IMG/VR virus record: IMGVR_UViG_3300017989_000148
Location: 1-52,114 of that record
DNA from: a virus
Direction: 5' to 3' (one strand)
Length of the DNA: 52,114 nucleotides
The position numbers and the translations under genes are program-made. The notes beneath the pieces are model-generated. The model did not search any database. It was not told where the DNA came from and was given only the letters and a program-made list of their open reading frames with translations. The stretch's first letter is position 1. The number at the start of each line of letters is the position of its first letter. This document shows positions 1 to 52,114 of this stretch, piece after piece.

Positions 1-446
1 CACTGATCTAGCCACCCATTCGGCGGCATCCACATCTGAGCAATGCCGACAGATGGATCGTTGATGTCCCTGTATTCGGGCTCAAGTGGGAGGATGTCCA
101 GGGTGCCGCTTGAGAGCAAGTTGGCTGATTGAGCAAGCCACAGCCACGGCCCAAGCGCACACCACTGTTCTAGGTGAGCCGCCTCGTGGGCAACCATCTC
201 AGTTCTGTGCAGCTCGGACGGAAGTGACTCATCGCAGATCATCACGTTGCCGTAGCACAGGCCACGGAAGAGATCGCGAGTATCCATCCAGCAAAGCCAT
301 GTGGGATGAACTGAGACGCTGAACCCCGACTCGGTGGTTTCCACGTGGGCACGCACATCGTAGAGCGACACATCCGCGCCGAAGATCAGCGCTCCGATGA
401 GCGCAGCGGTTGACAGAACTGAGAGGAGCGGAAACTCGACTCTCAT
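1..446 (-). CDS. Membrane-anchored HEXXH peptidase-like protein, 3' end outside the window
   Basis: Reading leftwards from the ATG at 446-444 gives 148 codons without a stop to the window edge, so the C-terminus is missing. Residues about 6-26 form one hydrophobic segment, a signal anchor or uncleaved signal peptide. About residues 85-91 read VAHEAAH, the HEXXH zinc-binding and catalytic signature of metallopeptidases; an SD-like GGTGAG lies upstream. The third zinc ligand is not obvious in what remains. It is divergent from the + strand cassette that starts from the promoter at 512. An envelope-associated peptidase role is inference; HEXXH alone can occur by chance, but its place in an exported domain supports it. 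Confidence 0.7.
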   Translation of the reverse strand, partial: MRVEFPLLSVLSTAALIGALIFGADVSLYDVRAHVETTESGFSVSVHPTWLCWMDTRDLFRGLCYGNVMICDESLPSELHRTEMVAHEAAHLEQWCALGPWLWLAQSANLLSSGTLDILPLEPEYRDINDPSVGIAQMWMPPNGWLDQ

Positions 447-511
447 AGATTCTCACCATCGACCAGTATAAGCACGGCGGGCCAGATGTCAACCCCTCGC
501 CGGCAGGGGTC

Positions 512-540
512 TTGACAGCGAACAGGGAATGCCCTAGACT
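512..540 (+). promoter_or_regulatory. Sigma70-type promoter
   Basis: A perfect TTGACA -35 box (512-517), a 17-bp spacer and a TAGACT -10 box (535-540). It lies between the divergent - strand gene and the + strand cassette, and is followed by the hairpin at 567-592. No start codon lies close enough for a leaderless message, so it probably serves the gene at 618. Confidence 0.75.
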
Positions 541-566
541 CCGTTGTGAGGGACGACCTCAGACAC

Positions 567-592
567 GAGGCCCCGGCTACGGTCGGGGCCTT
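567..592 (+). terminator. Strong hairpin in the leader of the 618 gene, terminator-like
   Basis: An 11-bp stem (567-577 with 582-592, including two G-U pairs) closes a C(UACG)G loop of the very stable UNCG class. Only two T residues follow, so termination may be weak or conditional. It sits about 20 nt after the expected start of transcription and about 25 nt before the ATG, so it is a leader element rather than an end-of-operon terminator. Confidence 0.55.
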
Positions 593-606
593 GCGCGTCA
601 AAGGAG

Positions 607-616
607 GCGGTCAGGC
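607..616 (+). repeat. Start-associated decamer GCGGTCAGGC, copy 1
   Basis: Copy of the 10-bp word GCGGTCAGGC one base before the ATG at 618, preceded by a real SD (AAGGAGG at 601-607). Other exact copies begin at 2607, 22677, 23148, 23362, 26985, 29169, 32744, 36229, 37811 and 40363. All are on the + strand, and nine of the eleven lie 0-5 nt before an ATG or TTG. Confidence 0.9.
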
Positions 617-617
617 C

Positions 618-953
618 ATGCCGAGCGGCAACCTCACACCCACGGAGCATTGGGAGCTGTCTGCACGCCAGGCCTCAATTGCTGCACTCCAACAGGAGCG
701 GCAGGCCCTTCTCAACGAGAAGGCGTTCATTGAGACTAGGTATGGACAGATCGAGCAGCGCATCCAACTCATTCCCCAGGACCTCGCGACGGAAACGCTC
801 ATGCGCGATTCCGTTGTCAAGAAGATCGGGGAGCGCGTGGGTGCGCAAGGAGAGCAGAAGACGTGGCAGTTCAAACTAGGCAAGCAGCCGAAAGACAGTA
901 TGGTCACATGGGAGGGATCCGATGAGAAAGGCTCTGAAGGCAGTTCTGATTAG
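618..953 (+). CDS. Small coiled-coil protein of unknown function
   Basis: 111 residues with no recognised family. Residues about 15-60 are rich in Glu, Gln and Leu and look like a coiled coil; the rest is charged, with no membrane segment or cysteines. The ATG at 618 is chosen because AAGGAGG precedes it; a GTG at 546 in the same frame would put the leader hairpin inside the coding region. Its 3' end overlaps the start of the next gene by 32 nt. It opens the left cassette; a virion or lysis accessory role is only guessed from position. Confidence 0.6.
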   Translation: MPSGNLTPTEHWELSARQASIAALQQERQALLNEKAFIETRYGQIEQRIQLIPQDLATETLMRDSVVKKIGERVGAQGEQKTWQFKLGKQPKDSMVTWEGSDEKGSEGSSD

Positions 954-1404
954 CGCGGCGGTAGTTGGGTTGTCGTTGGCGGCGTTCGCCGACCTGGGAT
1001 TCTATGCAGACTCACGGCTTGACTTCGAGGTAGCTCCAGTTGGTTTCATCCCGGCACTCTCGCTTGAGCTTGGATGGGAGTCGCCGCGGTTCGCGGATGT
1101 ACTGACCGAAGCATCGTCCATTGAGTTCGGCGTATCGATTGGCAATCCGAACGTGTGGGACTTCGCCGACGACTACGCGGCCACCTTTGAGGCCGACGTG
1201 GCATTCGGCGGGCTCGCGCTTGGCGGCACGTACGAGGTAACCGTAGACAGCAACCAACTGCGTCTCGGCCGGCTCGTGTTCGCTGGGTGGGCTGCGGACG
1301 TTGCTTTGGTATGGACGCCGGCGGCATATGCGGCCATCACGCTCGGCGCGGAGCTGGCGCATCTGATGGCAACGCCGTATGTAGAAGCGCGGTTCGACTG
1401 GTAG
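922..1404 (+). CDS. Secreted, barrel-like outer-membrane protein candidate
   Basis: 160 residues. A clear Sec signal peptide (MRKAL followed by a hydrophobic stretch, predicted cut after AFA near residue 23) is followed by alternating polar and hydrophobic strands and a terminal FDW. The aromatic last residue and strand pattern resemble small outer-membrane beta-barrels or barrel-like periplasmic proteins. GGGAGGG precedes the ATG. The gene lies between a coiled-coil protein and a holin-like gene. If it is an outer-membrane protein, the host is a diderm and the product might alter the cell surface after infection; this is inference. Confidence 0.6.
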   Translation: MRKALKAVLISAAVVGLSLAAFADLGFYADSRLDFEVAPVGFIPALSLELGWESPRFADVLTEASSIEFGVSIGNPNVWDFADDYAATFEADVAFGGLALGGTYEVTVDSNQLRLGRLVFAGWAADVALVWTPAAYAAITLGAELAHLMATPYVEARFDW

Positions 1405-1414
1405 GAGGTGTGCG

Positions 1415-1687
1415 GTGTTCAAGAAGATCGGCAAAGCGATTGAGATCCTGAGGATCATCATCGCGCTGATTCCATTCATCCGGCAGCTCATCGAGGCAGT
1501 GGAAATCCCGGGCAACGGCACTGCGAAGAAAGCGGCTGTGCTCGAGGCTGTCGGGGGAATCATTGACAACTTGCCCTGGGAGATTGCAGACGACGTGAAG
1601 GAATCAGTCCTTGCGATCATCAGCGGGATCGTCGACTTGATCGTGGGGATTCTGAACCTCCTCGGCCACGACTGGGGGCAAAGCTAG
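1415..1687 (+). CDS. Holin-like small hydrophobic protein
   Basis: 90 residues from a GTG start preceded by GGAGGTGTG. A hydrophobic N-terminal helix (about 8-27), a short GNGTAKKAAVLEAV linker and a second hydrophobic stretch (about 66-84) recall small phage holin-like proteins, in which a short basic linker separates two amphipathic or membrane helices. It starts 10 nt after the barrel-like gene and is followed by the structured RNA at 1700-1778. No endolysin is recognised nearby, so a lysis role rests on shape and context. Confidence 0.5.
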   Translation: MFKKIGKAIEILRIIIALIPFIRQLIEAVEIPGNGTAKKAAVLEAVGGIIDNLPWEIADDVKESVLAIISGIVDLIVGILNLLGHDWGQS

Positions 1688-1699
1688 GACATCAGGCGA

Positions 1700-1778
1700 G
1701 CCGGCCGGGGAACTGGCGCCCTCCAGGGTTCCCACGGCCATTCTCCAGGCCACCTCCTTACCTGGAGCCCCGGCCGGC
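1700..1778 (+). ncRNA. Structured leader RNA with an anti-SD-like loop
   Basis: A perfect 11-bp helix (1700-1710 with 1768-1778) encloses a 7-bp hairpin (1743-1749 with 1761-1767) stacked directly on it, and a weaker arm at 1713-1726 (CTGG/CCAG). An alternative 6-bp helix, 1708-1713 with 1728-1733, would compete with the base of the outer helix. The 11-nt loop at 1750-1760 contains CCACCTC, exactly complementary to GAGGTGG at 1785-1791, the SD region of the gene at 1799. The pairing is visible; the regulatory role is inferred. Confidence 0.5.
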
Positions 1779-1798
1779 GGGTGTGAGGTGGGTGACGG

Positions 1799-2146
1799 TT
1801 GGATACAGCAGTAGCGGTGGTCGAAAAGGGTCCTGAGTGGATCGAGGCAATCGGACAGCTAACGCCTTGGGTGGCGATCGGGCTATTCGTCGTCGTTGTC
1901 GTTGCGCTGTTCGTCTACGCCCTGCGGCATGACAAGAGGTCGACCATTGAGACGATCAGGACCGTCTCGGAGACGATCGTCGAGCCACTGGCCGAGGCAC
2001 AGCGCGAGAGCGTGGGCCAACTCAAGGAGGTCGTAAGCAACCACCTCGATCATGATCGCGAAGAGCGGACTGAGACGCGTCTAGCGATCCGCGAACACAC
2101 GGAGGTTCTCAAGGAGGTTCTGAATCGGCTTCCGCGCGATCAGTAG
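1799..2146 (+). CDS. Membrane-anchored coiled-coil protein, holin or spanin-like
   Basis: 115 residues from a TTG start; the SD region GAGGTGGGTGA lies just upstream. One strong membrane helix (about residues 22-42) is followed by a long charged, heptad-like C-terminal region (50-110). The order short N-terminus, single membrane span, cytoplasmic or periplasmic coiled coil is common among phage lysis accessory proteins, but no family is certain. The rare start codon and the folded RNA upstream suggest deliberately low or controlled translation. It converges on the - strand lipoprotein gene with a 7-nt overlap. Confidence 0.55.
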   Translation: MDTAVAVVEKGPEWIEAIGQLTPWVAIGLFVVVVVALFVYALRHDKRSTIETIRTVSETIVEPLAEAQRESVGQLKEVVSNHLDHDREERTETRLAIREHTEVLKEVLNRLPRDQ

Positions 2147-2517
2147 CTAGTAAGTTCAACTTCGACGATCTTGGCGGTCGTTGCACGTTTCCCCATGACG
2201 TCTACATACGTATGATCGGTCAGATACTGACCGACCGCTACGTCGCTCCCGTTGTCCCATTCCTGGAATGAAGTGCCGTCAACACACTCGATCTCGAACC
2301 AGACCTGGTAGTAACTGATGGGGACATCGCCGGTGTTGGTTATGCGGTAGTCGATTCGGACATCTGTAGGTGACCCGAGAAACGTGAGTTGCTGCCATTC
2401 GATGATCTCAACCTCGGCGGCTGGTGGGTGGATGACAGAGCAGGCAACGGCATTCAGGAGGCACAGAGTCAGGAGCACCAGTCCATGTACCTTCCCTGAG
2501 AGACTACGCGCGCGCAT
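2140..2517 (-). CDS. Predicted small lipoprotein
   Basis: 125 residues from the ATG at 2517-2515, placed 6 nt after GAGGTG on the - strand. A basic N-terminus, a leucine-rich core and NAVAC near residue 24 look like a lipoprotein signal, although the -3 residue is Ala rather than Leu. The mature part is beta-rich and resembles the FxxYRITNTGD style of small extracellular domains (residues about 50-75, with YQVWFEIEC). An upstream ATG two codons earlier would place the SD too close. It is one of only two - strand genes seen; such lone reversed lipoprotein genes are typical phage morons. Confidence 0.6.
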   Translation of the reverse strand: MRARSLSGKVHGLVLLTLCLLNAVACSVIHPPAAEVEIIEWQQLTFLGSPTDVRIDYRITNTGDVPISYYQVWFEIECVDGTSFQEWDNGSDVAVGQYLTDHTYVDVMGKRATTAKIVEVELTSY

Positions 2518-2564
2518 GTGCATCACCTCGGCGAAGATACTAGCCTGGAGTTCTGGAAAAGCAC

Positions 2565-2589
2565 AAGACCCCGCATTGCGCGGGGCCTT
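2565..2589 (+). terminator. Terminator-like hairpin with ATTGC loop
   Basis: A 6-bp GC stem (2569-2574 with 2580-2585), extended by AAG/CTT across one mismatch, closes the loop ATTGC. The same loop, closed by GC pairs, occurs in the hairpin before the portal gene (26945-26971). It precedes a copy of the start-associated decamer (2607-2616). The T tract is short. Confidence 0.5.
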
Positions 2590-2606
2590 GGCCGTCTTCA
2601 TCCTCA

Positions 2607-2631
2607 GCGGTCAGGCCATAGGAGTGAAAGA
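2607..2631 (+). pseudogene. Decayed gene-start leader: decamer copy followed by ATA instead of ATG
   Basis: GCGGTCAGGC at 2607-2616 is followed by ATAGGAGTGAAAGA. At 29184 and 32756 the decamer is followed by (A/T)TGGGGGTGAAAGAGATG, so the two segments differ by only two bases up to the shared GTGAAAGA. The reading frame after the ATA stays open to 2818, but its translation does not look like a protein. I read this as the remains of a gene whose start was lost. Confidence 0.45.
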
Positions 2632-2682
2632 CAAACCTATTGTAGCGGCTGCCCGCGAAAATCCAAGCGCCGCGCCGCGGAC

Positions 2683-2711
2683 TAGACAGTGTACCGAAAT
2701 GATGCTAGGCT
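2683..2711 (+). promoter_or_regulatory. Predicted promoter upstream of the first RHH-like gene
   Basis: TAGACA (2683-2688), 17 bp, TAGGCT (2706-2711). The -35 variant TAGACA is the same as in the promoter at 2926, and both are preceded by ACTAGACA context. The start of transcription would fall about 13 nt before the ATG at 2731. Confidence 0.45.
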
Positions 2712-2730
2712 GCTATGCTGGACGGTGGCT

Positions 2731-2919
2731 ATGGATCCATGCTTGTACTGCGAACATCGAACGCGGAGGGGGCGACTTGTGGTCTATGTCAATTTGCGCT
2801 TCCGCCGCGAACGGGTGATCCCACGGATGGAAGCCTTAGCAGGAAAGCGGAAACGTTCCCTAAGCTACATGATCTTGGCTGCTTGCGCCGAATATCTGCG
2901 GATACATGAGGAGACGTGA
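2731..2919 (+). CDS. Ribbon-helix-helix-like DNA-binding protein
   Basis: 62 residues. After a short Cys-containing N-terminus (MDPCLYCEH) comes a beta strand VVYVNLRF and two helices (about 24-37 and 42-58), the order of Arc/MetJ/CopG-type repressors, which bind DNA as dimers through the strand. The ATG at 2731 follows the predicted promoter by a short leader. A GTG at 2779 with GGAGGGGG upstream would give a 46-residue RHH core and is an equally good start. With the second RHH gene at 3080 it forms a probable regulator pair at the left end of the early region. Confidence 0.55.
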   Translation: MDPCLYCEHRTRRGRLVVYVNLRFRRERVIPRMEALAGKRKRSLSYMILAACAEYLRIHEET

Positions 2920-2925
2920 GTACAC

Positions 2926-2953
2926 TAGACAGGCGGCGCTCCCGTAGTATACT
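2926..2953 (+). promoter_or_regulatory. Predicted promoter upstream of leader ORF and RHH gene
   Basis: TAGACA (2926-2931), 16-bp spacer, TATACT (2948-2953). It lies directly after the stop codon of the first RHH-like gene and would transcribe the leader ORF at 2979 and the hairpin at 3018. Confidence 0.55.
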
Positions 2954-2978
2954 TGCGCTTGGAGGGTGAGGGGGAACC

Positions 2979-3083
2979 ATGGGGGACGGATCAGTTCCCG
3001 GGCCGTCAGATTCGCCGAAGGGGACATCTGTCCCTTTTCTCTTGACGGCGGCGCGCTATTGTGATATTGTGGTAGCGCAATGA
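2979..3083 (+). CDS. 34-codon leader ORF coupled to the RHH gene
   Basis: GGAGGGTGAGGGGG precedes an ATG that opens 34 codons. The stop overlaps the RHH start codon as ATGA, so translation could be coupled. The ORF spans the terminator-like hairpin at 3018-3038 and the second promoter at 3042-3070. The peptide has no recognisable fold. Leader peptide is the best guess; a chance ORF is possible. Confidence 0.35.
   Translation: MGDGSVPGPSDSPKGTSVPFLLTAARYCDIVVAQ
3018..3038 (+). terminator. Attenuator-like terminator inside the leader ORF
   Basis: An 8-bp stem (3018-3025 with 3030-3037, one G-U pair) with loop ATCT ends in TTTTCT. It lies between the promoter at 2926 and the RHH gene, so it would stop readthrough from the first promoter unless opened, for instance by translation of the leader ORF. 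Confidence 0.5.
3042..3070 (+). promoter_or_regulatory. Strong promoter giving a near-leaderless RHH message
   Basis: TTGACG (3042-3047), 17 bp, TATTGT (3065-3070). The ATG at 3080 is 9 nt after the -10 box and has no SD, so the message would be leaderless or nearly so. The same 9-nt spacing is seen at 15642-15657. Confidence 0.6.
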
Positions 3084-3250
3084 AGAGGCGGAAGACAGTG
3101 ATGATCGACCCAGATCTACACCAGAAGGCGAAGATCGCCGCTGCTGAACGCGGGGAAGGTCTGTATGCGTTGATTGAGGAAGCAGTCCGGGCATACCTGA
3201 AGGAGGTCCCAGATGAAGGGAGACAGATGGAAAGTGCCCCCGAGCCCTGA
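3080..3250 (+). CDS. Ribbon-helix-helix repressor-like protein
   Basis: 56 residues. RRKTVMIDPDLHQKAKIAAA is the classic strand, turn, helix A of Arc/CopG-type regulators, and GLYALIEEAVRAYLKEV is helix B. Such proteins act as dimers and often repress their own promoter, which here would be the -10/-35 pair at 3042-3070 or the leader promoter. There is no SD; start by the leaderless route or by ATGA coupling to the leader ORF is likely. Its 3' end overlaps the next gene by 38 nt. It is a good candidate for the early-region regulator or lysogeny switch component; no CI-like repressor was recognised. Confidence 0.75.
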   Translation: MKRRKTVMIDPDLHQKAKIAAAERGEGLYALIEEAVRAYLKEVPDEGRQMESAPEP

Positions 3251-3659
3251 GGCCCGGGGGCAACGTGAGTTGTCCGCTTGCCAGAGCGGACGTGAAGCAA
3301 ACAGCGACCAAAGAATAGAGCGAACCGCCCAGGATGTCAATAGGGGGCGCTCTGTCGATCATCCAACCTACTACCACGTCGGCCACACGCTGCACGGCGA
3401 GCGCGTCTACTGGCATCCCCAGCAGGGCCTCGCCGTTGAGAAGGATTGCTCGTATCTCCTCGAGCTTCCTAACAACGCGACGGTCGACTGGTTGATCCCC
3501 GACGAACTCTGGGCCGCGCTTGCGGTCAATCCCGATCTGCACGCGGCGCTTCCGGCGGACCTGCTGGATCTGATTGACTGGGCCGAGGATTGCGCGCGCG
3601 AGCGGGACGGGATGATCGCAGCGGCGAACGCCTCGCTGATCCGGACGGAGGTGGTGTGA
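3213..3659 (+). CDS. Uncharacterised early protein
   Basis: 148 residues, no family recognised. The ATG at 3213 follows AAGGAGGTC and lies inside the end of the RHH gene. The first 50 residues are polar and low in hydrophobics, so the folded part may begin near residue 52 (YYHVGHTLHGERVYWHP) and run into a helical, acidic C-terminus (about 95-130). The stop overlaps the next ATG as TGATG. Expression with the early operon is expected; function unknown. Confidence 0.55.
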   Translation: MKGDRWKVPPSPEARGQRELSACQSGREANSDQRIERTAQDVNRGRSVDHPTYYHVGHTLHGERVYWHPQQGLAVEKDCSYLLELPNNATVDWLIPDELWAALAVNPDLHAALPADLLDLIDWAEDCARERDGMIAAANASLIRTEVV

Positions 3660-3850
3660 TGACCACCATCGACGAGGCTGTTACAGCGGCGGCGACCGTC
3701 TACCACTACCTCCGCCGCAACGAGTACCCGCGCCATGTTTCCGACCAAGCCTATCTCGTCTGGGACAGGCTGGAGCGCGATTCGCGGGCGGCGGAAAAGG
3801 GAGCGCCGCACGCAGCCCCCGCCACGGTCGAAGGAAAGCGCGATGGATAG
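3659..3850 (+). CDS. Small uncharacterised early protein
   Basis: 63 residues beginning MTTIDEAVTAAATVYHYL; a predicted helical N-terminal half and a polar Ala/Pro-rich tail. The ATG overlaps the previous stop and the 3' end overlaps the next gene by 8 nt. No motif recognised. Confidence 0.5.
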   Translation: MTTIDEAVTAAATVYHYLRRNEYPRHVSDQAYLVWDRLERDSRAAEKGAPHAAPATVEGKRDG

Positions 3851-4046
3851 CGGCAAGTGCCCCCACGAGTTGCTGATCGTCCACGGCGACGGTGTGTGGT
3901 TCTGGGCCGAGTGCGGTGCTTGTGGAATGGAGGGGCCGAAGGCGAGTTCGCCTGGTGCGGCGCGGGCGAAGTTCAACCGGCGTCGCGGGCGGCAACCGAA
4001 GCGCCGAGGGCCGGTCTGGCTCCATGCGGCACAAGAGGAGGGATAG
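3843..4046 (+). CDS. Lar-like small zinc protein with repeated basic tail
   Basis: 67 residues. Cys6, Cys24 and Cys27 in CPHELL...ECGACGMEGP and a following helix that ends in AKFNRR match the layout of the restriction-alleviation (Lar) family of short zinc-ribbon phage proteins. Lar proteins modulate host type I restriction in the characterised cases; that role is not shown here. The 52-bp segment encoding the basic end (RAKFNRRRGRQPKRR) is repeated exactly in the gene at 5426. The ATG at 3843 follows AAGGAAAG. Confidence 0.6.
   Translation: MDSGKCPHELLIVHGDGVWFWAECGACGMEGPKASSPGAARAKFNRRRGRQPKRRGPVWLHAAQEEG
3957..4008 (+). repeat. 52-bp direct repeat, copy A
   Basis: Identical to 5690-5741. 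It encodes a basic peptide RAKFNRRRGRQPKRR at or near the C-terminus of two otherwise unrelated small proteins, in the same reading frame. Confidence 0.9.
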
Positions 4047-4048
4047 CG

Positions 4049-4204
4049 ATGATGCTCCGCTGCGAGAGGTGCGGCTTCGAGATCGCCGAGGAGCGGTTCG
4101 CCGAGCGGTGTGCGGCGGCGGCGCGCTTCGACGAGGAGGTAGTGAGGCTGATCGAGGACGGCGAGTGCCCGGAGTGCGGGATGGGCACGCTTGAGGAGGC
4201 GTGA
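4049..4204 (+). CDS. Small zinc-ribbon protein
   Basis: 51 residues with two CxxC pairs, CERC near residue 5 and CPEC near residue 40, a typical zinc ribbon with the metal site split between the ends. GGAGGG lies 7 nt before the start and ATG ATG offers two adjacent start codons. The stop overlaps the next start (TGATG). Short phage zinc ribbons like this usually have unknown roles. Confidence 0.65.
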   Translation: MMLRCERCGFEIAEERFAERCAAAARFDEEVVRLIEDGECPECGMGTLEEA

Positions 4205-4608
4205 TGATTGTAATTGACCTAACGGATGACGAAAAGATTCTTGCCCGCGCGAGTGCCTTCGAGGCAATCAAGGCGGTAAGAACCCGGGTAGGCTGTTCGA
4301 TTCTGCAGGCGAAAGAATCTGTGGATGCGTTTCGCGCCGGCCGCGACGACCCGGTGACAGTTCTAACAGCAGAGGAGATATCCCTCCGCGACTGGTTCGC
4401 GGGAGAGTATGATAGTTCGCGAGTGAGTTTTCCGGATACAGAGACGATGGCGAAGTACGTGGACGAGAAAGACATCCCCAACCCAGCGGATTGGCTAGCG
4501 ATCCTGGCGTTGGCGCGCCGCGCGGAATCCAAGTTGCGGTATGACTACGCCGACGCGATGCTCGCCGAGCGAGAGAAGGCTGGCGCGCTCAAGGAGGTGG
4601 AAGAATGA
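4204..4608 (+). CDS. Phage protein with SLRDWFAG / ADAMLAERE domain
   Basis: 134 residues. The N-terminal part (about 15-50, AFEAIKAVRTRVGCSILQAK) resembles the ribosomal L7/L12 C-terminal-like helix pair seen in some phage proteins. The C-terminal part carries SLRDWFAG and YADAMLAERE, the two ends of a small domain widespread in phage genomes and also present at 5426. No function is established for it. Overlaps by TGATG on the left and ATGA on the right show it belongs to the recombination operon. Confidence 0.6.
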   Translation: MIVIDLTDDEKILARASAFEAIKAVRTRVGCSILQAKESVDAFRAGRDDPVTVLTAEEISLRDWFAGEYDSSRVSFPDTETMAKYVDEKDIPNPADWLAILALARRAESKLRYDYADAMLAEREKAGALKEVEE

Positions 4609-5426
4609 GCGCCCAGACGATGCCGGAAGCCATCGAGATCATCAAGCGCCCGTTCCATACGACGGAGATCGAATGGCGAGTGCAGCGGAGCGGCGAGAGC
4701 GGCGGTAAGGTCTGGGCGATCGTCGTTCCCTACATCACAGCCCGCGCCGCACACGAGCGCCTGGATGAAGCCTTCAACCCGTGGGGCTGGCGCACTGAGT
4801 TCCGCGTCATGGAGGTTCCGGGCGGCACGGCGGGCGTCATCTGCCGGCTGTGGTATCAGCATCCAGAGAGCGGGGAATGGGAGTGGAAGGAGAACGGGGC
4901 GGGACAGACGCAGATCGAGCCCTTCAAGGGCGGGCTGTCAGACTCGGAGAAGCGGGCGTTTGAAGAGCTTGGCGGCGGGCGGTATCTGTACTCGCTCGTT
5001 GACCAGTTCGCGGAGACGTCCAGCACGCGGAGCAGCAAGACGCCAGAGTACGCGAAGACCAAAGACGGCACCGTATTCTACTGGGGGCCGCCGCTACTGC
5101 CGGAGTGGGCCATCCCTGGGGTTCGCGATGCGGCGAGTGCTGCCAGCGAACAGATCACGGGAGAGCCCCTGGGCATCCCAGAGCAGTATCCGGAGTTCGA
5201 TGCGCTCGTCGATAGCCATGGCGGGAAGCGCGGTATCAACGATCTTCGTGCGGTGGGCGTGGTTGCGCGTCAGCACGGGTGGACAGAGCAGCGGCTCTTG
5301 GAATGGATCGCCTCTACGGAGATCGATCTGCGCAATTCCCCGAAGCAATCTGACTTCGCCAAGCTCAAGTTCCTGATCGGACAAGAGGTGGCAGCGAAGG
5401 AGCGGCACGGGGCGGGGGTGAAGTGA
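4605..5426 (+). CDS. Rad52-family single-strand annealing protein
   Basis: 273 residues. The first 140 residues match the Rad52/Rad22 annealase family: the segment around YITARAAHERLDEAFNPWGW, the paired strands with CRLWYQHP and the block KRAFEELGGGRYLY are typical. Such proteins coat single-stranded DNA and anneal complementary strands during phage recombination-dependent replication and repair. The C-terminal third is a separate helical domain. It is coupled (ATGA) to the gene before it and by GTGATG to the one after, and the putative single-strand DNA partner is two genes downstream. No exonuclease partner was recognised. Confidence 0.85.
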   Translation: MSAQTMPEAIEIIKRPFHTTEIEWRVQRSGESGGKVWAIVVPYITARAAHERLDEAFNPWGWRTEFRVMEVPGGTAGVICRLWYQHPESGEWEWKENGAGQTQIEPFKGGLSDSEKRAFEELGGGRYLYSLVDQFAETSSTRSSKTPEYAKTKDGTVFYWGPPLLPEWAIPGVRDAASAASEQITGEPLGIPEQYPEFDALVDSHGGKRGINDLRAVGVVARQHGWTEQRLLEWIASTEIDLRNSPKQSDFAKLKFLIGQEVAAKERHGAGVK

Positions 5427-5758
5427 TGAAAGACGGAGGGCCGGCGTTTCCGAATCGGTTTGCGGAATTCGAAGATGGTGGCGTAGGACGCCTCGTCGGA
5501 GTCTCAGATCATCCTGGCATGTCCCTCCGCGACTGGTTTGCGGGGATGGCGATGGCCGGTTGGTTTAACGTCTTTGACAAGGAGCTGTTGACGCAGGCAA
5601 AGAGAGAAGGGATGGATGGCGCGGAGTTAAACCAGACGATCGCAGCCGCTGCCTATGAGATCGCCGACGCGATGCTCGCCGAGCGAGAGGCGGCGCGGGC
5701 GAAGTTCAACCGGCGTCGCGGGCGGCAACCGAAGCGCCGAGCGAAGGAGGAAGCATGA
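5426..5758 (+). CDS. Phage protein with SLRDWFAG / ADAMLAERE domain and basic tail
   Basis: 110 residues. GGPAFP at the start, MSLRDWFAGMAMAG in the middle and EIADAMLAERE form the complete small domain that is only partly present at 4204. The last 18 residues are the basic tail encoded by the 52-bp repeat. Paralogy with the 4204 gene is clear in the shared motifs. The ATG at 5426 overlaps the annealase stop; a GTG one codon earlier is possible. Function unknown. Confidence 0.65.
   Translation: MKDGGPAFPNRFAEFEDGGVGRLVGVSDHPGMSLRDWFAGMAMAGWFNVFDKELLTQAKREGMDGAELNQTIAAAAYEIADAMLAEREAARAKFNRRRGRQPKRRAKEEA
5690..5741 (+). repeat. 52-bp direct repeat, copy B
   Basis: Exact copy of 3957-4008, giving the same C-terminal basic peptide on a different protein. 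Confidence 0.9.
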
Positions 5759-6483
5759 CCACGAAGCCGGTCGAGGTGCCCGAAGCTGGCGCACTGGCAA
5801 CCCAGGAATCAGTCGGGCGGGGGTTCCAGAACTTCCGGGTAGAGGATGCCCTACTGCCCAGGATCCGGCTCAACGGAAAGAGAGGCGTCTTCGTCTCGAA
5901 TCTTGAGCCAGACGATGAAGGGACCAAGACGCTGATATTCGTCCCGCTCCTGATGACCAGGTCGCGGACGATGTTCGTCGAGGAAGGCGATGAGAAGATC
6001 GTAGCCGTCTGCCGATCCGCCGACGGGGACCAGCCGGCATGGTCAGAGCCGGGGTTCTGGACTGAGGAGCGGCCCCAGGCATGTATGGGCTGCAAGTATG
6101 CCCAGTGGGGCGCGGACAAGACACCGCCGCAGTGTGACCTGTTCTGGAACTTCCTCTGCGTCACGCCAGGGAACGCCATGCCGTTCGTCTTCAGCGCTCG
6201 GCGTACTGCCATTCCCGCAGCGAAGAGGATGATGTCCGTGCTCAAGGCGTCGGGCAACGACCTGTTCGCTGCTGAGGTGACGTTCGGATCGAAGGAGGCA
6301 GGGACGGGGACTAAGACCTACTCGCGCCTGACATTCGATGGGCATCGGTGGCTTGACGGCGACGAGCTCCTGCAGTACGAGGGGCTCTACATGACCTACG
6401 TCAGCGGCAACGAGCACCTTGCTGAGATGCTGTCGGGTGTTCAGATGGAGAACACCGGTGACGAGGAAGCGACACCATTCTAG
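5755..6483 (+). CDS. Putative single-strand DNA-binding-type phage protein
   Basis: 242 residues. A central cluster of four cysteines (CMGCKYAQWG, then C and C within the next 20 residues, about residues 105-130) is typical of phage proteins that sit beside Rad52/RecT/ERF annealases. The surrounding region is beta-rich (FVPLLMTRSRTMF; FVFSARRTAI) and the C-terminus is short and acidic (GDEEATPF), a feature of single-strand DNA-binding proteins that contact partners through their tail. The position one gene after the annealase supports a recombination role. Assignment is by pattern, not by a certain family. Confidence 0.55.
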   Translation: MTTKPVEVPEAGALATQESVGRGFQNFRVEDALLPRIRLNGKRGVFVSNLEPDDEGTKTLIFVPLLMTRSRTMFVEEGDEKIVAVCRSADGDQPAWSEPGFWTEERPQACMGCKYAQWGADKTPPQCDLFWNFLCVTPGNAMPFVFSARRTAIPAAKRMMSVLKASGNDLFAAEVTFGSKEAGTGTKTYSRLTFDGHRWLDGDELLQYEGLYMTYVSGNEHLAEMLSGVQMENTGDEEATPF

Positions 6484-6599
6484 GCAAGGAAGCGTGATGA
6501 ACGGGGAGGCTGCAGCGCGTGACGCGCAATGGGATGTAAGCGCAGGCCCATGTCCCCGCCTGCAAACGATCGAGGCTCGCGCGCGGAGCCACTCGGGGA

Positions 6600-6624
6600 G
6601 TCGGTTCGAATCCGGCCAGCCGCC
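6600..6624 (+). tRNA. tRNA-like T-arm and 3' acceptor segment, degenerate
   Basis: GTCGG, loop TTCGAAT, CCGGC forms a canonical T-arm with the invariant G53-TTC-R-A-C61 residues, followed by CAGCCGC as a 3' acceptor strand. The matching 5' strand at 6506-6512 would give a molecule of 119 nt with an extra arm, and no 7-nt anticodon loop with U33 can be placed. No CCA is encoded. It is at most a remnant or tRNA-like element; an attachment-site core is an alternative. Confidence 0.3.
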
Positions 6625-6695
6625 CCGCAAGATCGCCGGGTACGAGAGCCTGGCATGCGCACAACCCGTTTTCATCGGCGGGCCTCCTTGACTCA

Positions 6696-6724
6696 GGGCG
6701 GGGTTGCCTGCGGGCGCCCCGCCC
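6696..6724 (+). other. Perfect 8-bp GC hairpin
   Basis: GGGCGGGG (6696-6703) pairs with CCCCGCCC (6717-6724) across a 13-nt loop. No T tract follows, so it is not an intrinsic terminator. It shares bases with the possible second tRNA-like fold, so only one could form. Confidence 0.5.
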
Positions 6725-6753
6725 TCCCGAACGAAGCCCCGCGGCGGACGCGA

Positions 6754-6778
6754 CCGGGTTCAAGCCCCGGCGGGGTGC
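6754..6778 (+). tRNA. Second tRNA-like T-arm, degenerate
   Basis: CCGGG, loop TTCAAGC, CCCGG is again a canonical T-arm, followed by CGGGGTG, which can pair with CGCCCCG at 6716-6722 through one G-U. Only 32 nt separate that strand from the T-arm, too few for both D and anticodon arms. So this is not a full tRNA. Confidence 0.25.
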
Positions 6779-6894
6779 CAGCGGCCCAAGCGCTACAGCG
6801 CAGGGAGGAGGACGATAGCCACCTTCAACGGATTGCGCAACAGCATGAGCAGCCGGGGCCTTGGGCCGCGCCCTGGCGCAGAGAGGGGGAACCG

Positions 6895-7170
6895 ATGCAC
6901 CGAGGAGGACTGACCTCGAACGGCGCGACGGCCCGTGTGTACAGAGTTCTCAGGTCCCGACCAAACCAGTGGGTCAGTGGCCCGGAACTGGCACGAGCCG
7001 CCGCAATCGATCCCGACTGGCCGTTGACCGCCGTCTCTACGCGGATTGCCGAAGTGCGGAACCACCCCGGGCTCCCACTGGGCGAGCAGGTCGAATCGGC
7101 GCAGCGCGGGAAGGGATTCTACTACCGTTTGCGCGTCCATGTCGAGGCGGAGCAGCTCGCCCTCTACTGA
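6895..7170 (+). CDS. Winged-helix-like DNA-binding protein
   Basis: 91 residues. ATARVYRVLRSRPNQWVSG followed by ELARAAAID and LTAVSTRIAEVRN has the helix, turn, recognition-helix order of phage winged-helix domains, and the hairpin GKGFYYRL near residue 80 would be the wing. The ATG at 6895 follows GAGAGGGGG; a longer upstream frame translates the tRNA-like region and is rejected. It is the first gene after the non-coding stretch, so a role in controlling the recombinase block is possible but not shown. Confidence 0.55.
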   Translation: MHRGGLTSNGATARVYRVLRSRPNQWVSGPELARAAAIDPDWPLTAVSTRIAEVRNHPGLPLGEQVESAQRGKGFYYRLRVHVEAEQLALY

Positions 7171-7340
7171 TGCCCAAGGCTGAGGAGCGGGAGAACTTCG
7201 AGCGCGTGCGGGACCTGCTCACTCGCGGGATGCGGTGGAATGAGGACGATCAGTGCTGGGAGGACGTGGGGCGGCGGCCGAGCGCGGCGTTTGTCGCGCG
7301 GCTGGTGGAGGATGTAGAGTCGGGCGAGGAGGACGGATGA
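7170..7340 (+). CDS. Small acidic uncharacterised protein
   Basis: 56 residues beginning MPKAEERENFERVRDLL. Helical and strongly acidic toward the C-terminus. The ATG overlaps the previous stop (TGATG) and the stop overlaps the next start (ATGA). No family recognised. Confidence 0.5.
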   Translation: MPKAEERENFERVRDLLTRGMRWNEDDQCWEDVGRRPSAAFVARLVEDVESGEEDG

Positions 7341-7678
7341 AGAAGACATTGATCGCGATCATGGCAATCGGCGGATTCCTTGTGGCTCTGTGGTTTGCAA
7401 GCATTCTCCAGTTGCCGATGCGATATGGAGGCCAGTGGATTATCGCCACTACAATGCCGCAGATCTGCTGGGTGCCCACAAGCAACGTGGATGGGACATA
7501 CTCAGCCACTGGTACCGGATGGAGCAAGATGCCCGGCAAGGATGTTTGGTATCGCGTCCTGGGCCGACCGACCAGGGGCGTGACAGTCGCTGAACTACAG
7601 GTACAGGGGCACGTCTGTTACCCTGGCGAGACGGCTGAACAGTGTGGTCGGCGGCGAGCCTTTGAGGAGGACGGATGA
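7337..7678 (+). CDS. Small exported or membrane-anchored protein
   Basis: 113 residues. A lysine-rich start (MKKTLIAIMAIGGFL) and hydrophobic helix to about residue 25 form a signal anchor; the remainder is polar with paired cysteines (near residues 48, 95 and 104) that could form disulphides outside the membrane. GGAGGACGG precedes the ATG. No family recognised; one of the many small envelope proteins in this phage. Confidence 0.5.
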   Translation: MKKTLIAIMAIGGFLVALWFASILQLPMRYGGQWIIATTMPQICWVPTSNVDGTYSATGTGWSKMPGKDVWYRVLGRPTRGVTVAELQVQGHVCYPGETAEQCGRRRAFEEDG

Positions 7679-7866
7679 TCCGAGCGATCGTAGCAGCCTG
7701 GAGGTTCGAGCGCGATATGCTGGCAGTGAATCGCGCAGCTCCGACATTGCCTTGGCCACGCGGGAGACTGCGCCGACAACTCACATTCGATTTCGCGCTG
7801 ATGGGAATGCCACAATGGGACCGGGCAGCGTTCGATGCGGCTCTTCACAGAGAGGAGGAGGGATGA
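7675..7866 (+). CDS. Small uncharacterised protein
   Basis: 63 residues, coupled to the previous gene by ATGA. Basic N-terminal half, segment QLTFDFALMGMPQWD and an acidic end. No motif recognised. Confidence 0.45.
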   Translation: MIRAIVAAWRFERDMLAVNRAAPTLPWPRGRLRRQLTFDFALMGMPQWDRAAFDAALHREEEG

Positions 7867-8039
7867 AGGGCGGAGGCGATCAAGTCCAGATGGATGACGA
7901 GATCGTCAACTGTTACTGTTGTTTGCCTGCCGGGCTTGCTTGGGCGCAACCGATGTATGCAGCATTCATCGACCTTCTTCGGGCGCGATGCAGATTCCTA
8001 GGCACTTGCCATGATGCGGTCAGGAGCGATGATACGTAA
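7863..8039 (+). CDS. Small Cys-containing protein ahead of the recombinase
   Basis: 58 residues with CYCC at about 18-21 and two further cysteines near residues 43 and 49, so possibly metal-binding. GAGGAGGG precedes the ATG. Its end overlaps the recombinase start by 11 nt, and the overlapping sequence GCGGTCAGGAGCG is a near copy of the start-associated decamer. Confidence 0.45.
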   Translation: MKGGGDQVQMDDEIVNCYCCLPAGLAWAQPMYAAFIDLLRARCRFLGTCHDAVRSDDT

Positions 8040-9576
8040 GGTCTTCCGCTACATGCGAGTCTCGACCGACCAGCAAGCCGAGCACGGCTACTCGTTGGAG
8101 GCACAGGACCAGGTACTCCGTGACTACGCTGCTGGGCATCAGCTTGAGATCGCCGCCTCGTTCGTCGAAAGCGAGTCGGCGTTCACTTCGGGCAAGCGGC
8201 CCGAGTTCGCGCGGATGTGTGCGGCGCTTCGAGTTAGGTCCGACGTGAATGCTGTCCTCGTCTACAAGCTCGACCGCCTCGCCCGGAACATGACGGACTT
8301 CGCACTCCTCACCGAAGACCTGGGCGCGACGCTGATCTCGATGACTGAGGGCGAGGTGTCGGACCGTGACAGCGGGACGTCGCTGATCGGCGGGATTCAC
8401 GCGGTCGTCGCCCGGCACTACTCTCAGCAGCTCTCTCAGCGCGTTGCGCTCGGCCTGAAGACGAAAGCGCGGCGCGGCGAGTGGCCGACCTACGCGCCGA
8501 CTGGCTACGTCAACAAGCGCGATGGCCGGGATGCGTGGATCGAGCCAGATCAAAGCTCCGCGCCGATCATCACAAAGCTGTTCACGATGTACGCCCACAC
8601 GCAGATGAGCGTTGCGGAAGTCGCGGCCTGGGCGCGGGCAGCCGGGCTGCGCTCGCGCTACGGCGGCAAGATCTACAAAAGCGCGGTCCACAAGATGCTG
8701 CAGGATCCGATCTACCGCGGCGCGGTCGTCTGGCACGGCGAGGAGTATCCGGGTAAGCATGAGGCGATCGTCGACCCGCAGACATGGCGAGCGGTGCAGG
8801 ACAAGCTCCATGGGCGGACTGGCCCACGGCGTCAGCACCGACACTTCCCCTTCCGCGACACGTTCACACTGACGTGCGCCTACTGCGGCGGGCAGATCAC
8901 GGCGAGTCGGATCACGAATCGCCACGGCGGGGAGTACGTCTACTACCACTGTACGCGCTCGACGCGGTGTAAGGGCGGCAAGTGCGAGCAGCCGTTCTGG
9001 CGCGAGGATGTACTGTCTGAGCGGCTACGCTGCATCGTAGAGGGCATCCATGTGCCCGGCCCGGTTGTGAGCCGGCTGCTCCGCGAGTTCCGGGAGAACG
9101 CCGAACAAGCCGAGCGCACGCGCAAGGCCAAGTTGATCCAACTGAAGGCGGAACAGCGGCGGCTCGAGGAGATGCGGAACGCGCTGCTCCTCGAGAAGAT
9201 TGAGCAGATCATCGAACCGAAGCAGTGGGCCGACGTCGACCGCGACCTCGCAGCGAGAGGGGCAGTCGTCGCCGATGAGATCGAGGGCATGTCAGGGGGC
9301 GCGAGATGCCCGAACGACGTGGCCGCGACGTTCAAACTTCTCAAGCTCGCACCGATACGGTATAATAAGTGGGGTCACGAGGAGAGGGCCGAGCTGCTCC
9401 AGGCACTAGCTTCAAACTGCGTGCTCAGTCGCGAAAACGTCCTCCCCAACTACAGGCCGCCCTTCGACGCGGTAGCGTCAGCGGTCGAAACTGGAGACTG
9501 GTTGGGCGTGATGGACGTAGTTCAAACGCACGCAAGGGGAGCTGAACCGGCTGCCAGGCTGGTAGGAGTAGCGTAG
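8029..9576 (+). CDS. Large serine recombinase (integrase)
   Basis: 515 residues. Resolvase domain at 1-150: Ser12 in YMRVSTDQQ is the expected nucleophile, and YKLDRLARN carries the conserved arginines. A recombinase domain follows (about 165-270, with DPIYRGAVVWHGEEY), then a zinc-ribbon domain (CAYCGG near 285 and C residues near 313-325) and a coiled coil (about 350-400). This is the complete layout of large serine integrases, which integrate and excise phage DNA between short attP and attB sites. The ATG at 8029 has CAGGAG just before it. It makes a temperate lifestyle likely. I could not locate attP by eye. Confidence 0.92.
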   Translation: MIRKVFRYMRVSTDQQAEHGYSLEAQDQVLRDYAAGHQLEIAASFVESESAFTSGKRPEFARMCAALRVRSDVNAVLVYKLDRLARNMTDFALLTEDLGATLISMTEGEVSDRDSGTSLIGGIHAVVARHYSQQLSQRVALGLKTKARRGEWPTYAPTGYVNKRDGRDAWIEPDQSSAPIITKLFTMYAHTQMSVAEVAAWARAAGLRSRYGGKIYKSAVHKMLQDPIYRGAVVWHGEEYPGKHEAIVDPQTWRAVQDKLHGRTGPRRQHRHFPFRDTFTLTCAYCGGQITASRITNRHGGEYVYYHCTRSTRCKGGKCEQPFWREDVLSERLRCIVEGIHVPGPVVSRLLREFRENAEQAERTRKAKLIQLKAEQRRLEEMRNALLLEKIEQIIEPKQWADVDRDLAARGAVVADEIEGMSGGARCPNDVAATFKLLKLAPIRYNKWGHEERAELLQALASNCVLSRENVLPNYRPPFDAVASAVETGDWLGVMDVVQTHARGAEPAARLVGVA

Positions 9577-9595
9577 CCCCAGATGAGGGGGCAGC

Positions 9596-10417
9596 GTGAG
9601 GGAAGAAACAGCAGGCCCCGGCAAGGGCCGGGTGAGACAGGCAGTCCCAGAAACACTCCAGGTGCGCAAGCCGTTTTCTGGCCTCTTCCCCTGGTCGCAG
9701 GCAGTAGCCGATGCGATCAGGGAAGACATGGCGGCAAACGGCTATGATCCCGCCTTCCCAATTGTGGTTTGGGAAGGCGCTATCGTAGATGGGCACACGC
9801 GCGCAAAAGTAGCTACCGATCTAAAGATCCAAGCCCTTGTTGTTGACAAGGCATTCGGCTCGGTGCGCGAGGCGCTCGCCTACGCCGTTCACTGTCAGCG
9901 CGACCGGCGCAACCTGTCCAATGAGGGGCTGATGAATGCCATCGCGGCGATCGACGCCGAGTACCGGGAGCAGGCGAAGGAGCGGCAGAAGGAGCTTGGT
10001 CGGCAGGCGGCGCGCACCGATCTTGGCCAGGGACCCTTACCTTCCAAAGAAGGGAAGGGTTCCAAGGGTGAATCGGCCGAACAGACCGGCAGGGCGCTCG
10101 GCGTTTCGCGCAGCACGGTTGAGCGTGTGAGGGCAATCGAGGATGACGAGACGCCTGCCGAGATCAAGGAGAAAGTGCGGTCGGGCGCGGTGTCGATCAC
10201 CAAGGGAGCGGAGATGGCCCGGGCGGCGCGCGGGACAGCGTGCCAACAAACTGTGGCAGAACCGAGATTCATCACTCGGCTCCGCCGCGCGACCGAGATG
10301 GGAGAAAAGGAAGTGCGGGAACACGGTTTGGCAGAGCAGTATGTAGCGGCGGTCGTAGGCATTCGCGATCGTCTCAATGGAATCCTGAATCAAGCCACCA
10401 AGGGGGGTATGCAGTGA
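9596..10417 (+). CDS. ParB-like nuclease/DNA-binding protein 1
   Basis: 273 residues from a GTG start after GAGGGGG. Residues 30-110 form a ParB/sulfiredoxin-type domain with the GHTR signature (IVVWEGAIVDGHTRAKVA), and residues 155-180 a helix-turn-helix (ALGVSRSTVERVRAIE). The ParB fold binds and hydrolyses CTP in partition proteins; in phages such proteins may be regulators, nucleases or DNA modifiers. No ParA partner is nearby, so partition is unlikely. It is coupled by GTGA to a second ParB-like gene. Confidence 0.7.
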   Translation: MREETAGPGKGRVRQAVPETLQVRKPFSGLFPWSQAVADAIREDMAANGYDPAFPIVVWEGAIVDGHTRAKVATDLKIQALVVDKAFGSVREALAYAVHCQRDRRNLSNEGLMNAIAAIDAEYREQAKERQKELGRQAARTDLGQGPLPSKEGKGSKGESAEQTGRALGVSRSTVERVRAIEDDETPAEIKEKVRSGAVSITKGAEMARAARGTACQQTVAEPRFITRLRRATEMGEKEVREHGLAEQYVAAVVGIRDRLNGILNQATKGGMQ

Positions 10418-11193
10418 AGAAGGTAAGCGCAGAGGAACTAAGCGTCCAAGATCTCGTGGTTGATGTCTCATGCCAGCGCGAACACGTGAACTGGCACTTC
10501 GTCCGGAAGATCGCAGATAACTGGGATTGGGCGCTCTGTCAACCACTTGATGTTGTGAGAAACGGCGCAGGATACACCGTTCTCGATGGGCAGCATCGTC
10601 TACTTGCAGCCCGCCGCGCTGGCATCAGCAAACTCCCGTGCCGCGTGCACAGCAAGTGCGGGGATCCGGAAAGGTCGAGGTTGTTCTTGGACCTCAACGA
10701 GCAGCGGCACGGCGTTGGCGCGCGTGATAAGCTCCGGAATAAGGCAAGCACCGGCGATTCGCGCTACGTTGAAGCCGTCGAGATTCTTCGGAGGTACGGA
10801 CTTGCTGTTAGCAAGCAGGATACTGGAATGCGCCTTACCTGTGCTGCAGCGGTTAGCCACATCATTGAGAAGTACGGGGCAGAGCGCCTCAAAGAAGCCA
10901 TGTTGTTTGTTGAGAAGGCGTGGCCGAATGACCCACGGAGATTCCAGGGATGGATCCTGCGGGGAGTTGCCGCCTTTCAGGAACAACTATGGGGGCTTGA
11001 GCCATCTGGCACACTAGCGGCATATAAGAACCTTGTTTCTACTGCGCGCCAGAAGATCGGGGCGCGATTCACGCTGAAAGATGTCATCACGAAGGCGCAG
11101 GAACGATTCCCGTATCGCCCGCATGGCGAGCAGGCCGTCTGTCAGGCACTGGTCGATCTCTATAACTGGAGGCGGCGGAACCATCGCATCTGA
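10414..11193 (+). CDS. ParB-like protein 2
   Basis: 259 residues, GTG start overlapping the previous stop. The ParB motif is GQHR (YTVLDGQHRLLAARRAGI, about residues 52-70), followed by a helical C-terminal half rich in basic residues. Sequence similarity to the preceding ParB-like protein is limited to the motif, so this is a divergent pair rather than a recent duplication. Together they may act as a hetero-oligomer; this is inference from order and coupling. Confidence 0.65.
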   Translation: MKKVSAEELSVQDLVVDVSCQREHVNWHFVRKIADNWDWALCQPLDVVRNGAGYTVLDGQHRLLAARRAGISKLPCRVHSKCGDPERSRLFLDLNEQRHGVGARDKLRNKASTGDSRYVEAVEILRRYGLAVSKQDTGMRLTCAAAVSHIIEKYGAERLKEAMLFVEKAWPNDPRRFQGWILRGVAAFQEQLWGLEPSGTLAAYKNLVSTARQKIGARFTLKDVITKAQERFPYRPHGEQAVCQALVDLYNWRRRNHRI

Positions 11194-11237
11194 GGCACCG
11201 CATATACGGCGCGCCAGCAGCGCGGCGAGGGGGAGGA

Positions 11238-12143
11238 ATGCCTAACGAGTCGTGGAATCCGTTACTCAAGAGCTACCCATTCAGCGAGAGAGTGAACGCA
11301 GTCTCCGTCGGCGCCGAGGTTCTGTTCGTCCGACTGATCGCTCAGGCAGATGACTATGGGAACTACTACGGCTCGCCGCGGATGCTGCTTGCCAGCCTTT
11401 TCCCTCATCGTTGGGCGAAGAAGGAGGTGACCGAGACGGACGTGGGCCGTTGGCGGGCCGAACTCGTAGCGAACGCGGTCGGGCCACTCGCCGCGCTCTA
11501 CTCCGTCAACGGGTCTGAGTACCTTCACCTCATCAGTCCGAGGCGGCGGTTGCGCGGCGATGTGAAGCCCGATGAGAGGTTCCCGCGAGAGCCCGGGAAT
11601 ATAGAAGAGAAGGCACTTTCCGAACACGTAACGAACGCGGGCCGCGCGCGGGACGAGAACGTACCGCTAGACCCAGACCAAGACCCAGACCAAGACCCAG
11701 AAGAGAAGGAGTCCCCCACCGACCGAGTCATCAGGCGGCTGAACGAACTGCGCGAGGCCAACTGGACCTGGGCGAGCTTCCGCCCGTTGTCGGCCACGCA
11801 CGCGAAGAACGTCGAGCATATCAACGGCCGGTTGTCGGACGGCTTCACCGAAGCGCAGTTGGTTCTCGTCCTCGAGTATCTCGCGGCCAAGGACCGCGGC
11901 GATGAGAAGTCGCGCCAGTTCTTCGACTGCGTGACGCCGTTTCGGACGTCGAACTTCGAGCGGTACCTGGCGATGGCCGAGGACTGGGATGCGCGTGGCC
12001 GGCCGGACCCGCGGCGCAACGGCGAGCGGCCGTCGATTCAGAAGCGGCCGGGGACGAGCCGCGGGCATGATTACTACCTAAGGCCAAACGCAACCAGAAT
12101 AGCGGCTGGTAGTACCAAGCGCGAAGGAGGCGAGGATGTCTGA
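11238..12143 (+). CDS. Phage replication-organizer-like protein
   Basis: 301 residues. Residues 1-110 are the conserved N-terminal domain of phage replication proteins (NAVSVGAEVLFVRLIAQADD then a winged-helix segment). A polar linker carries repeated DPDQ units (about 148-156). The C-terminal part contains GFTEAQLVLVLEYLAAKDRG and TSNFERYLAMAE, matching the 'conserved phage C-terminus' domain of lambda-O/DnaD-type replication initiators. Such proteins bind the phage origin and recruit the host helicase. No helicase or polymerase gene was recognised, so host replication machinery is presumably used. Confidence 0.7.
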   Translation: MPNESWNPLLKSYPFSERVNAVSVGAEVLFVRLIAQADDYGNYYGSPRMLLASLFPHRWAKKEVTETDVGRWRAELVANAVGPLAALYSVNGSEYLHLISPRRRLRGDVKPDERFPREPGNIEEKALSEHVTNAGRARDENVPLDPDQDPDQDPEEKESPTDRVIRRLNELREANWTWASFRPLSATHAKNVEHINGRLSDGFTEAQLVLVLEYLAAKDRGDEKSRQFFDCVTPFRTSNFERYLAMAEDWDARGRPDPRRNGERPSIQKRPGTSRGHDYYLRPNATRIAAGSTKREGGEDV

Positions 12144-12158
12144 GCTGGCGAAGGAGAT
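12122..12158 (+). repeat. 37-bp direct repeat, copy A
   Basis: Matches 13171-13207 at 36 of 37 positions. It contains the SD GAAGGAGG, the end of the upstream gene and the start MSELA of the next. The two copies bracket the hexapeptide-repeat gene and one MSELA gene. Confidence 0.9.
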
Positions 12159-12171
12159 CGGAAAGATCTAA
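12136..12171 (+). pseudogene. Truncated remnant of an MSELA-family gene
   Basis: The start region reads MSELAKEIGKI and then stops, while the genes at 12827 and 13185 begin MSELAREIAE and continue for 120 residues. The SD and leader are intact. I read this as the 5' stub of a third family member lost when the block behind it was inserted or duplicated. Confidence 0.6.
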
Positions 12172-12183
12172 AGGAGGCAAAGA

Positions 12184-12834
12184 GTGGAGACATATGTAGT
12201 TGACAAGTCACAGGTAGAAAACGGGCAGTACGTCGGGAGGGCCGACCTCTCCCAGATTGTCGGGCATCTTCGATTCGAGGCGAACCTTGGGTCCGTCTAC
12301 GTCGAAGGCAGCATTGCAGCTACTGGGATGATTGTCGCCAAGACCGGCTCGGGCATCAAGGCCGACGGGTCCATCGAGGCCGGCTGGCTCATCAAGGCCG
12401 GCGGGTACATCAAGGCCGGCGGGTACATCGAGGCCGGCTGGTTCATCAAGGCCGGCTGGTTCATCAAGGCCGGCTGGTCCATCAAGGCCGGCTGGTACAT
12501 CAAGGCCGGCTGGTACATCGAGGCCGGCGAGTTCATCAAGGCCGGCCGGTACATCAAGGCCGGTTTCGGCATTCATGCGGGATTGTCGATCACCTGCAAG
12601 GAGGGGCTTGCATTCGGGGGCCGATTGTTCGCGGGTTTGGCTCCGTGGAAGCTGGAGCTGGATGAAGGAGACGACGAAATCCGTTGTGGGTCTCATGATT
12701 CTGGCGAAATCGTTCACGGGAAGCTCGTTGTGACTGGATTCACAGGCGAGCCGAAATCCACCGCGACAATCCGTCTTGCGAACGGGCAAGTGCTGACGGG
12801 CGAACTTGTTGAGAGGGCCGATGGCGATGTCTGA
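12184..12834 (+). CDS. Hexapeptide-repeat beta-helix protein
   Basis: 216 residues from a GTG start after AAAGGAGG. Residues 58-129 are twelve hexapeptides of the form I-(K/E)-A-G-x-x, such as IKAGWY and IEAGWF, predicted to stack as a parallel beta-helix. N- and C-terminal caps flank it; the C-terminal cap (GLSITCK, then EIVHGKLVV) is a form I recognise from uncharacterised phage and bacterial proteins of this repeat type. The DNA under the helix is a tandem 18-bp array, which makes the repeat number prone to change. A structural or surface role is likely but unproven. Confidence 0.65.
   Translation: METYVVDKSQVENGQYVGRADLSQIVGHLRFEANLGSVYVEGSIAATGMIVAKTGSGIKADGSIEAGWLIKAGGYIKAGGYIEAGWFIKAGWFIKAGWSIKAGWYIKAGWYIEAGEFIKAGRYIKAGFGIHAGLSITCKEGLAFGGRLFAGLAPWKLELDEGDDEIRCGSHDSGEIVHGKLVVTGFTGEPKSTATIRLANGQVLTGELVERADGDV
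12355..12570 (+). repeat. Tandem 18-bp coding repeat, 12 units
   Basis: Twelve units of ATC(A/G)AGGCCGG-type sequence, each encoding one hexapeptide. Units vary mainly at codons 2, 5 and 6. No spacers, so not a CRISPR. Confidence 0.9.
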
Positions 12835-13192
12835 GCTGGCGAGGGAAATCGCCGAAATCCGGTCTGGCGAGCGGGAAGGACCTGTTAGTAAGAAGGCCCT
12901 GTATGCCTACATCAACGCGACGCCGAAGGTGCTGTCGTTACTCTACGACATCGGCCACATGCCGGAGCAGCTTGAGGAGGGTTCCGTCGAGTGGTGCTAC
13001 ATGGAGCGGATCGTCTGCTGGATCTGCACCGAAGACATGAGGCTTGCGGCCCGCGATGCAGAGGTGCGGGGACTAATCCGCAGCATTGCGCTGCAGCCGC
13101 TAGGCGAACTTGTCTGGCGGCAGACGGCAGAGGGGTCAATCGCCCTTGCAAAGCAAGCCCTTGACCTACTCGAAGGAGGCGAGGATGTCTGA
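12827..13192 (+). CDS. MSELA-family protein 1
   Basis: 121 residues. Begins MSELAREIAE, then a unique region with several helices and cysteines at about 63, 70 and 73. The ATG at 12827 overlaps the end of the repeat protein (GATGTCTGA). An ATG two codons earlier is possible. No known family; the shared start with the 13185 gene is at DNA level and suggests recombination of gene starts. Confidence 0.5.
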   Translation: MSELAREIAEIRSGEREGPVSKKALYAYINATPKVLSLLYDIGHMPEQLEEGSVEWCYMERIVCWICTEDMRLAARDAEVRGLIRSIALQPLGELVWRQTAEGSIALAKQALDLLEGGEDV

Positions 13193-13207
13193 GCTGGCGA
13201 GGGAGAT
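13171..13207 (+). repeat. 37-bp direct repeat, copy B
   Basis: Partner of 12122-12158. A third, shorter match lies at 12824-12848 (the MSELA start without the SD part). Confidence 0.9.
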
Positions 13208-13547
13208 TGCGGAGGCGCTACACGCGCACGGATACCTAGCGGATCGAGCGGCGTACAGCGAGCGCGATGCTGTGGAAGAGATCATCGCTGTCAAGCTCGC
13301 TGCGCTTGAGCGCCGGATCGCGGAGCTGGAGGCAATCAAGGATCTCGCATGGGAGCATGTGACGTGCGAGAACGAAGGAGTCCATATAGCAGTGAAGCTA
13401 GCCCAGCGCGAGGCCGAGGAGCGGATGAGGCAGCGGTGTATCGCTATCCTACGTGTCGCGCCGGACGGCGAGATGCCCGTGCATTCAAGACTTGGCGCAG
13501 CTGAGGCAATAGCACTGATCCGCACCCTGCCCTCGGAGGGCGAATGA
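13185..13547 (+). CDS. MSELA-family protein 2
   Basis: 120 residues. MSELAREIAEALHAHGYL at the start, a helical, coiled-coil-prone middle (about 40-60, ALERRIAELEAI) and a C-terminal helix. GAAGGAGG precedes the ATG. Beyond the first ten residues it is not obviously similar to the 12827 protein. It is coupled to the next gene by ATGA. Function unknown. Confidence 0.5.
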   Translation: MSELAREIAEALHAHGYLADRAAYSERDAVEEIIAVKLAALERRIAELEAIKDLAWEHVTCENEGVHIAVKLAQREAEERMRQRCIAILRVAPDGEMPVHSRLGAAEAIALIRTLPSEGE

Positions 13548-14455
13548 AGACCAAGCGCGGCGTGAGCGATGAGGCGCGGGCGAAAGTGAAGGCGCGCGCG
13601 CGCGGCTACTGCCAGCTCTTCCACGAGATCCCGGTGCTGGGGAACCAGATCGTCCATCCGACGGGGAAGGGCCATCCGGGCCATCAAGGCATCGGCGGTG
13701 CGGCAAGCGACGCAGAGTGCAATGACCCCCGGTATCTCCTCTGGGGCTGCCAAGCGTGCCAGGATCTAACGCATAGCGAGTATACGATGGCGCGGATTGA
13801 CCTGGATGCTGGCGTCCTCGAGTTTGTTGACTACGAACAGCGCAAGGTGCCACACGAACGGATCTTCTTCCACAATCAGCAACGGTGGTGGGATGCGTTT
13901 GCGAAGTATCCGCGGCTATCGGAGGCGATCCGCACGTTCAACGAGGCGGGCCTTCGTGTGGCCGAGCTACTGGCCTGGTTCGCGCCGGGAGAGGGCAAGC
14001 CGCCCCTGCAGTACGTGTGCGAGGAGCTGCGCCAGAACAGCGATGGCAGCGAGATGGAAGCACTGACGCCGCTGCAGGACTTCCAGCGGCTCTACTCCTA
14101 TCTCGGCATGACCAAGCCGCGCGGCAATAAGCTACGCAAGGTTGGCCAGTGGGTCGTGGAAGAGAAGCTAGGCGGCGTCGTGCGCGGCGTGGATCTCGAT
14201 GCGCTGGACGCGCTGCGGTCCCTGCCGGCGGAAGCGCAGGCGGAGCTACTTGGCCTGTGGGAGAAGCCAGCCGATTTCTGGGATGGCGTGGATAAGGCGC
14301 GCTCGAAGAAGCGCAGGCGTGCGTTCGTCGTGGAGGAACTGGACGGTAGCCTGCGATCGGTGAAGTCGGTCGAGCGGCCGGAGCTACTTGAGGGCGAGGC
14401 GCTGATGCGCGGCTCGGTTGTCATCGGCGCGGGGCGGGTGAAGGAAGAGGACTAG
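13544..14455 (+). CDS. HNH-like zinc protein
   Basis: 303 residues. The first 85 residues carry Cys23, several His (HP, GH, GHQ) and CQACQDLTH, which fits a degenerate HNH-type zinc endonuclease core (Cys/His, then CxxC, then final His). The rest is helical, with RSKKRRRAF near 274 as a basic patch. In phages HNH proteins often act near packaging or in replication, but this gene lies in the replication block. The catalytic assignment is uncertain because the histidine pair is not canonical. Confidence 0.5.
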   Translation: MKTKRGVSDEARAKVKARARGYCQLFHEIPVLGNQIVHPTGKGHPGHQGIGGAASDAECNDPRYLLWGCQACQDLTHSEYTMARIDLDAGVLEFVDYEQRKVPHERIFFHNQQRWWDAFAKYPRLSEAIRTFNEAGLRVAELLAWFAPGEGKPPLQYVCEELRQNSDGSEMEALTPLQDFQRLYSYLGMTKPRGNKLRKVGQWVVEEKLGGVVRGVDLDALDALRSLPAEAQAELLGLWEKPADFWDGVDKARSKKRRRAFVVEELDGSLRSVKSVERPELLEGEALMRGSVVIGAGRVKEED

Positions 14456-14484
14456 ATGCTGCTTCAGTAACCAAGGAGGGGGAA

Positions 14485-14766
14485 ATGCACCGCGACCGAG
14501 AGCGAGAGCAGGCATGGGGAGATGCTGTCTACGAGGCATGGAGACGCGGCGGCAACCCTGATGCCGTCAGCATGGACCGGATTGAGGACAACTACTACAA
14601 CCGAGCGATGCCTTGGCACGATGCAGCTCAAGCAGAAGCGTCCCGTGTAGTGAACGCCTCACTCCAACGTCGCCGCGAGCGCGAAGAGGAGCGAGCGCGA
14701 GAGGAAAGAGAGCAGTACGAGCACTATCAGGAATGGATAGCGGCGGAAGAGGAGACCGAAGACTGA
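14485..14766 (+). CDS. Small highly charged helical protein
   Basis: 93 residues; AAGGAGGGGG precedes the ATG. The C-terminal half is a run of Arg and Glu (RRREREEERAREE) that predicts one long charged helix. No motif recognised. Confidence 0.5.
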   Translation: MHRDREREQAWGDAVYEAWRRGGNPDAVSMDRIEDNYYNRAMPWHDAAQAEASRVVNASLQRRREREEERAREEREQYEHYQEWIAAEEETED

Positions 14767-14790
14767 TCCAGCCACGAAAGGAGACAACCA

Positions 14791-14832
14791 ATGCGCGGCG
14801 ATGGCTCGGGGGGTAGGAGGAATGGAAGATGA
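14791..14832 (+). CDS. 13-codon ORF coupled to the next gene
   Basis: AAAGGAGACAACCA precedes an ATG whose short frame ends in an ATGA overlap with the gene at 14829. It may serve to deliver ribosomes to that gene. Too short to judge as a protein. Confidence 0.25.
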   Translation: MRGDGSGGRRNGR

Positions 14833-15332
14833 CATGGTGGATCTGGTTGATTGCGGCGGCATATCTGGTAATAGGTATTCGGTGTGCGCTTCTAGATGCC
14901 TACGTGATGCGGGAGGTTGATGGGCGCGTGGTCCCGTTGGGTTCCCTCTTCTTAGACATCGTGCTGTGGCCGCTTGTATTCCGCGACCCATATGGGCGGG
15001 GAGACGGACCATGGGCTACTGTGCTGGTAGTCTTGGGGCTAGACAGAAGGCAGCAACAGGCAATCCGCGGGAAGTGTGGTAGTTGCCGCCATTGGCAGTG
15101 GCATGAAGGGGACAGCGCATGGGGGAACTGTGAGCTAGCGTGGGTCAATGATTCTGGGCAACCAGACTTCAACGATCTGCCGTTTCTGCTGAGGGTCAAT
15201 GATGAGTGCGAGTTCGGGGCGGGCGACAGCAAGGTGCTGTTCATTGGGATGGAATCACGGGCTGACTTTGGGTGTGTCTTGTGGGAACCGCAAAGCCGGC
15301 AGAAGGAGGATGGTAGGCGTGCAAAACGATGA
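14829..15332 (+). CDS. Membrane protein with a cysteine cluster
   Basis: 167 residues. Two hydrophobic helices (about 3-22 and 38-50) are followed by a soluble part with CGSCRHWQW near 83, a Cys near 100 and further Cys near 128 and 150: four to six cysteines that could bind a metal. Strong SD GGAGGAATGGAAG upstream. No family recognised. Confidence 0.5.
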   Translation: MTWWIWLIAAAYLVIGIRCALLDAYVMREVDGRVVPLGSLFLDIVLWPLVFRDPYGRGDGPWATVLVVLGLDRRQQQAIRGKCGSCRHWQWHEGDSAWGNCELAWVNDSGQPDFNDLPFLLRVNDECEFGAGDSKVLFIGMESRADFGCVLWEPQSRQKEDGRRAKR

Positions 15333-15420
15333 GGAGCTCTACAGGTACAAGGCGGAGGTCTTGCTCGTTGTGGACGGCGACACGGTCGCGGCGTGCCATG
15401 CGGTGAGGTACGAGGTCTAG
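15310..15420 (+). CDS. Very small uncharacterised protein
   Basis: 36 residues from the ATG at 15310, or 33 from the GTG at 15319, which sits better behind GAAGGAGG. YRYKAEVLLVVDGDTVAACH looks like a strand pair. It fills the gap between two coupled genes, so it is probably real. Confidence 0.4.
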   Translation: MVGVQNDEELYRYKAEVLLVVDGDTVAACHAVRYEV

Positions 15421-15428
15421 GAGGAGAC

Positions 15429-15614
15429 ATGTTTGCATCCCGGGTCGGGCCATTGATAGCGGCGCTCGTGCTGGGCGGGCTCATCGGCTTTCTGGCGGTC
15501 GCGTTCTCAGGCGGCGTCCTGCCGTCGAAGCCGGCGGGGCCGGTCCCGCAGGTAGTCGAGCTTTCGGACGAGACCGTCGCGGCGCTCGAGGACATGCTTG
15601 AGGAGCTGCGGTAG
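15429..15614 (+). CDS. Small single-span membrane protein
   Basis: 61 residues: one membrane helix (about 7-30), a Pro-rich hinge and a short acidic helix (ELSDETVAALEDMLEEL). The same layout is seen in the protein at 17920, so the two may be distant paralogues. GGAGGAGAC precedes the ATG. Confidence 0.5.
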   Translation: MFASRVGPLIAALVLGGLIGFLAVAFSGGVLPSKPAGPVPQVVELSDETVAALEDMLEELR

Positions 15615-15618
15615 GCCC

Positions 15619-15647
15619 TTGGCGAACTTGAGGGGGCGTGGTATACT
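15619..15647 (+). promoter_or_regulatory. Predicted promoter, near-leaderless
   Basis: TTGGCG (15619-15624), 17 bp, TATACT (15642-15647). The GTG at 15657 lies 9 nt after the -10 box with no SD, the same geometry as the RHH promoter at 3042-3070. Confidence 0.5.
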
Positions 15648-15656
15648 GTGGGCAAC

Positions 15657-15968
15657 GTGAGTGAGAAGCAGGCAGCGCAGTTCAATGCGGCGGTTGCCAC
15701 CGTCGCGGAAGTGGTCGGCCTCCCGGCAGAGGTGATTAGCCTTTACTTGAGGCCGCTGTTCGGTTGCGACGTAGGCGCGGCGGTCGATCTCGTGTACGCA
15801 GTCCATCGTGACGAAACGATTCGCGTCGAAGTGTGGTTTGATGACGGCGCGCTTGCGGGGATGAAGCTGGCGGGGATCCAAGGCGAGCGTGTGACGCGGC
15901 TGATGGATCTAGCCGAAGTCGTGCGCGAGGCACGCGAGTATCGGCGGCAGGTGGTGGCGGCGAGATGA
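15657..15968 (+). CDS. Uncharacterised protein
   Basis: 103 residues from the GTG at 15657; a GTG at 15648 lies too close to the -10 box. Helical, with VSEKQAAQFNAAVATVAEVV at the N-terminus and a strand pair RVEVWFDDGALAGMKL in the middle. No family recognised. The stop overlaps the next start. Confidence 0.5.
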   Translation: MSEKQAAQFNAAVATVAEVVGLPAEVISLYLRPLFGCDVGAAVDLVYAVHRDETIRVEVWFDDGALAGMKLAGIQGERVTRLMDLAEVVREAREYRRQVVAAR

Positions 15969-16309
15969 TGAGCGATGAAGAGCTGCGGATCGAGGCGGCG
16001 GAGTTGGCGCGGAAGGATAGTGCGGAAGAAGACGAGCTTGCAGCTAAGATTGCCGAGATATCTGCCGGGCTCGAAGGCGCGGTAACCGTGGTGCGATGGG
16101 ATCCTGTCCACGACATCGCGGCAGCGCTAGAACTCTCCAAGGCAATTCCGGCGGATCGAATTGATGCGTTTTCCGAGTTCTATGCGGAGCTTATTGAGAT
16201 TCCAACGGAATGTCCGACAGCGTGGTGGTTCTTTGCATCTTTGTCTCCCCGCGCCATCACCCGCGCCTTCATCTTGGCAATGACGGCTGAGGAGGCAACA
16301 GCGAAGTAG
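15965..16309 (+). CDS. ABA-sandwich-like phage protein 1
   Basis: 114 residues. HDIAAALELSKAI in the middle and SPRAITRAFILAM at the end are the two conserved helices of the phage ABA-sandwich domain, a small fold common in phages and without a known function. Two relatives lie at 22172 and 24100. The N-terminus is acidic and specific to this copy. It ends before a strong terminator. Confidence 0.6.
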   Translation: MMSDEELRIEAAELARKDSAEEDELAAKIAEISAGLEGAVTVVRWDPVHDIAAALELSKAIPADRIDAFSEFYAELIEIPTECPTAWWFFASLSPRAITRAFILAMTAEEATAK

Positions 16310-16351
16310 ACCTGCAGCGGTAGCGCCAGAGGGGCATCGTCGGAACGGACT

Positions 16352-16377
16352 CCCTCACCCGAAAGGGTGGGGGTTTT
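16352..16377 (+). terminator. Intrinsic terminator with GAAA tetraloop
   Basis: A 9-bp stem (16352-16360 with 16365-16373, one G-U pair) closes a GAAA loop and is followed by TTTT. It ends the transcript from 15619 and lies 16 nt before the next ATG. Confidence 0.8.
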
Positions 16378-16393
16378 GCTTTTGGAGGTGCAA

Positions 16394-16873
16394 ATGGAGC
16401 TCACAGGATTCGACCGAAGCAAGGTGATCGCAGAGGCGCGGAAGCTCTTCGCGCCGATTGAGAAGTCGCTAGGGCCTAGCGACTACCTCGACTACGACGC
16501 GGCGATGATCGGCAGTGTCAGGCTAGCAGGGACGACGGAGGGCGTGCTGACGGTGCCGCTGGCGGAGAGATCGCTGTCGATTCGGCGGCTCTTGGCAATC
16601 GAAGCGCACGATGAGTGGCTGTGGGACATTCCGCTCTATGCGTTCTACGCGATCCCGCCCAACGAGTGCTTCCGCGGCCTAGAGGCAGCGACGCCGTATC
16701 TGACGATCATCACGGGCTGGAGTAGCGGCTACATGGAGGACGCGGCCGGCGCATACGTGCGTGACGTCGAGGTCGAAGTCCAGCGGCCGATCACCGAGCC
16801 GAACTACCTGTACCTGTCGGGCAATCAGGTCGTGCATCTGTTCTGCTGCAAGGTCTCGCAGAACCAGCAGTAG
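16394..16873 (+). CDS. Uncharacterised protein
   Basis: 159 residues from the ATG at 16394 behind TTGGAGGTG. A mixed alpha/beta protein with aromatic-rich segments (LWDIPLYAFYAIPP near 77-90) and a C-terminal CCKVSQNQQ. No family recognised. It sits between a terminator and a GC-rich hairpin, so its expression is probably set apart from its neighbours. Confidence 0.5.
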   Translation: MELTGFDRSKVIAEARKLFAPIEKSLGPSDYLDYDAAMIGSVRLAGTTEGVLTVPLAERSLSIRRLLAIEAHDEWLWDIPLYAFYAIPPNECFRGLEAATPYLTIITGWSSGYMEDAAGAYVRDVEVEVQRPITEPNYLYLSGNQVVHLFCCKVSQNQQ

Positions 16874-16879
16874 CGGAAG

Positions 16880-16913
16880 CCCGGGCGGCCGCTCTCCGGG
16901 TCGGCCGCCCGGG
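16880..16913 (+). other. Perfect 11-bp GC hairpin
   Basis: CCCGGGCGGCC (16880-16890) pairs with GGCCGCCCGGG (16903-16913) across 12 nt. No T tract, so its effect may be on RNA stability or as a pausing site. It directly follows the stop codon of the gene before it. Confidence 0.6.
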
Positions 16914-16933
16914 TGCAGGGGGAGAGGTGACAC

Positions 16934-16999
16934 ATGCGGAGAAGCGCCCAGTCTGCGGGGGGAGTGGGAAGGTACTTGATAGCGATCAAAGGGGTGTGA
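16934..16999 (+). CDS. 21-codon ORF with a strong SD
   Basis: GAGAGGTGACAC precedes an ATG; the short basic peptide ends one base before the next ATG. Possibly a leader peptide, possibly chance. Confidence 0.25.
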   Translation: MRRSAQSAGGVGRYLIAIKGV

Positions 17000-17000
17000 G

Positions 17001-17261
17001 ATGGACAAGAGTCAGATGCTCAACGTGGTGCATGTCCTTGATGCACTTGTTTGCGAGGACACGGGAATGACTGAGCGACAGGCAGGTGCGTTAGCCTCTT
17101 TGCGGGCGGAGTTCCTGCCTACTTACTGCTGTAGTCGTATGGAGCGGGCTGTATGTGAGGCGAATGTGGTGCGCGGTGTTAGCCCATTCAGCGGGTCAAT
17201 CCTGTGGGAGATGGGCGGGGTGATGATCGAGAAGTGCCCATTCTGCGGGGCGGATCTTTGA
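17001..17261 (+). CDS. Small C-terminal zinc-finger protein
   Basis: 86 residues; an N-terminal helical part, Cys pair CC near 48-49 and a C-terminal IEKCPFCGADL, a common phage zinc-knuckle ending. AGGGGTGTGAG precedes the ATG. Confidence 0.5.
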   Translation: MDKSQMLNVVHVLDALVCEDTGMTERQAGALASLRAEFLPTYCCSRMERAVCEANVVRGVSPFSGSILWEMGGVMIEKCPFCGADL

Positions 17262-17291
17262 TGATAGGCGAAGAGGGCAAGGGGTGAGCGA

Positions 17292-17387
17292 ATGGGATTC
17301 ATCATTGGCCTACTAATCGGCGTGTTTGTTGGCGTAGTAGGCGTCTTGGTCCTGATGGCCCTGAGCGTGCTGGGCGTGGTGGGGTGA
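17292..17387 (+). CDS. 31-residue single-span membrane peptide
   Basis: GAVVG-type helix: MGFIIGLLIGVFVGVVGVLV and on to the end is one hydrophobic segment. AAGGGGTGAG precedes the ATG. Small membrane peptides of this sort are common in phage early regions. Confidence 0.45.
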   Translation: MGFIIGLLIGVFVGVVGVLVLMALSVLGVVG

Positions 17388-17392
17388 GCGGC

Positions 17393-17527
17393 ATGGATCC
17401 CCGAGTCGAAGCGCGGCTAAGAGTGATCCAGTGGCACGCCCAGCATAGCGGTCGGGCCTTGTGTCAGCAGGTAGTGAAGACGCTCCTTGGCGAGATCTTC
17501 GAGATTCTGGGGGAAGTGGAATTGTGA
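17393..17527 (+). CDS. Small uncharacterised helical protein
   Basis: 44 residues; GGGGTGAGCGGC precedes the ATG. Predicted mainly helical (RLRVIQWHAQHSGRALCQQV). The stop overlaps the GTG of the next gene (GTGA). Confidence 0.45.
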   Translation: MDPRVEARLRVIQWHAQHSGRALCQQVVKTLLGEIFEILGEVEL

Positions 17528-17910
17528 CGGCGCCCCAGGCGAGCATTCTCAACGAGCGCAGGGCGCGGACCCGGCGTGAGAATGTCCGGCGTTCCCGTGC
17601 GATGCGCTACTGCGAGAGCTGTGAAGCGCCGCTGGGGATCTTCTCATACAAGTGGTACTTGCACCGCTTTGTGCGAGGTGCGGCGAAGTGTCCAGTCTGC
17701 GGAAAGCCCGCGAGGCAGCCGGTTGCCCAGACGCGGGAAGCGGATAGCTCAGGGTGGGTGACTGCTGAGGTTGTGTCGCTCAAGACTGGGTACAAGCCGG
17801 CGACGGTTCGGCGTCTTGGCCGGGAGGGCCACATTCGCAGAGAGGCGGCTGGCCGAGGGTGGCTCTATCGCCAGGAGGATGTAGAGCGGGTGATGAGGGA
17901 ACGACAGTAG
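17524..17910 (+). CDS. Zinc-ribbon plus helix-turn-helix protein
   Basis: 128 residues from a GTG. A zinc ribbon (CESCEAPLG near 31-34, CPVCGKPA near 58-61) is joined to an excisionase/MerR-like helix-turn-helix (WVTAEVVSLKTGYKPATVRR, then LYRQEDVERVM), the layout of small DNA-binding adaptors whose last residues name the chosen DNA site. It could be an excisionase or an early regulator; it is far from the recombinase, so this is open. Confidence 0.6.
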   Translation: MTAPQASILNERRARTRRENVRRSRAMRYCESCEAPLGIFSYKWYLHRFVRGAAKCPVCGKPARQPVAQTREADSSGWVTAEVVSLKTGYKPATVRRLGREGHIRREAAGRGWLYRQEDVERVMRERQ

Positions 17911-17919
17911 GGGGTGAAC

Positions 17920-18159
17920 GTGGGCGGTGGATGGAAGTGGAGGCTAGGCGTTCTGATCGTGGCGGCTGCGCTTGGCTACGCAATAGGGATCGGTAGCGCG
18001 GCGCTGAACGTTGGCGCTCCGAGGAAAGCGGATTCGGCCTCGGGCCGGGATGAGTCTGTCGTTCGGATCGAACTATCTCGTGACGGGCTGAGGCAGCTTC
18101 AGGGCGTCCTTGATCGGGTGGCGCGGCGGGTCCAGGGCGAGGGCGGGACTATCTGGTGA
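17920..18159 (+). CDS. Small single-span membrane protein
   Basis: 79 residues from the GTG at 17920, which is better spaced from the SD AGGGGG than the GTG at 17914. One membrane helix (about 9-29) and a charged C-terminal helix (RIELSRDGLRQLQGVLDRV). Similar in layout to the protein at 15429. Confidence 0.45.
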   Translation: MGGGWKWRLGVLIVAAALGYAIGIGSAALNVGAPRKADSASGRDESVVRIELSRDGLRQLQGVLDRVARRVQGEGGTIW

Positions 18160-18210
18160 GCGGGGGCGAAGTCCAGTGACTGACAAGCATCCAGGCGGGC
18201 GACTGAGGCG

Positions 18211-18669
18211 ATGAGTGAACCCAAGACGAGTAAACGACGGCTAGAGGCTGTAGAGAAGCAGCGACGTGCATTGGAGATGCGCAAGCGCGGCACTAGCTTC
18301 GATGTGATTGCCAGTGAGCTTGGCTACTCCAGCAGGAGTGGCGCATACAAGGCCGTCATGTCTGCGATTGAGAAGATGTTGCGCGAACCCGCCGAGGAAG
18401 TGAGAACGCTTGAACTTGAGCGGCTAGATGAATTGCTCGCCGGGCTATGGATGAAGGCAGTCAAGGGCGATGCCGCCGCGCTGGACCGGGTACTGCGAAT
18501 CATGGAGCGGCGGTCGAAGTACCTGGGGCTTGATGCGCCGAAAGAGTCAAACGTGAATCTCGGCGGCGAGGTGAAGGTCACGGGTGTGCCGCGGCCGCTG
18601 AGTCGCGAAGAGGCTGAGGTGATGGCGAAGATGAGTGGGGATGTCCTTGACGGCGGCGACGAAGAGTGA
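18211..18669 (+). CDS. Terminase small subunit
   Basis: 152 residues. An N-terminal basic helix-turn-helix (ALEMRKRGTSFDVIASELGY near 24-43) is followed by a long helical oligomerisation region (about 60-100) and a C-terminal tail that would contact the large subunit. This is the layout of phage small terminases, which bind the packaging site and recruit the motor. The immediately downstream large subunit, with a 29-nt overlap, supports the call. Confidence 0.8.
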   Translation: MSEPKTSKRRLEAVEKQRRALEMRKRGTSFDVIASELGYSSRSGAYKAVMSAIEKMLREPAEEVRTLELERLDELLAGLWMKAVKGDAAALDRVLRIMERRSKYLGLDAPKESNVNLGGEVKVTGVPRPLSREEAEVMAKMSGDVLDGGDEE

Positions 18670-20251
18670 CGTTCGCGAGCGACAGCTTCGGTATGCGCCG
18701 CTGAACCCGTATTGGTGGCAGGTTGCGCATCGGGTCATGCCGACGGGGAAGCGGTATGAAATCATGGACTCGCGGCGTCATTTCTACATGCCCTATCTGT
18801 ACGAGCCGCTCTGTGAGTGGAGCAAGGATGCGCCGAGGGGCTATCGCCAGGTCTGGTCGAAGTGCGGACAGGTCGGCTGCACGGAGGCGGGAATCGGGCT
18901 CGGCCTTTGGTTCCTTGACGAGTGCGATGAAGGCGTGATGTACGGCTTGCCGACGGAGGACGCGATCAAGTCATTCGTTCAGGCGCGGGTAGATCCGAGC
19001 GTGCGCAAGTCACCCTACATCGAGGCCGCGTTTCGTGATACGGACAACACGGACGTCAAGCTGGCGTGGGGGCAGGCGTGGTACTTCCGTGGCGCGGTTT
19101 CGAGGTCGAAGCTGCGTGAGATCCCGGTCGGCCTGTTGGTTCGTGACGAGTACGGGGAGATGCCGGAGGAAGGTCGGGAGCTGATGCCCGCGCGGCTTGG
19201 GGCGTCGCGGTTCAAGTGGGTGCTAGACCTGGGCAACCCGCGCTATCCCGAGAGCGGGATTGACCTTGAGTACAAGCGCGGGGATCAGAGCGTCTGGAAG
19301 GTGAAGTGTGAGGCGTGCGGCGCGGAAGAAGAGCCGTGTTGGCCGGAGAGCGTGAAATGGAGCAGTCAGGCCTCCTCGGGTGCAGGGCAAGACGGGGGCG
19401 ATCGGGCCGAAGGTGTCTACGCCCTCGTCTGCCCGCACTGTGGTGAGCGGGTTGAGCGATTCAATGGGCGATGGGTGCCGACGAACCCAGGGGCACCATA
19501 CCGCTCGTTCCGCATGTCCCAGCTCATTTCCCCGGCAGTAGAGCCGTGGGAGATCGCGGCGGCATGGGGAGCGGCCCAGGGGAACACGACGCGGCTACAG
19601 GAGTTCTACAACTCGGTGCTTGGCCTGCCCTATGCGCCAGAGGGCGCTCGGCTGACTGACGAGGTGCTGAACGCACTGCCACGCGGCCCCGAGATGGTGA
19701 TGGGGTGGAAGAAGCCGACGTGCATGGGCGTTGACGTTGGCGCTGAGAACCACGTCGAGATCCGGAAGATGGGCGGCGGGATTTTGTGGGCGGGGACACT
19801 CGACTGGACGGAGATGAGTCGGGCCATGGTGAACTACAACGTCGCCCAGTGCGGGATCGACATCGCGCCGGAGACGACGAAGGCGAAGGAGTTCGCGAGG
19901 GACCACTCGGGCAAGGTAACGCTCATTCGGTACAACCCGAGCCCTACAGCGACGGGGCAGTCTGTGAAGGAGGAGGACGGCGTATCGGTGCTGACCGTAG
20001 CACGTACCGAGGTGATCGACACGGCGTTCGCGCGGATCTTGAATGGCGAAGAAGAGGTGCCGGTCAACGCGCCGGCGGATTGGTTCGCGCACATGAAAGC
20101 ACAGACGCGAATCGTGGTGAGAGACGGAAGGCGCGAGTACGCGAAGTGGGACGACCAGGGCAAGCCGGATCACTACGCCCACGCGTTCGTCTACTCGGAG
20201 CTCGTGCGAGATGAGGCGACAGCGTGGGAGCGGGCGGGGGTGTTCGTGTGA
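18641..20251 (+). CDS. terL: Terminase large subunit, GpA-like
   Basis: 536 residues. The ATPase part has a Walker A-like loop WSKCGQVGCTEAG (about 70-82) and a Walker B-like LLVRDEYGEM (about 165-174). Two CxxC pairs (CEACGAEE near 225 and CPHCGERV near 268) form the zinc insertion of GpA-type terminases, and FYNSVLGLPY is a family signature. The nuclease part begins near MGVDVGAENH (about 362), with acidic residues at DIAPETTKAKEFA and DHYAHAFVY. The protein cuts concatemeric DNA and drives it into the prohead. ATG 18641 is preferred to the GTG at 18635. It is followed by a cargo block rather than by the portal. Confidence 0.88.
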   Translation: MSLTAATKSDVRERQLRYAPLNPYWWQVAHRVMPTGKRYEIMDSRRHFYMPYLYEPLCEWSKDAPRGYRQVWSKCGQVGCTEAGIGLGLWFLDECDEGVMYGLPTEDAIKSFVQARVDPSVRKSPYIEAAFRDTDNTDVKLAWGQAWYFRGAVSRSKLREIPVGLLVRDEYGEMPEEGRELMPARLGASRFKWVLDLGNPRYPESGIDLEYKRGDQSVWKVKCEACGAEEEPCWPESVKWSSQASSGAGQDGGDRAEGVYALVCPHCGERVERFNGRWVPTNPGAPYRSFRMSQLISPAVEPWEIAAAWGAAQGNTTRLQEFYNSVLGLPYAPEGARLTDEVLNALPRGPEMVMGWKKPTCMGVDVGAENHVEIRKMGGGILWAGTLDWTEMSRAMVNYNVAQCGIDIAPETTKAKEFARDHSGKVTLIRYNPSPTATGQSVKEEDGVSVLTVARTEVIDTAFARILNGEEEVPVNAPADWFAHMKAQTRIVVRDGRREYAKWDDQGKPDHYAHAFVYSELVRDEATAWERAGVFV

Positions 20252-20274
20252 TGGCGATTGGTGAAGGAGGACTG

Positions 20275-20448
20275 ATGGAAATCCGTGAACGCGCAGAGCG
20301 GGCGATGAAAGGCGTGCGGATCGAGGGCCAGGTGAACGCCGACCGGCTCCGGCTCCAGATCGAGGTGGAGCTGCTGAAGATGGCGCGCGATGCAGACCAA
20401 GCGGCGATGGATCGCATCATCGGGGCGTACATGGGGGAAGGAGTGTGA
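20275..20448 (+). CDS. Small helical protein downstream of terL
   Basis: 57 residues from the ATG at 20275 behind GAAGGAGG; an upstream ATG at 20251 overlaps the terL stop but has no SD. Charged helices throughout (EIRERAERAMKG; LQIEVELLKMARDADQ). No family recognised. Confidence 0.5.
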   Translation: MEIRERAERAMKGVRIEGQVNADRLRLQIEVELLKMARDADQAAMDRIIGAYMGEGV

Positions 20449-20449
20449 G

Positions 20450-20692
20450 ATGGAAGTGAAGCTAGGCAAAGACGCAAGGGACAGGTTCACGGGATTCAAG
20501 GGGCTAGTCACGGGCGAGGTACATTATCTCACTGGATGTACGCAATTCCTTATCCAGCCGAGGAAGCTCGATGATAAAGGCAAGCCCGCGGGGTCTGAAT
20601 GGTTTGACGTGGATCGGCTTGAGTCGATCGAAAGGGAGCCCGTGCGTGCGGGGAGCCCCGGCGGCCCTGGCCGAGTAGCGCCGAAGAGGTAA
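20450..20692 (+). CDS. Conserved small phage protein
   Basis: 80 residues. MEVKLGKDARDRFTGFKGL, TGCTQFLIQP and SEWFDVDRLE follow the pattern of a small beta-barrel phage protein I recognise from many tailed phages, without known function. It starts just after the previous gene (GGAGTGTGAG as SD). The last 15 residues are Pro/Gly-rich. Confidence 0.6.
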   Translation: MEVKLGKDARDRFTGFKGLVTGEVHYLTGCTQFLIQPRKLDDKGKPAGSEWFDVDRLESIEREPVRAGSPGGPGRVAPKR

Positions 20693-20695
20693 CTG

Positions 20696-21004
20696 ATGGC
20701 GGGTGGGGGATCGAGCATGTTTAAGGGCAGCGTGAGGAAGCACCAGCAGGAAACAGACAAGCGCCTTGCGAAGATCGAGACGCGCCTGAAGCAACTAGAG
20801 TGCCCGCATGAGCACAAGGAGTTCAGAGAGGGCGAATGGATCTTCTGGTTCTATGAAGTCTGCAAGGACTGCGGGAAGGTCATCCAGGTATTCGATTCCG
20901 AGGCGGAGTTCCTGCGGGCCAAACTGGACCGCGTGAGGGAAGAGAACGACGGCCTGGTCGCGGCGATTGAGGAAGAGCTAGCGGGGTTGGAAGAAGGGCA
21001 GTGA
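20696..21004 (+). CDS. Coiled-coil protein with Cys/His cluster
   Basis: 102 residues. Helices at 10-36 and 72-100 look like coiled coils; between them CPHEH (about 39-43) and CKDCGK (60-65) form a likely zinc site. Coupled to the next gene by GTGA. No family recognised. Confidence 0.5.
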   Translation: MAGGGSSMFKGSVRKHQQETDKRLAKIETRLKQLECPHEHKEFREGEWIFWFYEVCKDCGKVIQVFDSEAEFLRAKLDRVREENDGLVAAIEEELAGLEEGQ

Positions 21005-21414
21005 ACGGCTATCTCCGCGACGTTCTCGGCGAACCGATCGAGACGTTGCGCGGACTAGGACAAGGGAAGGTGGTAGCGATGAGGGCGGTACTAGAGCAGC
21101 ATGAGGGCGGGTTGGCGTTGGTCTGTGAGGCGGCACGGAAGAACGTGGCGAAGCGAGTGGAACAGCTTCAAATGCTCGGCTTCCACGTCGAGGTGCTGGA
21201 CGAGAGGCGGTTCGTAGTGAAGCCCGCCGAGCTTCTTGAGGCGGACAAGGTAATGGGCGTTGACTGGACCGCGACGCCAATTGTCACGATTCGATCGGCG
21301 GTTGAGGAAGGGGTGGTGTCCATCGCGGAAGTACGCGAGGCAGAGCTGGCAAGCGGGTCGCCGCGCAAGACGTTGCTCGAATGGCTGGAGGCGCAGGAGG
21401 ATGTCGATTCTTAG
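21001..21414 (+). CDS. Uncharacterised protein
   Basis: 137 residues from a GTG that overlaps the previous stop. Helical N-terminus (GLALVCEAARKNVAKRVEQL), then a beta-rich middle and a helical C-terminus. It overlaps the next gene by 14 nt. No family recognised. Confidence 0.5.
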   Translation: MNGYLRDVLGEPIETLRGLGQGKVVAMRAVLEQHEGGLALVCEAARKNVAKRVEQLQMLGFHVEVLDERRFVVKPAELLEADKVMGVDWTATPIVTIRSAVEEGVVSIAEVREAELASGSPRKTLLEWLEAQEDVDS

Positions 21415-21664
21415 AGCCTACCTGTGGTTCCTGCTGGTAGTCGGCGCGTTCTGGCAAGCTGTCTCGGTATGGACGTTCATCAGCAGCGCGGCGAAGTCGG
21501 GCTATCTGCGCGGGGAGTCGCCGAGCCAGAAGCATCCGCTAGAGCGGACGTTGGTCGGGCAGGCGATGTACTTCACGGCGTGGGGTACGTTGGCCGAGAT
21601 TGGGCTAGCACTGTTGTACGTGGTCATGGCGGCGGCGAGTCTGGCGCCGGGGATAGGGGGGTGA
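21401..21664 (+). CDS. Small two-span membrane protein
   Basis: 87 residues with two membrane helices (about 4-24 and 57-80) joined by a polar loop (KSGYLRGESPSQKHP). GCAGGAGG precedes the ATG. With the genes at 21671 and 24461 it shows that this block is rich in membrane proteins. Confidence 0.5.
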   Translation: MSILRAYLWFLLVVGAFWQAVSVWTFISSAAKSGYLRGESPSQKHPLERTLVGQAMYFTAWGTLAEIGLALLYVVMAAASLAPGIGG

Positions 21665-21670
21665 TTGGTT

Positions 21671-21841
21671 GTGCCGTGGGAAGCGTGGATAGGCATTGGA
21701 GGATATGTTGTAATCGGCTGTGCCTTCGCATCGGCGATCGGGGCGCATGACCTGTTTGATGTACTGGGAGCGCTGTTGTGGCTGCTTTCGCTGGTTGCGC
21801 TGGGATGCCGAGGCGCTGTTGAGCGGATTTGGGGACGATGA
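21671..21841 (+). CDS. Small membrane protein, GTG start
   Basis: 56 residues; AGGGGGGTG precedes the GTG. Two hydrophobic stretches (about 6-25 and 30-46), positive end RGAVERIWGR. The stop overlaps the ATG of the next gene. Confidence 0.45.
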   Translation: MPWEAWIGIGGYVVIGCAFASAIGAHDLFDVLGALLWLLSLVALGCRGAVERIWGR

Positions 21842-22179
21842 TGGCGCGATCGCTTGACGCAGAGGCGACGAAAGAAGTCCTCGCCGGCTATCTTGAGGCG
21901 ATCAAGTTCGGCGGCGACCGCAACTGGCAGCCGTTTGCTGTCGGCGACGGCCTGAGTGTGCCGCAGTTCGACCGCTGGCGCGACATGCACGCGGCGAAGG
22001 TGCCGGGCTGGGACGCTGATGAGAAGCGTGCAGTCGACGTGGCTCTCTATCTGTTGCCGCGTGGCGGCTTCGGCCGCATGTGGCAAGAGGGCAGCTTCGA
22101 GGTGGTGAAGGTTGGCGAGGAGTGGCGCGTCGTCGCGGGCTCGTGGGCGGCGCGGAAGGTGGAGAGCCGGTATGGATAG
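21838..22179 (+). CDS. Uncharacterised protein
   Basis: 113 residues; ATG ATG at 21838 and 21841 are both possible starts, and the second is two codons nearer to the SD GGGGACG. Helical N-terminus and a beta-hairpin EVVKVGEEWRVVAGSW near the end. No family recognised. The end overlaps the next gene by 8 nt. Confidence 0.5.
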   Translation: MMARSLDAEATKEVLAGYLEAIKFGGDRNWQPFAVGDGLSVPQFDRWRDMHAAKVPGWDADEKRAVDVALYLLPRGGFGRMWQEGSFEVVKVGEEWRVVAGSWAARKVESRYG

Positions 22180-22660
22180 GAAAGCAGTCACGGACGAGGA
22201 GCGGAACGCCAAGGCAGCCGAGCTGGCGGGATGGAATCCGCCAGAGTCTAATGAGCCTATCCCAACTGGGTTGATTTACCACATGCCTGTCGGTGAGCCT
22301 GCGTACTATGAGAAGGAAATCGCGGGGGAGACCAAGCGATTCGAGGCGCATGAGGTTCACCGTGCGTACTACTGGCACACGGACGATGGGCGCGCGGCTT
22401 CCAAGCTGCCCGACTTCTGCCATGACATCGCGGCGGCGTGGGAACTAGTCGGGGACAGACAGCGGCTTTGGCTATCGCTATCTGCCCCTGCCGGGAATGC
22501 AACTGATGCCCGCAATATCCCGCCCGTCAAGGCGTCTGTGATTGAAGTTGACGATGACGGGCGCGCAGTGGGCAGCGGCGAAGCCGAAGACATGCTTGCT
22601 CCCCGCGCCATCACCCGCGCCTTCATCCTGGCTATGGGCGGCGAAAAGGATCCGATGTAG
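22172..22660 (+). CDS. ABA-sandwich-like phage protein 2
   Basis: 162 residues. CHDIAAAWELV (about 87-97) and PRAITRAFILAM (near 145-156) mark the ABA-sandwich domain also seen at 15965 and 24100. The long N-terminal part (about 1-80) is specific to this copy and includes a YYEKEIAGETKRFEAHEVHR segment. Function unknown. Confidence 0.6.
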   Translation: MDRKAVTDEERNAKAAELAGWNPPESNEPIPTGLIYHMPVGEPAYYEKEIAGETKRFEAHEVHRAYYWHTDDGRAASKLPDFCHDIAAAWELVGDRQRLWLSLSAPAGNATDARNIPPVKASVIEVDDDGRAVGSGEAEDMLAPRAITRAFILAMGGEKDPM

Positions 22661-22671
22661 AATAGGGAGAC

Positions 22672-22875
22672 ATGCAGCGGTCAGGCCAGCTACTCGAACA
22701 AATCCGAGCTGAGATTGAGGGCGCTGAGGCCGAAGAGGGTCTCTCGCTCAAGACGGAGATGGACTGGCGGGAAGGCCAGCTCCTGAACGTATGGTGCCGC
22801 GTCCCCTTGGTGTATCGTGGGAGGCGGTGCTTTCACATTGTGAGGAGTACGGAGAACGAGCAGGGGGGGGACTGA
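22672..22875 (+). CDS. Small protein with an in-gene decamer copy
   Basis: 67 residues; the first codons include the decamer GCGGTCAGGC (22677-22686), here inside the coding sequence. ATAGGGAGAC precedes the ATG. A helical N-terminus and beta strands VWCRVPLVYRGRRCFHIV. No family recognised. The stop overlaps the next ATG. Confidence 0.5.
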   Translation: MQRSGQLLEQIRAEIEGAEAEEGLSLKTEMDWREGQLLNVWCRVPLVYRGRRCFHIVRSTENEQGGD

Positions 22876-23141
22876 TGGTATGGATCGAGACGCAATGGGG
22901 GGATCTCTATTGCATCGCCGGCATCAGGCAGCCGTCTGAGCAGGAGCGGTGTGTACTGGGCATGAAGAAAGAGCGCAGTAGGATAGAAAAGACGGGGATC
23001 TGGGAGATTGCGGGCATGGTTTCTCCGGATGGCGGCGGGTGGATTCTCGGGCGGTATGGAAGCGAAGCCCGAGCGCGGGAAGCGTTCCGCGTGCTGAAGG
23101 AAGCGATTATACAACAGAAGGGCATCATTCGAGCGCCTTAG
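22875..23141 (+). CDS. Uncharacterised protein
   Basis: 88 residues beginning MVWIETQWGDLYCIAGI; a beta-rich N-terminus and a C-terminal helix (EARAREAFRVLKEAI), as in small alpha/beta phage proteins. Coupled to the previous gene by TGATG. No family recognised. Confidence 0.5.
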   Translation: MVWIETQWGDLYCIAGIRQPSEQERCVLGMKKERSRIEKTGIWEIAGMVSPDGGGWILGRYGSEARAREAFRVLKEAIIQQKGIIRAP

Positions 23142-23157
23142 TTGGAGGCGGTCAGGC

Positions 23158-23334
23158 ATGAAGAGGATCTGCTGTCGCGAGCTTTGGGATGCACTGATCC
23201 GGCATGAGGGCGGGTTGGAATGGACGCCGGTATCGGAAGGCGACGCAGCGGGGCCGGTCGTTGTTGGGCGGATGGTTCGGCATTCGGCCTTCTGTTCGCT
23301 TCACTGGTGTCCGTACTGCGGGGAGGCGATCTGA
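23158..23334 (+). CDS. Small zinc protein started by the decamer
   Basis: 58 residues. CC near 5-6, then HSAFCSLHWCPYCGEAI at the end gives a CxxC knuckle plus upstream Cys/His. The ATG lies directly after GGAGGCGGTCAGGC. Typical of short phage zinc-knuckle proteins of unknown function. Confidence 0.55.
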   Translation: MKRICCRELWDALIRHEGGLEWTPVSEGDAAGPVVVGRMVRHSAFCSLHWCPYCGEAI

Positions 23335-23371
23335 GGCAACTGCACGAATCATGAATCGGAGGCGGTCAGGC

Positions 23372-24100
23372 ATGAAGAGACGATTAGCGGGGTTGGGGGC
23401 GGTACTCTTGCTCGCCGCCCTCTCCGGGTGTTTCCAGCCAGTCCTATTGGAGCCAGTCTTGCAGGTCATCAGCGCCGAGGGGGCGCTGTACTTGCCGATG
23501 GTCAACGGGACGCCGTTGTACTACGACGCGAACGTCCAGCCAGGCGATCTCATTCGGCTCAGTTGGGCGACGGGGCGCGACCAGTACGGCAACAGGGTCG
23601 GCCTGAGCGACGATACGCGGTGGACGATCCGCGAAGTGCGTATCCAGTGCACGGCGAAGACGGAAGAGGACACGGTATTCTGGCCGGCGAATCTGGGGCC
23701 GAACGAGTGCGTGTGGTTCCCGGGGTGGACGGCGCCGACCGAGATCTTCTCCGGGTTGCCGCTACCGCCCTATCCGCTCGTTGGCTACCCGTGGGACTCG
23801 TGTGGCGACCATACCGTACCCGACATGCCGGCGCAGACGGCGACGATCGAGGTCGCGGCTGAGGCTGAGTGGATCGAGGTCGAGCTGGCGCTGCCAGACG
23901 GCGGCGATTACGAGGTGCTGTGGCCGGGCGAGATGGTGCCGGTGCAGGTGTCGGGCGGCTTCGCGCGGCGGCGGCTGTCCGAGCCAGGCGACATCGTTGT
24001 GACGCAGGGCGCGAGTCAGTGGATCGAGGTCGTGCCGCTGGAATCGTTCTGGATCGATGGCGCCTTCGACGTGAATGTGGGGCCGACGGGGGTGTGCTGA
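23372..24100 (+). CDS. Predicted lipoprotein 1 of the cargo block
   Basis: 242 residues. MKRRL followed by a hydrophobic core and LSGC at 17-20 is a textbook lipoprotein signal, so Cys20 would be lipidated and the protein tethered to a membrane. The mature part is beta-rich, with several cysteines (near residues 94, 113, 146 and at the very end) that may form disulphides. The start directly follows GGAGGCGGTCAGGC. Phage lipoproteins of this sort are often lysogenic-conversion factors or superinfection blockers; no specific function can be read here. Confidence 0.75.
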   Translation: MKRRLAGLGAVLLLAALSGCFQPVLLEPVLQVISAEGALYLPMVNGTPLYYDANVQPGDLIRLSWATGRDQYGNRVGLSDDTRWTIREVRIQCTAKTEEDTVFWPANLGPNECVWFPGWTAPTEIFSGLPLPPYPLVGYPWDSCGDHTVPDMPAQTATIEVAAEAEWIEVELALPDGGDYEVLWPGEMVPVQVSGGFARRRLSEPGDIVVTQGASQWIEVVPLESFWIDGAFDVNVGPTGVC

Positions 24101-24459
24101 TGACACCCGACGAAGTGATGGCGCTGACGGATAAGGAGCTGTTAGTCAAGGCTTATGAACTGGATTCAGGGCTTCGTGTTTTGAGGCATGAAATTCATGA
24201 TAGGATGCAATGCGTGAAGACAGCAGGCGGGTCTGGAACAACTTGGATCATCATCCCCGACTACCCGCACGACATCGCGGCGGCGTGGGAGTTGTGGGAG
24301 AAGCTGCCAAAGCGCCGGATGCTTTACGACCTTGATGGGAAGACGTATTGCACGGTCGGTGGGTATTCTGAAGGTGGATGCTTATGCGAGGGAGAAGCCG
24401 ATGAAGGCGAAGAGGCCAAAGCCATCACCCGCGCCTTCATCCTGGCGAGGGCTCACTGA
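24100..24459 (+). CDS. ABA-sandwich-like phage protein 3
   Basis: 119 residues. PDYPHDIAAAWELWEKLPKR and AITRAFILARAH are the clearest version of the ABA-sandwich motif in this genome. The N-terminus (LTDKELLVKAYELDSGLRVL) is helical, and three cysteines cluster near 90-105. The start overlaps the lipoprotein stop (TGATG). Function unknown. Confidence 0.65.
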   Translation: MTPDEVMALTDKELLVKAYELDSGLRVLRHEIHDRMQCVKTAGGSGTTWIIIPDYPHDIAAAWELWEKLPKRRMLYDLDGKTYCTVGGYSEGGCLCEGEADEGEEAKAITRAFILARAH

Positions 24460-24460
24460 C

Positions 24461-24562
24461 ATGCTCTGGCTAGTGCTTGGCATCGTAGTCGCATGTGTGG
24501 TGATCGTCATTCTGCTGGGCCGTGGCGTGATGCGGTTCTGGCGCAGGTGGTGGAATCGATAG
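24461..24562 (+). CDS. 33-residue membrane peptide
   Basis: One hydrophobic helix (MLWLVLGIVVACVVIVILLG) and a basic aromatic tail (RFWRRWWNR). The start follows the previous stop by one base. Reads as an inner-membrane peptide. Confidence 0.45.
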   Translation: MLWLVLGIVVACVVIVILLGRGVMRFWRRWWNR

Positions 24563-24571
24563 GGGGACGAC

Positions 24572-25168
24572 ATGAGACATAGACCATGGATAGGCCGCGC
24601 GACGATTCGCGCAGTGATCTTCCTGGCAATGCTTGGCACGATCATCGGCTTGCTCGCTGCAGGTTGCGGGAAGAAGCAGCTTCCAGACGAGGAGGAGCCG
24701 CCGATCGTTGAGACAAACACGGCGCCCATTGCACATGCGGCGTTCATCCCCGGCGATCCGAGCTTCGTGTCGGGCGATCTCGTGCGGTTTGACCTGAGGT
24801 ATCGCGAGCATGGATGCGACTCGGGCGGCGCACCGACCTGGGCGACGGGCGCATGGGATCCGGATGGCGATCCGCTTGAGTACCGCGTGACGTGTGAGTG
24901 GAGCGTGTACACGGCGACCTATGAGAAGGTCAACGACCAGTGGATTACGTTCCCGGAAGACGATCGCGGCGAGCAGCTTGCGCTGGTGACAATCATCATC
25001 GGCTGGCAAGGCGAGATCCCGCCGTATCCGTTCGGCACGCAAGACGAGGAACCGAACCTGGCGGCGATGGGCTGTGATCCTGGAGTGCAACAGACACCGT
25101 TCACCTATGCCGTGCGAGACGGACGCGGGGGGATGACGAGCTACACGGTTGTCTTGGGCGGTTCCTGA
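24572..25168 (+). CDS. Predicted lipoprotein 2 with a PKD-like domain
   Basis: 198 residues. A long basic start and hydrophobic helix end in LAAGC near residue 32, a lipobox. After a Pro/Glu linker comes an Ig-like domain with the motif NTAPIAH and WDPDGDPLEYRV, the pattern of PKD or cadherin-like modules found in surface proteins and binding modules. Cys residues near 82, 105 and 170 suggest disulphides. GGGGGACGAC precedes the ATG. Tethered, surface-facing and probably adhesive; target unknown. Confidence 0.7.
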   Translation: MRHRPWIGRATIRAVIFLAMLGTIIGLLAAGCGKKQLPDEEEPPIVETNTAPIAHAAFIPGDPSFVSGDLVRFDLRYREHGCDSGGAPTWATGAWDPDGDPLEYRVTCEWSVYTATYEKVNDQWITFPEDDRGEQLALVTIIIGWQGEIPPYPFGTQDEEPNLAAMGCDPGVQQTPFTYAVRDGRGGMTSYTVVLGGS

Positions 25169-25187
25169 TGGCGCGGCTGGGTGAATC

Positions 25188-25970
25188 ATGAGGCGCGTGC
25201 TGTTGGGGGCTGACCTTCATGCCGGCCACGCCAAGGCAACGACGCTGCCTCCCTGGCAGTGGCCTACCGTTGGCGGGACAGAGCGCCGCAACCGTGCCGG
25301 CGAAGTCCAGCTAGAGTCCGAAGAGAAGCTCCGGGAGATCATCAAGGCCGAGCAGCCATTCGATGCTGCGGTATGGGCTGGCGACATGATCCATGGCCGG
25401 ATGCCCGACGCGCTGATGACTACGATGGACCGCGACGAGCAAGTTGAGCAAGCAGCGGCCATCGTCAACCTCGTTGGCGCGTCCGAGAATCTCATCATCG
25501 CGGGGACGCCACGCCATACCGGCGACATCGAGAAATGGGAGCGCGTACTGGCTGCGTCGGTAAGCGCCAAGTTTGGCTCGCGGGTCTTCTTCGAGATCGA
25601 GGGCGTCAAGTTCGTTGCGCGGCACAAGGTAGGCCGATCGCGGATCCCTCACGGCAAGGCGACGCCGGTGATGCGCCAGGCGATCTGGAATGAACTGAAT
25701 GCCGCGCGCGAGAGAGAGCCGAAGGCGGACGTACTCCTGTTTGGCCACGTCCACTATCACCTCATTGTTGAGGTCCCGGAATGGACTGCAATGACCCTGC
25801 CGGCGCTCTGTTGCCGGACAGAGTTCGCAGACGAGAACTCCGAAGGCGACGCGCACTGGGGAGTGGTCGTGATGGACATCGAGGACGGACGTATCGTCGA
25901 CCGGCGGTCACACACCATGGTCATCCGATCGGATGTTCCGGAGGTACTACACCTATGCCAAGCCAAGTGA
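25188..25970 (+). CDS. Calcineurin-like metallophosphoesterase
   Basis: 260 residues. ADLHAGH (8-14), AVWAGDMIHG (about 61-70), IIAGTPRH (about 103-110) and LLFGHVHYH (about 184-192) are the four metal-binding motifs of the metallophosphoesterase superfamily in order, so an active two-metal centre is expected. Members cleave phosphomonoesters or phosphodiesters, including cyclic nucleotides, RNA or DNA ends. No exonuclease partner (SbcC-like) is nearby. Its 3' end overlaps the next gene by 16 nt. It lies in the cargo block, outside the replication region. Confidence 0.85.
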   Translation: MRRVLLGADLHAGHAKATTLPPWQWPTVGGTERRNRAGEVQLESEEKLREIIKAEQPFDAAVWAGDMIHGRMPDALMTTMDRDEQVEQAAAIVNLVGASENLIIAGTPRHTGDIEKWERVLAASVSAKFGSRVFFEIEGVKFVARHKVGRSRIPHGKATPVMRQAIWNELNAAREREPKADVLLFGHVHYHLIVEVPEWTAMTLPALCCRTEFADENSEGDAHWGVVVMDIEDGRIVDRRSHTMVIRSDVPEVLHLCQAK

Positions 25971-26218
25971 AGCATGGAGAGATCCGGATCCAGGCACTAG
26001 ACGAGCTCGCGGGGCAGCCATATCGCCGGAAGTCTGGATACACCGAAGAGATGGACGCGGCCCTCATGGAGTACGGCTCGAAGGTGCAGGGCTCGCAGTT
26101 GAGCTGGACGGCAATCGCGGCGGCGTTCAACAAGCAGTTCGGAGTCCAAAAGAGCCGGGCTGCTTGGGAGAAGCGCTATCGCCGACTCCGTGAGGCTACT
26201 GAGGTGATTGGGCCATAG
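25955..26218 (+). CDS. Myb/SANT-like small DNA-binding protein
   Basis: 87 residues. Three helices, the last two in WTAIAAAFNKQFGVQKSRAAW and KRYRRLREA, fit a Myb/SANT-like or other small trihelical DNA-binding fold. The start lies inside the end of the phosphoesterase gene. Role unknown; a regulator of the late or cargo region is possible. Confidence 0.5.
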   Translation: MPSQVKHGEIRIQALDELAGQPYRRKSGYTEEMDAALMEYGSKVQGSQLSWTAIAAAFNKQFGVQKSRAAWEKRYRRLREATEVIGP

Positions 26219-26283
26219 ACCACGAGTGGGAGTTCCGCGACGTAGGCGACACTGACCGCATCATCAACGCGGCCGAGTGTGCC

Positions 26284-26460
26284 ATGAAGGTAGACCACGA
26301 GGGCTCGATCCTCGTCGGGCCGCAGTACGGATGGGTTGTGCGATTCATCGAAGTCGTGCCGAACGAGGAGAGCGACGGGGTGCTCGTGACGGTCTATATG
26401 GATCGGCCGCTCAAGGTCACGGCGACAGTGCTTGCGAATGGGACGGTGATAGAGTGGTAG
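26284..26460 (+). CDS. Small beta-rich protein with uncertain start
   Basis: 58 residues from the ATG at 26284, which has no good SD. The frame stays open upstream to 26203 and translates to plausible protein (DHEWEFRDVGDTDRIINAAE), but only an ATA at 26215 is available as a start. Either the gene starts at 26284, or an unusual start or a -1 slip from the preceding gene is used. Beta-rich, no family recognised. Confidence 0.4.
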   Translation: MKVDHEGSILVGPQYGWVVRFIEVVPNEESDGVLVTVYMDRPLKVTATVLANGTVIEW

Positions 26461-26612
26461 TGGGAGCACCGCCGGCTCGGCTGATTGCAGCTATTGTCTG
26501 TCAGTGGTTGGAGGCGGGCTATGTTTCGACCAAGCCGCACGCGGGACAGCAGGGGGGATGGATGTTAGCCAACCTTGGCTATAGCCTGATCCGGCTACTG
26601 AGCGGGGTTTGA
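26454..26612 (+). CDS. Small uncharacterised protein, GTG start
   Basis: 52 residues; GACGGTGATAG precedes the GTG, which overlaps the previous stop. Helical, with KPHAGQQGGWMLANLGY in the middle. No family recognised. Confidence 0.45.
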   Translation: MVVGAPPARLIAAIVCQWLEAGYVSTKPHAGQQGGWMLANLGYSLIRLLSGV

Positions 26613-26613
26613 A

Positions 26614-26712
26614 ATGGCGGGTGCAGGTCAACTCCCGGTGGACAATTGTGCTGTGACATTGCCCGGCCGCGATCGGGGCTATGTGTTCCAGATCCATGCG
26701 CGACGTGGTTGA
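26614..26712 (+). CDS. Very small protein, low confidence
   Basis: 32 residues from an ATG one base after the previous stop codon; a weak SD (AGCGGGG). Overlaps the next ORF by 17 nt. It may be real only because the block is otherwise gap-free. Confidence 0.3.
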   Translation: MAGAGQLPVDNCAVTLPGRDRGYVFQIHARRG

Positions 26713-26905
26713 CGGCAAGCCGGGCGCATCGATGTACGCGACGCGCGTACAAGTTGAGGAAGCGTACAAAGACGGCTTCCCTGAGATGCTGATCTTGGCG
26801 TTGGGCGCGGACCAAGACTGGGTACGATCGTACCGGGATCGGGTACAGATCGGGCGGCGGAATGAGAGTAGCCTGGCTGCAGCGGTTCTTGACAGCGTGG
26901 ACTAG
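26696..26905 (+). CDS. Uncharacterised small protein
   Basis: 69 residues from the ATG at 26696 (a GTG at 26681 is also in frame). Predicted helical, with YATRVQVEEAYKDGFPEMLI. Its last codons contain the promoter at 26889. No family recognised. Confidence 0.45.
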   Translation: MRDVVDGKPGASMYATRVQVEEAYKDGFPEMLILALGADQDWVRSYRDRVQIGRRNESSLAAAVLDSVD

Positions 26906-26917
26906 ATAGCATACACT
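26889..26917 (+). promoter_or_regulatory. Sigma70-type promoter for the structural operon
   Basis: TTGACA (26889-26894), 17-bp spacer, TACACT (26912-26917). It lies between the cargo block and the portal gene and is followed, as at 512, by a terminator-like hairpin and then a start-associated decamer. Confidence 0.7.
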
Positions 26918-26944
26918 AGCCTCACAGGACGAGCCATGACAACG

Positions 26945-26971
26945 GCCCCTGGCATTGCGCCAGGGGCTTTT
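26945..26971 (+). terminator. Terminator-like hairpin in the portal leader
   Basis: A 9-bp stem (26945-26953 with 26959-26967), loop ATTGC, followed by TTTT (26968-26971). About 20 nt downstream of the expected start of transcription and 23 nt before the portal ATG. It would stop the portal transcript unless antiterminated, or it ends transcripts from the cargo block. Confidence 0.7.
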
Positions 26972-26994
26972 GCATTGGCAGAAGGCGGTCAGGC

Positions 26995-29169
26995 ATGGGT
27001 CTACTCAAAACCTTGGAGCAGGGCCTTGCTGTCGAGAAGGAAAGCCAGATCTGGCCCCATCTAGCCACGTACTACGGCCCGAGCGTTGCGCACACGAGCC
27101 AGTCAAGGGATCTCGTGCAAGCGTATCGGGTCCATCCGTGGATCTATGCGGGCCTTGATGCCATCGGCAAGGCGGCAGCGAGCGTCCCGCTTGTCGCGTT
27201 GAAGATGAAACAGCGCCCGACGCGAACGATCAAGGCATTCAAAGCGCAAGAGCGGCTAGGCTGGGAGAAGCTGCTCGAGAAGTACGCCGAAGACGAGGGC
27301 GCGGAACTCGTTGACCATCCGGCGCTTGGCCTGCTCTACAAACCACTGCCGGGCGAGAACGTGACAAGCCATGACCTGCTCTATGCAGTCGTCATCTACC
27401 TCGGAACGGATGGCAACGCTTTCATCGAGAAGTGCTATCCATCGGAGAACGCGAAGGAGCCCAACGGCCTATGGCCGTTCATCGACCCGCGGAGCGTGTA
27501 TGTCATGCCGGGAGAGGAGCGGCTCGTCAAGGGCTACGTGTGGCGCAAGTCTACGGGCTACGTGGCGTTTGAAGCGGATCAGTTCATCCACTTCAAGACG
27601 TTCAACCCGGAGAATCCGTACTACGGGCTATCGCCGACGGAAGTGCTGAAGCAGAGCCTCATTGCGGATGTGCGGGCGATGGACTGGAACCGGATGTTCT
27701 TCGAGAACTCGGCGATTCCTAGCGGCTACCTGACGACTGAGAAGCACCTAGAGAAGCCGAACGCGAAGATGATCCGAGAGCTTTGGGAAGAGCAGCACAT
27801 GGGGCGCCAGCGGTCGCATCGGACGGCGGTCCTCGCGGATGGAACGAAGTATGAGTATCTCGACCGCTCGCACAAGGACATGGAGTTTCTCAGCCTCCGT
27901 GAGTGGACGCGCGATGAGGTGCTCGCCGTGCTGGGTGTGCCGCCGATTCTGGTCGGACTGCGCGAGGGAGCGAACAAGGCGATCTCCCAGACTGAGCGGC
28001 GGATGTTCTGGGAGAACACGGTCCTGCCGTGGTGTGACAAGATCGAGGCAGTGCTAGATCACGCGCTAGTCCCCGAGGAGAACATCCGGTTGATGTTCGA
28101 TGTGTCAGCAATCGAGGCACTGCAAGAGGACGTCGAGCGCAAGGCGCGGATCTGGCGCATTCGCAAGGACCTCCCGAACAAGATCGATGAGATCCGGGTA
28201 GCGTGGGATCAAGAGCCGATCGGAGGCGTCCTCGGCGAGACGGTGCTGATTCCGCGCACGTTCGTGGCGATGGACCCACAGGGGAACACCGTTGACCTCA
28301 TGGACAACAGCGGGAATGAAGTCCGCACGCTCGGAACGGGTAGACGCGTTGTAAAGGACGTAGCAGACGACATCGGTGCACTGATGCCTCCGCCTGAGAC
28401 GGCAGTACTCGAAGAGGTCTGCGAGGAGTACATGCCCGACATCGCAGTGTCGGGCGCAGGGCGCGGCGTGGACATCGTGACGGGGCTTGGGGTGACGGTT
28501 CCGCCTGACTGGGAGCAGGTGTTCAACTTCCAGGACGAGATTCAGCGATGGCTTGATTCAGAACTGGGCGAGCGCGTTGCGGACATGGATGGATGGACGC
28601 GGACACGCGGGGCACGCGTCATTCGCGAAGGCATAGATCAGGGCAAAGGCGCGAGGGCCATCGCGGCGGATCTCCGGCGTGAGTTTAGGGACATGAGCCG
28701 TACTCGTGCGCTGACCATCGCGCGCACAGAAGGCGGCAAGGCAGTGAGCTTCGGGCAGCACAAGCTCTATTCGGACGTGAAGGTAGAGCAGCATTGGTGG
28801 CAGGCGACGTTGTTCCATACGCGTACTTCTCACATCCGGGCGCACGATGCCTATTCCAAGGGCAATGCGATTCCGATTGACGATCCGTTTGAGTTCATGG
28901 GCATGGACGGCGGGACTGTCGCGACGCTTGCCCCGCGAATGACGGGAATCGGCGCGGAGGACATCAACTGCTACTGTGAAGAGATCCCACATATGCCGGG
29001 GAGGAAGGGGTTTACCACATACAAGGCGCTCGGCGTGCTGGGCTTCGAGGACTGGATGAAGGGCCTAGAGCAGGGAGACGAGTTCAAGCGATTCCAGGGC
29101 GCTCTGGCGGCCTACTTCGAGCACGAGGCCGAGCGGTACGTCGAGCACCTGATGCAGATATACGGATAG
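26995..29169 (+). CDS. Portal protein fused to a MuF-like head protein
   Basis: 724 residues. Residues 30-430 match HK97-type portals (YRVHPWIYAGLDAIGKAAAS, then LLYKPLPGENVT, and the clip region WTRDEVLAVLGVPP near 310). Residues 505-680 match the Mu gpF / SPP1 gp7 head-morphogenesis family (ARTEGGKAVSFGQ, HWWQATLFHTRTSH, INCYCEEIP). Portals form the twelve-fold DNA channel; MuF proteins enter the head and are often cargo with a C-terminal enzyme, which here is absent. The fusion means every head contains portal-linked MuF. The ATG directly follows the decamer. Confidence 0.9.
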   Translation: MGLLKTLEQGLAVEKESQIWPHLATYYGPSVAHTSQSRDLVQAYRVHPWIYAGLDAIGKAAASVPLVALKMKQRPTRTIKAFKAQERLGWEKLLEKYAEDEGAELVDHPALGLLYKPLPGENVTSHDLLYAVVIYLGTDGNAFIEKCYPSENAKEPNGLWPFIDPRSVYVMPGEERLVKGYVWRKSTGYVAFEADQFIHFKTFNPENPYYGLSPTEVLKQSLIADVRAMDWNRMFFENSAIPSGYLTTEKHLEKPNAKMIRELWEEQHMGRQRSHRTAVLADGTKYEYLDRSHKDMEFLSLREWTRDEVLAVLGVPPILVGLREGANKAISQTERRMFWENTVLPWCDKIEAVLDHALVPEENIRLMFDVSAIEALQEDVERKARIWRIRKDLPNKIDEIRVAWDQEPIGGVLGETVLIPRTFVAMDPQGNTVDLMDNSGNEVRTLGTGRRVVKDVADDIGALMPPPETAVLEEVCEEYMPDIAVSGAGRGVDIVTGLGVTVPPDWEQVFNFQDEIQRWLDSELGERVADMDGWTRTRGARVIREGIDQGKGARAIAADLRREFRDMSRTRALTIARTEGGKAVSFGQHKLYSDVKVEQHWWQATLFHTRTSHIRAHDAYSKGNAIPIDDPFEFMGMDGGTVATLAPRMTGIGAEDINCYCEEIPHMPGRKGFTTYKALGVLGFEDWMKGLEQGDEFKRFQGALAAYFEHEAERYVEHLMQIYG

Positions 29170-29198
29170 CGGTCAGGCGAAACATGGGGGTGAAAGAG

Positions 29199-31253
29199 AT
29201 GAAGAGAGCACTTGTCCTCGCGCTGGGAGTAGTCTTGCTGGCGGCGGCGTCTTCGTTTGCCATCAGTACTTCGGACTATCACATCTGGCGCGTGGCACCA
29301 GACGGGTCTACCTGCATCTGGGGCATTACGAGCACGGGGCGGATGGACCTAGTAGGCGGGGCGCAACTTGACAACACAACGGCGAGCACGCTGACGATCA
29401 CAGAGACGAACATCAGCCTAGTCGGCGTGGTGTCGTTCACTGGGGCATCAGCATTCTACGGATCGAGCCAGACGTTCGGCTATGATTCCGGGGCATACAT
29501 CAGGTTCGCAGTATCGGACACAACTGGCGTGCTGGCGATTACGCACGCTGGGAGTGCGCCGGCGACCTCATGGACGAACGGAACATCACTGAGCTTCTAC
29601 ACGCCGAGCTACACGATTGGCTACGACGCTGGGGCGTACCTGAAGTTCGCGGTGACAGACACGACCGGCGTTCTGGCGATCACTCAGGCTGGATCAGGCG
29701 AGGCGACTACGTGGACGAATGACACGTCGCTCGCATTCTACACACCGTCCTACTACGTCGGCTACGACGCTGACTCGTGGATGAAGATCTCAGTTGCTGA
29801 TACGACCGGCAATGTGACGATCACGCAGACGGGTTCGAGCAAGGCGCTTACCTGGACGGCTGGTGGTGGGTTCGATTTCGTTGGGGCGGCCGCACTGGAC
29901 GCAACGACTGTCACGTCCCTTACAGACGGCACGGCTACGTTGACCAGCGGCGACTTGACGGGGCTGACAAGCCTGGGGATTACAGGCGATACCACTCAGA
30001 CAGGGTCGGTCACCTTGATCGGTGCAGGCGGCGACCTGACCGTCGGGGACGATGCCGATGTCACGGGCGATCTTGACGTGGACGGGATAACCAATCTTGA
30101 CGTGGTTGACATCGATGACGCGGTGAACATCGCGGGGGCTCTGACGCATGTTGGGGCAGTCTATCGAACAGGCAATACATCGCAGACTGGGTCGATCACG
30201 CTTCTAGGCACTGGCGGGGACCTCACGGTAGCAGACGATGCGTCCATCCAGGACCTGACGGTGACGACTACGGCCACCTTTGCCGGCGCAACGATTGCGA
30301 ATCTTGGTTCGGTCACTACAGCGGACATCAACGGCGGGACGGTCGACGGCGCGACAATCGGCGCAGGATCTGCCGGGGCTGGCACGTTCACAACGATGAC
30401 CTGCCAGACGGGCAGCATCACCTACGCAACGATTGGCGGCGGCTACGGCGCGACGGGAGTCACGGTGTCGGCGGCTGGCGTGATTCAGGCTAACGGGGCG
30501 ATCACGACAGACGGATCCCTGACGGCCGACAGTGCAGCGATCGGCGGTGGCTACGGCTCGACCGGCGTCTCGCTTTCCACGGCAGGTGTCATCCAAGCAA
30601 ACGGCGCGATCACGAGCGACGGCGCGGTTACTGGTGGTTCTCTGACTGACGGTACTGCGACGGTCACCGGTGGGAACATCTCATCGACGGCCGGGACGAT
30701 CTCGCTGACGACCAACTCGCTTGACGAACGGTTCATGGTGTTCGGCATTGGCTACAACACCGATGCGCAGACGCCGTCGGTGAATGGCCTTGAGGTGCTC
30801 GGCGGCGGTATGCCACTGACTTGTGCTGGCCTTGACGGTGGCGCGGCTTCTGTCGGATCTACTGAGGGCTACGTGTCGATTGGCGATGCGGCGGACTACT
30901 GTCGATTCGCAATCCCGCTGCCTCCGCTGTGGCTCGACAACGGGCAGACCGGCTCGCTGGTTCTCCAGTTCAACGTCCACGAGCAAACCAACGAGGAATG
31001 CAACATGGACGTGCGGCTGTTCGAGTACGGCAACACCACGGCGATCCTTACCGACACGCTGGCTGTTCCCGATACCACGGCGCGAGGGTGGGCCAGCCTT
31101 GTGACCAACAGCACGGGCATTGGCCAGGATACGGACCTCACCGGCGACGATACCTACCTGATCGTCGAGCTGACCTCTACGGCGGACACGGATGACTTCT
31201 ACCTCTACGGAGTGCGTTGGAACTACGACGTAGGCGTGGTGAACACGCAGTAG
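29199..31253 (+). CDS. Long beta-repeat protein with a signal peptide
   Basis: 684 residues from the ATG at 29199 behind GGGGGTGA; an ATG at 29184 would place extra charged residues before the signal. MKRALVLALGVVLLAAASSF is a Sec signal, cut near residue 21. The mature part has about three copies of a 43-residue unit (near 85-215, such as SDTTGVLAITHAGSAPAT), then Gly/Thr/Asp-rich repeats with TGSVTLIGAGGDLTV and GVIQANGAITTDG. The end is a jelly-roll-like domain near 565-684. The sequence looks like a fibre. A Sec signal on a gene between portal and protease is unexpected. Confidence 0.65.
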   Translation: MKRALVLALGVVLLAAASSFAISTSDYHIWRVAPDGSTCIWGITSTGRMDLVGGAQLDNTTASTLTITETNISLVGVVSFTGASAFYGSSQTFGYDSGAYIRFAVSDTTGVLAITHAGSAPATSWTNGTSLSFYTPSYTIGYDAGAYLKFAVTDTTGVLAITQAGSGEATTWTNDTSLAFYTPSYYVGYDADSWMKISVADTTGNVTITQTGSSKALTWTAGGGFDFVGAAALDATTVTSLTDGTATLTSGDLTGLTSLGITGDTTQTGSVTLIGAGGDLTVGDDADVTGDLDVDGITNLDVVDIDDAVNIAGALTHVGAVYRTGNTSQTGSITLLGTGGDLTVADDASIQDLTVTTTATFAGATIANLGSVTTADINGGTVDGATIGAGSAGAGTFTTMTCQTGSITYATIGGGYGATGVTVSAAGVIQANGAITTDGSLTADSAAIGGGYGSTGVSLSTAGVIQANGAITSDGAVTGGSLTDGTATVTGGNISSTAGTISLTTNSLDERFMVFGIGYNTDAQTPSVNGLEVLGGGMPLTCAGLDGGAASVGSTEGYVSIGDAADYCRFAIPLPPLWLDNGQTGSLVLQFNVHEQTNEECNMDVRLFEYGNTTAILTDTLAVPDTTARGWASLVTNSTGIGQDTDLTGDDTYLIVELTSTADTDDFYLYGVRWNYDVGVVNTQ

Positions 31254-31255
31254 CC

Positions 31256-31393
31256 ATGAAGCTTAAGTGCGAGCAGTGCGGAATGGTCGTGAAATCGTGG
31301 GCGCGTGAGTGTCCCCGCTGCGGCGGGCGGCTCGTGCGATCCAAGGCGGTCAAGCGGAAGGGGGGACCATGCGCATCACCGAAGTCAGGGTGA
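31256..31393 (+). CDS. Small zinc-ribbon protein
   Basis: 45 residues; CEQCGMVV and CPRCGGRL are two CxxC pairs of a compact zinc ribbon. The gene fills the gap before the protease and overlaps its start by 25 nt. A degenerate decamer (GCGGTCAAGC at 31346) lies inside it. Confidence 0.5.
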   Translation: MKLKCEQCGMVVKSWARECPRCGGRLVRSKAVKRKGGPCASPKSG

Positions 31394-32796
31394 AGGGCGA
31401 AGCCGAGCATCAGGTGGTCCCCCGCGAAGAGCTCGGGCGCTTGCTTGAGGCTGGGCAGGTTGACGGCGTGTTCAAGTATGGGCTGGCTGCACGGGATGAG
31501 CCGCAAGGCGAAGTGAAGGCGGTTCACACGCTGGACTACGCCGGGCTGAAATCCGATCGGCCCACAGCGTCGAGCGTCATCACTTCGGCCAATGTCGATC
31601 GTGATGGCGACGTGGTACAGACAGGCGGGATGCTCGTCGAGCACTACCTGAAGAATCCGGTTGTGCTACCGATGCACATGCACGACTTCCCTGTCGGATT
31701 GGCCGAGAAGCTGAAGGTCCTCAAGAACTCAGCATGGGCGCAGTGGCAGTGGCTCGTTGACCTGCCGGATTCCCTCGCAGCCAAGTATCAGGCGTGGTGG
31801 GATGCGAATGCGATCAATGCCACGTCGATCGGCTTCCTTCCGATCAAGTGGGGGCCGACGAAGGAAGGATACGAGGGCTGGGTCTACGAAGAGTGGGAGC
31901 TGCTCGAGTTCTCGCCTGTAGTCATCCCGAGCAACCGAGATGCCGTGCGATCGCTTGAGGCGTTCGGCGAGATGGTGATGGCCGGCCCGAGTCCGGTCAT
32001 GAAGTCGCTGTGGGTTGCTGGTGAGTCTCAGGGGCGGCCGAAGCAGGTGGCAGTGCCGTCGACGACCTTCAAGGACGAGCGCGGCAACACGGTCACGATC
32101 ACGATTGGGGAGAACCTGGTCAAGATCGAGGACGAGCCCGGTGATGACGGTATGTCTGCGACCGCAGACAAGGGCGTTATCACCTACGCCCGAGCCCATC
32201 CTGACGGCACGCCGAAGGCCGATCCCGGCACTGAGTGGGACAACGGCAAGGAGCGCGCGCCTGCGGACATCGACGATCTCAAGGTCATGTGTGCGTGGGT
32301 TGACTCGGAGGAGCCGGACAACAAGGGCTCGTACAAGTTCGCTCACCATCATCAGGACGGCAAGGCGGTCAACAAGCGGGCGTGCTCGGCGGCGATCGGT
32401 GTGCTCAACGGCGGTCGTGGCGGGACGAACATCCCCGAGGGAGATCGGAAGGGTGTATACGCGCACGTGCGCAAACACCTGGTCGATGACTTCGGGGTTG
32501 ATCCCGATGACGTGCCCGAGCTGAAAGACGCAAAGGGCCTCGCATCCTTGGATGAGATCCGCCTGGCTCATGTAGCAGGCGCGCTCACGGCGGACGAAGC
32601 CTATGAAGAGATAGAAGGATTGGTCGCTGGCCTGGAGATCGAACTCCGGTCGGCGGTAGAGGCGGAAGCGAAGGCAATAGAGGCCGCCGAAATGTGGCGC
32701 GGTAGAGCACGCGAGCTGGCGGCGAAGGTGATCCGATCGAAAGGCGGTCAGGCCTTTGGGGGTGAAAGAGATGGACCAAGAGCAGTTGACGACTGA
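31369..32796 (+). CDS. Prohead protease
   Basis: 475 residues. Residues 60-210 form the HK97-type prohead serine protease: the histidine segment LPMHMHDFPVGLAEK (about 104-118), and TSIGFLP (about 150-156) with the Ser. The middle (265-380) carries YKFAHHHQDGKAVNKRAC and YAHVRKHLVDDFG, a domain seen in several phage proteases, and the C-terminal part (420-475) is a helical scaffold-like tail. It matures the head by cleaving scaffold and capsid delta domains. GGGGGACC precedes the ATG. It overlaps the major capsid gene by 26 nt. Confidence 0.85.
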   Translation: MRITEVRVKGEAEHQVVPREELGRLLEAGQVDGVFKYGLAARDEPQGEVKAVHTLDYAGLKSDRPTASSVITSANVDRDGDVVQTGGMLVEHYLKNPVVLPMHMHDFPVGLAEKLKVLKNSAWAQWQWLVDLPDSLAAKYQAWWDANAINATSIGFLPIKWGPTKEGYEGWVYEEWELLEFSPVVIPSNRDAVRSLEAFGEMVMAGPSPVMKSLWVAGESQGRPKQVAVPSTTFKDERGNTVTITIGENLVKIEDEPGDDGMSATADKGVITYARAHPDGTPKADPGTEWDNGKERAPADIDDLKVMCAWVDSEEPDNKGSYKFAHHHQDGKAVNKRACSAAIGVLNGGRGGTNIPEGDRKGVYAHVRKHLVDDFGVDPDDVPELKDAKGLASLDEIRLAHVAGALTADEAYEEIEGLVAGLEIELRSAVEAEAKAIEAAEMWRGRARELAAKVIRSKGGQAFGGERDGPRAVDD

Positions 32797-33991
32797 GCTG
32801 ACAGAAGAGCAGCTCGATGCGCTTGCCGTCCAGGTCGCCAGCAAGCTACTGGATAGCGGGGCGGATAGCGCAGAGACGGAGGACGGGAAGACCGTCCAGA
32901 GGGCGGATTCAATTCCGGCGCAGGTGAAGGCGGTCGATCCTGCGCAGGCGGGTGAGAAGCAGCCGGAGCAGAAGTTCGCGGCACCAGCAGTTCATCCGCA
33001 GCCGGAGCGCAAGCTGGAATCGTTCAGCATCGCGGCGGCGATTCGCGGGAAGATCTACGGTGATTGGCGTGGAGCGGAACTTGAGCGCGAATGGTGCCGG
33101 GCGAATCCTTCTTATGGCGTAGAGAAGGCAACGCTAGATTCGGCCGATGATCTGTACGGTGGGTTCCTTGTCCCGAGCGTGACGGCAAGCGGCATCATCT
33201 CGATGGTCAAGGCGAAGGCGCAGTTCTACGCTGCGGGCGCGACGGTCATCCAGAACGCGCCGTACCACTTCATGCTGAACACTCAGGAGTCGGCGTCTAG
33301 TGGCTACTGGATTGGGATGGAGGCACAGCCGGGTGCGATCACCGCGTCCGATCTGACATTCGGTCAAGTCGAGATGCGACTGCGCCGATGTGCTGGGCGT
33401 GTCGTGATCGACGAGGACCTGCTTCGGGCGTCGAACGAGGCGGTTGAGTCGTTGGTTCGGCAGGATCTGGCTGAGCAAATTGCACTGGCAGAGGACGCAG
33501 CTTTCTACGATGGCACGGGCGGTACGCAGCCGCTTGGTCTTCTGAACTGGCCGGGTATCTCGTCCTACACGACGGACAACTCGGGCAGCAAGATCACCGG
33601 CGATTTGCTGCTGACGCGCAAGGCGAACATCGAAGGCCGCAACGGCGATTACAGCGGGTGGATGACGCATCCGACGCAGATAGATCTGATCCGCAAGCTG
33701 AAGACAGGCGATTCCGAGTACATCTTGATCCCGAGCTTCTGGGAAGGCGAGAAGAAGATGATTCTTGGGATGAACTACTACGCCTCGACGCAGTACGACA
33801 ACGACAAGATCATCCTCGGGAACTTCAGCGATTGTGTGATTGCCGAGGGTGGCGGAATCGAGATTCGGGTGCTGAAGGACGGCTCCTACGGCGAGAAGCT
33901 CCAGCACGGCATCATTGGCGTGCATCGGGTGGACTTCGCGCTTCGCCGGACAGTCAACTTCGACATCATCTCGAATCTGGCGACTTCGTAG
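32771..33991 (+). CDS. Major capsid protein, HK97 fold
   Basis: 406 residues. An N-terminal helical, charged part (1-95) is a likely delta domain, removed by the upstream protease. From about residue 110 (DSADDLYGGFLVPSVTASGI) the sequence matches HK97 gp5-type capsids, with the E-loop and P-domain (ALAEDAAFYDGTGGTQPLGL near 238-257) and the C-terminal RVDFALRRTVNFDI. It builds the icosahedral head. GGGGGTGAAAGAG precedes the ATG at 32771; a TTG at 32756 would give the prefix MGVKE, as at 29184. Confidence 0.9.
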   Translation: MDQEQLTTELTEEQLDALAVQVASKLLDSGADSAETEDGKTVQRADSIPAQVKAVDPAQAGEKQPEQKFAAPAVHPQPERKLESFSIAAAIRGKIYGDWRGAELEREWCRANPSYGVEKATLDSADDLYGGFLVPSVTASGIISMVKAKAQFYAAGATVIQNAPYHFMLNTQESASSGYWIGMEAQPGAITASDLTFGQVEMRLRRCAGRVVIDEDLLRASNEAVESLVRQDLAEQIALAEDAAFYDGTGGTQPLGLLNWPGISSYTTDNSGSKITGDLLLTRKANIEGRNGDYSGWMTHPTQIDLIRKLKTGDSEYILIPSFWEGEKKMILGMNYYASTQYDNDKIILGNFSDCVIAEGGGIEIRVLKDGSYGEKLQHGIIGVHRVDFALRRTVNFDIISNLATS

Positions 33992-34005
33992 GGGAGGTGA
34001 CATAG

Positions 34006-34398
34006 ATGCCCCGAATGAGCTTTGACGACAACTTCTACACTCGGGAACTGTTCCGGGCGAAGACCTACACGGACACGGGCGGAGCGAAAGAGCAGACGAC
34101 CGGCTGGACATCGATTGACAACTGCCGTGATGGCGGACTCATTATCGACGTTTCGGGCCTGAGCTCTGAGACGTTGACGGTACAACTTCTGACGGCAAAG
34201 GACACGAGCGGCACGAGTTCGACGGATGCCCTGTCTTCGGACCAGGCGATCACGACTGACGGCGTGCATACCTACGAGCTGCAGGATCTCTACCCCTACG
34301 TAGCGCTCCAGTACGACATGGGGGCGGCGGAGGCTTGCGACTTCGCGGCGGTGCTAGTTGGCTTCAACCGGCCCGTGAGGCCGAACACGGCGAGCTAG
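34006..34398 (+). CDS. Head-decoration-type protein, uncharacterised
   Basis: 130 residues directly after the capsid gene behind GGGAGGTGA. Beta-rich with many Thr and Ser, and no hydrophobic helix. Genes in this position are often decoration proteins or connector adaptors, but no family is certain. Confidence 0.55.
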   Translation: MPRMSFDDNFYTRELFRAKTYTDTGGAKEQTTGWTSIDNCRDGGLIIDVSGLSSETLTVQLLTAKDTSGTSSTDALSSDQAITTDGVHTYELQDLYPYVALQYDMGAAEACDFAAVLVGFNRPVRPNTAS

Positions 34399-34400
34399 TC

Positions 34401-35039
34401 ATGGCCTGGCCTACGGCGAGCGACGTAGCAACGCGGGCAGGGGCGACCCTGTCGAGCGCCGAGTGGACGACTACAGCGGCAGTATCGTCGCTGCTGACGA
34501 ATGCGAAGGCGCTCGCAGCGGCCCATTGCGGCCGCGATCCGCGCTACGGCTTTGACGAGGCCAGCGTGACAGAGAAGCTAGACGGGGGGTGTTTGACCAT
34601 CCCGGTCATCCACCCCCCAATCCAGGGGTCAGCAACGGTCGTGTGGGATACGGACACGCTGAGTGAGTCAAACGAGGAGTTCTACGCCTACGATGACTAC
34701 ATCCGGATCGTCGAATCGGACAAGGACGACCTAGAGCCAGCGACCGTGCGGCCGAGATACCGGAAGTATGTGACGCTGACCTACACGGGTGGGTTCTCGG
34801 ATTCGACATCCGGCGCCCGGGCGATCCCGACGGAGTTGAAGGACGTCGTGTTGGAGATGGCGACGCGGGCGTTGATGAAGATCGACCAGCAATACCGCCA
34901 GGATGGGAACCCAAAGAAGCTGCAAGTCGGTGAGTACAACGTGACGTGGAAGGAAGACGACGTGCTCTTCTCTGACCTGTTGCGGCGGCTCGACCGGCTC
35001 GGCGGGTCGGTGAACGTATTCGCGGGGGCCATCGCGTGA
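34401..35039 (+). CDS. Head-tail connector adaptor
   Basis: 212 residues. An alpha-helical start (PTASDVATRAGATLSSAEW) and a long beta-rich middle, then helices ELKDVVLEMATRALMKI and FSDLLRRLDRLGG, correspond to the gp6-type adaptors that dock under the portal. It follows the capsid genes and its stop overlaps the next GTG. Family assignment is by layout and position. Confidence 0.65.
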   Translation: MAWPTASDVATRAGATLSSAEWTTTAAVSSLLTNAKALAAAHCGRDPRYGFDEASVTEKLDGGCLTIPVIHPPIQGSATVVWDTDTLSESNEEFYAYDDYIRIVESDKDDLEPATVRPRYRKYVTLTYTGGFSDSTSGARAIPTELKDVVLEMATRALMKIDQQYRQDGNPKKLQVGEYNVTWKEDDVLFSDLLRRLDRLGGSVNVFAGAIA

Positions 35040-35368
35040 GTTGGCTGAATCAGGTCTGCGACCTCTACCGAAACGTTGAGGTCGAGGGCAGCTTCGGAGT
35101 GACCGATTCACTAACGCTCTCAGCGGCGGATGTGAAGTGCCGGGTGCTCTCGGGGTCCTACTTCCGAAGAGAGCGGCTGGAGATTGAGGCGGGCGGGGAA
35201 GCGGAAGTGGCGACACACACGTTTCTGTTCCGCCCAAGCGAGACGATCGACGAGGGCTATTACGTGTCCTACGGGTCGAGTTTGTACAAGGTGCTGAGTG
35301 TGGTGAATCCTGACGAGACGGGGCATCACCTTGAGGTCCACACGGTGCATGTGAGGGGGCTGACGTGA
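35036..35368 (+). CDS. Head closure (stopper) protein
   Basis: 110 residues from a GTG. The beta-barrel pattern RVLSGSYFRRERLEIEAGGE and YYVSYGSSLYKVLSVVNPDE fits the gp16/stopper class of head completion proteins. Coupled on both sides by GTGA, inside the connector cluster. Confidence 0.6.
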   Translation: MSWLNQVCDLYRNVEVEGSFGVTDSLTLSAADVKCRVLSGSYFRRERLEIEAGGEAEVATHTFLFRPSETIDEGYYVSYGSSLYKVLSVVNPDETGHHLEVHTVHVRGLT

Positions 35369-35787
35369 GTGTAACGATCAACACGAAGGCCTTCGAGAGA
35401 ATGGCCCGGGACGCTGTGATGGAGAAGCTGCGCGATTGCTGTGTCCTGGCTGTTGCGACAGCCAAGGAAAACATGGAACGCACGGGAGAACCGTCGAAGG
35501 CATATGAGTACCCGCATGTAGATACCGCGACACTGAAAGGGCGCATCACGTTCAAACTAGATGGGAACCGCCTTACGGGATATTGGGGTGTTCTTAGCAT
35601 GACGGCTGGCGGAAAGAAGCTCATCTATGCGAAGCATCTGGAAACAGGGACCGAAAACATGGACCCGCGCCCATGGATCACGCTGACAAAGGATGAATGC
35701 TGGGATCGCTGGCAGAAGATCCTTGGTGTGGACCTGAAGTACACCCAAGGACGGACAGGCGGTGCATTCTTTGGGGGCGAGGAGTGA
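35365..35787 (+). CDS. HK97 gp10-like tail completion protein
   Basis: 140 residues, GTG start. ARDAVMEKLRDCCVLAVATA at the start and a C-terminal HLETGTENMDPRPWI, the typical signature of the gp10 family (YAxxxExGT.xxxxRPF). These proteins bridge the neck and tail. Confidence 0.75.
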   Translation: MSVTINTKAFERMARDAVMEKLRDCCVLAVATAKENMERTGEPSKAYEYPHVDTATLKGRITFKLDGNRLTGYWGVLSMTAGGKKLIYAKHLETGTENMDPRPWITLTKDECWDRWQKILGVDLKYTQGRTGGAFFGGEE

Positions 35788-36221
35788 TGGGCTGGCAGGC
35801 GCAGCTTGCATGGCACGTCAAGAATACGCTGGCCACGGACTCCGCAACGTCGGCGCTGGTGGCAGATGGGAGTCTGAGCGGCGTGTACCTGCGCGGCGAG
35901 ATACCAGACAGCCCGAGCTATCCGTACATCGTGATCGACTGCCCACTGTCGAATCGCGAGGACTACTTGATCGGCGTGACGGGCAACAGCGCCGTAGCAG
36001 TGCGGTTCCCGAGCTTGCAGGTGAGTTGGTTCGCGGCGACCTACGCGAGCTACTTGGCGGTAGGCGAGGCGGTAGAGGGCGCACTAGACGGCGCGGAGTT
36101 GACGCTGGCAGGTGTGAGCAAGGTCCGGCTAGACGGGCTACTTGGGCCGGCGCATGAGTTCCACGACATCAAGGGCGCGGGGTATCACCAGGGGTTCAAG
36201 CGATACAAGACGGTGATCTAG
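35787..36221 (+). CDS. Tail terminator-like protein
   Basis: 144 residues. LRGEIPDSPSYPYIVIDC followed by a beta/alpha pattern (LQVSWFAATYASYLAVGEAV) resembles the DUF3168-type tail terminators, which end the tail tube. The start overlaps the previous stop (TGATG). The order connector, stopper, gp10, terminator is the standard one. Confidence 0.65.
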   Translation: MGWQAQLAWHVKNTLATDSATSALVADGSLSGVYLRGEIPDSPSYPYIVIDCPLSNREDYLIGVTGNSAVAVRFPSLQVSWFAATYASYLAVGEAVEGALDGAELTLAGVSKVRLDGLLGPAHEFHDIKGAGYHQGFKRYKTVI

Positions 36222-36239
36222 GAGAAAGGCGGTCAGGCC

Positions 36240-37847
36240 ATGTTGGTAATCGGGATCGGAACAGGGCGTTGTGGCACGGTGTCTCTTGCTCGCCTGCTGA
36301 ACAAGCAGGACGGCTGCAAGGTGACGCATGAAGCCGAGCCGCTCATGCCTTGGCTGAAGGAGGAAGCGACTCAGGAGGAGCGAGAGATTCTGCGCCGGGT
36401 CTACGGTCTTGAAGATCCGATGCAGCCGTATCGCATTCACGCCGAGCGGTTCAAGGAGCGGCTGAAGACGCATCGGCTTGTTGGCGATGTTGCGAGCTTC
36501 TGGCTGCCCTACCTCGACAACATCGCGGAGGACTTCCCCGACTTCAAGGTCATTGCGCTGATCCGCGCAGACAAGCAGGCGTTCGTCGAGTCGTTCGTGA
36601 AGAAGACGGGCGGCGAGGATGGGGTCAACCACTGGATCGACCACGACGGGACGAAGTGGCAGCGAAACATCTGGTCGATGATCCATCCGTCCTACGATGC
36701 GGAGACCAAGCGCGAGGCGTTGGGCCGCTACTACGACGACTACAACCGCGCGATCATGGAGATGGCCAAGGAGCATGACAACGTACTGGTCGTGCGAATG
36801 GAGGATCTGAGTAGCCACGAAGAGCAGGATCGGATCTTCGCATTCCTCGGGATTGAATCCTACGACTACGACGACGCGCATTACAACGTAGGCCCGAGCG
36901 ACGTTGCTGGCGCGAATCCCGTGCGCGAAGACGCTGAAGGCAACAGCTACGAGCTTGTCCGCGATGAGTCCGGGCGATTGACGAAGCGTGCGCCGGCAGG
37001 AGACGTGGCGCAGGTTCACGTCTCTGAGAAGCTCGTTGGGGCGACGGCGGGGGATGTGCTCGACAAGCCGCGCATCTTCATCGCCATGCCGAACAAGGTG
37101 GACATCGCGTGGCCGACGGCCAAGCGGCTATTCGAGTGGGGCGAGTCAGGAAAGTACGTCCTGCATGTATACGGACCGATGAACGTCGTGCCTCATCACC
37201 GCGCACGGAACGTCTGCCACCGGGAGTTCGTGCAGACACAAGAGCGGCTGAGGGGCAAGGGCATCCGTCCGTTTACGCACATGCTGTGGGTCGATTCGGA
37301 TACGGAGCCGCCGGAGGACGCCATCGATGTACTTCTGCGACACGACAAGGACATCTGTGGCTTCCTCGTTCAGGCATGGAAGGATCATGGGCCGATGCAC
37401 ATTGCCCTCAACTGGAATGAGAAGGCGAATGGGTACTCACCGCACTACCGCGAGCCGAACAGCCCGGGGGTTCAGAGGGTAGACATTGCGAGCCTAGCCT
37501 GTTGCTTGGTCAAGGCAGAAGTAATGGAAGCCATGCCGCATGGAGTGTTTGCATGGGAGGAAACCGACGAATGGGGCACGAAGGGCTGGGGCGAGGACTT
37601 CGTGTTCTTCCGCAAGGCGAAGGACTTGGGCTTTGAAACCTACGTGGACTACACGGCGTTGTGTAGGCACTACGTGAGGATTGACATAGCAGACGCGAAC
37701 AAGCTGCTTGCAGATGTTGGGCGGAAGCAATTCCAGAACGGCGTCGCAAGCGTAGGCGAAGAGATGAAGGCGAGCTTGCTCAGTCACTTGGAGCAGGCGA
37801 CACACACATGGCGGTCAGGCATGGGGGTGAGGAAAGATGGCGAATAG
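36240..37847 (+). CDS. Sulfotransferase-glycosyltransferase fusion
   Basis: 535 residues. Residues 1-205 look like a PAPS-dependent sulfotransferase: IGIGTGRCGTVSLARLL is the 5'-phosphosulfate loop and VVRMEDLSSHEEQDRIF the conserved 3' segment. From about 275 a GT-A glycosyltransferase begins (PRIFIAMPNKVDIAW), with LWVDSDTEPP near 346-355 as the DxD motif and GWGEDFVFFRKA near 455. The decamer lies one base before the ATG. The two domains could add a sulfated sugar to a glycan or protein. It sits between the tail terminator and the tail tube genes, so its target may be the virion itself, or the host surface. Confidence 0.8.
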   Translation: MLVIGIGTGRCGTVSLARLLNKQDGCKVTHEAEPLMPWLKEEATQEEREILRRVYGLEDPMQPYRIHAERFKERLKTHRLVGDVASFWLPYLDNIAEDFPDFKVIALIRADKQAFVESFVKKTGGEDGVNHWIDHDGTKWQRNIWSMIHPSYDAETKREALGRYYDDYNRAIMEMAKEHDNVLVVRMEDLSSHEEQDRIFAFLGIESYDYDDAHYNVGPSDVAGANPVREDAEGNSYELVRDESGRLTKRAPAGDVAQVHVSEKLVGATAGDVLDKPRIFIAMPNKVDIAWPTAKRLFEWGESGKYVLHVYGPMNVVPHHRARNVCHREFVQTQERLRGKGIRPFTHMLWVDSDTEPPEDAIDVLLRHDKDICGFLVQAWKDHGPMHIALNWNEKANGYSPHYREPNSPGVQRVDIASLACCLVKAEVMEAMPHGVFAWEETDEWGTKGWGEDFVFFRKAKDLGFETYVDYTALCRHYVRIDIADANKLLADVGRKQFQNGVASVGEEMKASLLSHLEQATHTWRSGMGVRKDGE

Positions 37848-38241
37848 GAAGGGGTATCTCGGGTACGTAGAGTTCTCGGGAACGCAGGTGCAGACTCGCG
37901 GCGAAGTCCGTGTCGGCCGCACGCGAAATCAGATCGAGATCACGTGCATCGGTGACGGCAACGTGCCGTACAGGGTCTTTGAAGGCGGCATGTACGATCC
38001 GATTCGGATGACACTGCCGGTGCTGTGGGATGCGACCAACGTGGCGATCGTTGCTGCACAGTCGTGCATGACCAACGACACCTCGAAACTGCTCACGATC
38101 AAGGATACAGCGAGCGGAACGACTCTCCTTTCCGGCAGTGCGCTGTGCGAGGCGATCGAGTGGGGTGCCTCGATGGATGACGTGCAGACGGTCAACATCA
38201 CGTGGCTCTTCTACGGTACGCCGAGCACGGTCGGGCTGTAG
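37837..38241 (+). CDS. Tail protein 1 (tube-like)
   Basis: 134 residues beginning MANRKGYLGYVEF; a beta-rich protein with strands QIEITCIGDG and VQTVNITWLFYG as in tail tube folds. GGGGGTGAGGAAAG precedes the ATG, and the gene overlaps the previous stop by 11 nt. It shares its start pattern (MAxxKGYL) with the next gene. Confidence 0.55.
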   Translation: MANRKGYLGYVEFSGTQVQTRGEVRVGRTRNQIEITCIGDGNVPYRVFEGGMYDPIRMTLPVLWDATNVAIVAAQSCMTNDTSKLLTIKDTASGTTLLSGSALCEAIEWGASMDDVQTVNITWLFYGTPSTVGL

Positions 38242-38258
38242 TGAGGGGGTGAGGGCAG

Positions 38259-39359
38259 ATGGCGACGAAGAAAGGCTATCTCGCCGTCCTCTGGAAGGCG
38301 AAGGACGTTCAGATCTCTTCGCAGACGACGTATCAGCTCATGCGCGATTCCGACTTGGAGTTGAGCAACTGGCCGGTGATTCTCGCAAGCAAGGCCGATG
38401 ACAAAGAGGCGCTCAAGCTACACGATGCAGACGGCGGATTCACCAAGGATCTGCTTGGGGCGGTCGTTCACAACACAAGCGATGCGACCTATGCGACAGT
38501 CGCAGCCGTTGTAGACAGCGGCGAGCTAACACTCGACGCAGACATCATGGACACGAACGAGTCCTATGAGATCTACTTCTGGACGCCGATTGTCGCGTCG
38601 GCTGGTGCCGGCGATACGGTAACGGTCGAAGCCCTGAAGGGCTGGAATGAGCGGTCCTACGGCGCGAAGGTCGTCAACAAGGCCTTGGGCGAATGTGGCC
38701 TCTACCAGGTTCGCACATTCGACACGTCGCTCACAGCGTCAGTGTCGGGCGTCGCTTCTGTGTGGGCCAAGCTACCCACGACGAATACGGGCACTCTGTA
38801 CGTCGAGTTCCAGGATTCCAACGGAACAGCGTTGGCCTCTGCTCAGGATACGATCGAAGCGAACAACAAGTGGTACGGCGATGCGAAGTGGGGCTACTGG
38901 TCGCTCTTTACCGAAGCGCCCGCAACGACGCAGCGAGTCATGGTGAAGGTGACAACGAGTATCGGCGCCGGCTCGCAGACGAGCTACTTCGACAACCTCG
39001 AGTTCCGTTTCCTCGAGAAGCTGAACGGGGCACACGGAAACCTCGCCGTGTCAGAGCGCGTTGAGATGCGGGAGACGACGGAGTTCGGCGATGGGGCGTA
39101 TCCCAAGCATACGCCAACGATGCACACGAAGGAGATCGGCCCGATCGAAACATGGTGGAACGGGTCGGATACCTATCCCGAGGTCGCAGAGGACGTCGAG
39201 ACCTTCCTCGTGGCATTCACCCGCAAGGGGAATAGCTATGAGCGGTGGGAGTGTCCGTGCCGGATCAGCTCGGTCGAGCATGGCATTGAGCGAGACGGCA
39301 TACAGACGCGCACAGTGACTCTGGTGCCTTCGGGGATTCCGGGATTCACGGAAGTGTAA
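38259..39359 (+). CDS. Tail protein 2 with inserted beta-sandwich
   Basis: 366 residues. Start MATKKGYLAVLWK is like that of the gene before. Between residues about 155 and 255 a segment with TFDTSLTASVSGVASVWAKL and SYFDNLEFRFLEKL resembles a carbohydrate-binding-module-like jelly roll. The C-terminal part (RISSVEHGIERDGIQTRT) returns to tail-tube-like strands. It may be a tube protein bearing a surface-exposed module, as in some siphoviruses. SD GAGGGGGTGAGGG. Confidence 0.6.
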   Translation: MATKKGYLAVLWKAKDVQISSQTTYQLMRDSDLELSNWPVILASKADDKEALKLHDADGGFTKDLLGAVVHNTSDATYATVAAVVDSGELTLDADIMDTNESYEIYFWTPIVASAGAGDTVTVEALKGWNERSYGAKVVNKALGECGLYQVRTFDTSLTASVSGVASVWAKLPTTNTGTLYVEFQDSNGTALASAQDTIEANNKWYGDAKWGYWSLFTEAPATTQRVMVKVTTSIGAGSQTSYFDNLEFRFLEKLNGAHGNLAVSERVEMRETTEFGDGAYPKHTPTMHTKEIGPIETWWNGSDTYPEVAEDVETFLVAFTRKGNSYERWECPCRISSVEHGIERDGIQTRTVTLVPSGIPGFTEV

Positions 39360-39369
39360 GGGGGGAATC

Positions 39370-40110
39370 GTGAAGTCGAATCTGTTGCGGTCGTATGAGG
39401 CGGCACAGCAGAGCGAGCATTCAAAGTCCTTCGAGGTGGCGGGGGTGGCTGTTGAGCTCCCCCGCCTCTCGTTGGGGCGGCAGGCGAAGCTGGAGAAGAT
39501 GGTCCGCGCGGCGCAGAAGGAACGCGGCGAGCGGATGGACTTCTCGCTCTCAACGCTGCGTAACACTGCTGCAGTCCGGTGGGCCGAGGCAGTAGACGAA
39601 GCCCACAAGAAGACTATCACAGAAGCCATTGAGCGCGGGATCGATATGGACATTCCTTTCAAGGACATGGATGAACGCGATGTTGAGTTCATCAAAACCC
39701 GGAGGCAGTCGAACATATACCTAACGTGGGGGTCCTACGCCAAGGAACTGTTCCCAGACTTCGACCGCGAACTGATGATGGACGCAATCGCCATGTCGCT
39801 ACGACAAGCGCACGGCGGCGAGCAAGTCATTGACCCAGACAACGGCAAGCCGGCACTTGATAGCGCCGGCAACAAGATTCTACTCAATCGCGACTTCGTA
39901 GACCGCTGGCTTGCTGGCGACAACGGGAACTTGCTTGATGCGATGTTCCTGTCCGTGACAGGCCTTGTGAACATGAGGGATGGTGAGATTTCAGGGGAAG
40001 AGCCAGAGACGGCTAAAGAGTTCTTTGCTGAAGAGGCAGGTGGTGACACGGGGGAATCCGCGACCGAGCTGGAAGCGAACTCAACGTCCGAGAGTACGCC
40101 GGAATTGTAG
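39370..40110 (+). CDS. Tail assembly chaperone, G-type frame
   Basis: 246 residues from a GTG behind AAGGGGGG. Mainly helical (KLEKMVRAAQKERGERMDF and EAVDEAHKKTITEAIER), lying directly before the tape measure, as tail chaperones do. A second frame, -1 relative to this one, is open from 40047 to 40358 and continues into a clearly protein-like sequence (see next entry). The unshifted product ends in a Glu/Ser/Thr-rich tail. Confidence 0.7.
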   Translation: MKSNLLRSYEAAQQSEHSKSFEVAGVAVELPRLSLGRQAKLEKMVRAAQKERGERMDFSLSTLRNTAAVRWAEAVDEAHKKTITEAIERGIDMDIPFKDMDERDVEFIKTRRQSNIYLTWGSYAKELFPDFDRELMMDAIAMSLRQAHGGEQVIDPDNGKPALDSAGNKILLNRDFVDRWLAGDNGNLLDAMFLSVTGLVNMRDGEISGEEPETAKEFFAEEAGGDTGESATELEANSTSESTPEL

Positions 40111-40358
40111 CAGGCCTCAACCTCAAGGCGATCTTCGGCGTCGAGTTTGTGTGGGACCTGGACGACATCCAGTTCGGCTATGCGATAGATCTCGTGTGCG
40201 CCAAGGCCTCGCTAGAGCGCGCACAGAATCCAGCCGGCATGTATGGCGAGGACGGCATAGAAGTCATCCGCGCGGCGGCTCCTAGCCCGATGGTAGACGA
40301 CGAGATCTGGCTCGATGCGGAGTGCAGGATGAAGGGGGTGCCGACAAGACACCCCTAG
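40047..40358 (+). CDS. Tail chaperone extension, -1 frameshift product (GT-type)
   Basis: The -1 frame from 40047 to 40358 encodes about 100 residues including REYAGIVAGLNLKAIFG and DLDDIQFGYAIDLVCAK, with no start codon before the GTG at 40149. GGGGGAA at 40050-40056 is a plausible slippery site (P-site GGG can re-pair after a -1 slip). The fusion would match the G-GT pair of lambda-like phages. The site is not a classical X-XXY-YYZ heptamer, so the exact slip point is inferred. Confidence 0.55.
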   Translation, partial: HGGIRDRAGSELNVREYAGIVAGLNLKAIFGVEFVWDLDDIQFGYAIDLVCAKASLERAQNPAGMYGEDGIEVIRAAAPSPMVDDEIWLDAECRMKGVPTRHP

Positions 40359-40373
40359 GAAGGCGGTCAGGCC

Positions 40374-43300
40374 ATGGCACAAGGCGAAGCCCTTGGCACA
40401 GCTTACTTTGACCTCATGGCCCGCCAGCAGGGGCTCAATGCTGGCCTACTCGCGGCGGGAAACACGCTTCGCGGCTGGCATGGCCGCATGGCGAAGTTCG
40501 CCACGATCGCCATCGGCGTCGTCGGCATTGCTGCTGTAGTCAAGGGCCTCAACTCTGTCGTCAGTGCAGCCGCTAGCTTCGAGCAGGCGATGGCCGACGT
40601 GCGGGCCGTCACGCAGCCGACCGCCCAGCAATTCGAGCAGCTTGAGCAGACGGCCAAGGAACTCGGCAAGACGACCAAGTTCACCATGACAGACATCGCG
40701 GCCGGCATGGAGGCGCTGGGCCGCGCGGGATTCTCCACGACTGAGATCATCGGCTCAATGGCCGGCGTTGCCGACATGGCCGCCGCGGCGTCCATCTCCC
40801 TCGGCGAGGCGGCGGACATCGCGTCGAAGACCATCCGCGCGCTTGGCCTCGAAGCCTCTGAGAGCACGCGAGTTGCTGACGTTCTCGCCCAGGCGGCGGC
40901 CAGCTCTAACACGACGGTCACCATGCTTGGCGAATCCCTGAAGTACATCGCACCCATCGCGCGATCGGCCGGGTTCTCACTCGAGGAAACCGTGGCTGCT
41001 GTAGCGAAGCTCGGCGATGTTGGCATTCAAGGTTGTTACGACGACCAGACGGATGTGCTAACGCGCCGCGGATGGATCTCGTGGCAAGACGCGCGCATGG
41101 ACGACGAGTTTGCCACATTGAATCCAGAGTCCAACGAGATTGAGTACCAGAGCCCGTCGCGGCTTGTGCGCTATCGGCACAATGGGTGCATGTATCAAGT
41201 GCGGAACCAATCAATTGACTTGTCTGTCACGCCAGATCACCGGATGTGGGTTATGGGACGCGGGCAAGAGGCCTATGAGGTTTTGACGGCCGAAGAAGTT
41301 GCTGGGCGGCAAGTACGCTATCAAACGGGCGCAATGGAATGGCGCGGCAATGATGCTGCTACGTATCGACTCCCAGGATTCCAGCAGTATCGCGGTAGTT
41401 GGGTGAAGGAAGTCTCCGCGCTTGAGGTCGACGCTGAGCTTTGGGCGGCATTTCTGGGGTGGTACATCTCAGAGGGGAGTTCGGATGTGCATCGCGGTAA
41501 CTACCGCGTGAGGATCACTCAGCGCCCTGGGGATGTGCGCGACCGGATGCGCAGTGTTCTCGCCATGCTCCCGTGGGCTGTTGTTGAAAGCAAGGATGGC
41601 TTTTCGATCACCAATCAGCAGCTTTGGAATGAAGTTCGTCGGCTTGGGAAGGCTCATGAAAAGCGCATTCCACAGTACGCGAAGGAGTGGTCTCCGAGGT
41701 TGTTGCGGCTCCTGCTCGCGGCCTTGATTGAAGGAGACGGAGACCAAAACGGAGCATACTACACATCTTCCATCCAGCTTCGCGACGATGTTATGGAGAC
41801 CGCGCTCAAGCTAGGGTTCTCTACATCAATATACCTGGTTGCGCGTGCTGGCCATGAGACGAATCTGGAATCAGAGGGGCGGCCGATCCGCGCTCGTTTT
41901 GACCAATGGAAGGTCAATATCCGCAAGCGATCGCACCCATGGTTCACGCCGAGTGAATACACGGGCGCACATGGTGCGAGACTAGATGGATCGCGCCACG
42001 AGGCGTTTGAGGGATGGGTTGAATACGACGGAGAGGTATTCTGTGCCGAAGTTCCAAACCACCTCCTCATTGTGCGGCGGAACGGGAAAGCCATTGTATC
42101 CGGCAACTCGATGGCCGGCACCTCCCTTCGCTTTGCCTTCTCCGAACTCATCGCTACGTCTGGTGACTTTGTAGACCAGCTACACGAGATGGGAGTGAGC
42201 CTCGCGGACATCACGGGGCCGGGCGGCGAGTTGCTGCAGTTCTCGGAGATTCTCGGAGTGCTCACAGAGCACGGAGCGACAACTGCTGAGGTCATCGCAA
42301 TGGTCGGCAAGCGCGCCGGGCCGGCCCTCGCGGCGCTGATTCAGAACAACGATGGACTGCGCGAGATGGTGACACTGCTCGAGAACGCGAGTGGTGCCGC
42401 GCGGGAGATGGCCGAAGTTCGCCTGCAAACGCTCTCCGGCCAGCTCGAAGTCCTCCGAGGCTCGTGGGAGTTGCTCAAGGTCACGATCGGAGAGAAGGTC
42501 ATCCCGATCCTCACTAGGCTTGTACAGGACACGCTAATCCCAACCGTCAACAGAGTTGTTGAGTGGGCTGAGGAGTCCGGGGCGCTGGAAACTGCGCTCG
42601 AAAGCCTTTTCAGCACCTTGGCCGGCTCCTTCGAGTGGGTGATCGGTAACTGGCGTCAGGTTGTAACGGGGCTCGAAGCCGTTGGGGCAGCCTTGGCGGC
42701 GATCGTTGTCTTCACGAACCCAATCCTCGCTCTCGTCTCTGCGCTTACCGCCCTCGGGATGGCGCTCGCTGGTGGGGGAATCGACAGGCCGGTTGCACAG
42801 GCAGAGCGAAGCCTGCAGGCGTTCGGCGCCCAACTCGACTACCTGCTGAATCTCGCTGTCGCGACAGGCAGCGAACAGCAGTTGGCCGGCGTTTTCGAGA
42901 GGATCCGGATCGCCATCCGAGAGGCCATTGAGGAGACCGAGGATCTAGACATCCAAGGCCGTAGGGCACTCTATCGGTTCTCCATTGCCCTGTTTGACCT
43001 TCAGAAGGAGGTCATGGACCTCCCGCTGGGAGAAGCCGTGGACGCGTGGAATGCTGGCCTGCGCGAACTCTTCGCGGATTGGGAGGGCATGTTCCCCGTC
43101 CTTGGCGACATCGAGACAGCCATGAGCCAGATGACAACGACCTGGGAGGCCGACCTCCTCAACCTACGGGCGACCATTGCCTTGATTACTGGCGACCTCG
43201 AAGAGATGACCGAGGAAGCAGAGGGAGCCGCGTCGGCCGTATTCAGCGGCATCACGTTCGGGGCTGGGGCGGCACCGGCAGGAACTGGACCGACTTTCGG

Positions 43301-46300
43301 TGCGCAGCCTCCGCAGGTCTTTACGTGGGGTGCCCCGCAACCGCCGGGTGAAGCACCGGGCGGAGCACCAGGCACGGCACCGGGCGCGGTGCCGAGTCCA
43401 GAGGATGCAGCGAGCGCCCTGGCGTGGGCTGACGCATTCGAGCAGCTTCGAGCGGCAATGGAGGAAGACCCAACGCAGGCTCTCGCCCCGCTTCAGGATT
43501 TCCTCGCAACGTATGGCGAGATCCCGGCGGCCCTGCTTTCCGGCGGAAGTGCCGCTCGTACATTGCTCGGCGACTTCGAGCAGCTCCAGCGCCTCGGCAT
43601 GGAAGGGCTCGAAGACGAGATCGCCATACTGGAGGACATCCTCGGCCGCGTTGCTGCTGAAACCCAGACCTCCGCCGCGGATGTCTCTGCTTTGGCGGAA
43701 GCGCTTGGCGGACTCAACTTCGACGACCCGGTTGCCGCCCTTGGCGAGTTGTATCAACTGAGCCAGCAGTACAGCAAGCCAACAGAGATGGCGATGATCG
43801 GCGCGTCTCTGAGGCAGCTAGAGAGCTTTGTCGCCAACCTCGCTGCGCTGCCCGAGCAACTCCGCCCGGAGAACTGGCAGGCGATCGTCGACGCCTTCGA
43901 CGAGCTACAGCGGTCCACGACTGCAGCGATTCAGGACGGAGAGCAGCTCGCGGGTTTCACCGTCGGCACGCTCCGAGACGTCTGGGACCAGCTTGAGGGA
44001 ATGGGCACGCCGACAAGAGAGCTGGTCGACATGTTCGTCCGCTTCGCCGATGAACTGGGAGACAAGCCCGACTTGCTCAGAGAGATCCACAGCATCCTTG
44101 AGGGCGCACTCGTTGAGCAACGTGACTTGCTGGAGGCACAGAGGGACTTCGGCCAAGCGACTAGAGAGACAGAAAGCACGATCGCCTATCTCGAGCGAGC
44201 ATTGGGGGTCACAAGCGACGCCGCGGCCGAGGCTGCATCCTCGATGCGTCAGGCCGCTAGTGCCGCCCAGACGCTCGCACAGAGCCTCCAGGCAAAGGCG
44301 ATCTCCGAGGCCGGGACGATCTTCGATGAGATCGACCGAGTCATCGAAGAGCTGACTACGGGCACGCAGACGATCACAACCACGACGCACGCTCCCTTTG
44401 AAACGCGGGCGGGTATCCCAAAGGGCATCCCGGAGGAGGTGGCATACGAGGCCGAGCTTTCCATCGGCGAGATGGCGGAGCGTATCTCGGAGATCTCCGG
44501 CGCATCGGGCGTGCTGTCCATGCTGCGAGATGGCATGTGGCGCTTGGGCGCTGGCACAGGGGAGGCCGGGACAGCGATCGAAGAGCTCTACCAGCGCATC
44601 CAGCAATACACGAGCGGAATGAACCCCGAGGAGATCGCAGCCGAGATGCAGGCCGCTGAAGAGAAGGCCGCACGCGAGAAGGAGACGGCTGCACGCGAAG
44701 CGGAATCCCAGGCCAAGCAGGCACTCCGGGAACAAGAGCGGGCAGCTGAGGAAGCGCGCCGGGAACAGGAGCAGGCTGCGAAGGATGCGGCAACGGCCAT
44801 GCTTGACGCATTCCGCGAGCAGTTCACAGCGCCCATCGCACAGGCGCTCGCTACCGGCGACTGGATGACAGCAGCAGAGGCAATTCGTCAGATGTCCGCT
44901 GACTTCCCGGCCCTGTCGGCTGAAGCGGAGACGGTCTCCGAAGTTCTCGCCGGCGTTGGGATGGCGGGACTCAATCAGGTTGACGTGCTCAACATGTTGA
45001 CCGGCATGGAGGGCGACTTGCTGGGCGTCCTCGAGAAGCGAATCCAGCTCGCCGAACAGGCTGGCGAGTTTGACTTGGCGGAGGCCCTGAGGGCGGCCGC
45101 AGGGGAGGCCAAGGCATTCTTCGCGCCAGAGAAGACGTGGAAGGAGAAGGCGGCGGAGTGGCTTGACAAAGGATGGTCTGCGCTGATCCAAGAGGCAATT
45201 GGCGTCCTGCCCGAGAAAGTCAGCACGTTCGCTAGTGGCTTGTTCGACGTATTCAAGAAGGGACTTACCGATCCGCTTGCTGCGATCACGAGCGCGCTTG
45301 GCCTCGCGGGCTCTGTGCTTGACATGTTCGTTTCCGGCCTTGAGGAACGGCGGCGCGAGCTGCAGAAGGTGCTTGACTTCTACGTTTCATCGTTTGACCG
45401 AATCGCCGGCCTGCTCGGCGGCGGCGGCATCCTCGGCGCACTGGCGAACCTCGCGGTATCTGCGGTGAAGATGACGACGCTCGAGGGCGTGGACTTGCTG
45501 GTCGAAGGATTCAATGCCCTCCTCGGAGTAGTCGGCTCCCTCATCAGTTCGTTCACAAGCCTGATCCAAAAGAGCGCGGCCTATCAGGCAATCCAAGAGG
45601 AAGCCCGGCCAATCTGGCAGGCGTTCTACGACTTGATCGGCGAGTTCTTGTGGCCGATTGCCGCTGCAATCAAGGTGGTCCGTGAGTGGCTCGGCATCCA
45701 GAGCGATGTCAACGATGAAACGAGGGAGGCGCTACAGAACCTCAACGTCCCGATCGGCTGGAAGATGGAGCGGCTACGCTATGAAGCCATCCGACCCGGC
45801 GAACCACCGCCCTCCACAGGGGGCGGCGCAGAGATCGAAATCCCGCCGTGGGCCGAGCCGTTCGGCCAGGCACTCGGAGAGGCGATCATCGGCTTGCTCG
45901 AGGGCTTCGGGATCTCAAGCTGGACGGACATCCTTGAGGGCGTTCGCGAGAAAGCGTCGCGGCTCTGGTCGTGGATCACCTCGCGCCTTCCGGACATCAT
46001 GGATGCGGCCGACCAGTCCATCCGCATCGTCGGGGACTTCCTCGAACGCAACGGGATCACGCTCGATGGGATCATCAGTTGGATCCAACGCGGGATCACA
46101 TGGTTCATTGAGGAAGGCCCCGGGTGGATCGAGGACCTGACAGACTGGCTAGACCGCGTTGTGGACGCAATCGAAGCGGGCGCGGCCTGGCTGACAGAGA
46201 ACCTCCCAACATGGAATGAACTCTCGGCGTCCATCGACAACTGGATCGACGAACTCGGCGGCCTGATGGACTTCGATGGCGTGAAGTCCGAGCTGTCTGG

Positions 46301-46757
46301 AATCGAGACGCAGATCGGGCTTTTGAAGCGCGCGCTTGTCTACGCCCTAGCAGTTGTTGGCGGCGCGATCGTCGGGGCGACCGCAGGGATCAATCCTGTC
46401 CGGTGGGGCGCGGCAGCACTTGGGGCTATCGGCGGCGGGCTGGCTGCCTTCCTCTTCGACCTCTTGTCGCCGGGCTTCCAACACGGAGGGGAGATCGGTG
46501 CCTTGCCGGGAATGCCGGCATTGCCGATCGGTGCTCCGGTAGCAGTCAAGGCGCATGTAGGAGAAACGATTGCGCCGATAGGGCGATCTCCCGCGTTCGC
46601 TGGGGCAGGGGCTGGCGGCATGGATGTCAAGGTCTATCTCGGTTCCGGGTTCTACCGCGAGTGTGCCGACTATATGGTCAAGGTGATCGACCGCAATGGG
46701 CGCGAATACGTTGGGAAGTCGCATTCCGCATCAGGTCTGACTAGGAGAATCGGGTGA
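40374..46757 (+). CDS. Tape measure protein containing an intein
   Basis: 2127 residues encoded; 1769 after removal of a 358-residue intein. The N-terminal part (1-220 and 579-720) is the conserved TP901-type tape measure core (TKFTMTDIAAGMEALGRAGF, then VGIQG before and SMAGTSLRFAF after the intein). The long middle is helical, with a Gly/Pro/Ala linker near 960-1010 and a second near the coiled coil RREQEQAAKDAATAM. Two hydrophobic segments (near 1755-1775 and 1985-2010) suggest membrane-insertion helices. Tape measures set tail length and help DNA enter. The decamer lies one base before the ATG. Confidence 0.9.
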   Translation: MAQGEALGTAYFDLMARQQGLNAGLLAAGNTLRGWHGRMAKFATIAIGVVGIAAVVKGLNSVVSAAASFEQAMADVRAVTQPTAQQFEQLEQTAKELGKTTKFTMTDIAAGMEALGRAGFSTTEIIGSMAGVADMAAAASISLGEAADIASKTIRALGLEASESTRVADVLAQAAASSNTTVTMLGESLKYIAPIARSAGFSLEETVAAVAKLGDVGIQGCYDDQTDVLTRRGWISWQDARMDDEFATLNPESNEIEYQSPSRLVRYRHNGCMYQVRNQSIDLSVTPDHRMWVMGRGQEAYEVLTAEEVAGRQVRYQTGAMEWRGNDAATYRLPGFQQYRGSWVKEVSALEVDAELWAAFLGWYISEGSSDVHRGNYRVRITQRPGDVRDRMRSVLAMLPWAVVESKDGFSITNQQLWNEVRRLGKAHEKRIPQYAKEWSPRLLRLLLAALIEGDGDQNGAYYTSSIQLRDDVMETALKLGFSTSIYLVARAGHETNLESEGRPIRARFDQWKVNIRKRSHPWFTPSEYTGAHGARLDGSRHEAFEGWVEYDGEVFCAEVPNHLLIVRRNGKAIVSGNSMAGTSLRFAFSELIATSGDFVDQLHEMGVSLADITGPGGELLQFSEILGVLTEHGATTAEVIAMVGKRAGPALAALIQNNDGLREMVTLLENASGAAREMAEVRLQTLSGQLEVLRGSWELLKVTIGEKVIPILTRLVQDTLIPTVNRVVEWAEESGALETALESLFSTLAGSFEWVIGNWRQVVTGLEAVGAALAAIVVFTNPILALVSALTALGMALAGGGIDRPVAQAERSLQAFGAQLDYLLNLAVATGSEQQLAGVFERIRIAIREAIEETEDLDIQGRRALYRFSIALFDLQKEVMDLPLGEAVDAWNAGLRELFADWEGMFPVLGDIETAMSQMTTTWEADLLNLRATIALITGDLEEMTEEAEGAASAVFSGITFGAGAAPAGTGPTFGAQPPQVFTWGAPQPPGEAPGGAPGTAPGAVPSPEDAASALAWADAFEQLRAAMEEDPTQALAPLQDFLATYGEIPAALLSGGSAARTLLGDFEQLQRLGMEGLEDEIAILEDILGRVAAETQTSAADVSALAEALGGLNFDDPVAALGELYQLSQQYSKPTEMAMIGASLRQLESFVANLAALPEQLRPENWQAIVDAFDELQRSTTAAIQDGEQLAGFTVGTLRDVWDQLEGMGTPTRELVDMFVRFADELGDKPDLLREIHSILEGALVEQRDLLEAQRDFGQATRETESTIAYLERALGVTSDAAAEAASSMRQAASAAQTLAQSLQAKAISEAGTIFDEIDRVIEELTTGTQTITTTTHAPFETRAGIPKGIPEEVAYEAELSIGEMAERISEISGASGVLSMLRDGMWRLGAGTGEAGTAIEELYQRIQQYTSGMNPEEIAAEMQAAEEKAAREKETAAREAESQAKQALREQERAAEEARREQEQAAKDAATAMLDAFREQFTAPIAQALATGDWMTAAEAIRQMSADFPALSAEAETVSEVLAGVGMAGLNQVDVLNMLTGMEGDLLGVLEKRIQLAEQAGEFDLAEALRAAAGEAKAFFAPEKTWKEKAAEWLDKGWSALIQEAIGVLPEKVSTFASGLFDVFKKGLTDPLAAITSALGLAGSVLDMFVSGLEERRRELQKVLDFYVSSFDRIAGLLGGGGILGALANLAVSAVKMTTLEGVDLLVEGFNALLGVVGSLISSFTSLIQKSAAYQAIQEEARPIWQAFYDLIGEFLWPIAAAIKVVREWLGIQSDVNDETREALQNLNVPIGWKMERLRYEAIRPGEPPPSTGGGAEIEIPPWAEPFGQALGEAIIGLLEGFGISSWTDILEGVREKASRLWSWITSRLPDIMDAADQSIRIVGDFLERNGITLDGIISWIQRGITWFIEEGPGWIEDLTDWLDRVVDAIEAGAAWLTENLPTWNELSASIDNWIDELGGLMDFDGVKSELSGIETQIGLLKRALVYALAVVGGAIVGATAGINPVRWGAAALGAIGGGLAAFLFDLLSPGFQHGGEIGALPGMPALPIGAPVAVKAHVGETIAPIGRSPAFAGAGAGGMDVKVYLGSGFYRECADYMVKVIDRNGREYVGKSHSASGLTRRIG
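41034..42107 (+). mobile_element. Intein with LAGLIDADG homing endonuclease, in the tape measure
   Basis: 358 residues between Cys1 (residue 221 of the precursor) and Asn358, with Ser as the +1 extein residue. The N-block CYDDQTDVLTRRGWISWQDA, the B-block VTPDHRMWV (TxxH at 66-69) and the C-terminal blocks VFCAEVPNHLLIVRRNGKAI and VSGN are present. Two LAGLIDADG-type helices, LGWYISEGS (141-149) and LLAALIEGDG (227-236), bracket the endonuclease. Penultimate Gly replaces the usual His, as in several phage inteins. Splicing chemistry: Cys1, Asn358 and Ser+1 are all in place. Confidence 0.92.
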
Positions 46758-48370
46758 GGTCCTTCACGAAGGCCACGAACAAGCAAGCGGTCTTGCTCAA
46801 GTTCGAGGTCGATCATACCGATGGAACGACTAGGAACATCGCCGATCGCGTCAGGCGAATCACCGTTGGCTCGGATGTCGATCGCAAGGATTGGTACTGC
46901 CGTGTCGACCTGACGAATCATCCGAACCTGAACTCGCTCGATCCGCTGGACTCTAGTTCGACTCTCAACAAGGATGGATCGAGCGTATACGACCCTCTGC
47001 TCGAACGGTCTCACGACGTGCGTGCCTACATCCGCAAGGACGCTGGCGACTCGTGGGAGCTTGCCTTTCAGGGCTATGCGCTAGGAGCGAGTTCACACAC
47101 TGAGGTCGAGATGGACGACACGGTGTCGTTCGAGCCGTATGGCATTTCCTCTCGGTACAAGCGCGACCAGCGCATGAGCAAGTGGGTCTACGAAGGCCGG
47201 ACCATCGCTGATCTCACCGCGTCGGTTCTGGCCGACTCAGAGTTCTCGGGGAACCTAGCCCACGTGGTCGTTGAGGACAATCCGAACTTCGCGATCGACA
47301 CGTACGCGACGGGCGAGGTCACGACGTGGGAGGCGCTACAGAACGCGGTCCATCCGACAGGCTACGTCCTGGCCTGTCGGTACAAGGCAAACGCAACCGC
47401 ATTCAACGATGGATCTGCGTTGTCAACAAGCGGGGAGGGATTCTATCCCGTCCTCTACGACCCGCTGCGCTACGGGACAGGTCTCAGCGCTGAGACAGCG
47501 TTGGTCCAGGCTGCTCGTGGAGTAGACGCCACGTTCACCGGGCAGTTCTCCGTTCGCGACGTTGAGGTGGGCATTGAGGACGTTCGGAACTTCATTCAAC
47601 TCTACTACTACGACCGGACGATTGCCCGCACCAACAACATCATCGTTAGCGACTCGACCTCGCGCGACAACTATGGAATCCCGTCAGGCGGGACGGCGCG
47701 TAAGTACTGCAAGATGCGCCTTGTCGAGGAGCGAGGGTCCTGCATCGACACTGAGGGAGAGGCCGAGGACTATGCTTACGCCTGCCTTCATGACCTCATG
47801 GATCCAACGCCGGATGTGCGGATCACGATCCCCTATGTGTACCCGAATGCGGAGCCGCACGACTACATCCGCTTCGTGGGGAACGACTACACAATCGACG
47901 TTGGAGTCATGAGCGTTGAGTGGACATTCGACGTGGAGAACCAAGTAGGGCAGACCATCATCTCCGGCACGGTCAACAAGGTGATCGGCGAACGCGCGTA
48001 CTGGCTCGGGCAGGACCTCACCGAAGAAGAGCGCCAGGCGCGGTATCAGGCGTGGTTGCTCGGCGCGATGGAAAAGCTGCCCACTCCGAGCGGTCTTCAC
48101 CTTCGGACGTTCGTTACCCAGGGAGACGATGGAACGTGGGTGAGTGCCGTTCATGCGAGCTGGAATGCCTGCCGGTCATGGCAGTTTGACCATACGGACG
48201 TTTGGGCGTCGATCGGCAGGGAGGGGCGTTGGGGCTCTGCTCCGTATACGCAGACGCGCAAGAACTACGCAATGATCTCCCCTGTTCCGACAGGGGCTCA
48301 GGTTTGGGTGCGAGTGAAGCATATTCCGTGGAATCCGATAAACGATCAGGGTCGTGCGATGGGGGGATGA
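46754..48370 (+). CDS. Distal tail / tail-tip protein
   Basis: 538 residues from a GTG overlapping the tape-measure stop. An N-terminal beta-rich part, a middle with DVRNFIQLYYYDRTI and EDYAYACLHDLMDPTPD (as in phage hub or tip proteins) and a C-terminal fibronectin-like segment (GLHLRTFV, then VWASIGREGRWGSAP). Position directly after the tape measure fits a tip or hub component. No exact family is certain. Confidence 0.6.
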   Translation: MRSFTKATNKQAVLLKFEVDHTDGTTRNIADRVRRITVGSDVDRKDWYCRVDLTNHPNLNSLDPLDSSSTLNKDGSSVYDPLLERSHDVRAYIRKDAGDSWELAFQGYALGASSHTEVEMDDTVSFEPYGISSRYKRDQRMSKWVYEGRTIADLTASVLADSEFSGNLAHVVVEDNPNFAIDTYATGEVTTWEALQNAVHPTGYVLACRYKANATAFNDGSALSTSGEGFYPVLYDPLRYGTGLSAETALVQAARGVDATFTGQFSVRDVEVGIEDVRNFIQLYYYDRTIARTNNIIVSDSTSRDNYGIPSGGTARKYCKMRLVEERGSCIDTEGEAEDYAYACLHDLMDPTPDVRITIPYVYPNAEPHDYIRFVGNDYTIDVGVMSVEWTFDVENQVGQTIISGTVNKVIGERAYWLGQDLTEEERQARYQAWLLGAMEKLPTPSGLHLRTFVTQGDDGTWVSAVHASWNACRSWQFDHTDVWASIGREGRWGSAPYTQTRKNYAMISPVPTGAQVWVRVKHIPWNPINDQGRAMGG

Positions 48371-48371
48371 G

Positions 48372-48773
48372 ATGGCACTGACGAAGGACAGAACCGAAAT
48401 CATGTCGAGCGTGGCGGTCAGCAATTCAAGCTCTACGACACTCGGGCAATGCACCAAGGTGGACTGCACGAAGTTCGCGGAGTTGATCTGTGAAGCGGTC
48501 GTGCAGTTCCACGCATCGGCATCGGGCGACGTGCGAATCCATGCGCGGGCAAGCACGGAAGATACGACGGCTGCATGGTCGCAATGCGTTGACTACGGCG
48601 CTGACGAGACTGGGTATTTCGATGTGACTTGTGATGCAGGCAACACCGTGCGCAAGACGGTGCCACTGTGGAGCGATCCACTCTACCTCAAGTTCGTGGC
48701 GACGAACTACGACGACACAGTAGCCGCTACGGTCACGGTCGCGTATGTCGGCCAAGAGATCGACCCGACATAG
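48372..48773 (+). CDS. Small beta-rich tail protein
   Basis: 133 residues; GGGGGGATGAG precedes the ATG. VSNSSSTTLGQCTKVDCTKF, with cysteines near 26, 31, 40 and 73, is a beta-sandwich-like sequence. Lies within the tail-tip operon; role unknown. Confidence 0.5.
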   Translation: MALTKDRTEIMSSVAVSNSSSTTLGQCTKVDCTKFAELICEAVVQFHASASGDVRIHARASTEDTTAAWSQCVDYGADETGYFDVTCDAGNTVRKTVPLWSDPLYLKFVATNYDDTVAATVTVAYVGQEIDPT

Positions 48774-48782
48774 GAGGCGAAG

Positions 48783-49862
48783 ATGATTCCAGGCAAACTC
48801 CCAGGCGGCGGGATCAACCGGCTTGCCGATGTCGCTGTAGCATCTGCTTCGACTGGGCAGCTCCTCGTCTACAACAGCACTACCGGCAAGTGGGCGAATA
48901 GCTCGATCGTCACCGCTAACACGACGTTCCGCCGAGCAGACGACACGGTCGTGGTCGGAATCGACTGTGCGGTAGCTACGGACGACAAGTATGCCACGCT
49001 GAAGTTCCTGGATACCGCAGTCCAGAAGTACGGCATCAACTACCAGCAATCCACCGGCGACTTGTATATCTGGTCGTACACGGATTCTGAGTACGTGCTT
49101 CAGTTCGACGTGTCGGAAAGGGACCTGAAGTTGATCCCGAGTGGAGGCGGTTGTGTTGGTGTTGGGACATCGGCCTTCGGCGCAAACGCAGTAGGCGTTC
49201 TGACCATCAAGGCGGGGACACACCCAACGGCCGAGGCGGCTGATTGCTCGTCCTTCTTCGTTGAGGATGCAGGGGGCGCGGGCACGGCCTCCCCCTTTGC
49301 TATCGACGAGGAAGAGAATGAGGCGGAGTTGGCCCCGCACGTGTTCAAGCTCTTCGACCCGGACCCAAACGCGGTTTACCCGTGGTCGTTCTACGGGCGT
49401 AACGGCCTACTTGGAGTGGAGATCAACGTTGACATGTACGGGGCGATCCACGCGCTAGAGGAGATCACCGGCAAGCAGTTCATTCACACGGCAGAGATTC
49501 CGCGGAAGGTCGAATACGAGGACTGGCTTGCACTGAAACGCGAGCAGTTCGTCGTGCAGTGGATCGAGGAGAACACGGCCGAAGAGGAGGTCCCTGTCGA
49601 GAATGCTGTCGAGGAGCGGATTGTCGGCGGGAAAGGGAAGCGGCGGTATGAGCTGGTAGACGGCGTGGTTCATGAAGTCCATGACCGGAGTACAAAGCCA
49701 GCCCGGCGGCGCGTCCTGAAGGCAGGACACCGCTTCGACGAAGAGACCGGCAAGGCCTATCGCCTCGTCACGCCGACAAGGGAAGCGGCAGAAGCAGCCG
49801 CCAAGAAGGAGTTCCGGAAGGATCTCCCGAAGTGGCTCAAGGACCGGGTAAAGCATGGGTAA
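48783..49862 (+). CDS. Tail fibre-like protein
   Basis: 359 residues behind TAGGAGGCGAAG. N-terminal beta-repeat region (GQLLVYNSTTGKW, LKFLDTAVQKYGINYQ) as in phage fibres with triple-stranded folds, and a helical charged C-terminus (TREAAEAAAKKEFRKDLP). It overlaps the next gene by 8 nt. Receptor-binding or fibre-adaptor role is inferred from order. Confidence 0.6.
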   Translation: MIPGKLPGGGINRLADVAVASASTGQLLVYNSTTGKWANSSIVTANTTFRRADDTVVVGIDCAVATDDKYATLKFLDTAVQKYGINYQQSTGDLYIWSYTDSEYVLQFDVSERDLKLIPSGGGCVGVGTSAFGANAVGVLTIKAGTHPTAEAADCSSFFVEDAGGAGTASPFAIDEEENEAELAPHVFKLFDPDPNAVYPWSFYGRNGLLGVEINVDMYGAIHALEEITGKQFIHTAEIPRKVEYEDWLALKREQFVVQWIEENTAEEEVPVENAVEERIVGGKGKRRYELVDGVVHEVHDRSTKPARRRVLKAGHRFDEETGKAYRLVTPTREAAEAAAKKEFRKDLPKWLKDRVKHG

Positions 49863-52114
49863 CGACCGCATCACCGCACAGATGATCCACCTCCGTGCCT
49901 ACCCCGACCAGTGGGCGTCGGACTTCTCTGTAGTGAAGACCATCACGGCGCTCGGTGATGTAACGCCGCCGGCCGCTGTGAGTGGACTGAGCGCGACAGC
50001 GAAGCAAGGCGCAATCCTGCTCACGTGGGACAACCCGTCCCTCAACCGAGACGGGTCTACACTGAGAGACCAGGACCGAGTTCGGCTCTACCGTAGTTCC
50101 GCTGCATCGATCAACATTGACAACTCGGCCACCTTCGACGACACAACGGACATCGGGTGGACCGAGCAGTACCGCGACGACGTAGGCGCGGGCATCACCA
50201 AGTATTACAAAGTCACCGCGTTCGATCGCACAAGGAATCAAAGCCTAGCCTCTAGCGAAGTTCATGCGACAGCCGGGGACGTCGACCCGACGACAGACAT
50301 CCCGGACAATGCGAGCGGGCTTGTGTTCGATGACACAATCGGCACAGGCGGGGTGACTACAGGCGACGGGATGATTGCTGTTGTCTTCCAAGACCCGGCG
50401 ACAACCTGGCGCAACTTCGATCACTACCAGCTATGGTATGCCGAGGACTCAGGCGGTGGCTACGGTGCGTGGACGGAGATCGCCCACGTCGAGCGGTGGG
50501 GGCACCTACTCCAAGACCTCGACACAACGCACGCGTTCAAGTTCAAGGCGATCATCGTCGCAACCGACGGGACGCCGAGCTCGATAGCTGACGAAGAGGA
50601 CAACAGCGGTTCGGGCTTCACGCCGAATCAGGCGGACAACTCGAACATCACGGCCGTTGCTGTAGTGGCGAAGTACATCATCGCCATCAACGAGGTGCGT
50701 ACTGCGCACCTCAAGGCCGGCACGATCACCGGCGACAAGATCTCAAGCACGACCACGATCACCGCTGGCACAGGCAACGACGTTGGCGTACTCGACGGCG
50801 CGGACGGGACGTATCGGATCTACGCTGGCCACGCAACGCCAGCGAGTGCTCCGTTCCGCGTAACGAAGGCCGGCGTTGCCTACATGACCGGCGCGGTGAT
50901 CTCCGGCACGATCACCGTGACAGGCGGCCCGCTCCTCGGCCAGAGCGGCGGGGCGAACGTCCTTTACGACGCAGGGATGGAACAGGCGAGCACGCCCTAC
51001 TGGGGAAGCAATGGCGCGCGCCAGGCAAGCGGAGGGAATCAGTCAAACGCGTGGTGGAAGATCACGCGGGCGGGTAGCAACGTCAACGACAACGCCCTCG
51101 ACCACGACGGCGGCATTCGCTACATCGAGGTCAACCCCGGCGAGATCTGGGAGTTCGGCGGGGACATCAAGACGGACGGGGCCTGCACGGGGCGCATCCT
51201 CGTCCAGGCGCTCGACGCAGACAAGAGCAATGTCGGATGGGCGACCGTCTTGTCGCGGAACAACGCAGCATGGGGCTCCGAGTCGACGACGTACACAGTG
51301 GCCGCGACGGTCAAGTTCCTGAAGTTCTACCTGCAGGCGTACGACTCTGACGGCTGGGCCGGCTTCGACAACTGCTTCCTGCGTCGCGCGGATCTGGAGT
51401 GGTCCTACATCCAGAACGTCTCGATCGAGAACGCTGACATCGTGAGTATGACCTTCGACAAGATCACGGCTGCGACGAACACCGCAAGCCTCGTGATCGG
51501 CGGGGCGGGCTACCTCAAATCGTCGAACTACTCGGCAGGCTCGGCGGGGTTTATTGTCAATGGCGATGGGTCGGCCGAGTTCAACAACGTAACGGTCCGC
51601 GGAACGCTCGACTTCGCGCACATCACGAAGCAATCGCTGTCGGTATTGAACTCGGAGCTGGCGGGGGGCATTACATCCAACAAGATCACATCCGTGGATG
51701 CGGGTACAATCAGCGCCGGGACACTCACTTCTTGCGATATCCGCACAGCTGCAAGCGGAGCAAGGGCACAGCTTGATGCAGGCGGATTGTTCGAGGCCCA
51801 TACGTTCACAATCTATGATGCGACAAGACAGCGTGTTTTCCTGGGGGCGGGAGCGCTTATACTTTACGATTCCGGCGGGACTGCCCAATCGCAGATCGTG
51901 GACAGCGATTCTGGCGCTAATGATTACATGGCCTTCTTCCGTTGTGACTCTACTACTGCCGGGAAGCCAGTATTGAAGTTGGATCAAGACGATATCTCAG
52001 AAGGGTTTATTGACTTCGTTGGTTCAGATCGAGGAGCGATCGATGAAGGGACTAGTTCCGTGAAGAGCGTCCGCGTAGAGGTGAACGGCGTTGTTGGCCG
52101 TATCGCGATCTATG
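49855..52114 (+). CDS. Host-specificity/tail-fibre protein, C-terminus cut by the window edge
   Basis: 753 codons to the window end with no stop. N-terminal fibronectin type III-like domains (VTPPAAVSGLSATAKQGAI and TYTVAATVKFLKFYLQAYDS), then beta-repeats with AGTITGDKIS and a KAGVAYMTGAVISG-type helix-less segment. The last residues (DQDDISEGFIDFVGSDRG, then VEVNGVVGRIAIY) are a common C-terminal signature of phage tail proteins, so only a few codons should be missing. Likely the central tail fibre or receptor-binding protein. Confidence 0.75.
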   Translation, partial: MGNDRITAQMIHLRAYPDQWASDFSVVKTITALGDVTPPAAVSGLSATAKQGAILLTWDNPSLNRDGSTLRDQDRVRLYRSSAASINIDNSATFDDTTDIGWTEQYRDDVGAGITKYYKVTAFDRTRNQSLASSEVHATAGDVDPTTDIPDNASGLVFDDTIGTGGVTTGDGMIAVVFQDPATTWRNFDHYQLWYAEDSGGGYGAWTEIAHVERWGHLLQDLDTTHAFKFKAIIVATDGTPSSIADEEDNSGSGFTPNQADNSNITAVAVVAKYIIAINEVRTAHLKAGTITGDKISSTTTITAGTGNDVGVLDGADGTYRIYAGHATPASAPFRVTKAGVAYMTGAVISGTITVTGGPLLGQSGGANVLYDAGMEQASTPYWGSNGARQASGGNQSNAWWKITRAGSNVNDNALDHDGGIRYIEVNPGEIWEFGGDIKTDGACTGRILVQALDADKSNVGWATVLSRNNAAWGSESTTYTVAATVKFLKFYLQAYDSDGWAGFDNCFLRRADLEWSYIQNVSIENADIVSMTFDKITAATNTASLVIGGAGYLKSSNYSAGSAGFIVNGDGSAEFNNVTVRGTLDFAHITKQSLSVLNSELAGGITSNKITSVDAGTISAGTLTSCDIRTAASGARAQLDAGGLFEAHTFTIYDATRQRVFLGAGALILYDSGGTAQSQIVDSDSGANDYMAFFRCDSTTAGKPVLKLDQDDISEGFIDFVGSDRGAIDEGTSSVKSVRVEVNGVVGRIAIY

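Follow-up and report, generated by a model that had tools for sequence, protein, structure and literature searches.

The window analysed here, the whole 52,114-nt stretch of IMG/VR record IMGVR_UViG_3300017989_000148, represents a circular phage genome that is nearly complete and in which the decamer GCGGTCAGGC recurs at gene starts (Table 1). Over the whole window we counted 11 exact copies on the plus strand and none on the minus strand, whereas dinucleotide shuffles contained 0.39 copies on average and 2 at most, with none of 100 shuffles reaching 11. The recount confirmed the word, its strand and all 11 positions as given in a preliminary description of the sequence, together with its estimate of less than one expected copy. 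Allowing one mismatch yielded 17 matches, all on the plus strand, versus 8.07 expected. Both near copies named earlier, at 8016 and 31346, are present; the latter looks real, whereas the former, located inside the integrase coding start, may be due to chance. A further near copy at 17448, 3 nt ahead of a GTG, looks on visual inspection like coding sequence of a small ORF and was left out of the count. Extending the preliminary description, we observed that the region 2617–22676 is devoid of exact copies and that all of them reside on the late side of the genome.

Table 1 Copies of the decamer and accompanying features in the window.
Feature	Position	Strand	Context
Sigma70-type promoter-like site, TTGACA-17-TAGACT	512–540	+	Upstream of copy 607
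Hairpin	about 567–592		Between promoter-like site 512–540 and copy 607
Decamer, direct type	607–616	+	GGAG + decamer + C + ATG 618
Decamer at lost start	2607–2616	+	C-ATA, then GGAGTGAAAG; apparent relic
Decamer after start	22677–22686	+	+5 to +14 (A of ATG 22672 = 0), within 67-codon ORF
Decamer, direct type	23148–23157	+	GGAG + decamer + ATG 23158; 58-codon ORF
Decamer, direct type	23362–23371	+	GGAG + decamer + ATG 23372; product lipoprotein-like by eye
Sigma70-type promoter-like site, TTGACA-17-TACACT	26889–26917	+	Upstream of copy 26985
Terminator-like hairpin	26944–26968	+	Between promoter-like site 26889–26917 and portal start
Decamer, direct type	26985–26994	+	GAAG + decamer + ATG 26995; portal
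Decamer, displaced type	29169–29178	+	20 nt ahead of likely start ATG 29199; SD GGGGGTGA between
One-mismatch copy GCGGTCAAGC	31346–31355	+	13 nt ahead of ATG 31369; G-rich SD between
Decamer, displaced type	32744–32753	+	17 nt ahead of likely start ATG 32771; SD GGGGGTGA between; major capsid
Decamer, direct type	36229–36238	+	AAAG + decamer + C + ATG 36240; sulfotransferase-like gene
Decamer, displaced type	37811–37820	+	16 nt ahead of likely start ATG 37837; within end of upstream gene
Decamer, direct type	40363–40372	+	GAAG + decamer + C + ATG 40374; tape measure

The copies are tightly linked to translation starts. Ten of the 11 fell between −32 and +17 of a predicted plus-strand start, regions that make up 4.6% of the window (binomial p = 4 × 10−13; n = 58 starts, six of them moved by hand and two small word-carrying ORFs added by hand). 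The best match to the decamer per start was bimodal, with 10 starts at zero mismatches, 2 at one, 2 at two and 44 at three or more, compared with 0.48, 0.31 and 2.3 expected from random windows for zero, one and two mismatches, respectively. ATG is the start codon at all ten starts carrying the word and at 16 of the 29 remaining late starts, and the exact decamer is absent from 29 of the 39 genes counted as late.

Six copies are inserted between a purine Shine–Dalgarno (SD) stretch and the ATG, 0–1 nt from the latter, and three lie 16–20 nt upstream of the likely start with an SD of the form GGGGGTGA in between. The preliminary description had placed nine copies 0–5 nt before an ATG or TTG; this spacing is correct, but for the copies at 29169, 32744 and 37811 the adjoining codon is probably not the true start. 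Homologs of the 29169 gene in two relatives begin at the position matching ATG 29199, with an SD directly ahead, and by analogy ATG 32771, located behind GGGGGTGAAAGAG, is the likely start downstream of copy 32744. For copy 37811, the ORF opened by the adjoining ATG ends after 8 codons, and a start at 37837 agrees with the repeat that this gene has in common with its neighbour at 38259. The two remaining copies were as previously claimed, the one at 2607 preceding a lost start (ATA) and the one at 22677 lying within a coding start. A meaning of the word at the protein level was considered and rejected: by hand, the copies at 22677 and 37811 share a reading frame and that at 32744 is in another, and the direct copies precede their starts.

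Pairing with the 3′ end of 16S rRNA was computed on an assumed tail sequence, which may differ from that of the host. On this tail, the decamer strengthened the predicted duplex from −8.0 to −18.4 kcal/mol for copy 607 and from −4.2 to −12.7 kcal/mol for copy 40363, and in all six direct copies it contributed a computed second helix. Strong pairing is likewise possible without the decamer and many starts pair equally well, the 48 starts lacking an exact copy spanning −4.4 to −17.6 kcal/mol and the 10 carrying one −8.6 to −18.4 kcal/mol on the same assumed tail. An exact word of 10 nt within or close to the ribosome footprint would also be a plausible target for a small RNA controlling late translation; we regard this as highly improbable, as the window holds no Watson–Crick complement of the decamer within one mismatch (all 17 matches being on the plus strand).

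The hairpins highlighted in the preliminary description are present at copies 607 (UACG loop), 2607 and 26985 (ATTGC loop), but are not common to all copies. Among the three, only that at 26944–26968 was called terminator-like on the plus strand; the one at 2564–2590 was called on the minus strand and the one at copy 607 was not among the calls. We saw no RNA fold shared among the decamer copies and obtained no Rfam match up to an E-value of 1.

The sequences flanking the copies bear on how the word came to be repeated. On either side, pairwise flank identity was near the level at other gene starts except for the SD, the 5 nt of which reached 0.64 versus 0.27 in the direct copies; the sole borderline stretch was −30 to −15 of the direct copies (0.32 versus 0.27, reached by 7% of draws). 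The recombination joint proposed earlier thus finds little support. A related possibility is that the word has no present regulatory role and is a favourable ribosome site copied between gene starts by short recombination or gene conversion, as a joint or by hitchhiking, which would include the dead and displaced copies. The relic at 2607 and the displaced copies fit such a history, and the phage encodes an Erf-like annealing protein and has many internal repeats, one of them joining the neighbouring starts 37837 and 38259. Furthermore, the decamer carries 18.0 bits of information, exceeding the 13.2 bits required for locating 11 sites on both strands, as recent spread could give. Flanks would, however, be expected to travel along, yet they are close to the null on both sides, and ten bases offer very little length for homologous exchange. 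Taken together, we consider copying without function a possible but unlikely origin.

In related genomes the word is narrowly distributed. A near-identical sister contig (window position = 53461 minus contig position) retains the decamer at all 10 sites that it spans, whereas three integrase relatives, all possibly fragments and distant from the window in late genes, contain neither an exact copy nor a comparable word, also at homologous genes. The preliminary description had named a lack of any conserved word before starts in related phages as counting against its observation; this applies in part, to these three. Because the three lack both an exact copy and a comparable word, the decamer looks lineage-specific from the sequences compared. 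Searching IMG/VR by portal, terminase and capsid retrieved the sister only, and by gene 25188 the sister and contig G016, whose homolog of gene 23372 (62% identical) is without the decamer. The integrase gave one 23% match in a genome collection and no clue to the host, and the stretch 26600–34500 had no DNA match among phage records. GTATAC-containing repeats in the relatives showed no pattern at starts.

Scanning IMG/VR for extended words recovered 57 stretches with AGGCGGTCAGGCATG, by our own estimate roughly chance level for so large a collection, and 15 with AGGCGGTCAGGCCATG. The sister accounts for two of the 57 loci, and for 13 the count covered a partial record only; in whole-record counts of 55 records (15 + 40), more than three decamer copies occurred in the sister contig alone. 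Contig L049, with three copies, was rejected, since by eye these lie inside long ORFs and not ahead of starts. Separately, the unrelated contig IMGVR_UViG_3300037466_003379 displays 22 copies of GGAGCACCCG ahead of ATG; a 6.4-kb piece of it is 71% GC and has a short Streptomyces-phage match. Like the decamer, GGAGCACCCG is an exact word touching the ATG, comprising an SD and an invariant spacer, but it includes the SD and occurs on both strands.

The closest described counterpart is the start-associated sequence (SAS) of Cluster K mycobacteriophages. It has a 13-bp consensus, GGGATAGGAGCCC, including AGGAG, is asymmetric and present in 11–19 copies in nearly always the same orientation at starts of unrelated genes with ATG favoured, and pairs partially with the 16S tail, leaving further invariant bases without explanation (PMC3203893). 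Its sites occupy the non-structural half, typically 3–7 bp ahead of the start and mostly after gaps of >50 bp, with 17-bp inverted repeats upstream of about half of the copies (PMC3203893). The decamer likewise is a short asymmetric word at starts of unrelated genes, in a single orientation (11 of 11 on plus), 0–1 nt upstream of ATG in six copies, with ATG preferred and partial 16S pairing. In contrast, it is a different word without an AGGAG core, comes after the SD in its direct form and occupies the late side, including the portal, capsid and tape measure starts. Upstream gene gaps were similar in genes carrying the word (9 measured) and in those lacking it (29; p = 0.49), showing no preference for large gaps, and the hairpins near some copies come with no shared flanking motif or fold. 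The same kind of count recovered the known SAS of TM4, with 7 copies of GGATAGGAGC 0–8 nt before ATG compared with 8 in the window. The comparison with Cluster K made earlier is thus apt as an analogy, and we view the decamer as a putative analogue of the SAS, not as a member.

Other phage repeats resemble the decamer in part. Microbacterium Cluster EF phages carry an SAS-like motif of unknown function, GGGAAAGGACCCC, in ten copies before starts (PMC7302621), likewise in multiple copies ahead of starts but occupying the ribosome-binding position itself, differing in sequence and having a linked upstream motif. The 17-bp repeats of Cluster O phages are similarly spread over the genome and partly intergenic, but they have dyad symmetry and no close link to starts (PMC4351075). 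Cluster A stoperators are asymmetric, multi-copy and mostly in one orientation relative to transcription (PMC6550527, PMC9283540), and the immunity repressor binds them at the DNA level (PMC6550527).

The decamer shares this asymmetry, copy number and single orientation relative to transcription, and many copies lie near gene joints in a phage that has an integrase; as in Cluster A (PMC6550527), a phage repressor or transcription factor could stop or tune late transcription by binding it in DNA. Against this, the decamer is tied to starts, with a distance of 0–1 nt to ATG in six copies that a DNA site does not need, and exact copies are missing from 2617–22676 and from the early promoter-like sites, whereas stoperators occur genome-wide and include an operator at the early promoter. 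The lone regulator-like protein among those scanned, encoded at 3080, is a ribbon-helix-helix candidate of 56 aa that scored below the Pfam cut-off. Moreover, exactness like that of the decamer is unusual among repressor sites, and we judge a stoperator-like role rather improbable.

We favour, with a probability of about 0.58, the reading of the decamer as a start-associated sequence that is specific to this lineage and acts in late mRNA at translation initiation. Its count, strand, late-side limit, position and exactness without flank similarity are the observations behind this reading, and at about ten late gene starts the word is most likely part of a stereotyped ribosome-landing site. In the direct form, found at six genes, the decamer would supply the constant 3′ half of a cassette at the start, RRAG-GCGGUCAGGC-(C)AUG, in which the purines and the first G are predicted to pair with the assumed 16S tail, GGU(C) to give another short helix beyond a mismatch, likewise computed on that tail, and AGGC to fill the remaining gap up to AUG. 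For these six copies the translation spacer suggested earlier comes near the best reading. The decamer would be read at the RNA level and set late-gene initiation, and the displaced copies, which precede a new SD, and those at 2607 and 22677 may be older or rearranged uses. Counting against this reading are the varying position (three copies precede another SD, one follows its start codon and one marks a dead start), the pairing achieved without the word, the 29 of 39 late genes and three relatives lacking it, and the lack of a shared fold, an Rfam match and a difference in gene gaps.

AGGC, left out of rRNA pairing like the unexplained ends of the Cluster K SAS, could be read by a further factor. 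A regulator site, also proposed earlier, is conceivable, yet no factor was found among the proteins scanned. In its fullest form this would be a translational regulon, with about ten late genes turned on or off jointly by a single factor, of phage or host origin, that recognises GCGGUCAGGC in their mRNAs either in the SD–AUG interval or immediately ahead of the SD; we deem this unlikely. Such binding would account for an invariant AGGC unpaired to rRNA and for several placements within reach of the ribosome.

Start-associated words were described in 2011 and have no known function, and the literature cases we found are all from actinobacterial phages. The present case, in late genes, with the word following the SD and with displaced, dead and intact copies within one genome, makes the decamer set clean material for testing the role of such words. 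Since GGAGCACCCG with its 22 copies represents a second instance, metagenomic phages may be minable for more. If a factor indeed reads the decamer, it would amount to a switch that controls the translation of phage late genes in a sequence-specific manner.

The phage carries genes for a serine integrase, which matches integrases and invertases in PHROG, and for an Erf-like annealing protein, the large terminase, portal, major capsid and tape measure proteins. A sister contig, IMGVR_UViG_3300017987_000158, is 99.5–100% identical to the window over long matches and joins position 52114 to position 1 with 18 bases in between; the window therefore represents an almost complete circular map. The + strand of the window holds 11 exact copies of GCGGTCAGGC and the − strand none, whereas dinucleotide-shuffled windows (n = 100) yielded a mean of 0.39 and a maximum of 2, bearing out by a shuffled-genome count the preliminary description of 11 + strand copies far above chance. 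The decamer ranked first among + strand 10-mers, followed by CATCAAGGCC (10 copies), and a one-mismatch search returned 17 matches, all on the + strand, with 8.07 expected over both strands. On the circle the exact copies run from 22677 to 40363, 607 and 2607, leaving the stretch 2617–22676 without any. On the early side, we also observed an 18-bp repeat array (12303–12608, within ORF 12184–12834), seemingly of different length in the sister contig, and an exact 52-bp direct repeat (3957–4008 and 5690–5741).

Genes were called by codon usage, with six starts shifted by hand and two small ORFs (22672, 23158) added owing to the word, resulting in 58 + strand starts. Ten of the 11 copies lay at −32 to +17 of a start, regions comprising 4.6% of the window (p = 4e-13); without the two hand-added ORFs this applied to 8 of 11. 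The best decamer match per start had 0 mismatches at 10 starts, 1 at 2, 2 at 2 and at least 3 at 44. Among late genes, counted as those starting at ≥18271 or <2200, the word was present at 10 of 39. Two near copies had been proposed: 31346 fits the displaced layout (see table), whereas 8016, one of the two one-mismatch cases, sits within the integrase coding sequence and may be a chance match.

Arrangement of the decamer copies and positions of the leaders. Duplex energies (kcal/mol) refer to a typed standard 16S tail, which may differ from that of the host.
Feature	Position	Strand	Layout	Without decamer	With decamer
Direct copy	607	+	GGAG/GAAG/AAAG, decamer, 0–1 base, ATG	−8.0	−18.4
Direct copy	23148	+	as 607	−5.2	−15.6
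Direct copy	23362	+	as 607	−6.3	−16.7
Direct copy	26985	+	as 607	−2.6	−10.4
Direct copy	36229	+	as 607	−7.3	−13.1
Direct copy	40363	+	as 607	−4.2	−12.7
Displaced copy, exact	29169	+	decamer, few bases, SD GGGGGTGA, ATG		−7.4
Displaced copy, exact	32744	+	as 29169	−5.0	−12.5
Displaced copy, exact	37811	+	as 29169		−7.8
Displaced copy, one mismatch	31346	+	decamer variant, few bases, G-rich SD, ATG
Other copy	22677	+	+5 to +14 of ATG 22672
Other copy	2607	+	precedes ATA; no notable gene behind		−4.4
Leaders, window	512–592; 26889–26968
Leaders, G016	15914; 38721
Leaders, G017	30567; 10330 (−)
Leader, G018	6544	−

Nine copies had been placed 0–5 nt before an ATG or TTG, which is the start for the six direct ones, whereas at 29169, 32744 and 37811 the start ATG likely lies 16–20 nt downstream, past a Shine-Dalgarno sequence (SD); over all displaced copies the word-to-ATG distance is 13–20 nt. 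The start at 29199, behind copy 29169, was chosen because its homologs in the integrase relatives G016 and G018 have their MKKALVL start, preceded by an SD, at the corresponding position, and that at copy 37811 because of a repeat in common with the start at 38259; for copy 32744 we infer a displaced start. The location of 22677 in a coding start and of 2607 before a lost start stood as first described. Near-identical bases follow the displaced exact copies (29184–29201, 32756–32773, 37821–37839): two of these copies have (A/T)TGGGGGTGAAAGAGATG there, the remaining one a closely similar sequence; in two genes these bases offer an alternative in-frame start candidate five codons upstream. The gene at 36240–37847, amid capsid and tail genes, is sulfotransferase-like in its N-terminal and glycosyltransferase-like in its C-terminal part.

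In the best duplexes of the direct copies with the 16S tail, an SD helix and a mismatch are followed by a second short helix with the decamer GGU or GGUC, clean in 607, 23148 and 36229 and with extra breaks in 23362, 26985 and 40363. The paired part ends ~4–6 nt from the AUG, and completion of the SD by the first G of the decamer accounts for part of each energy gain. Copy 22677 hardly gains from the decamer, and 2607 attains just the decamer's own energy (−4.4 kcal/mol). As starts without the word pair as strongly as −17.6 kcal/mol, and AGGC before the AUG stays unexplained, 16S pairing is probably not the whole story. No shared RNA fold was seen among the copies. A role as an sRNA target appears very improbable.

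Pairwise identity of the flanks at −60 to −5 and +14 to +60 was near that of other gene starts; the copies are therefore unlike recent duplications carrying their flanks. The sole clearly alike stretch was the five bases ahead of the decamer in direct copies (identity 0.64 versus 0.27), with borderline likeness at −30 to −15 (0.32 versus 0.27). The decamer holds 18.0 bits versus the 13.2 required to locate 11 sites across both strands, an excess that is an upper estimate because the set was selected by exact match, and that is consistent with a single site serving two readers or with recent spread. That the word is without present function we regard as doubtful.

The near-identical sister keeps 10 copies at the window's sites (2607 falls outside it); no exact copy was found in G016 (IMGVR_UViG_3300008516_000235, 44.0 kb), G017 (IMGVR_UViG_3300035698_017582, 35.5 kb) or G018 (IMGVR_UViG_3300014613_000168, 17.8 kb), whose integrases are 68–69% identical. 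The word is missing at the G016 homologs of the 23372 gene (62% identical), the 29199 gene, tape measure and portal, and at the G018 homologs of the 29199 gene and portal; no 10-mer occurs more than three times at 0–1 nt before ATG in these three contigs. The decamer looks specific to this lineage, though the relatives are remote in most late genes and possibly fragments. A small ribbon-helix-helix candidate below Pfam's cut-off lies behind a promoter-like site at 3042–3247, and its DNA matches G016 at two places. The leaders, two each in the window, G016 and G017 and one seen in G018, comprise a sigma70-type promoter-like site, a strong hairpin within ~10–40 nt and mostly then an SD and start, a layout suggestive of a site of antitermination or attenuation control. 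Most hairpins have a T-rich tail and several a small 5′ hairpin ahead; AGCACGC(T/A)GGTG(C/T)GA is common to both G017 leaders and that of G018. In locus L070 (relative G017), ARAGORN predicts an 89-base tRNA-Asp, anticodon ATC, at 4489–4577 (−), an odd call.

The commonest 10-mer at 0–1 nt before ATG occurred 7 times in the window, 3 in G016, 2 each in G017 and G018, 3 in TM4, a phage with known Start Associated Sequences (SAS), and 2 in each of the 30 Markov copies of the window. It occurred once or twice in 67 of 68 other loci (657 kb in total, mostly fetched for holding a decamer, each far shorter than the window). Widening the range to 0–8 nt recovered the TM4 SAS (7) and the window word (8). 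The exception, L073, belongs with L088 to the 104-kb contig IMGVR_UViG_3300037466_003379, where 22 exact GGAGCACCCG abut ATG (8 on +, 14 on −) and the reversed-pattern control gave 0. The 6.4-kb piece of it that was read (71% GC) matches 19 phage records, all Streptomyces, with one 161-base stretch common to the 10 matches listed, and GGAGCACCCG resembles the 3′ part of the Cluster K SAS.

The literature search on start associated sequences yielded papers on Cluster K (PMC3203893) and Cluster EF (PMC7302621) phages, plus one on Cluster O (PMC4351075); a search with the decamer letters gave, among the matches listed, titles unrelated to phage repeats. Relative to the Cluster K SAS, the word is alike in position and orientation but lacks several defining features, and is a variant resembling SAS, not a member. 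With stoperators (PMC6550527), it has asymmetry and orientation in common, whereas the tie to starts and late-only spread are not stoperator features; a DNA-level site is distinctly unlikely. We conclude that the decamer is a genuine element of late genes, that its occurrence is non-random and tied to their starts, and that it most likely acts at translation initiation (probability roughly 0.58).
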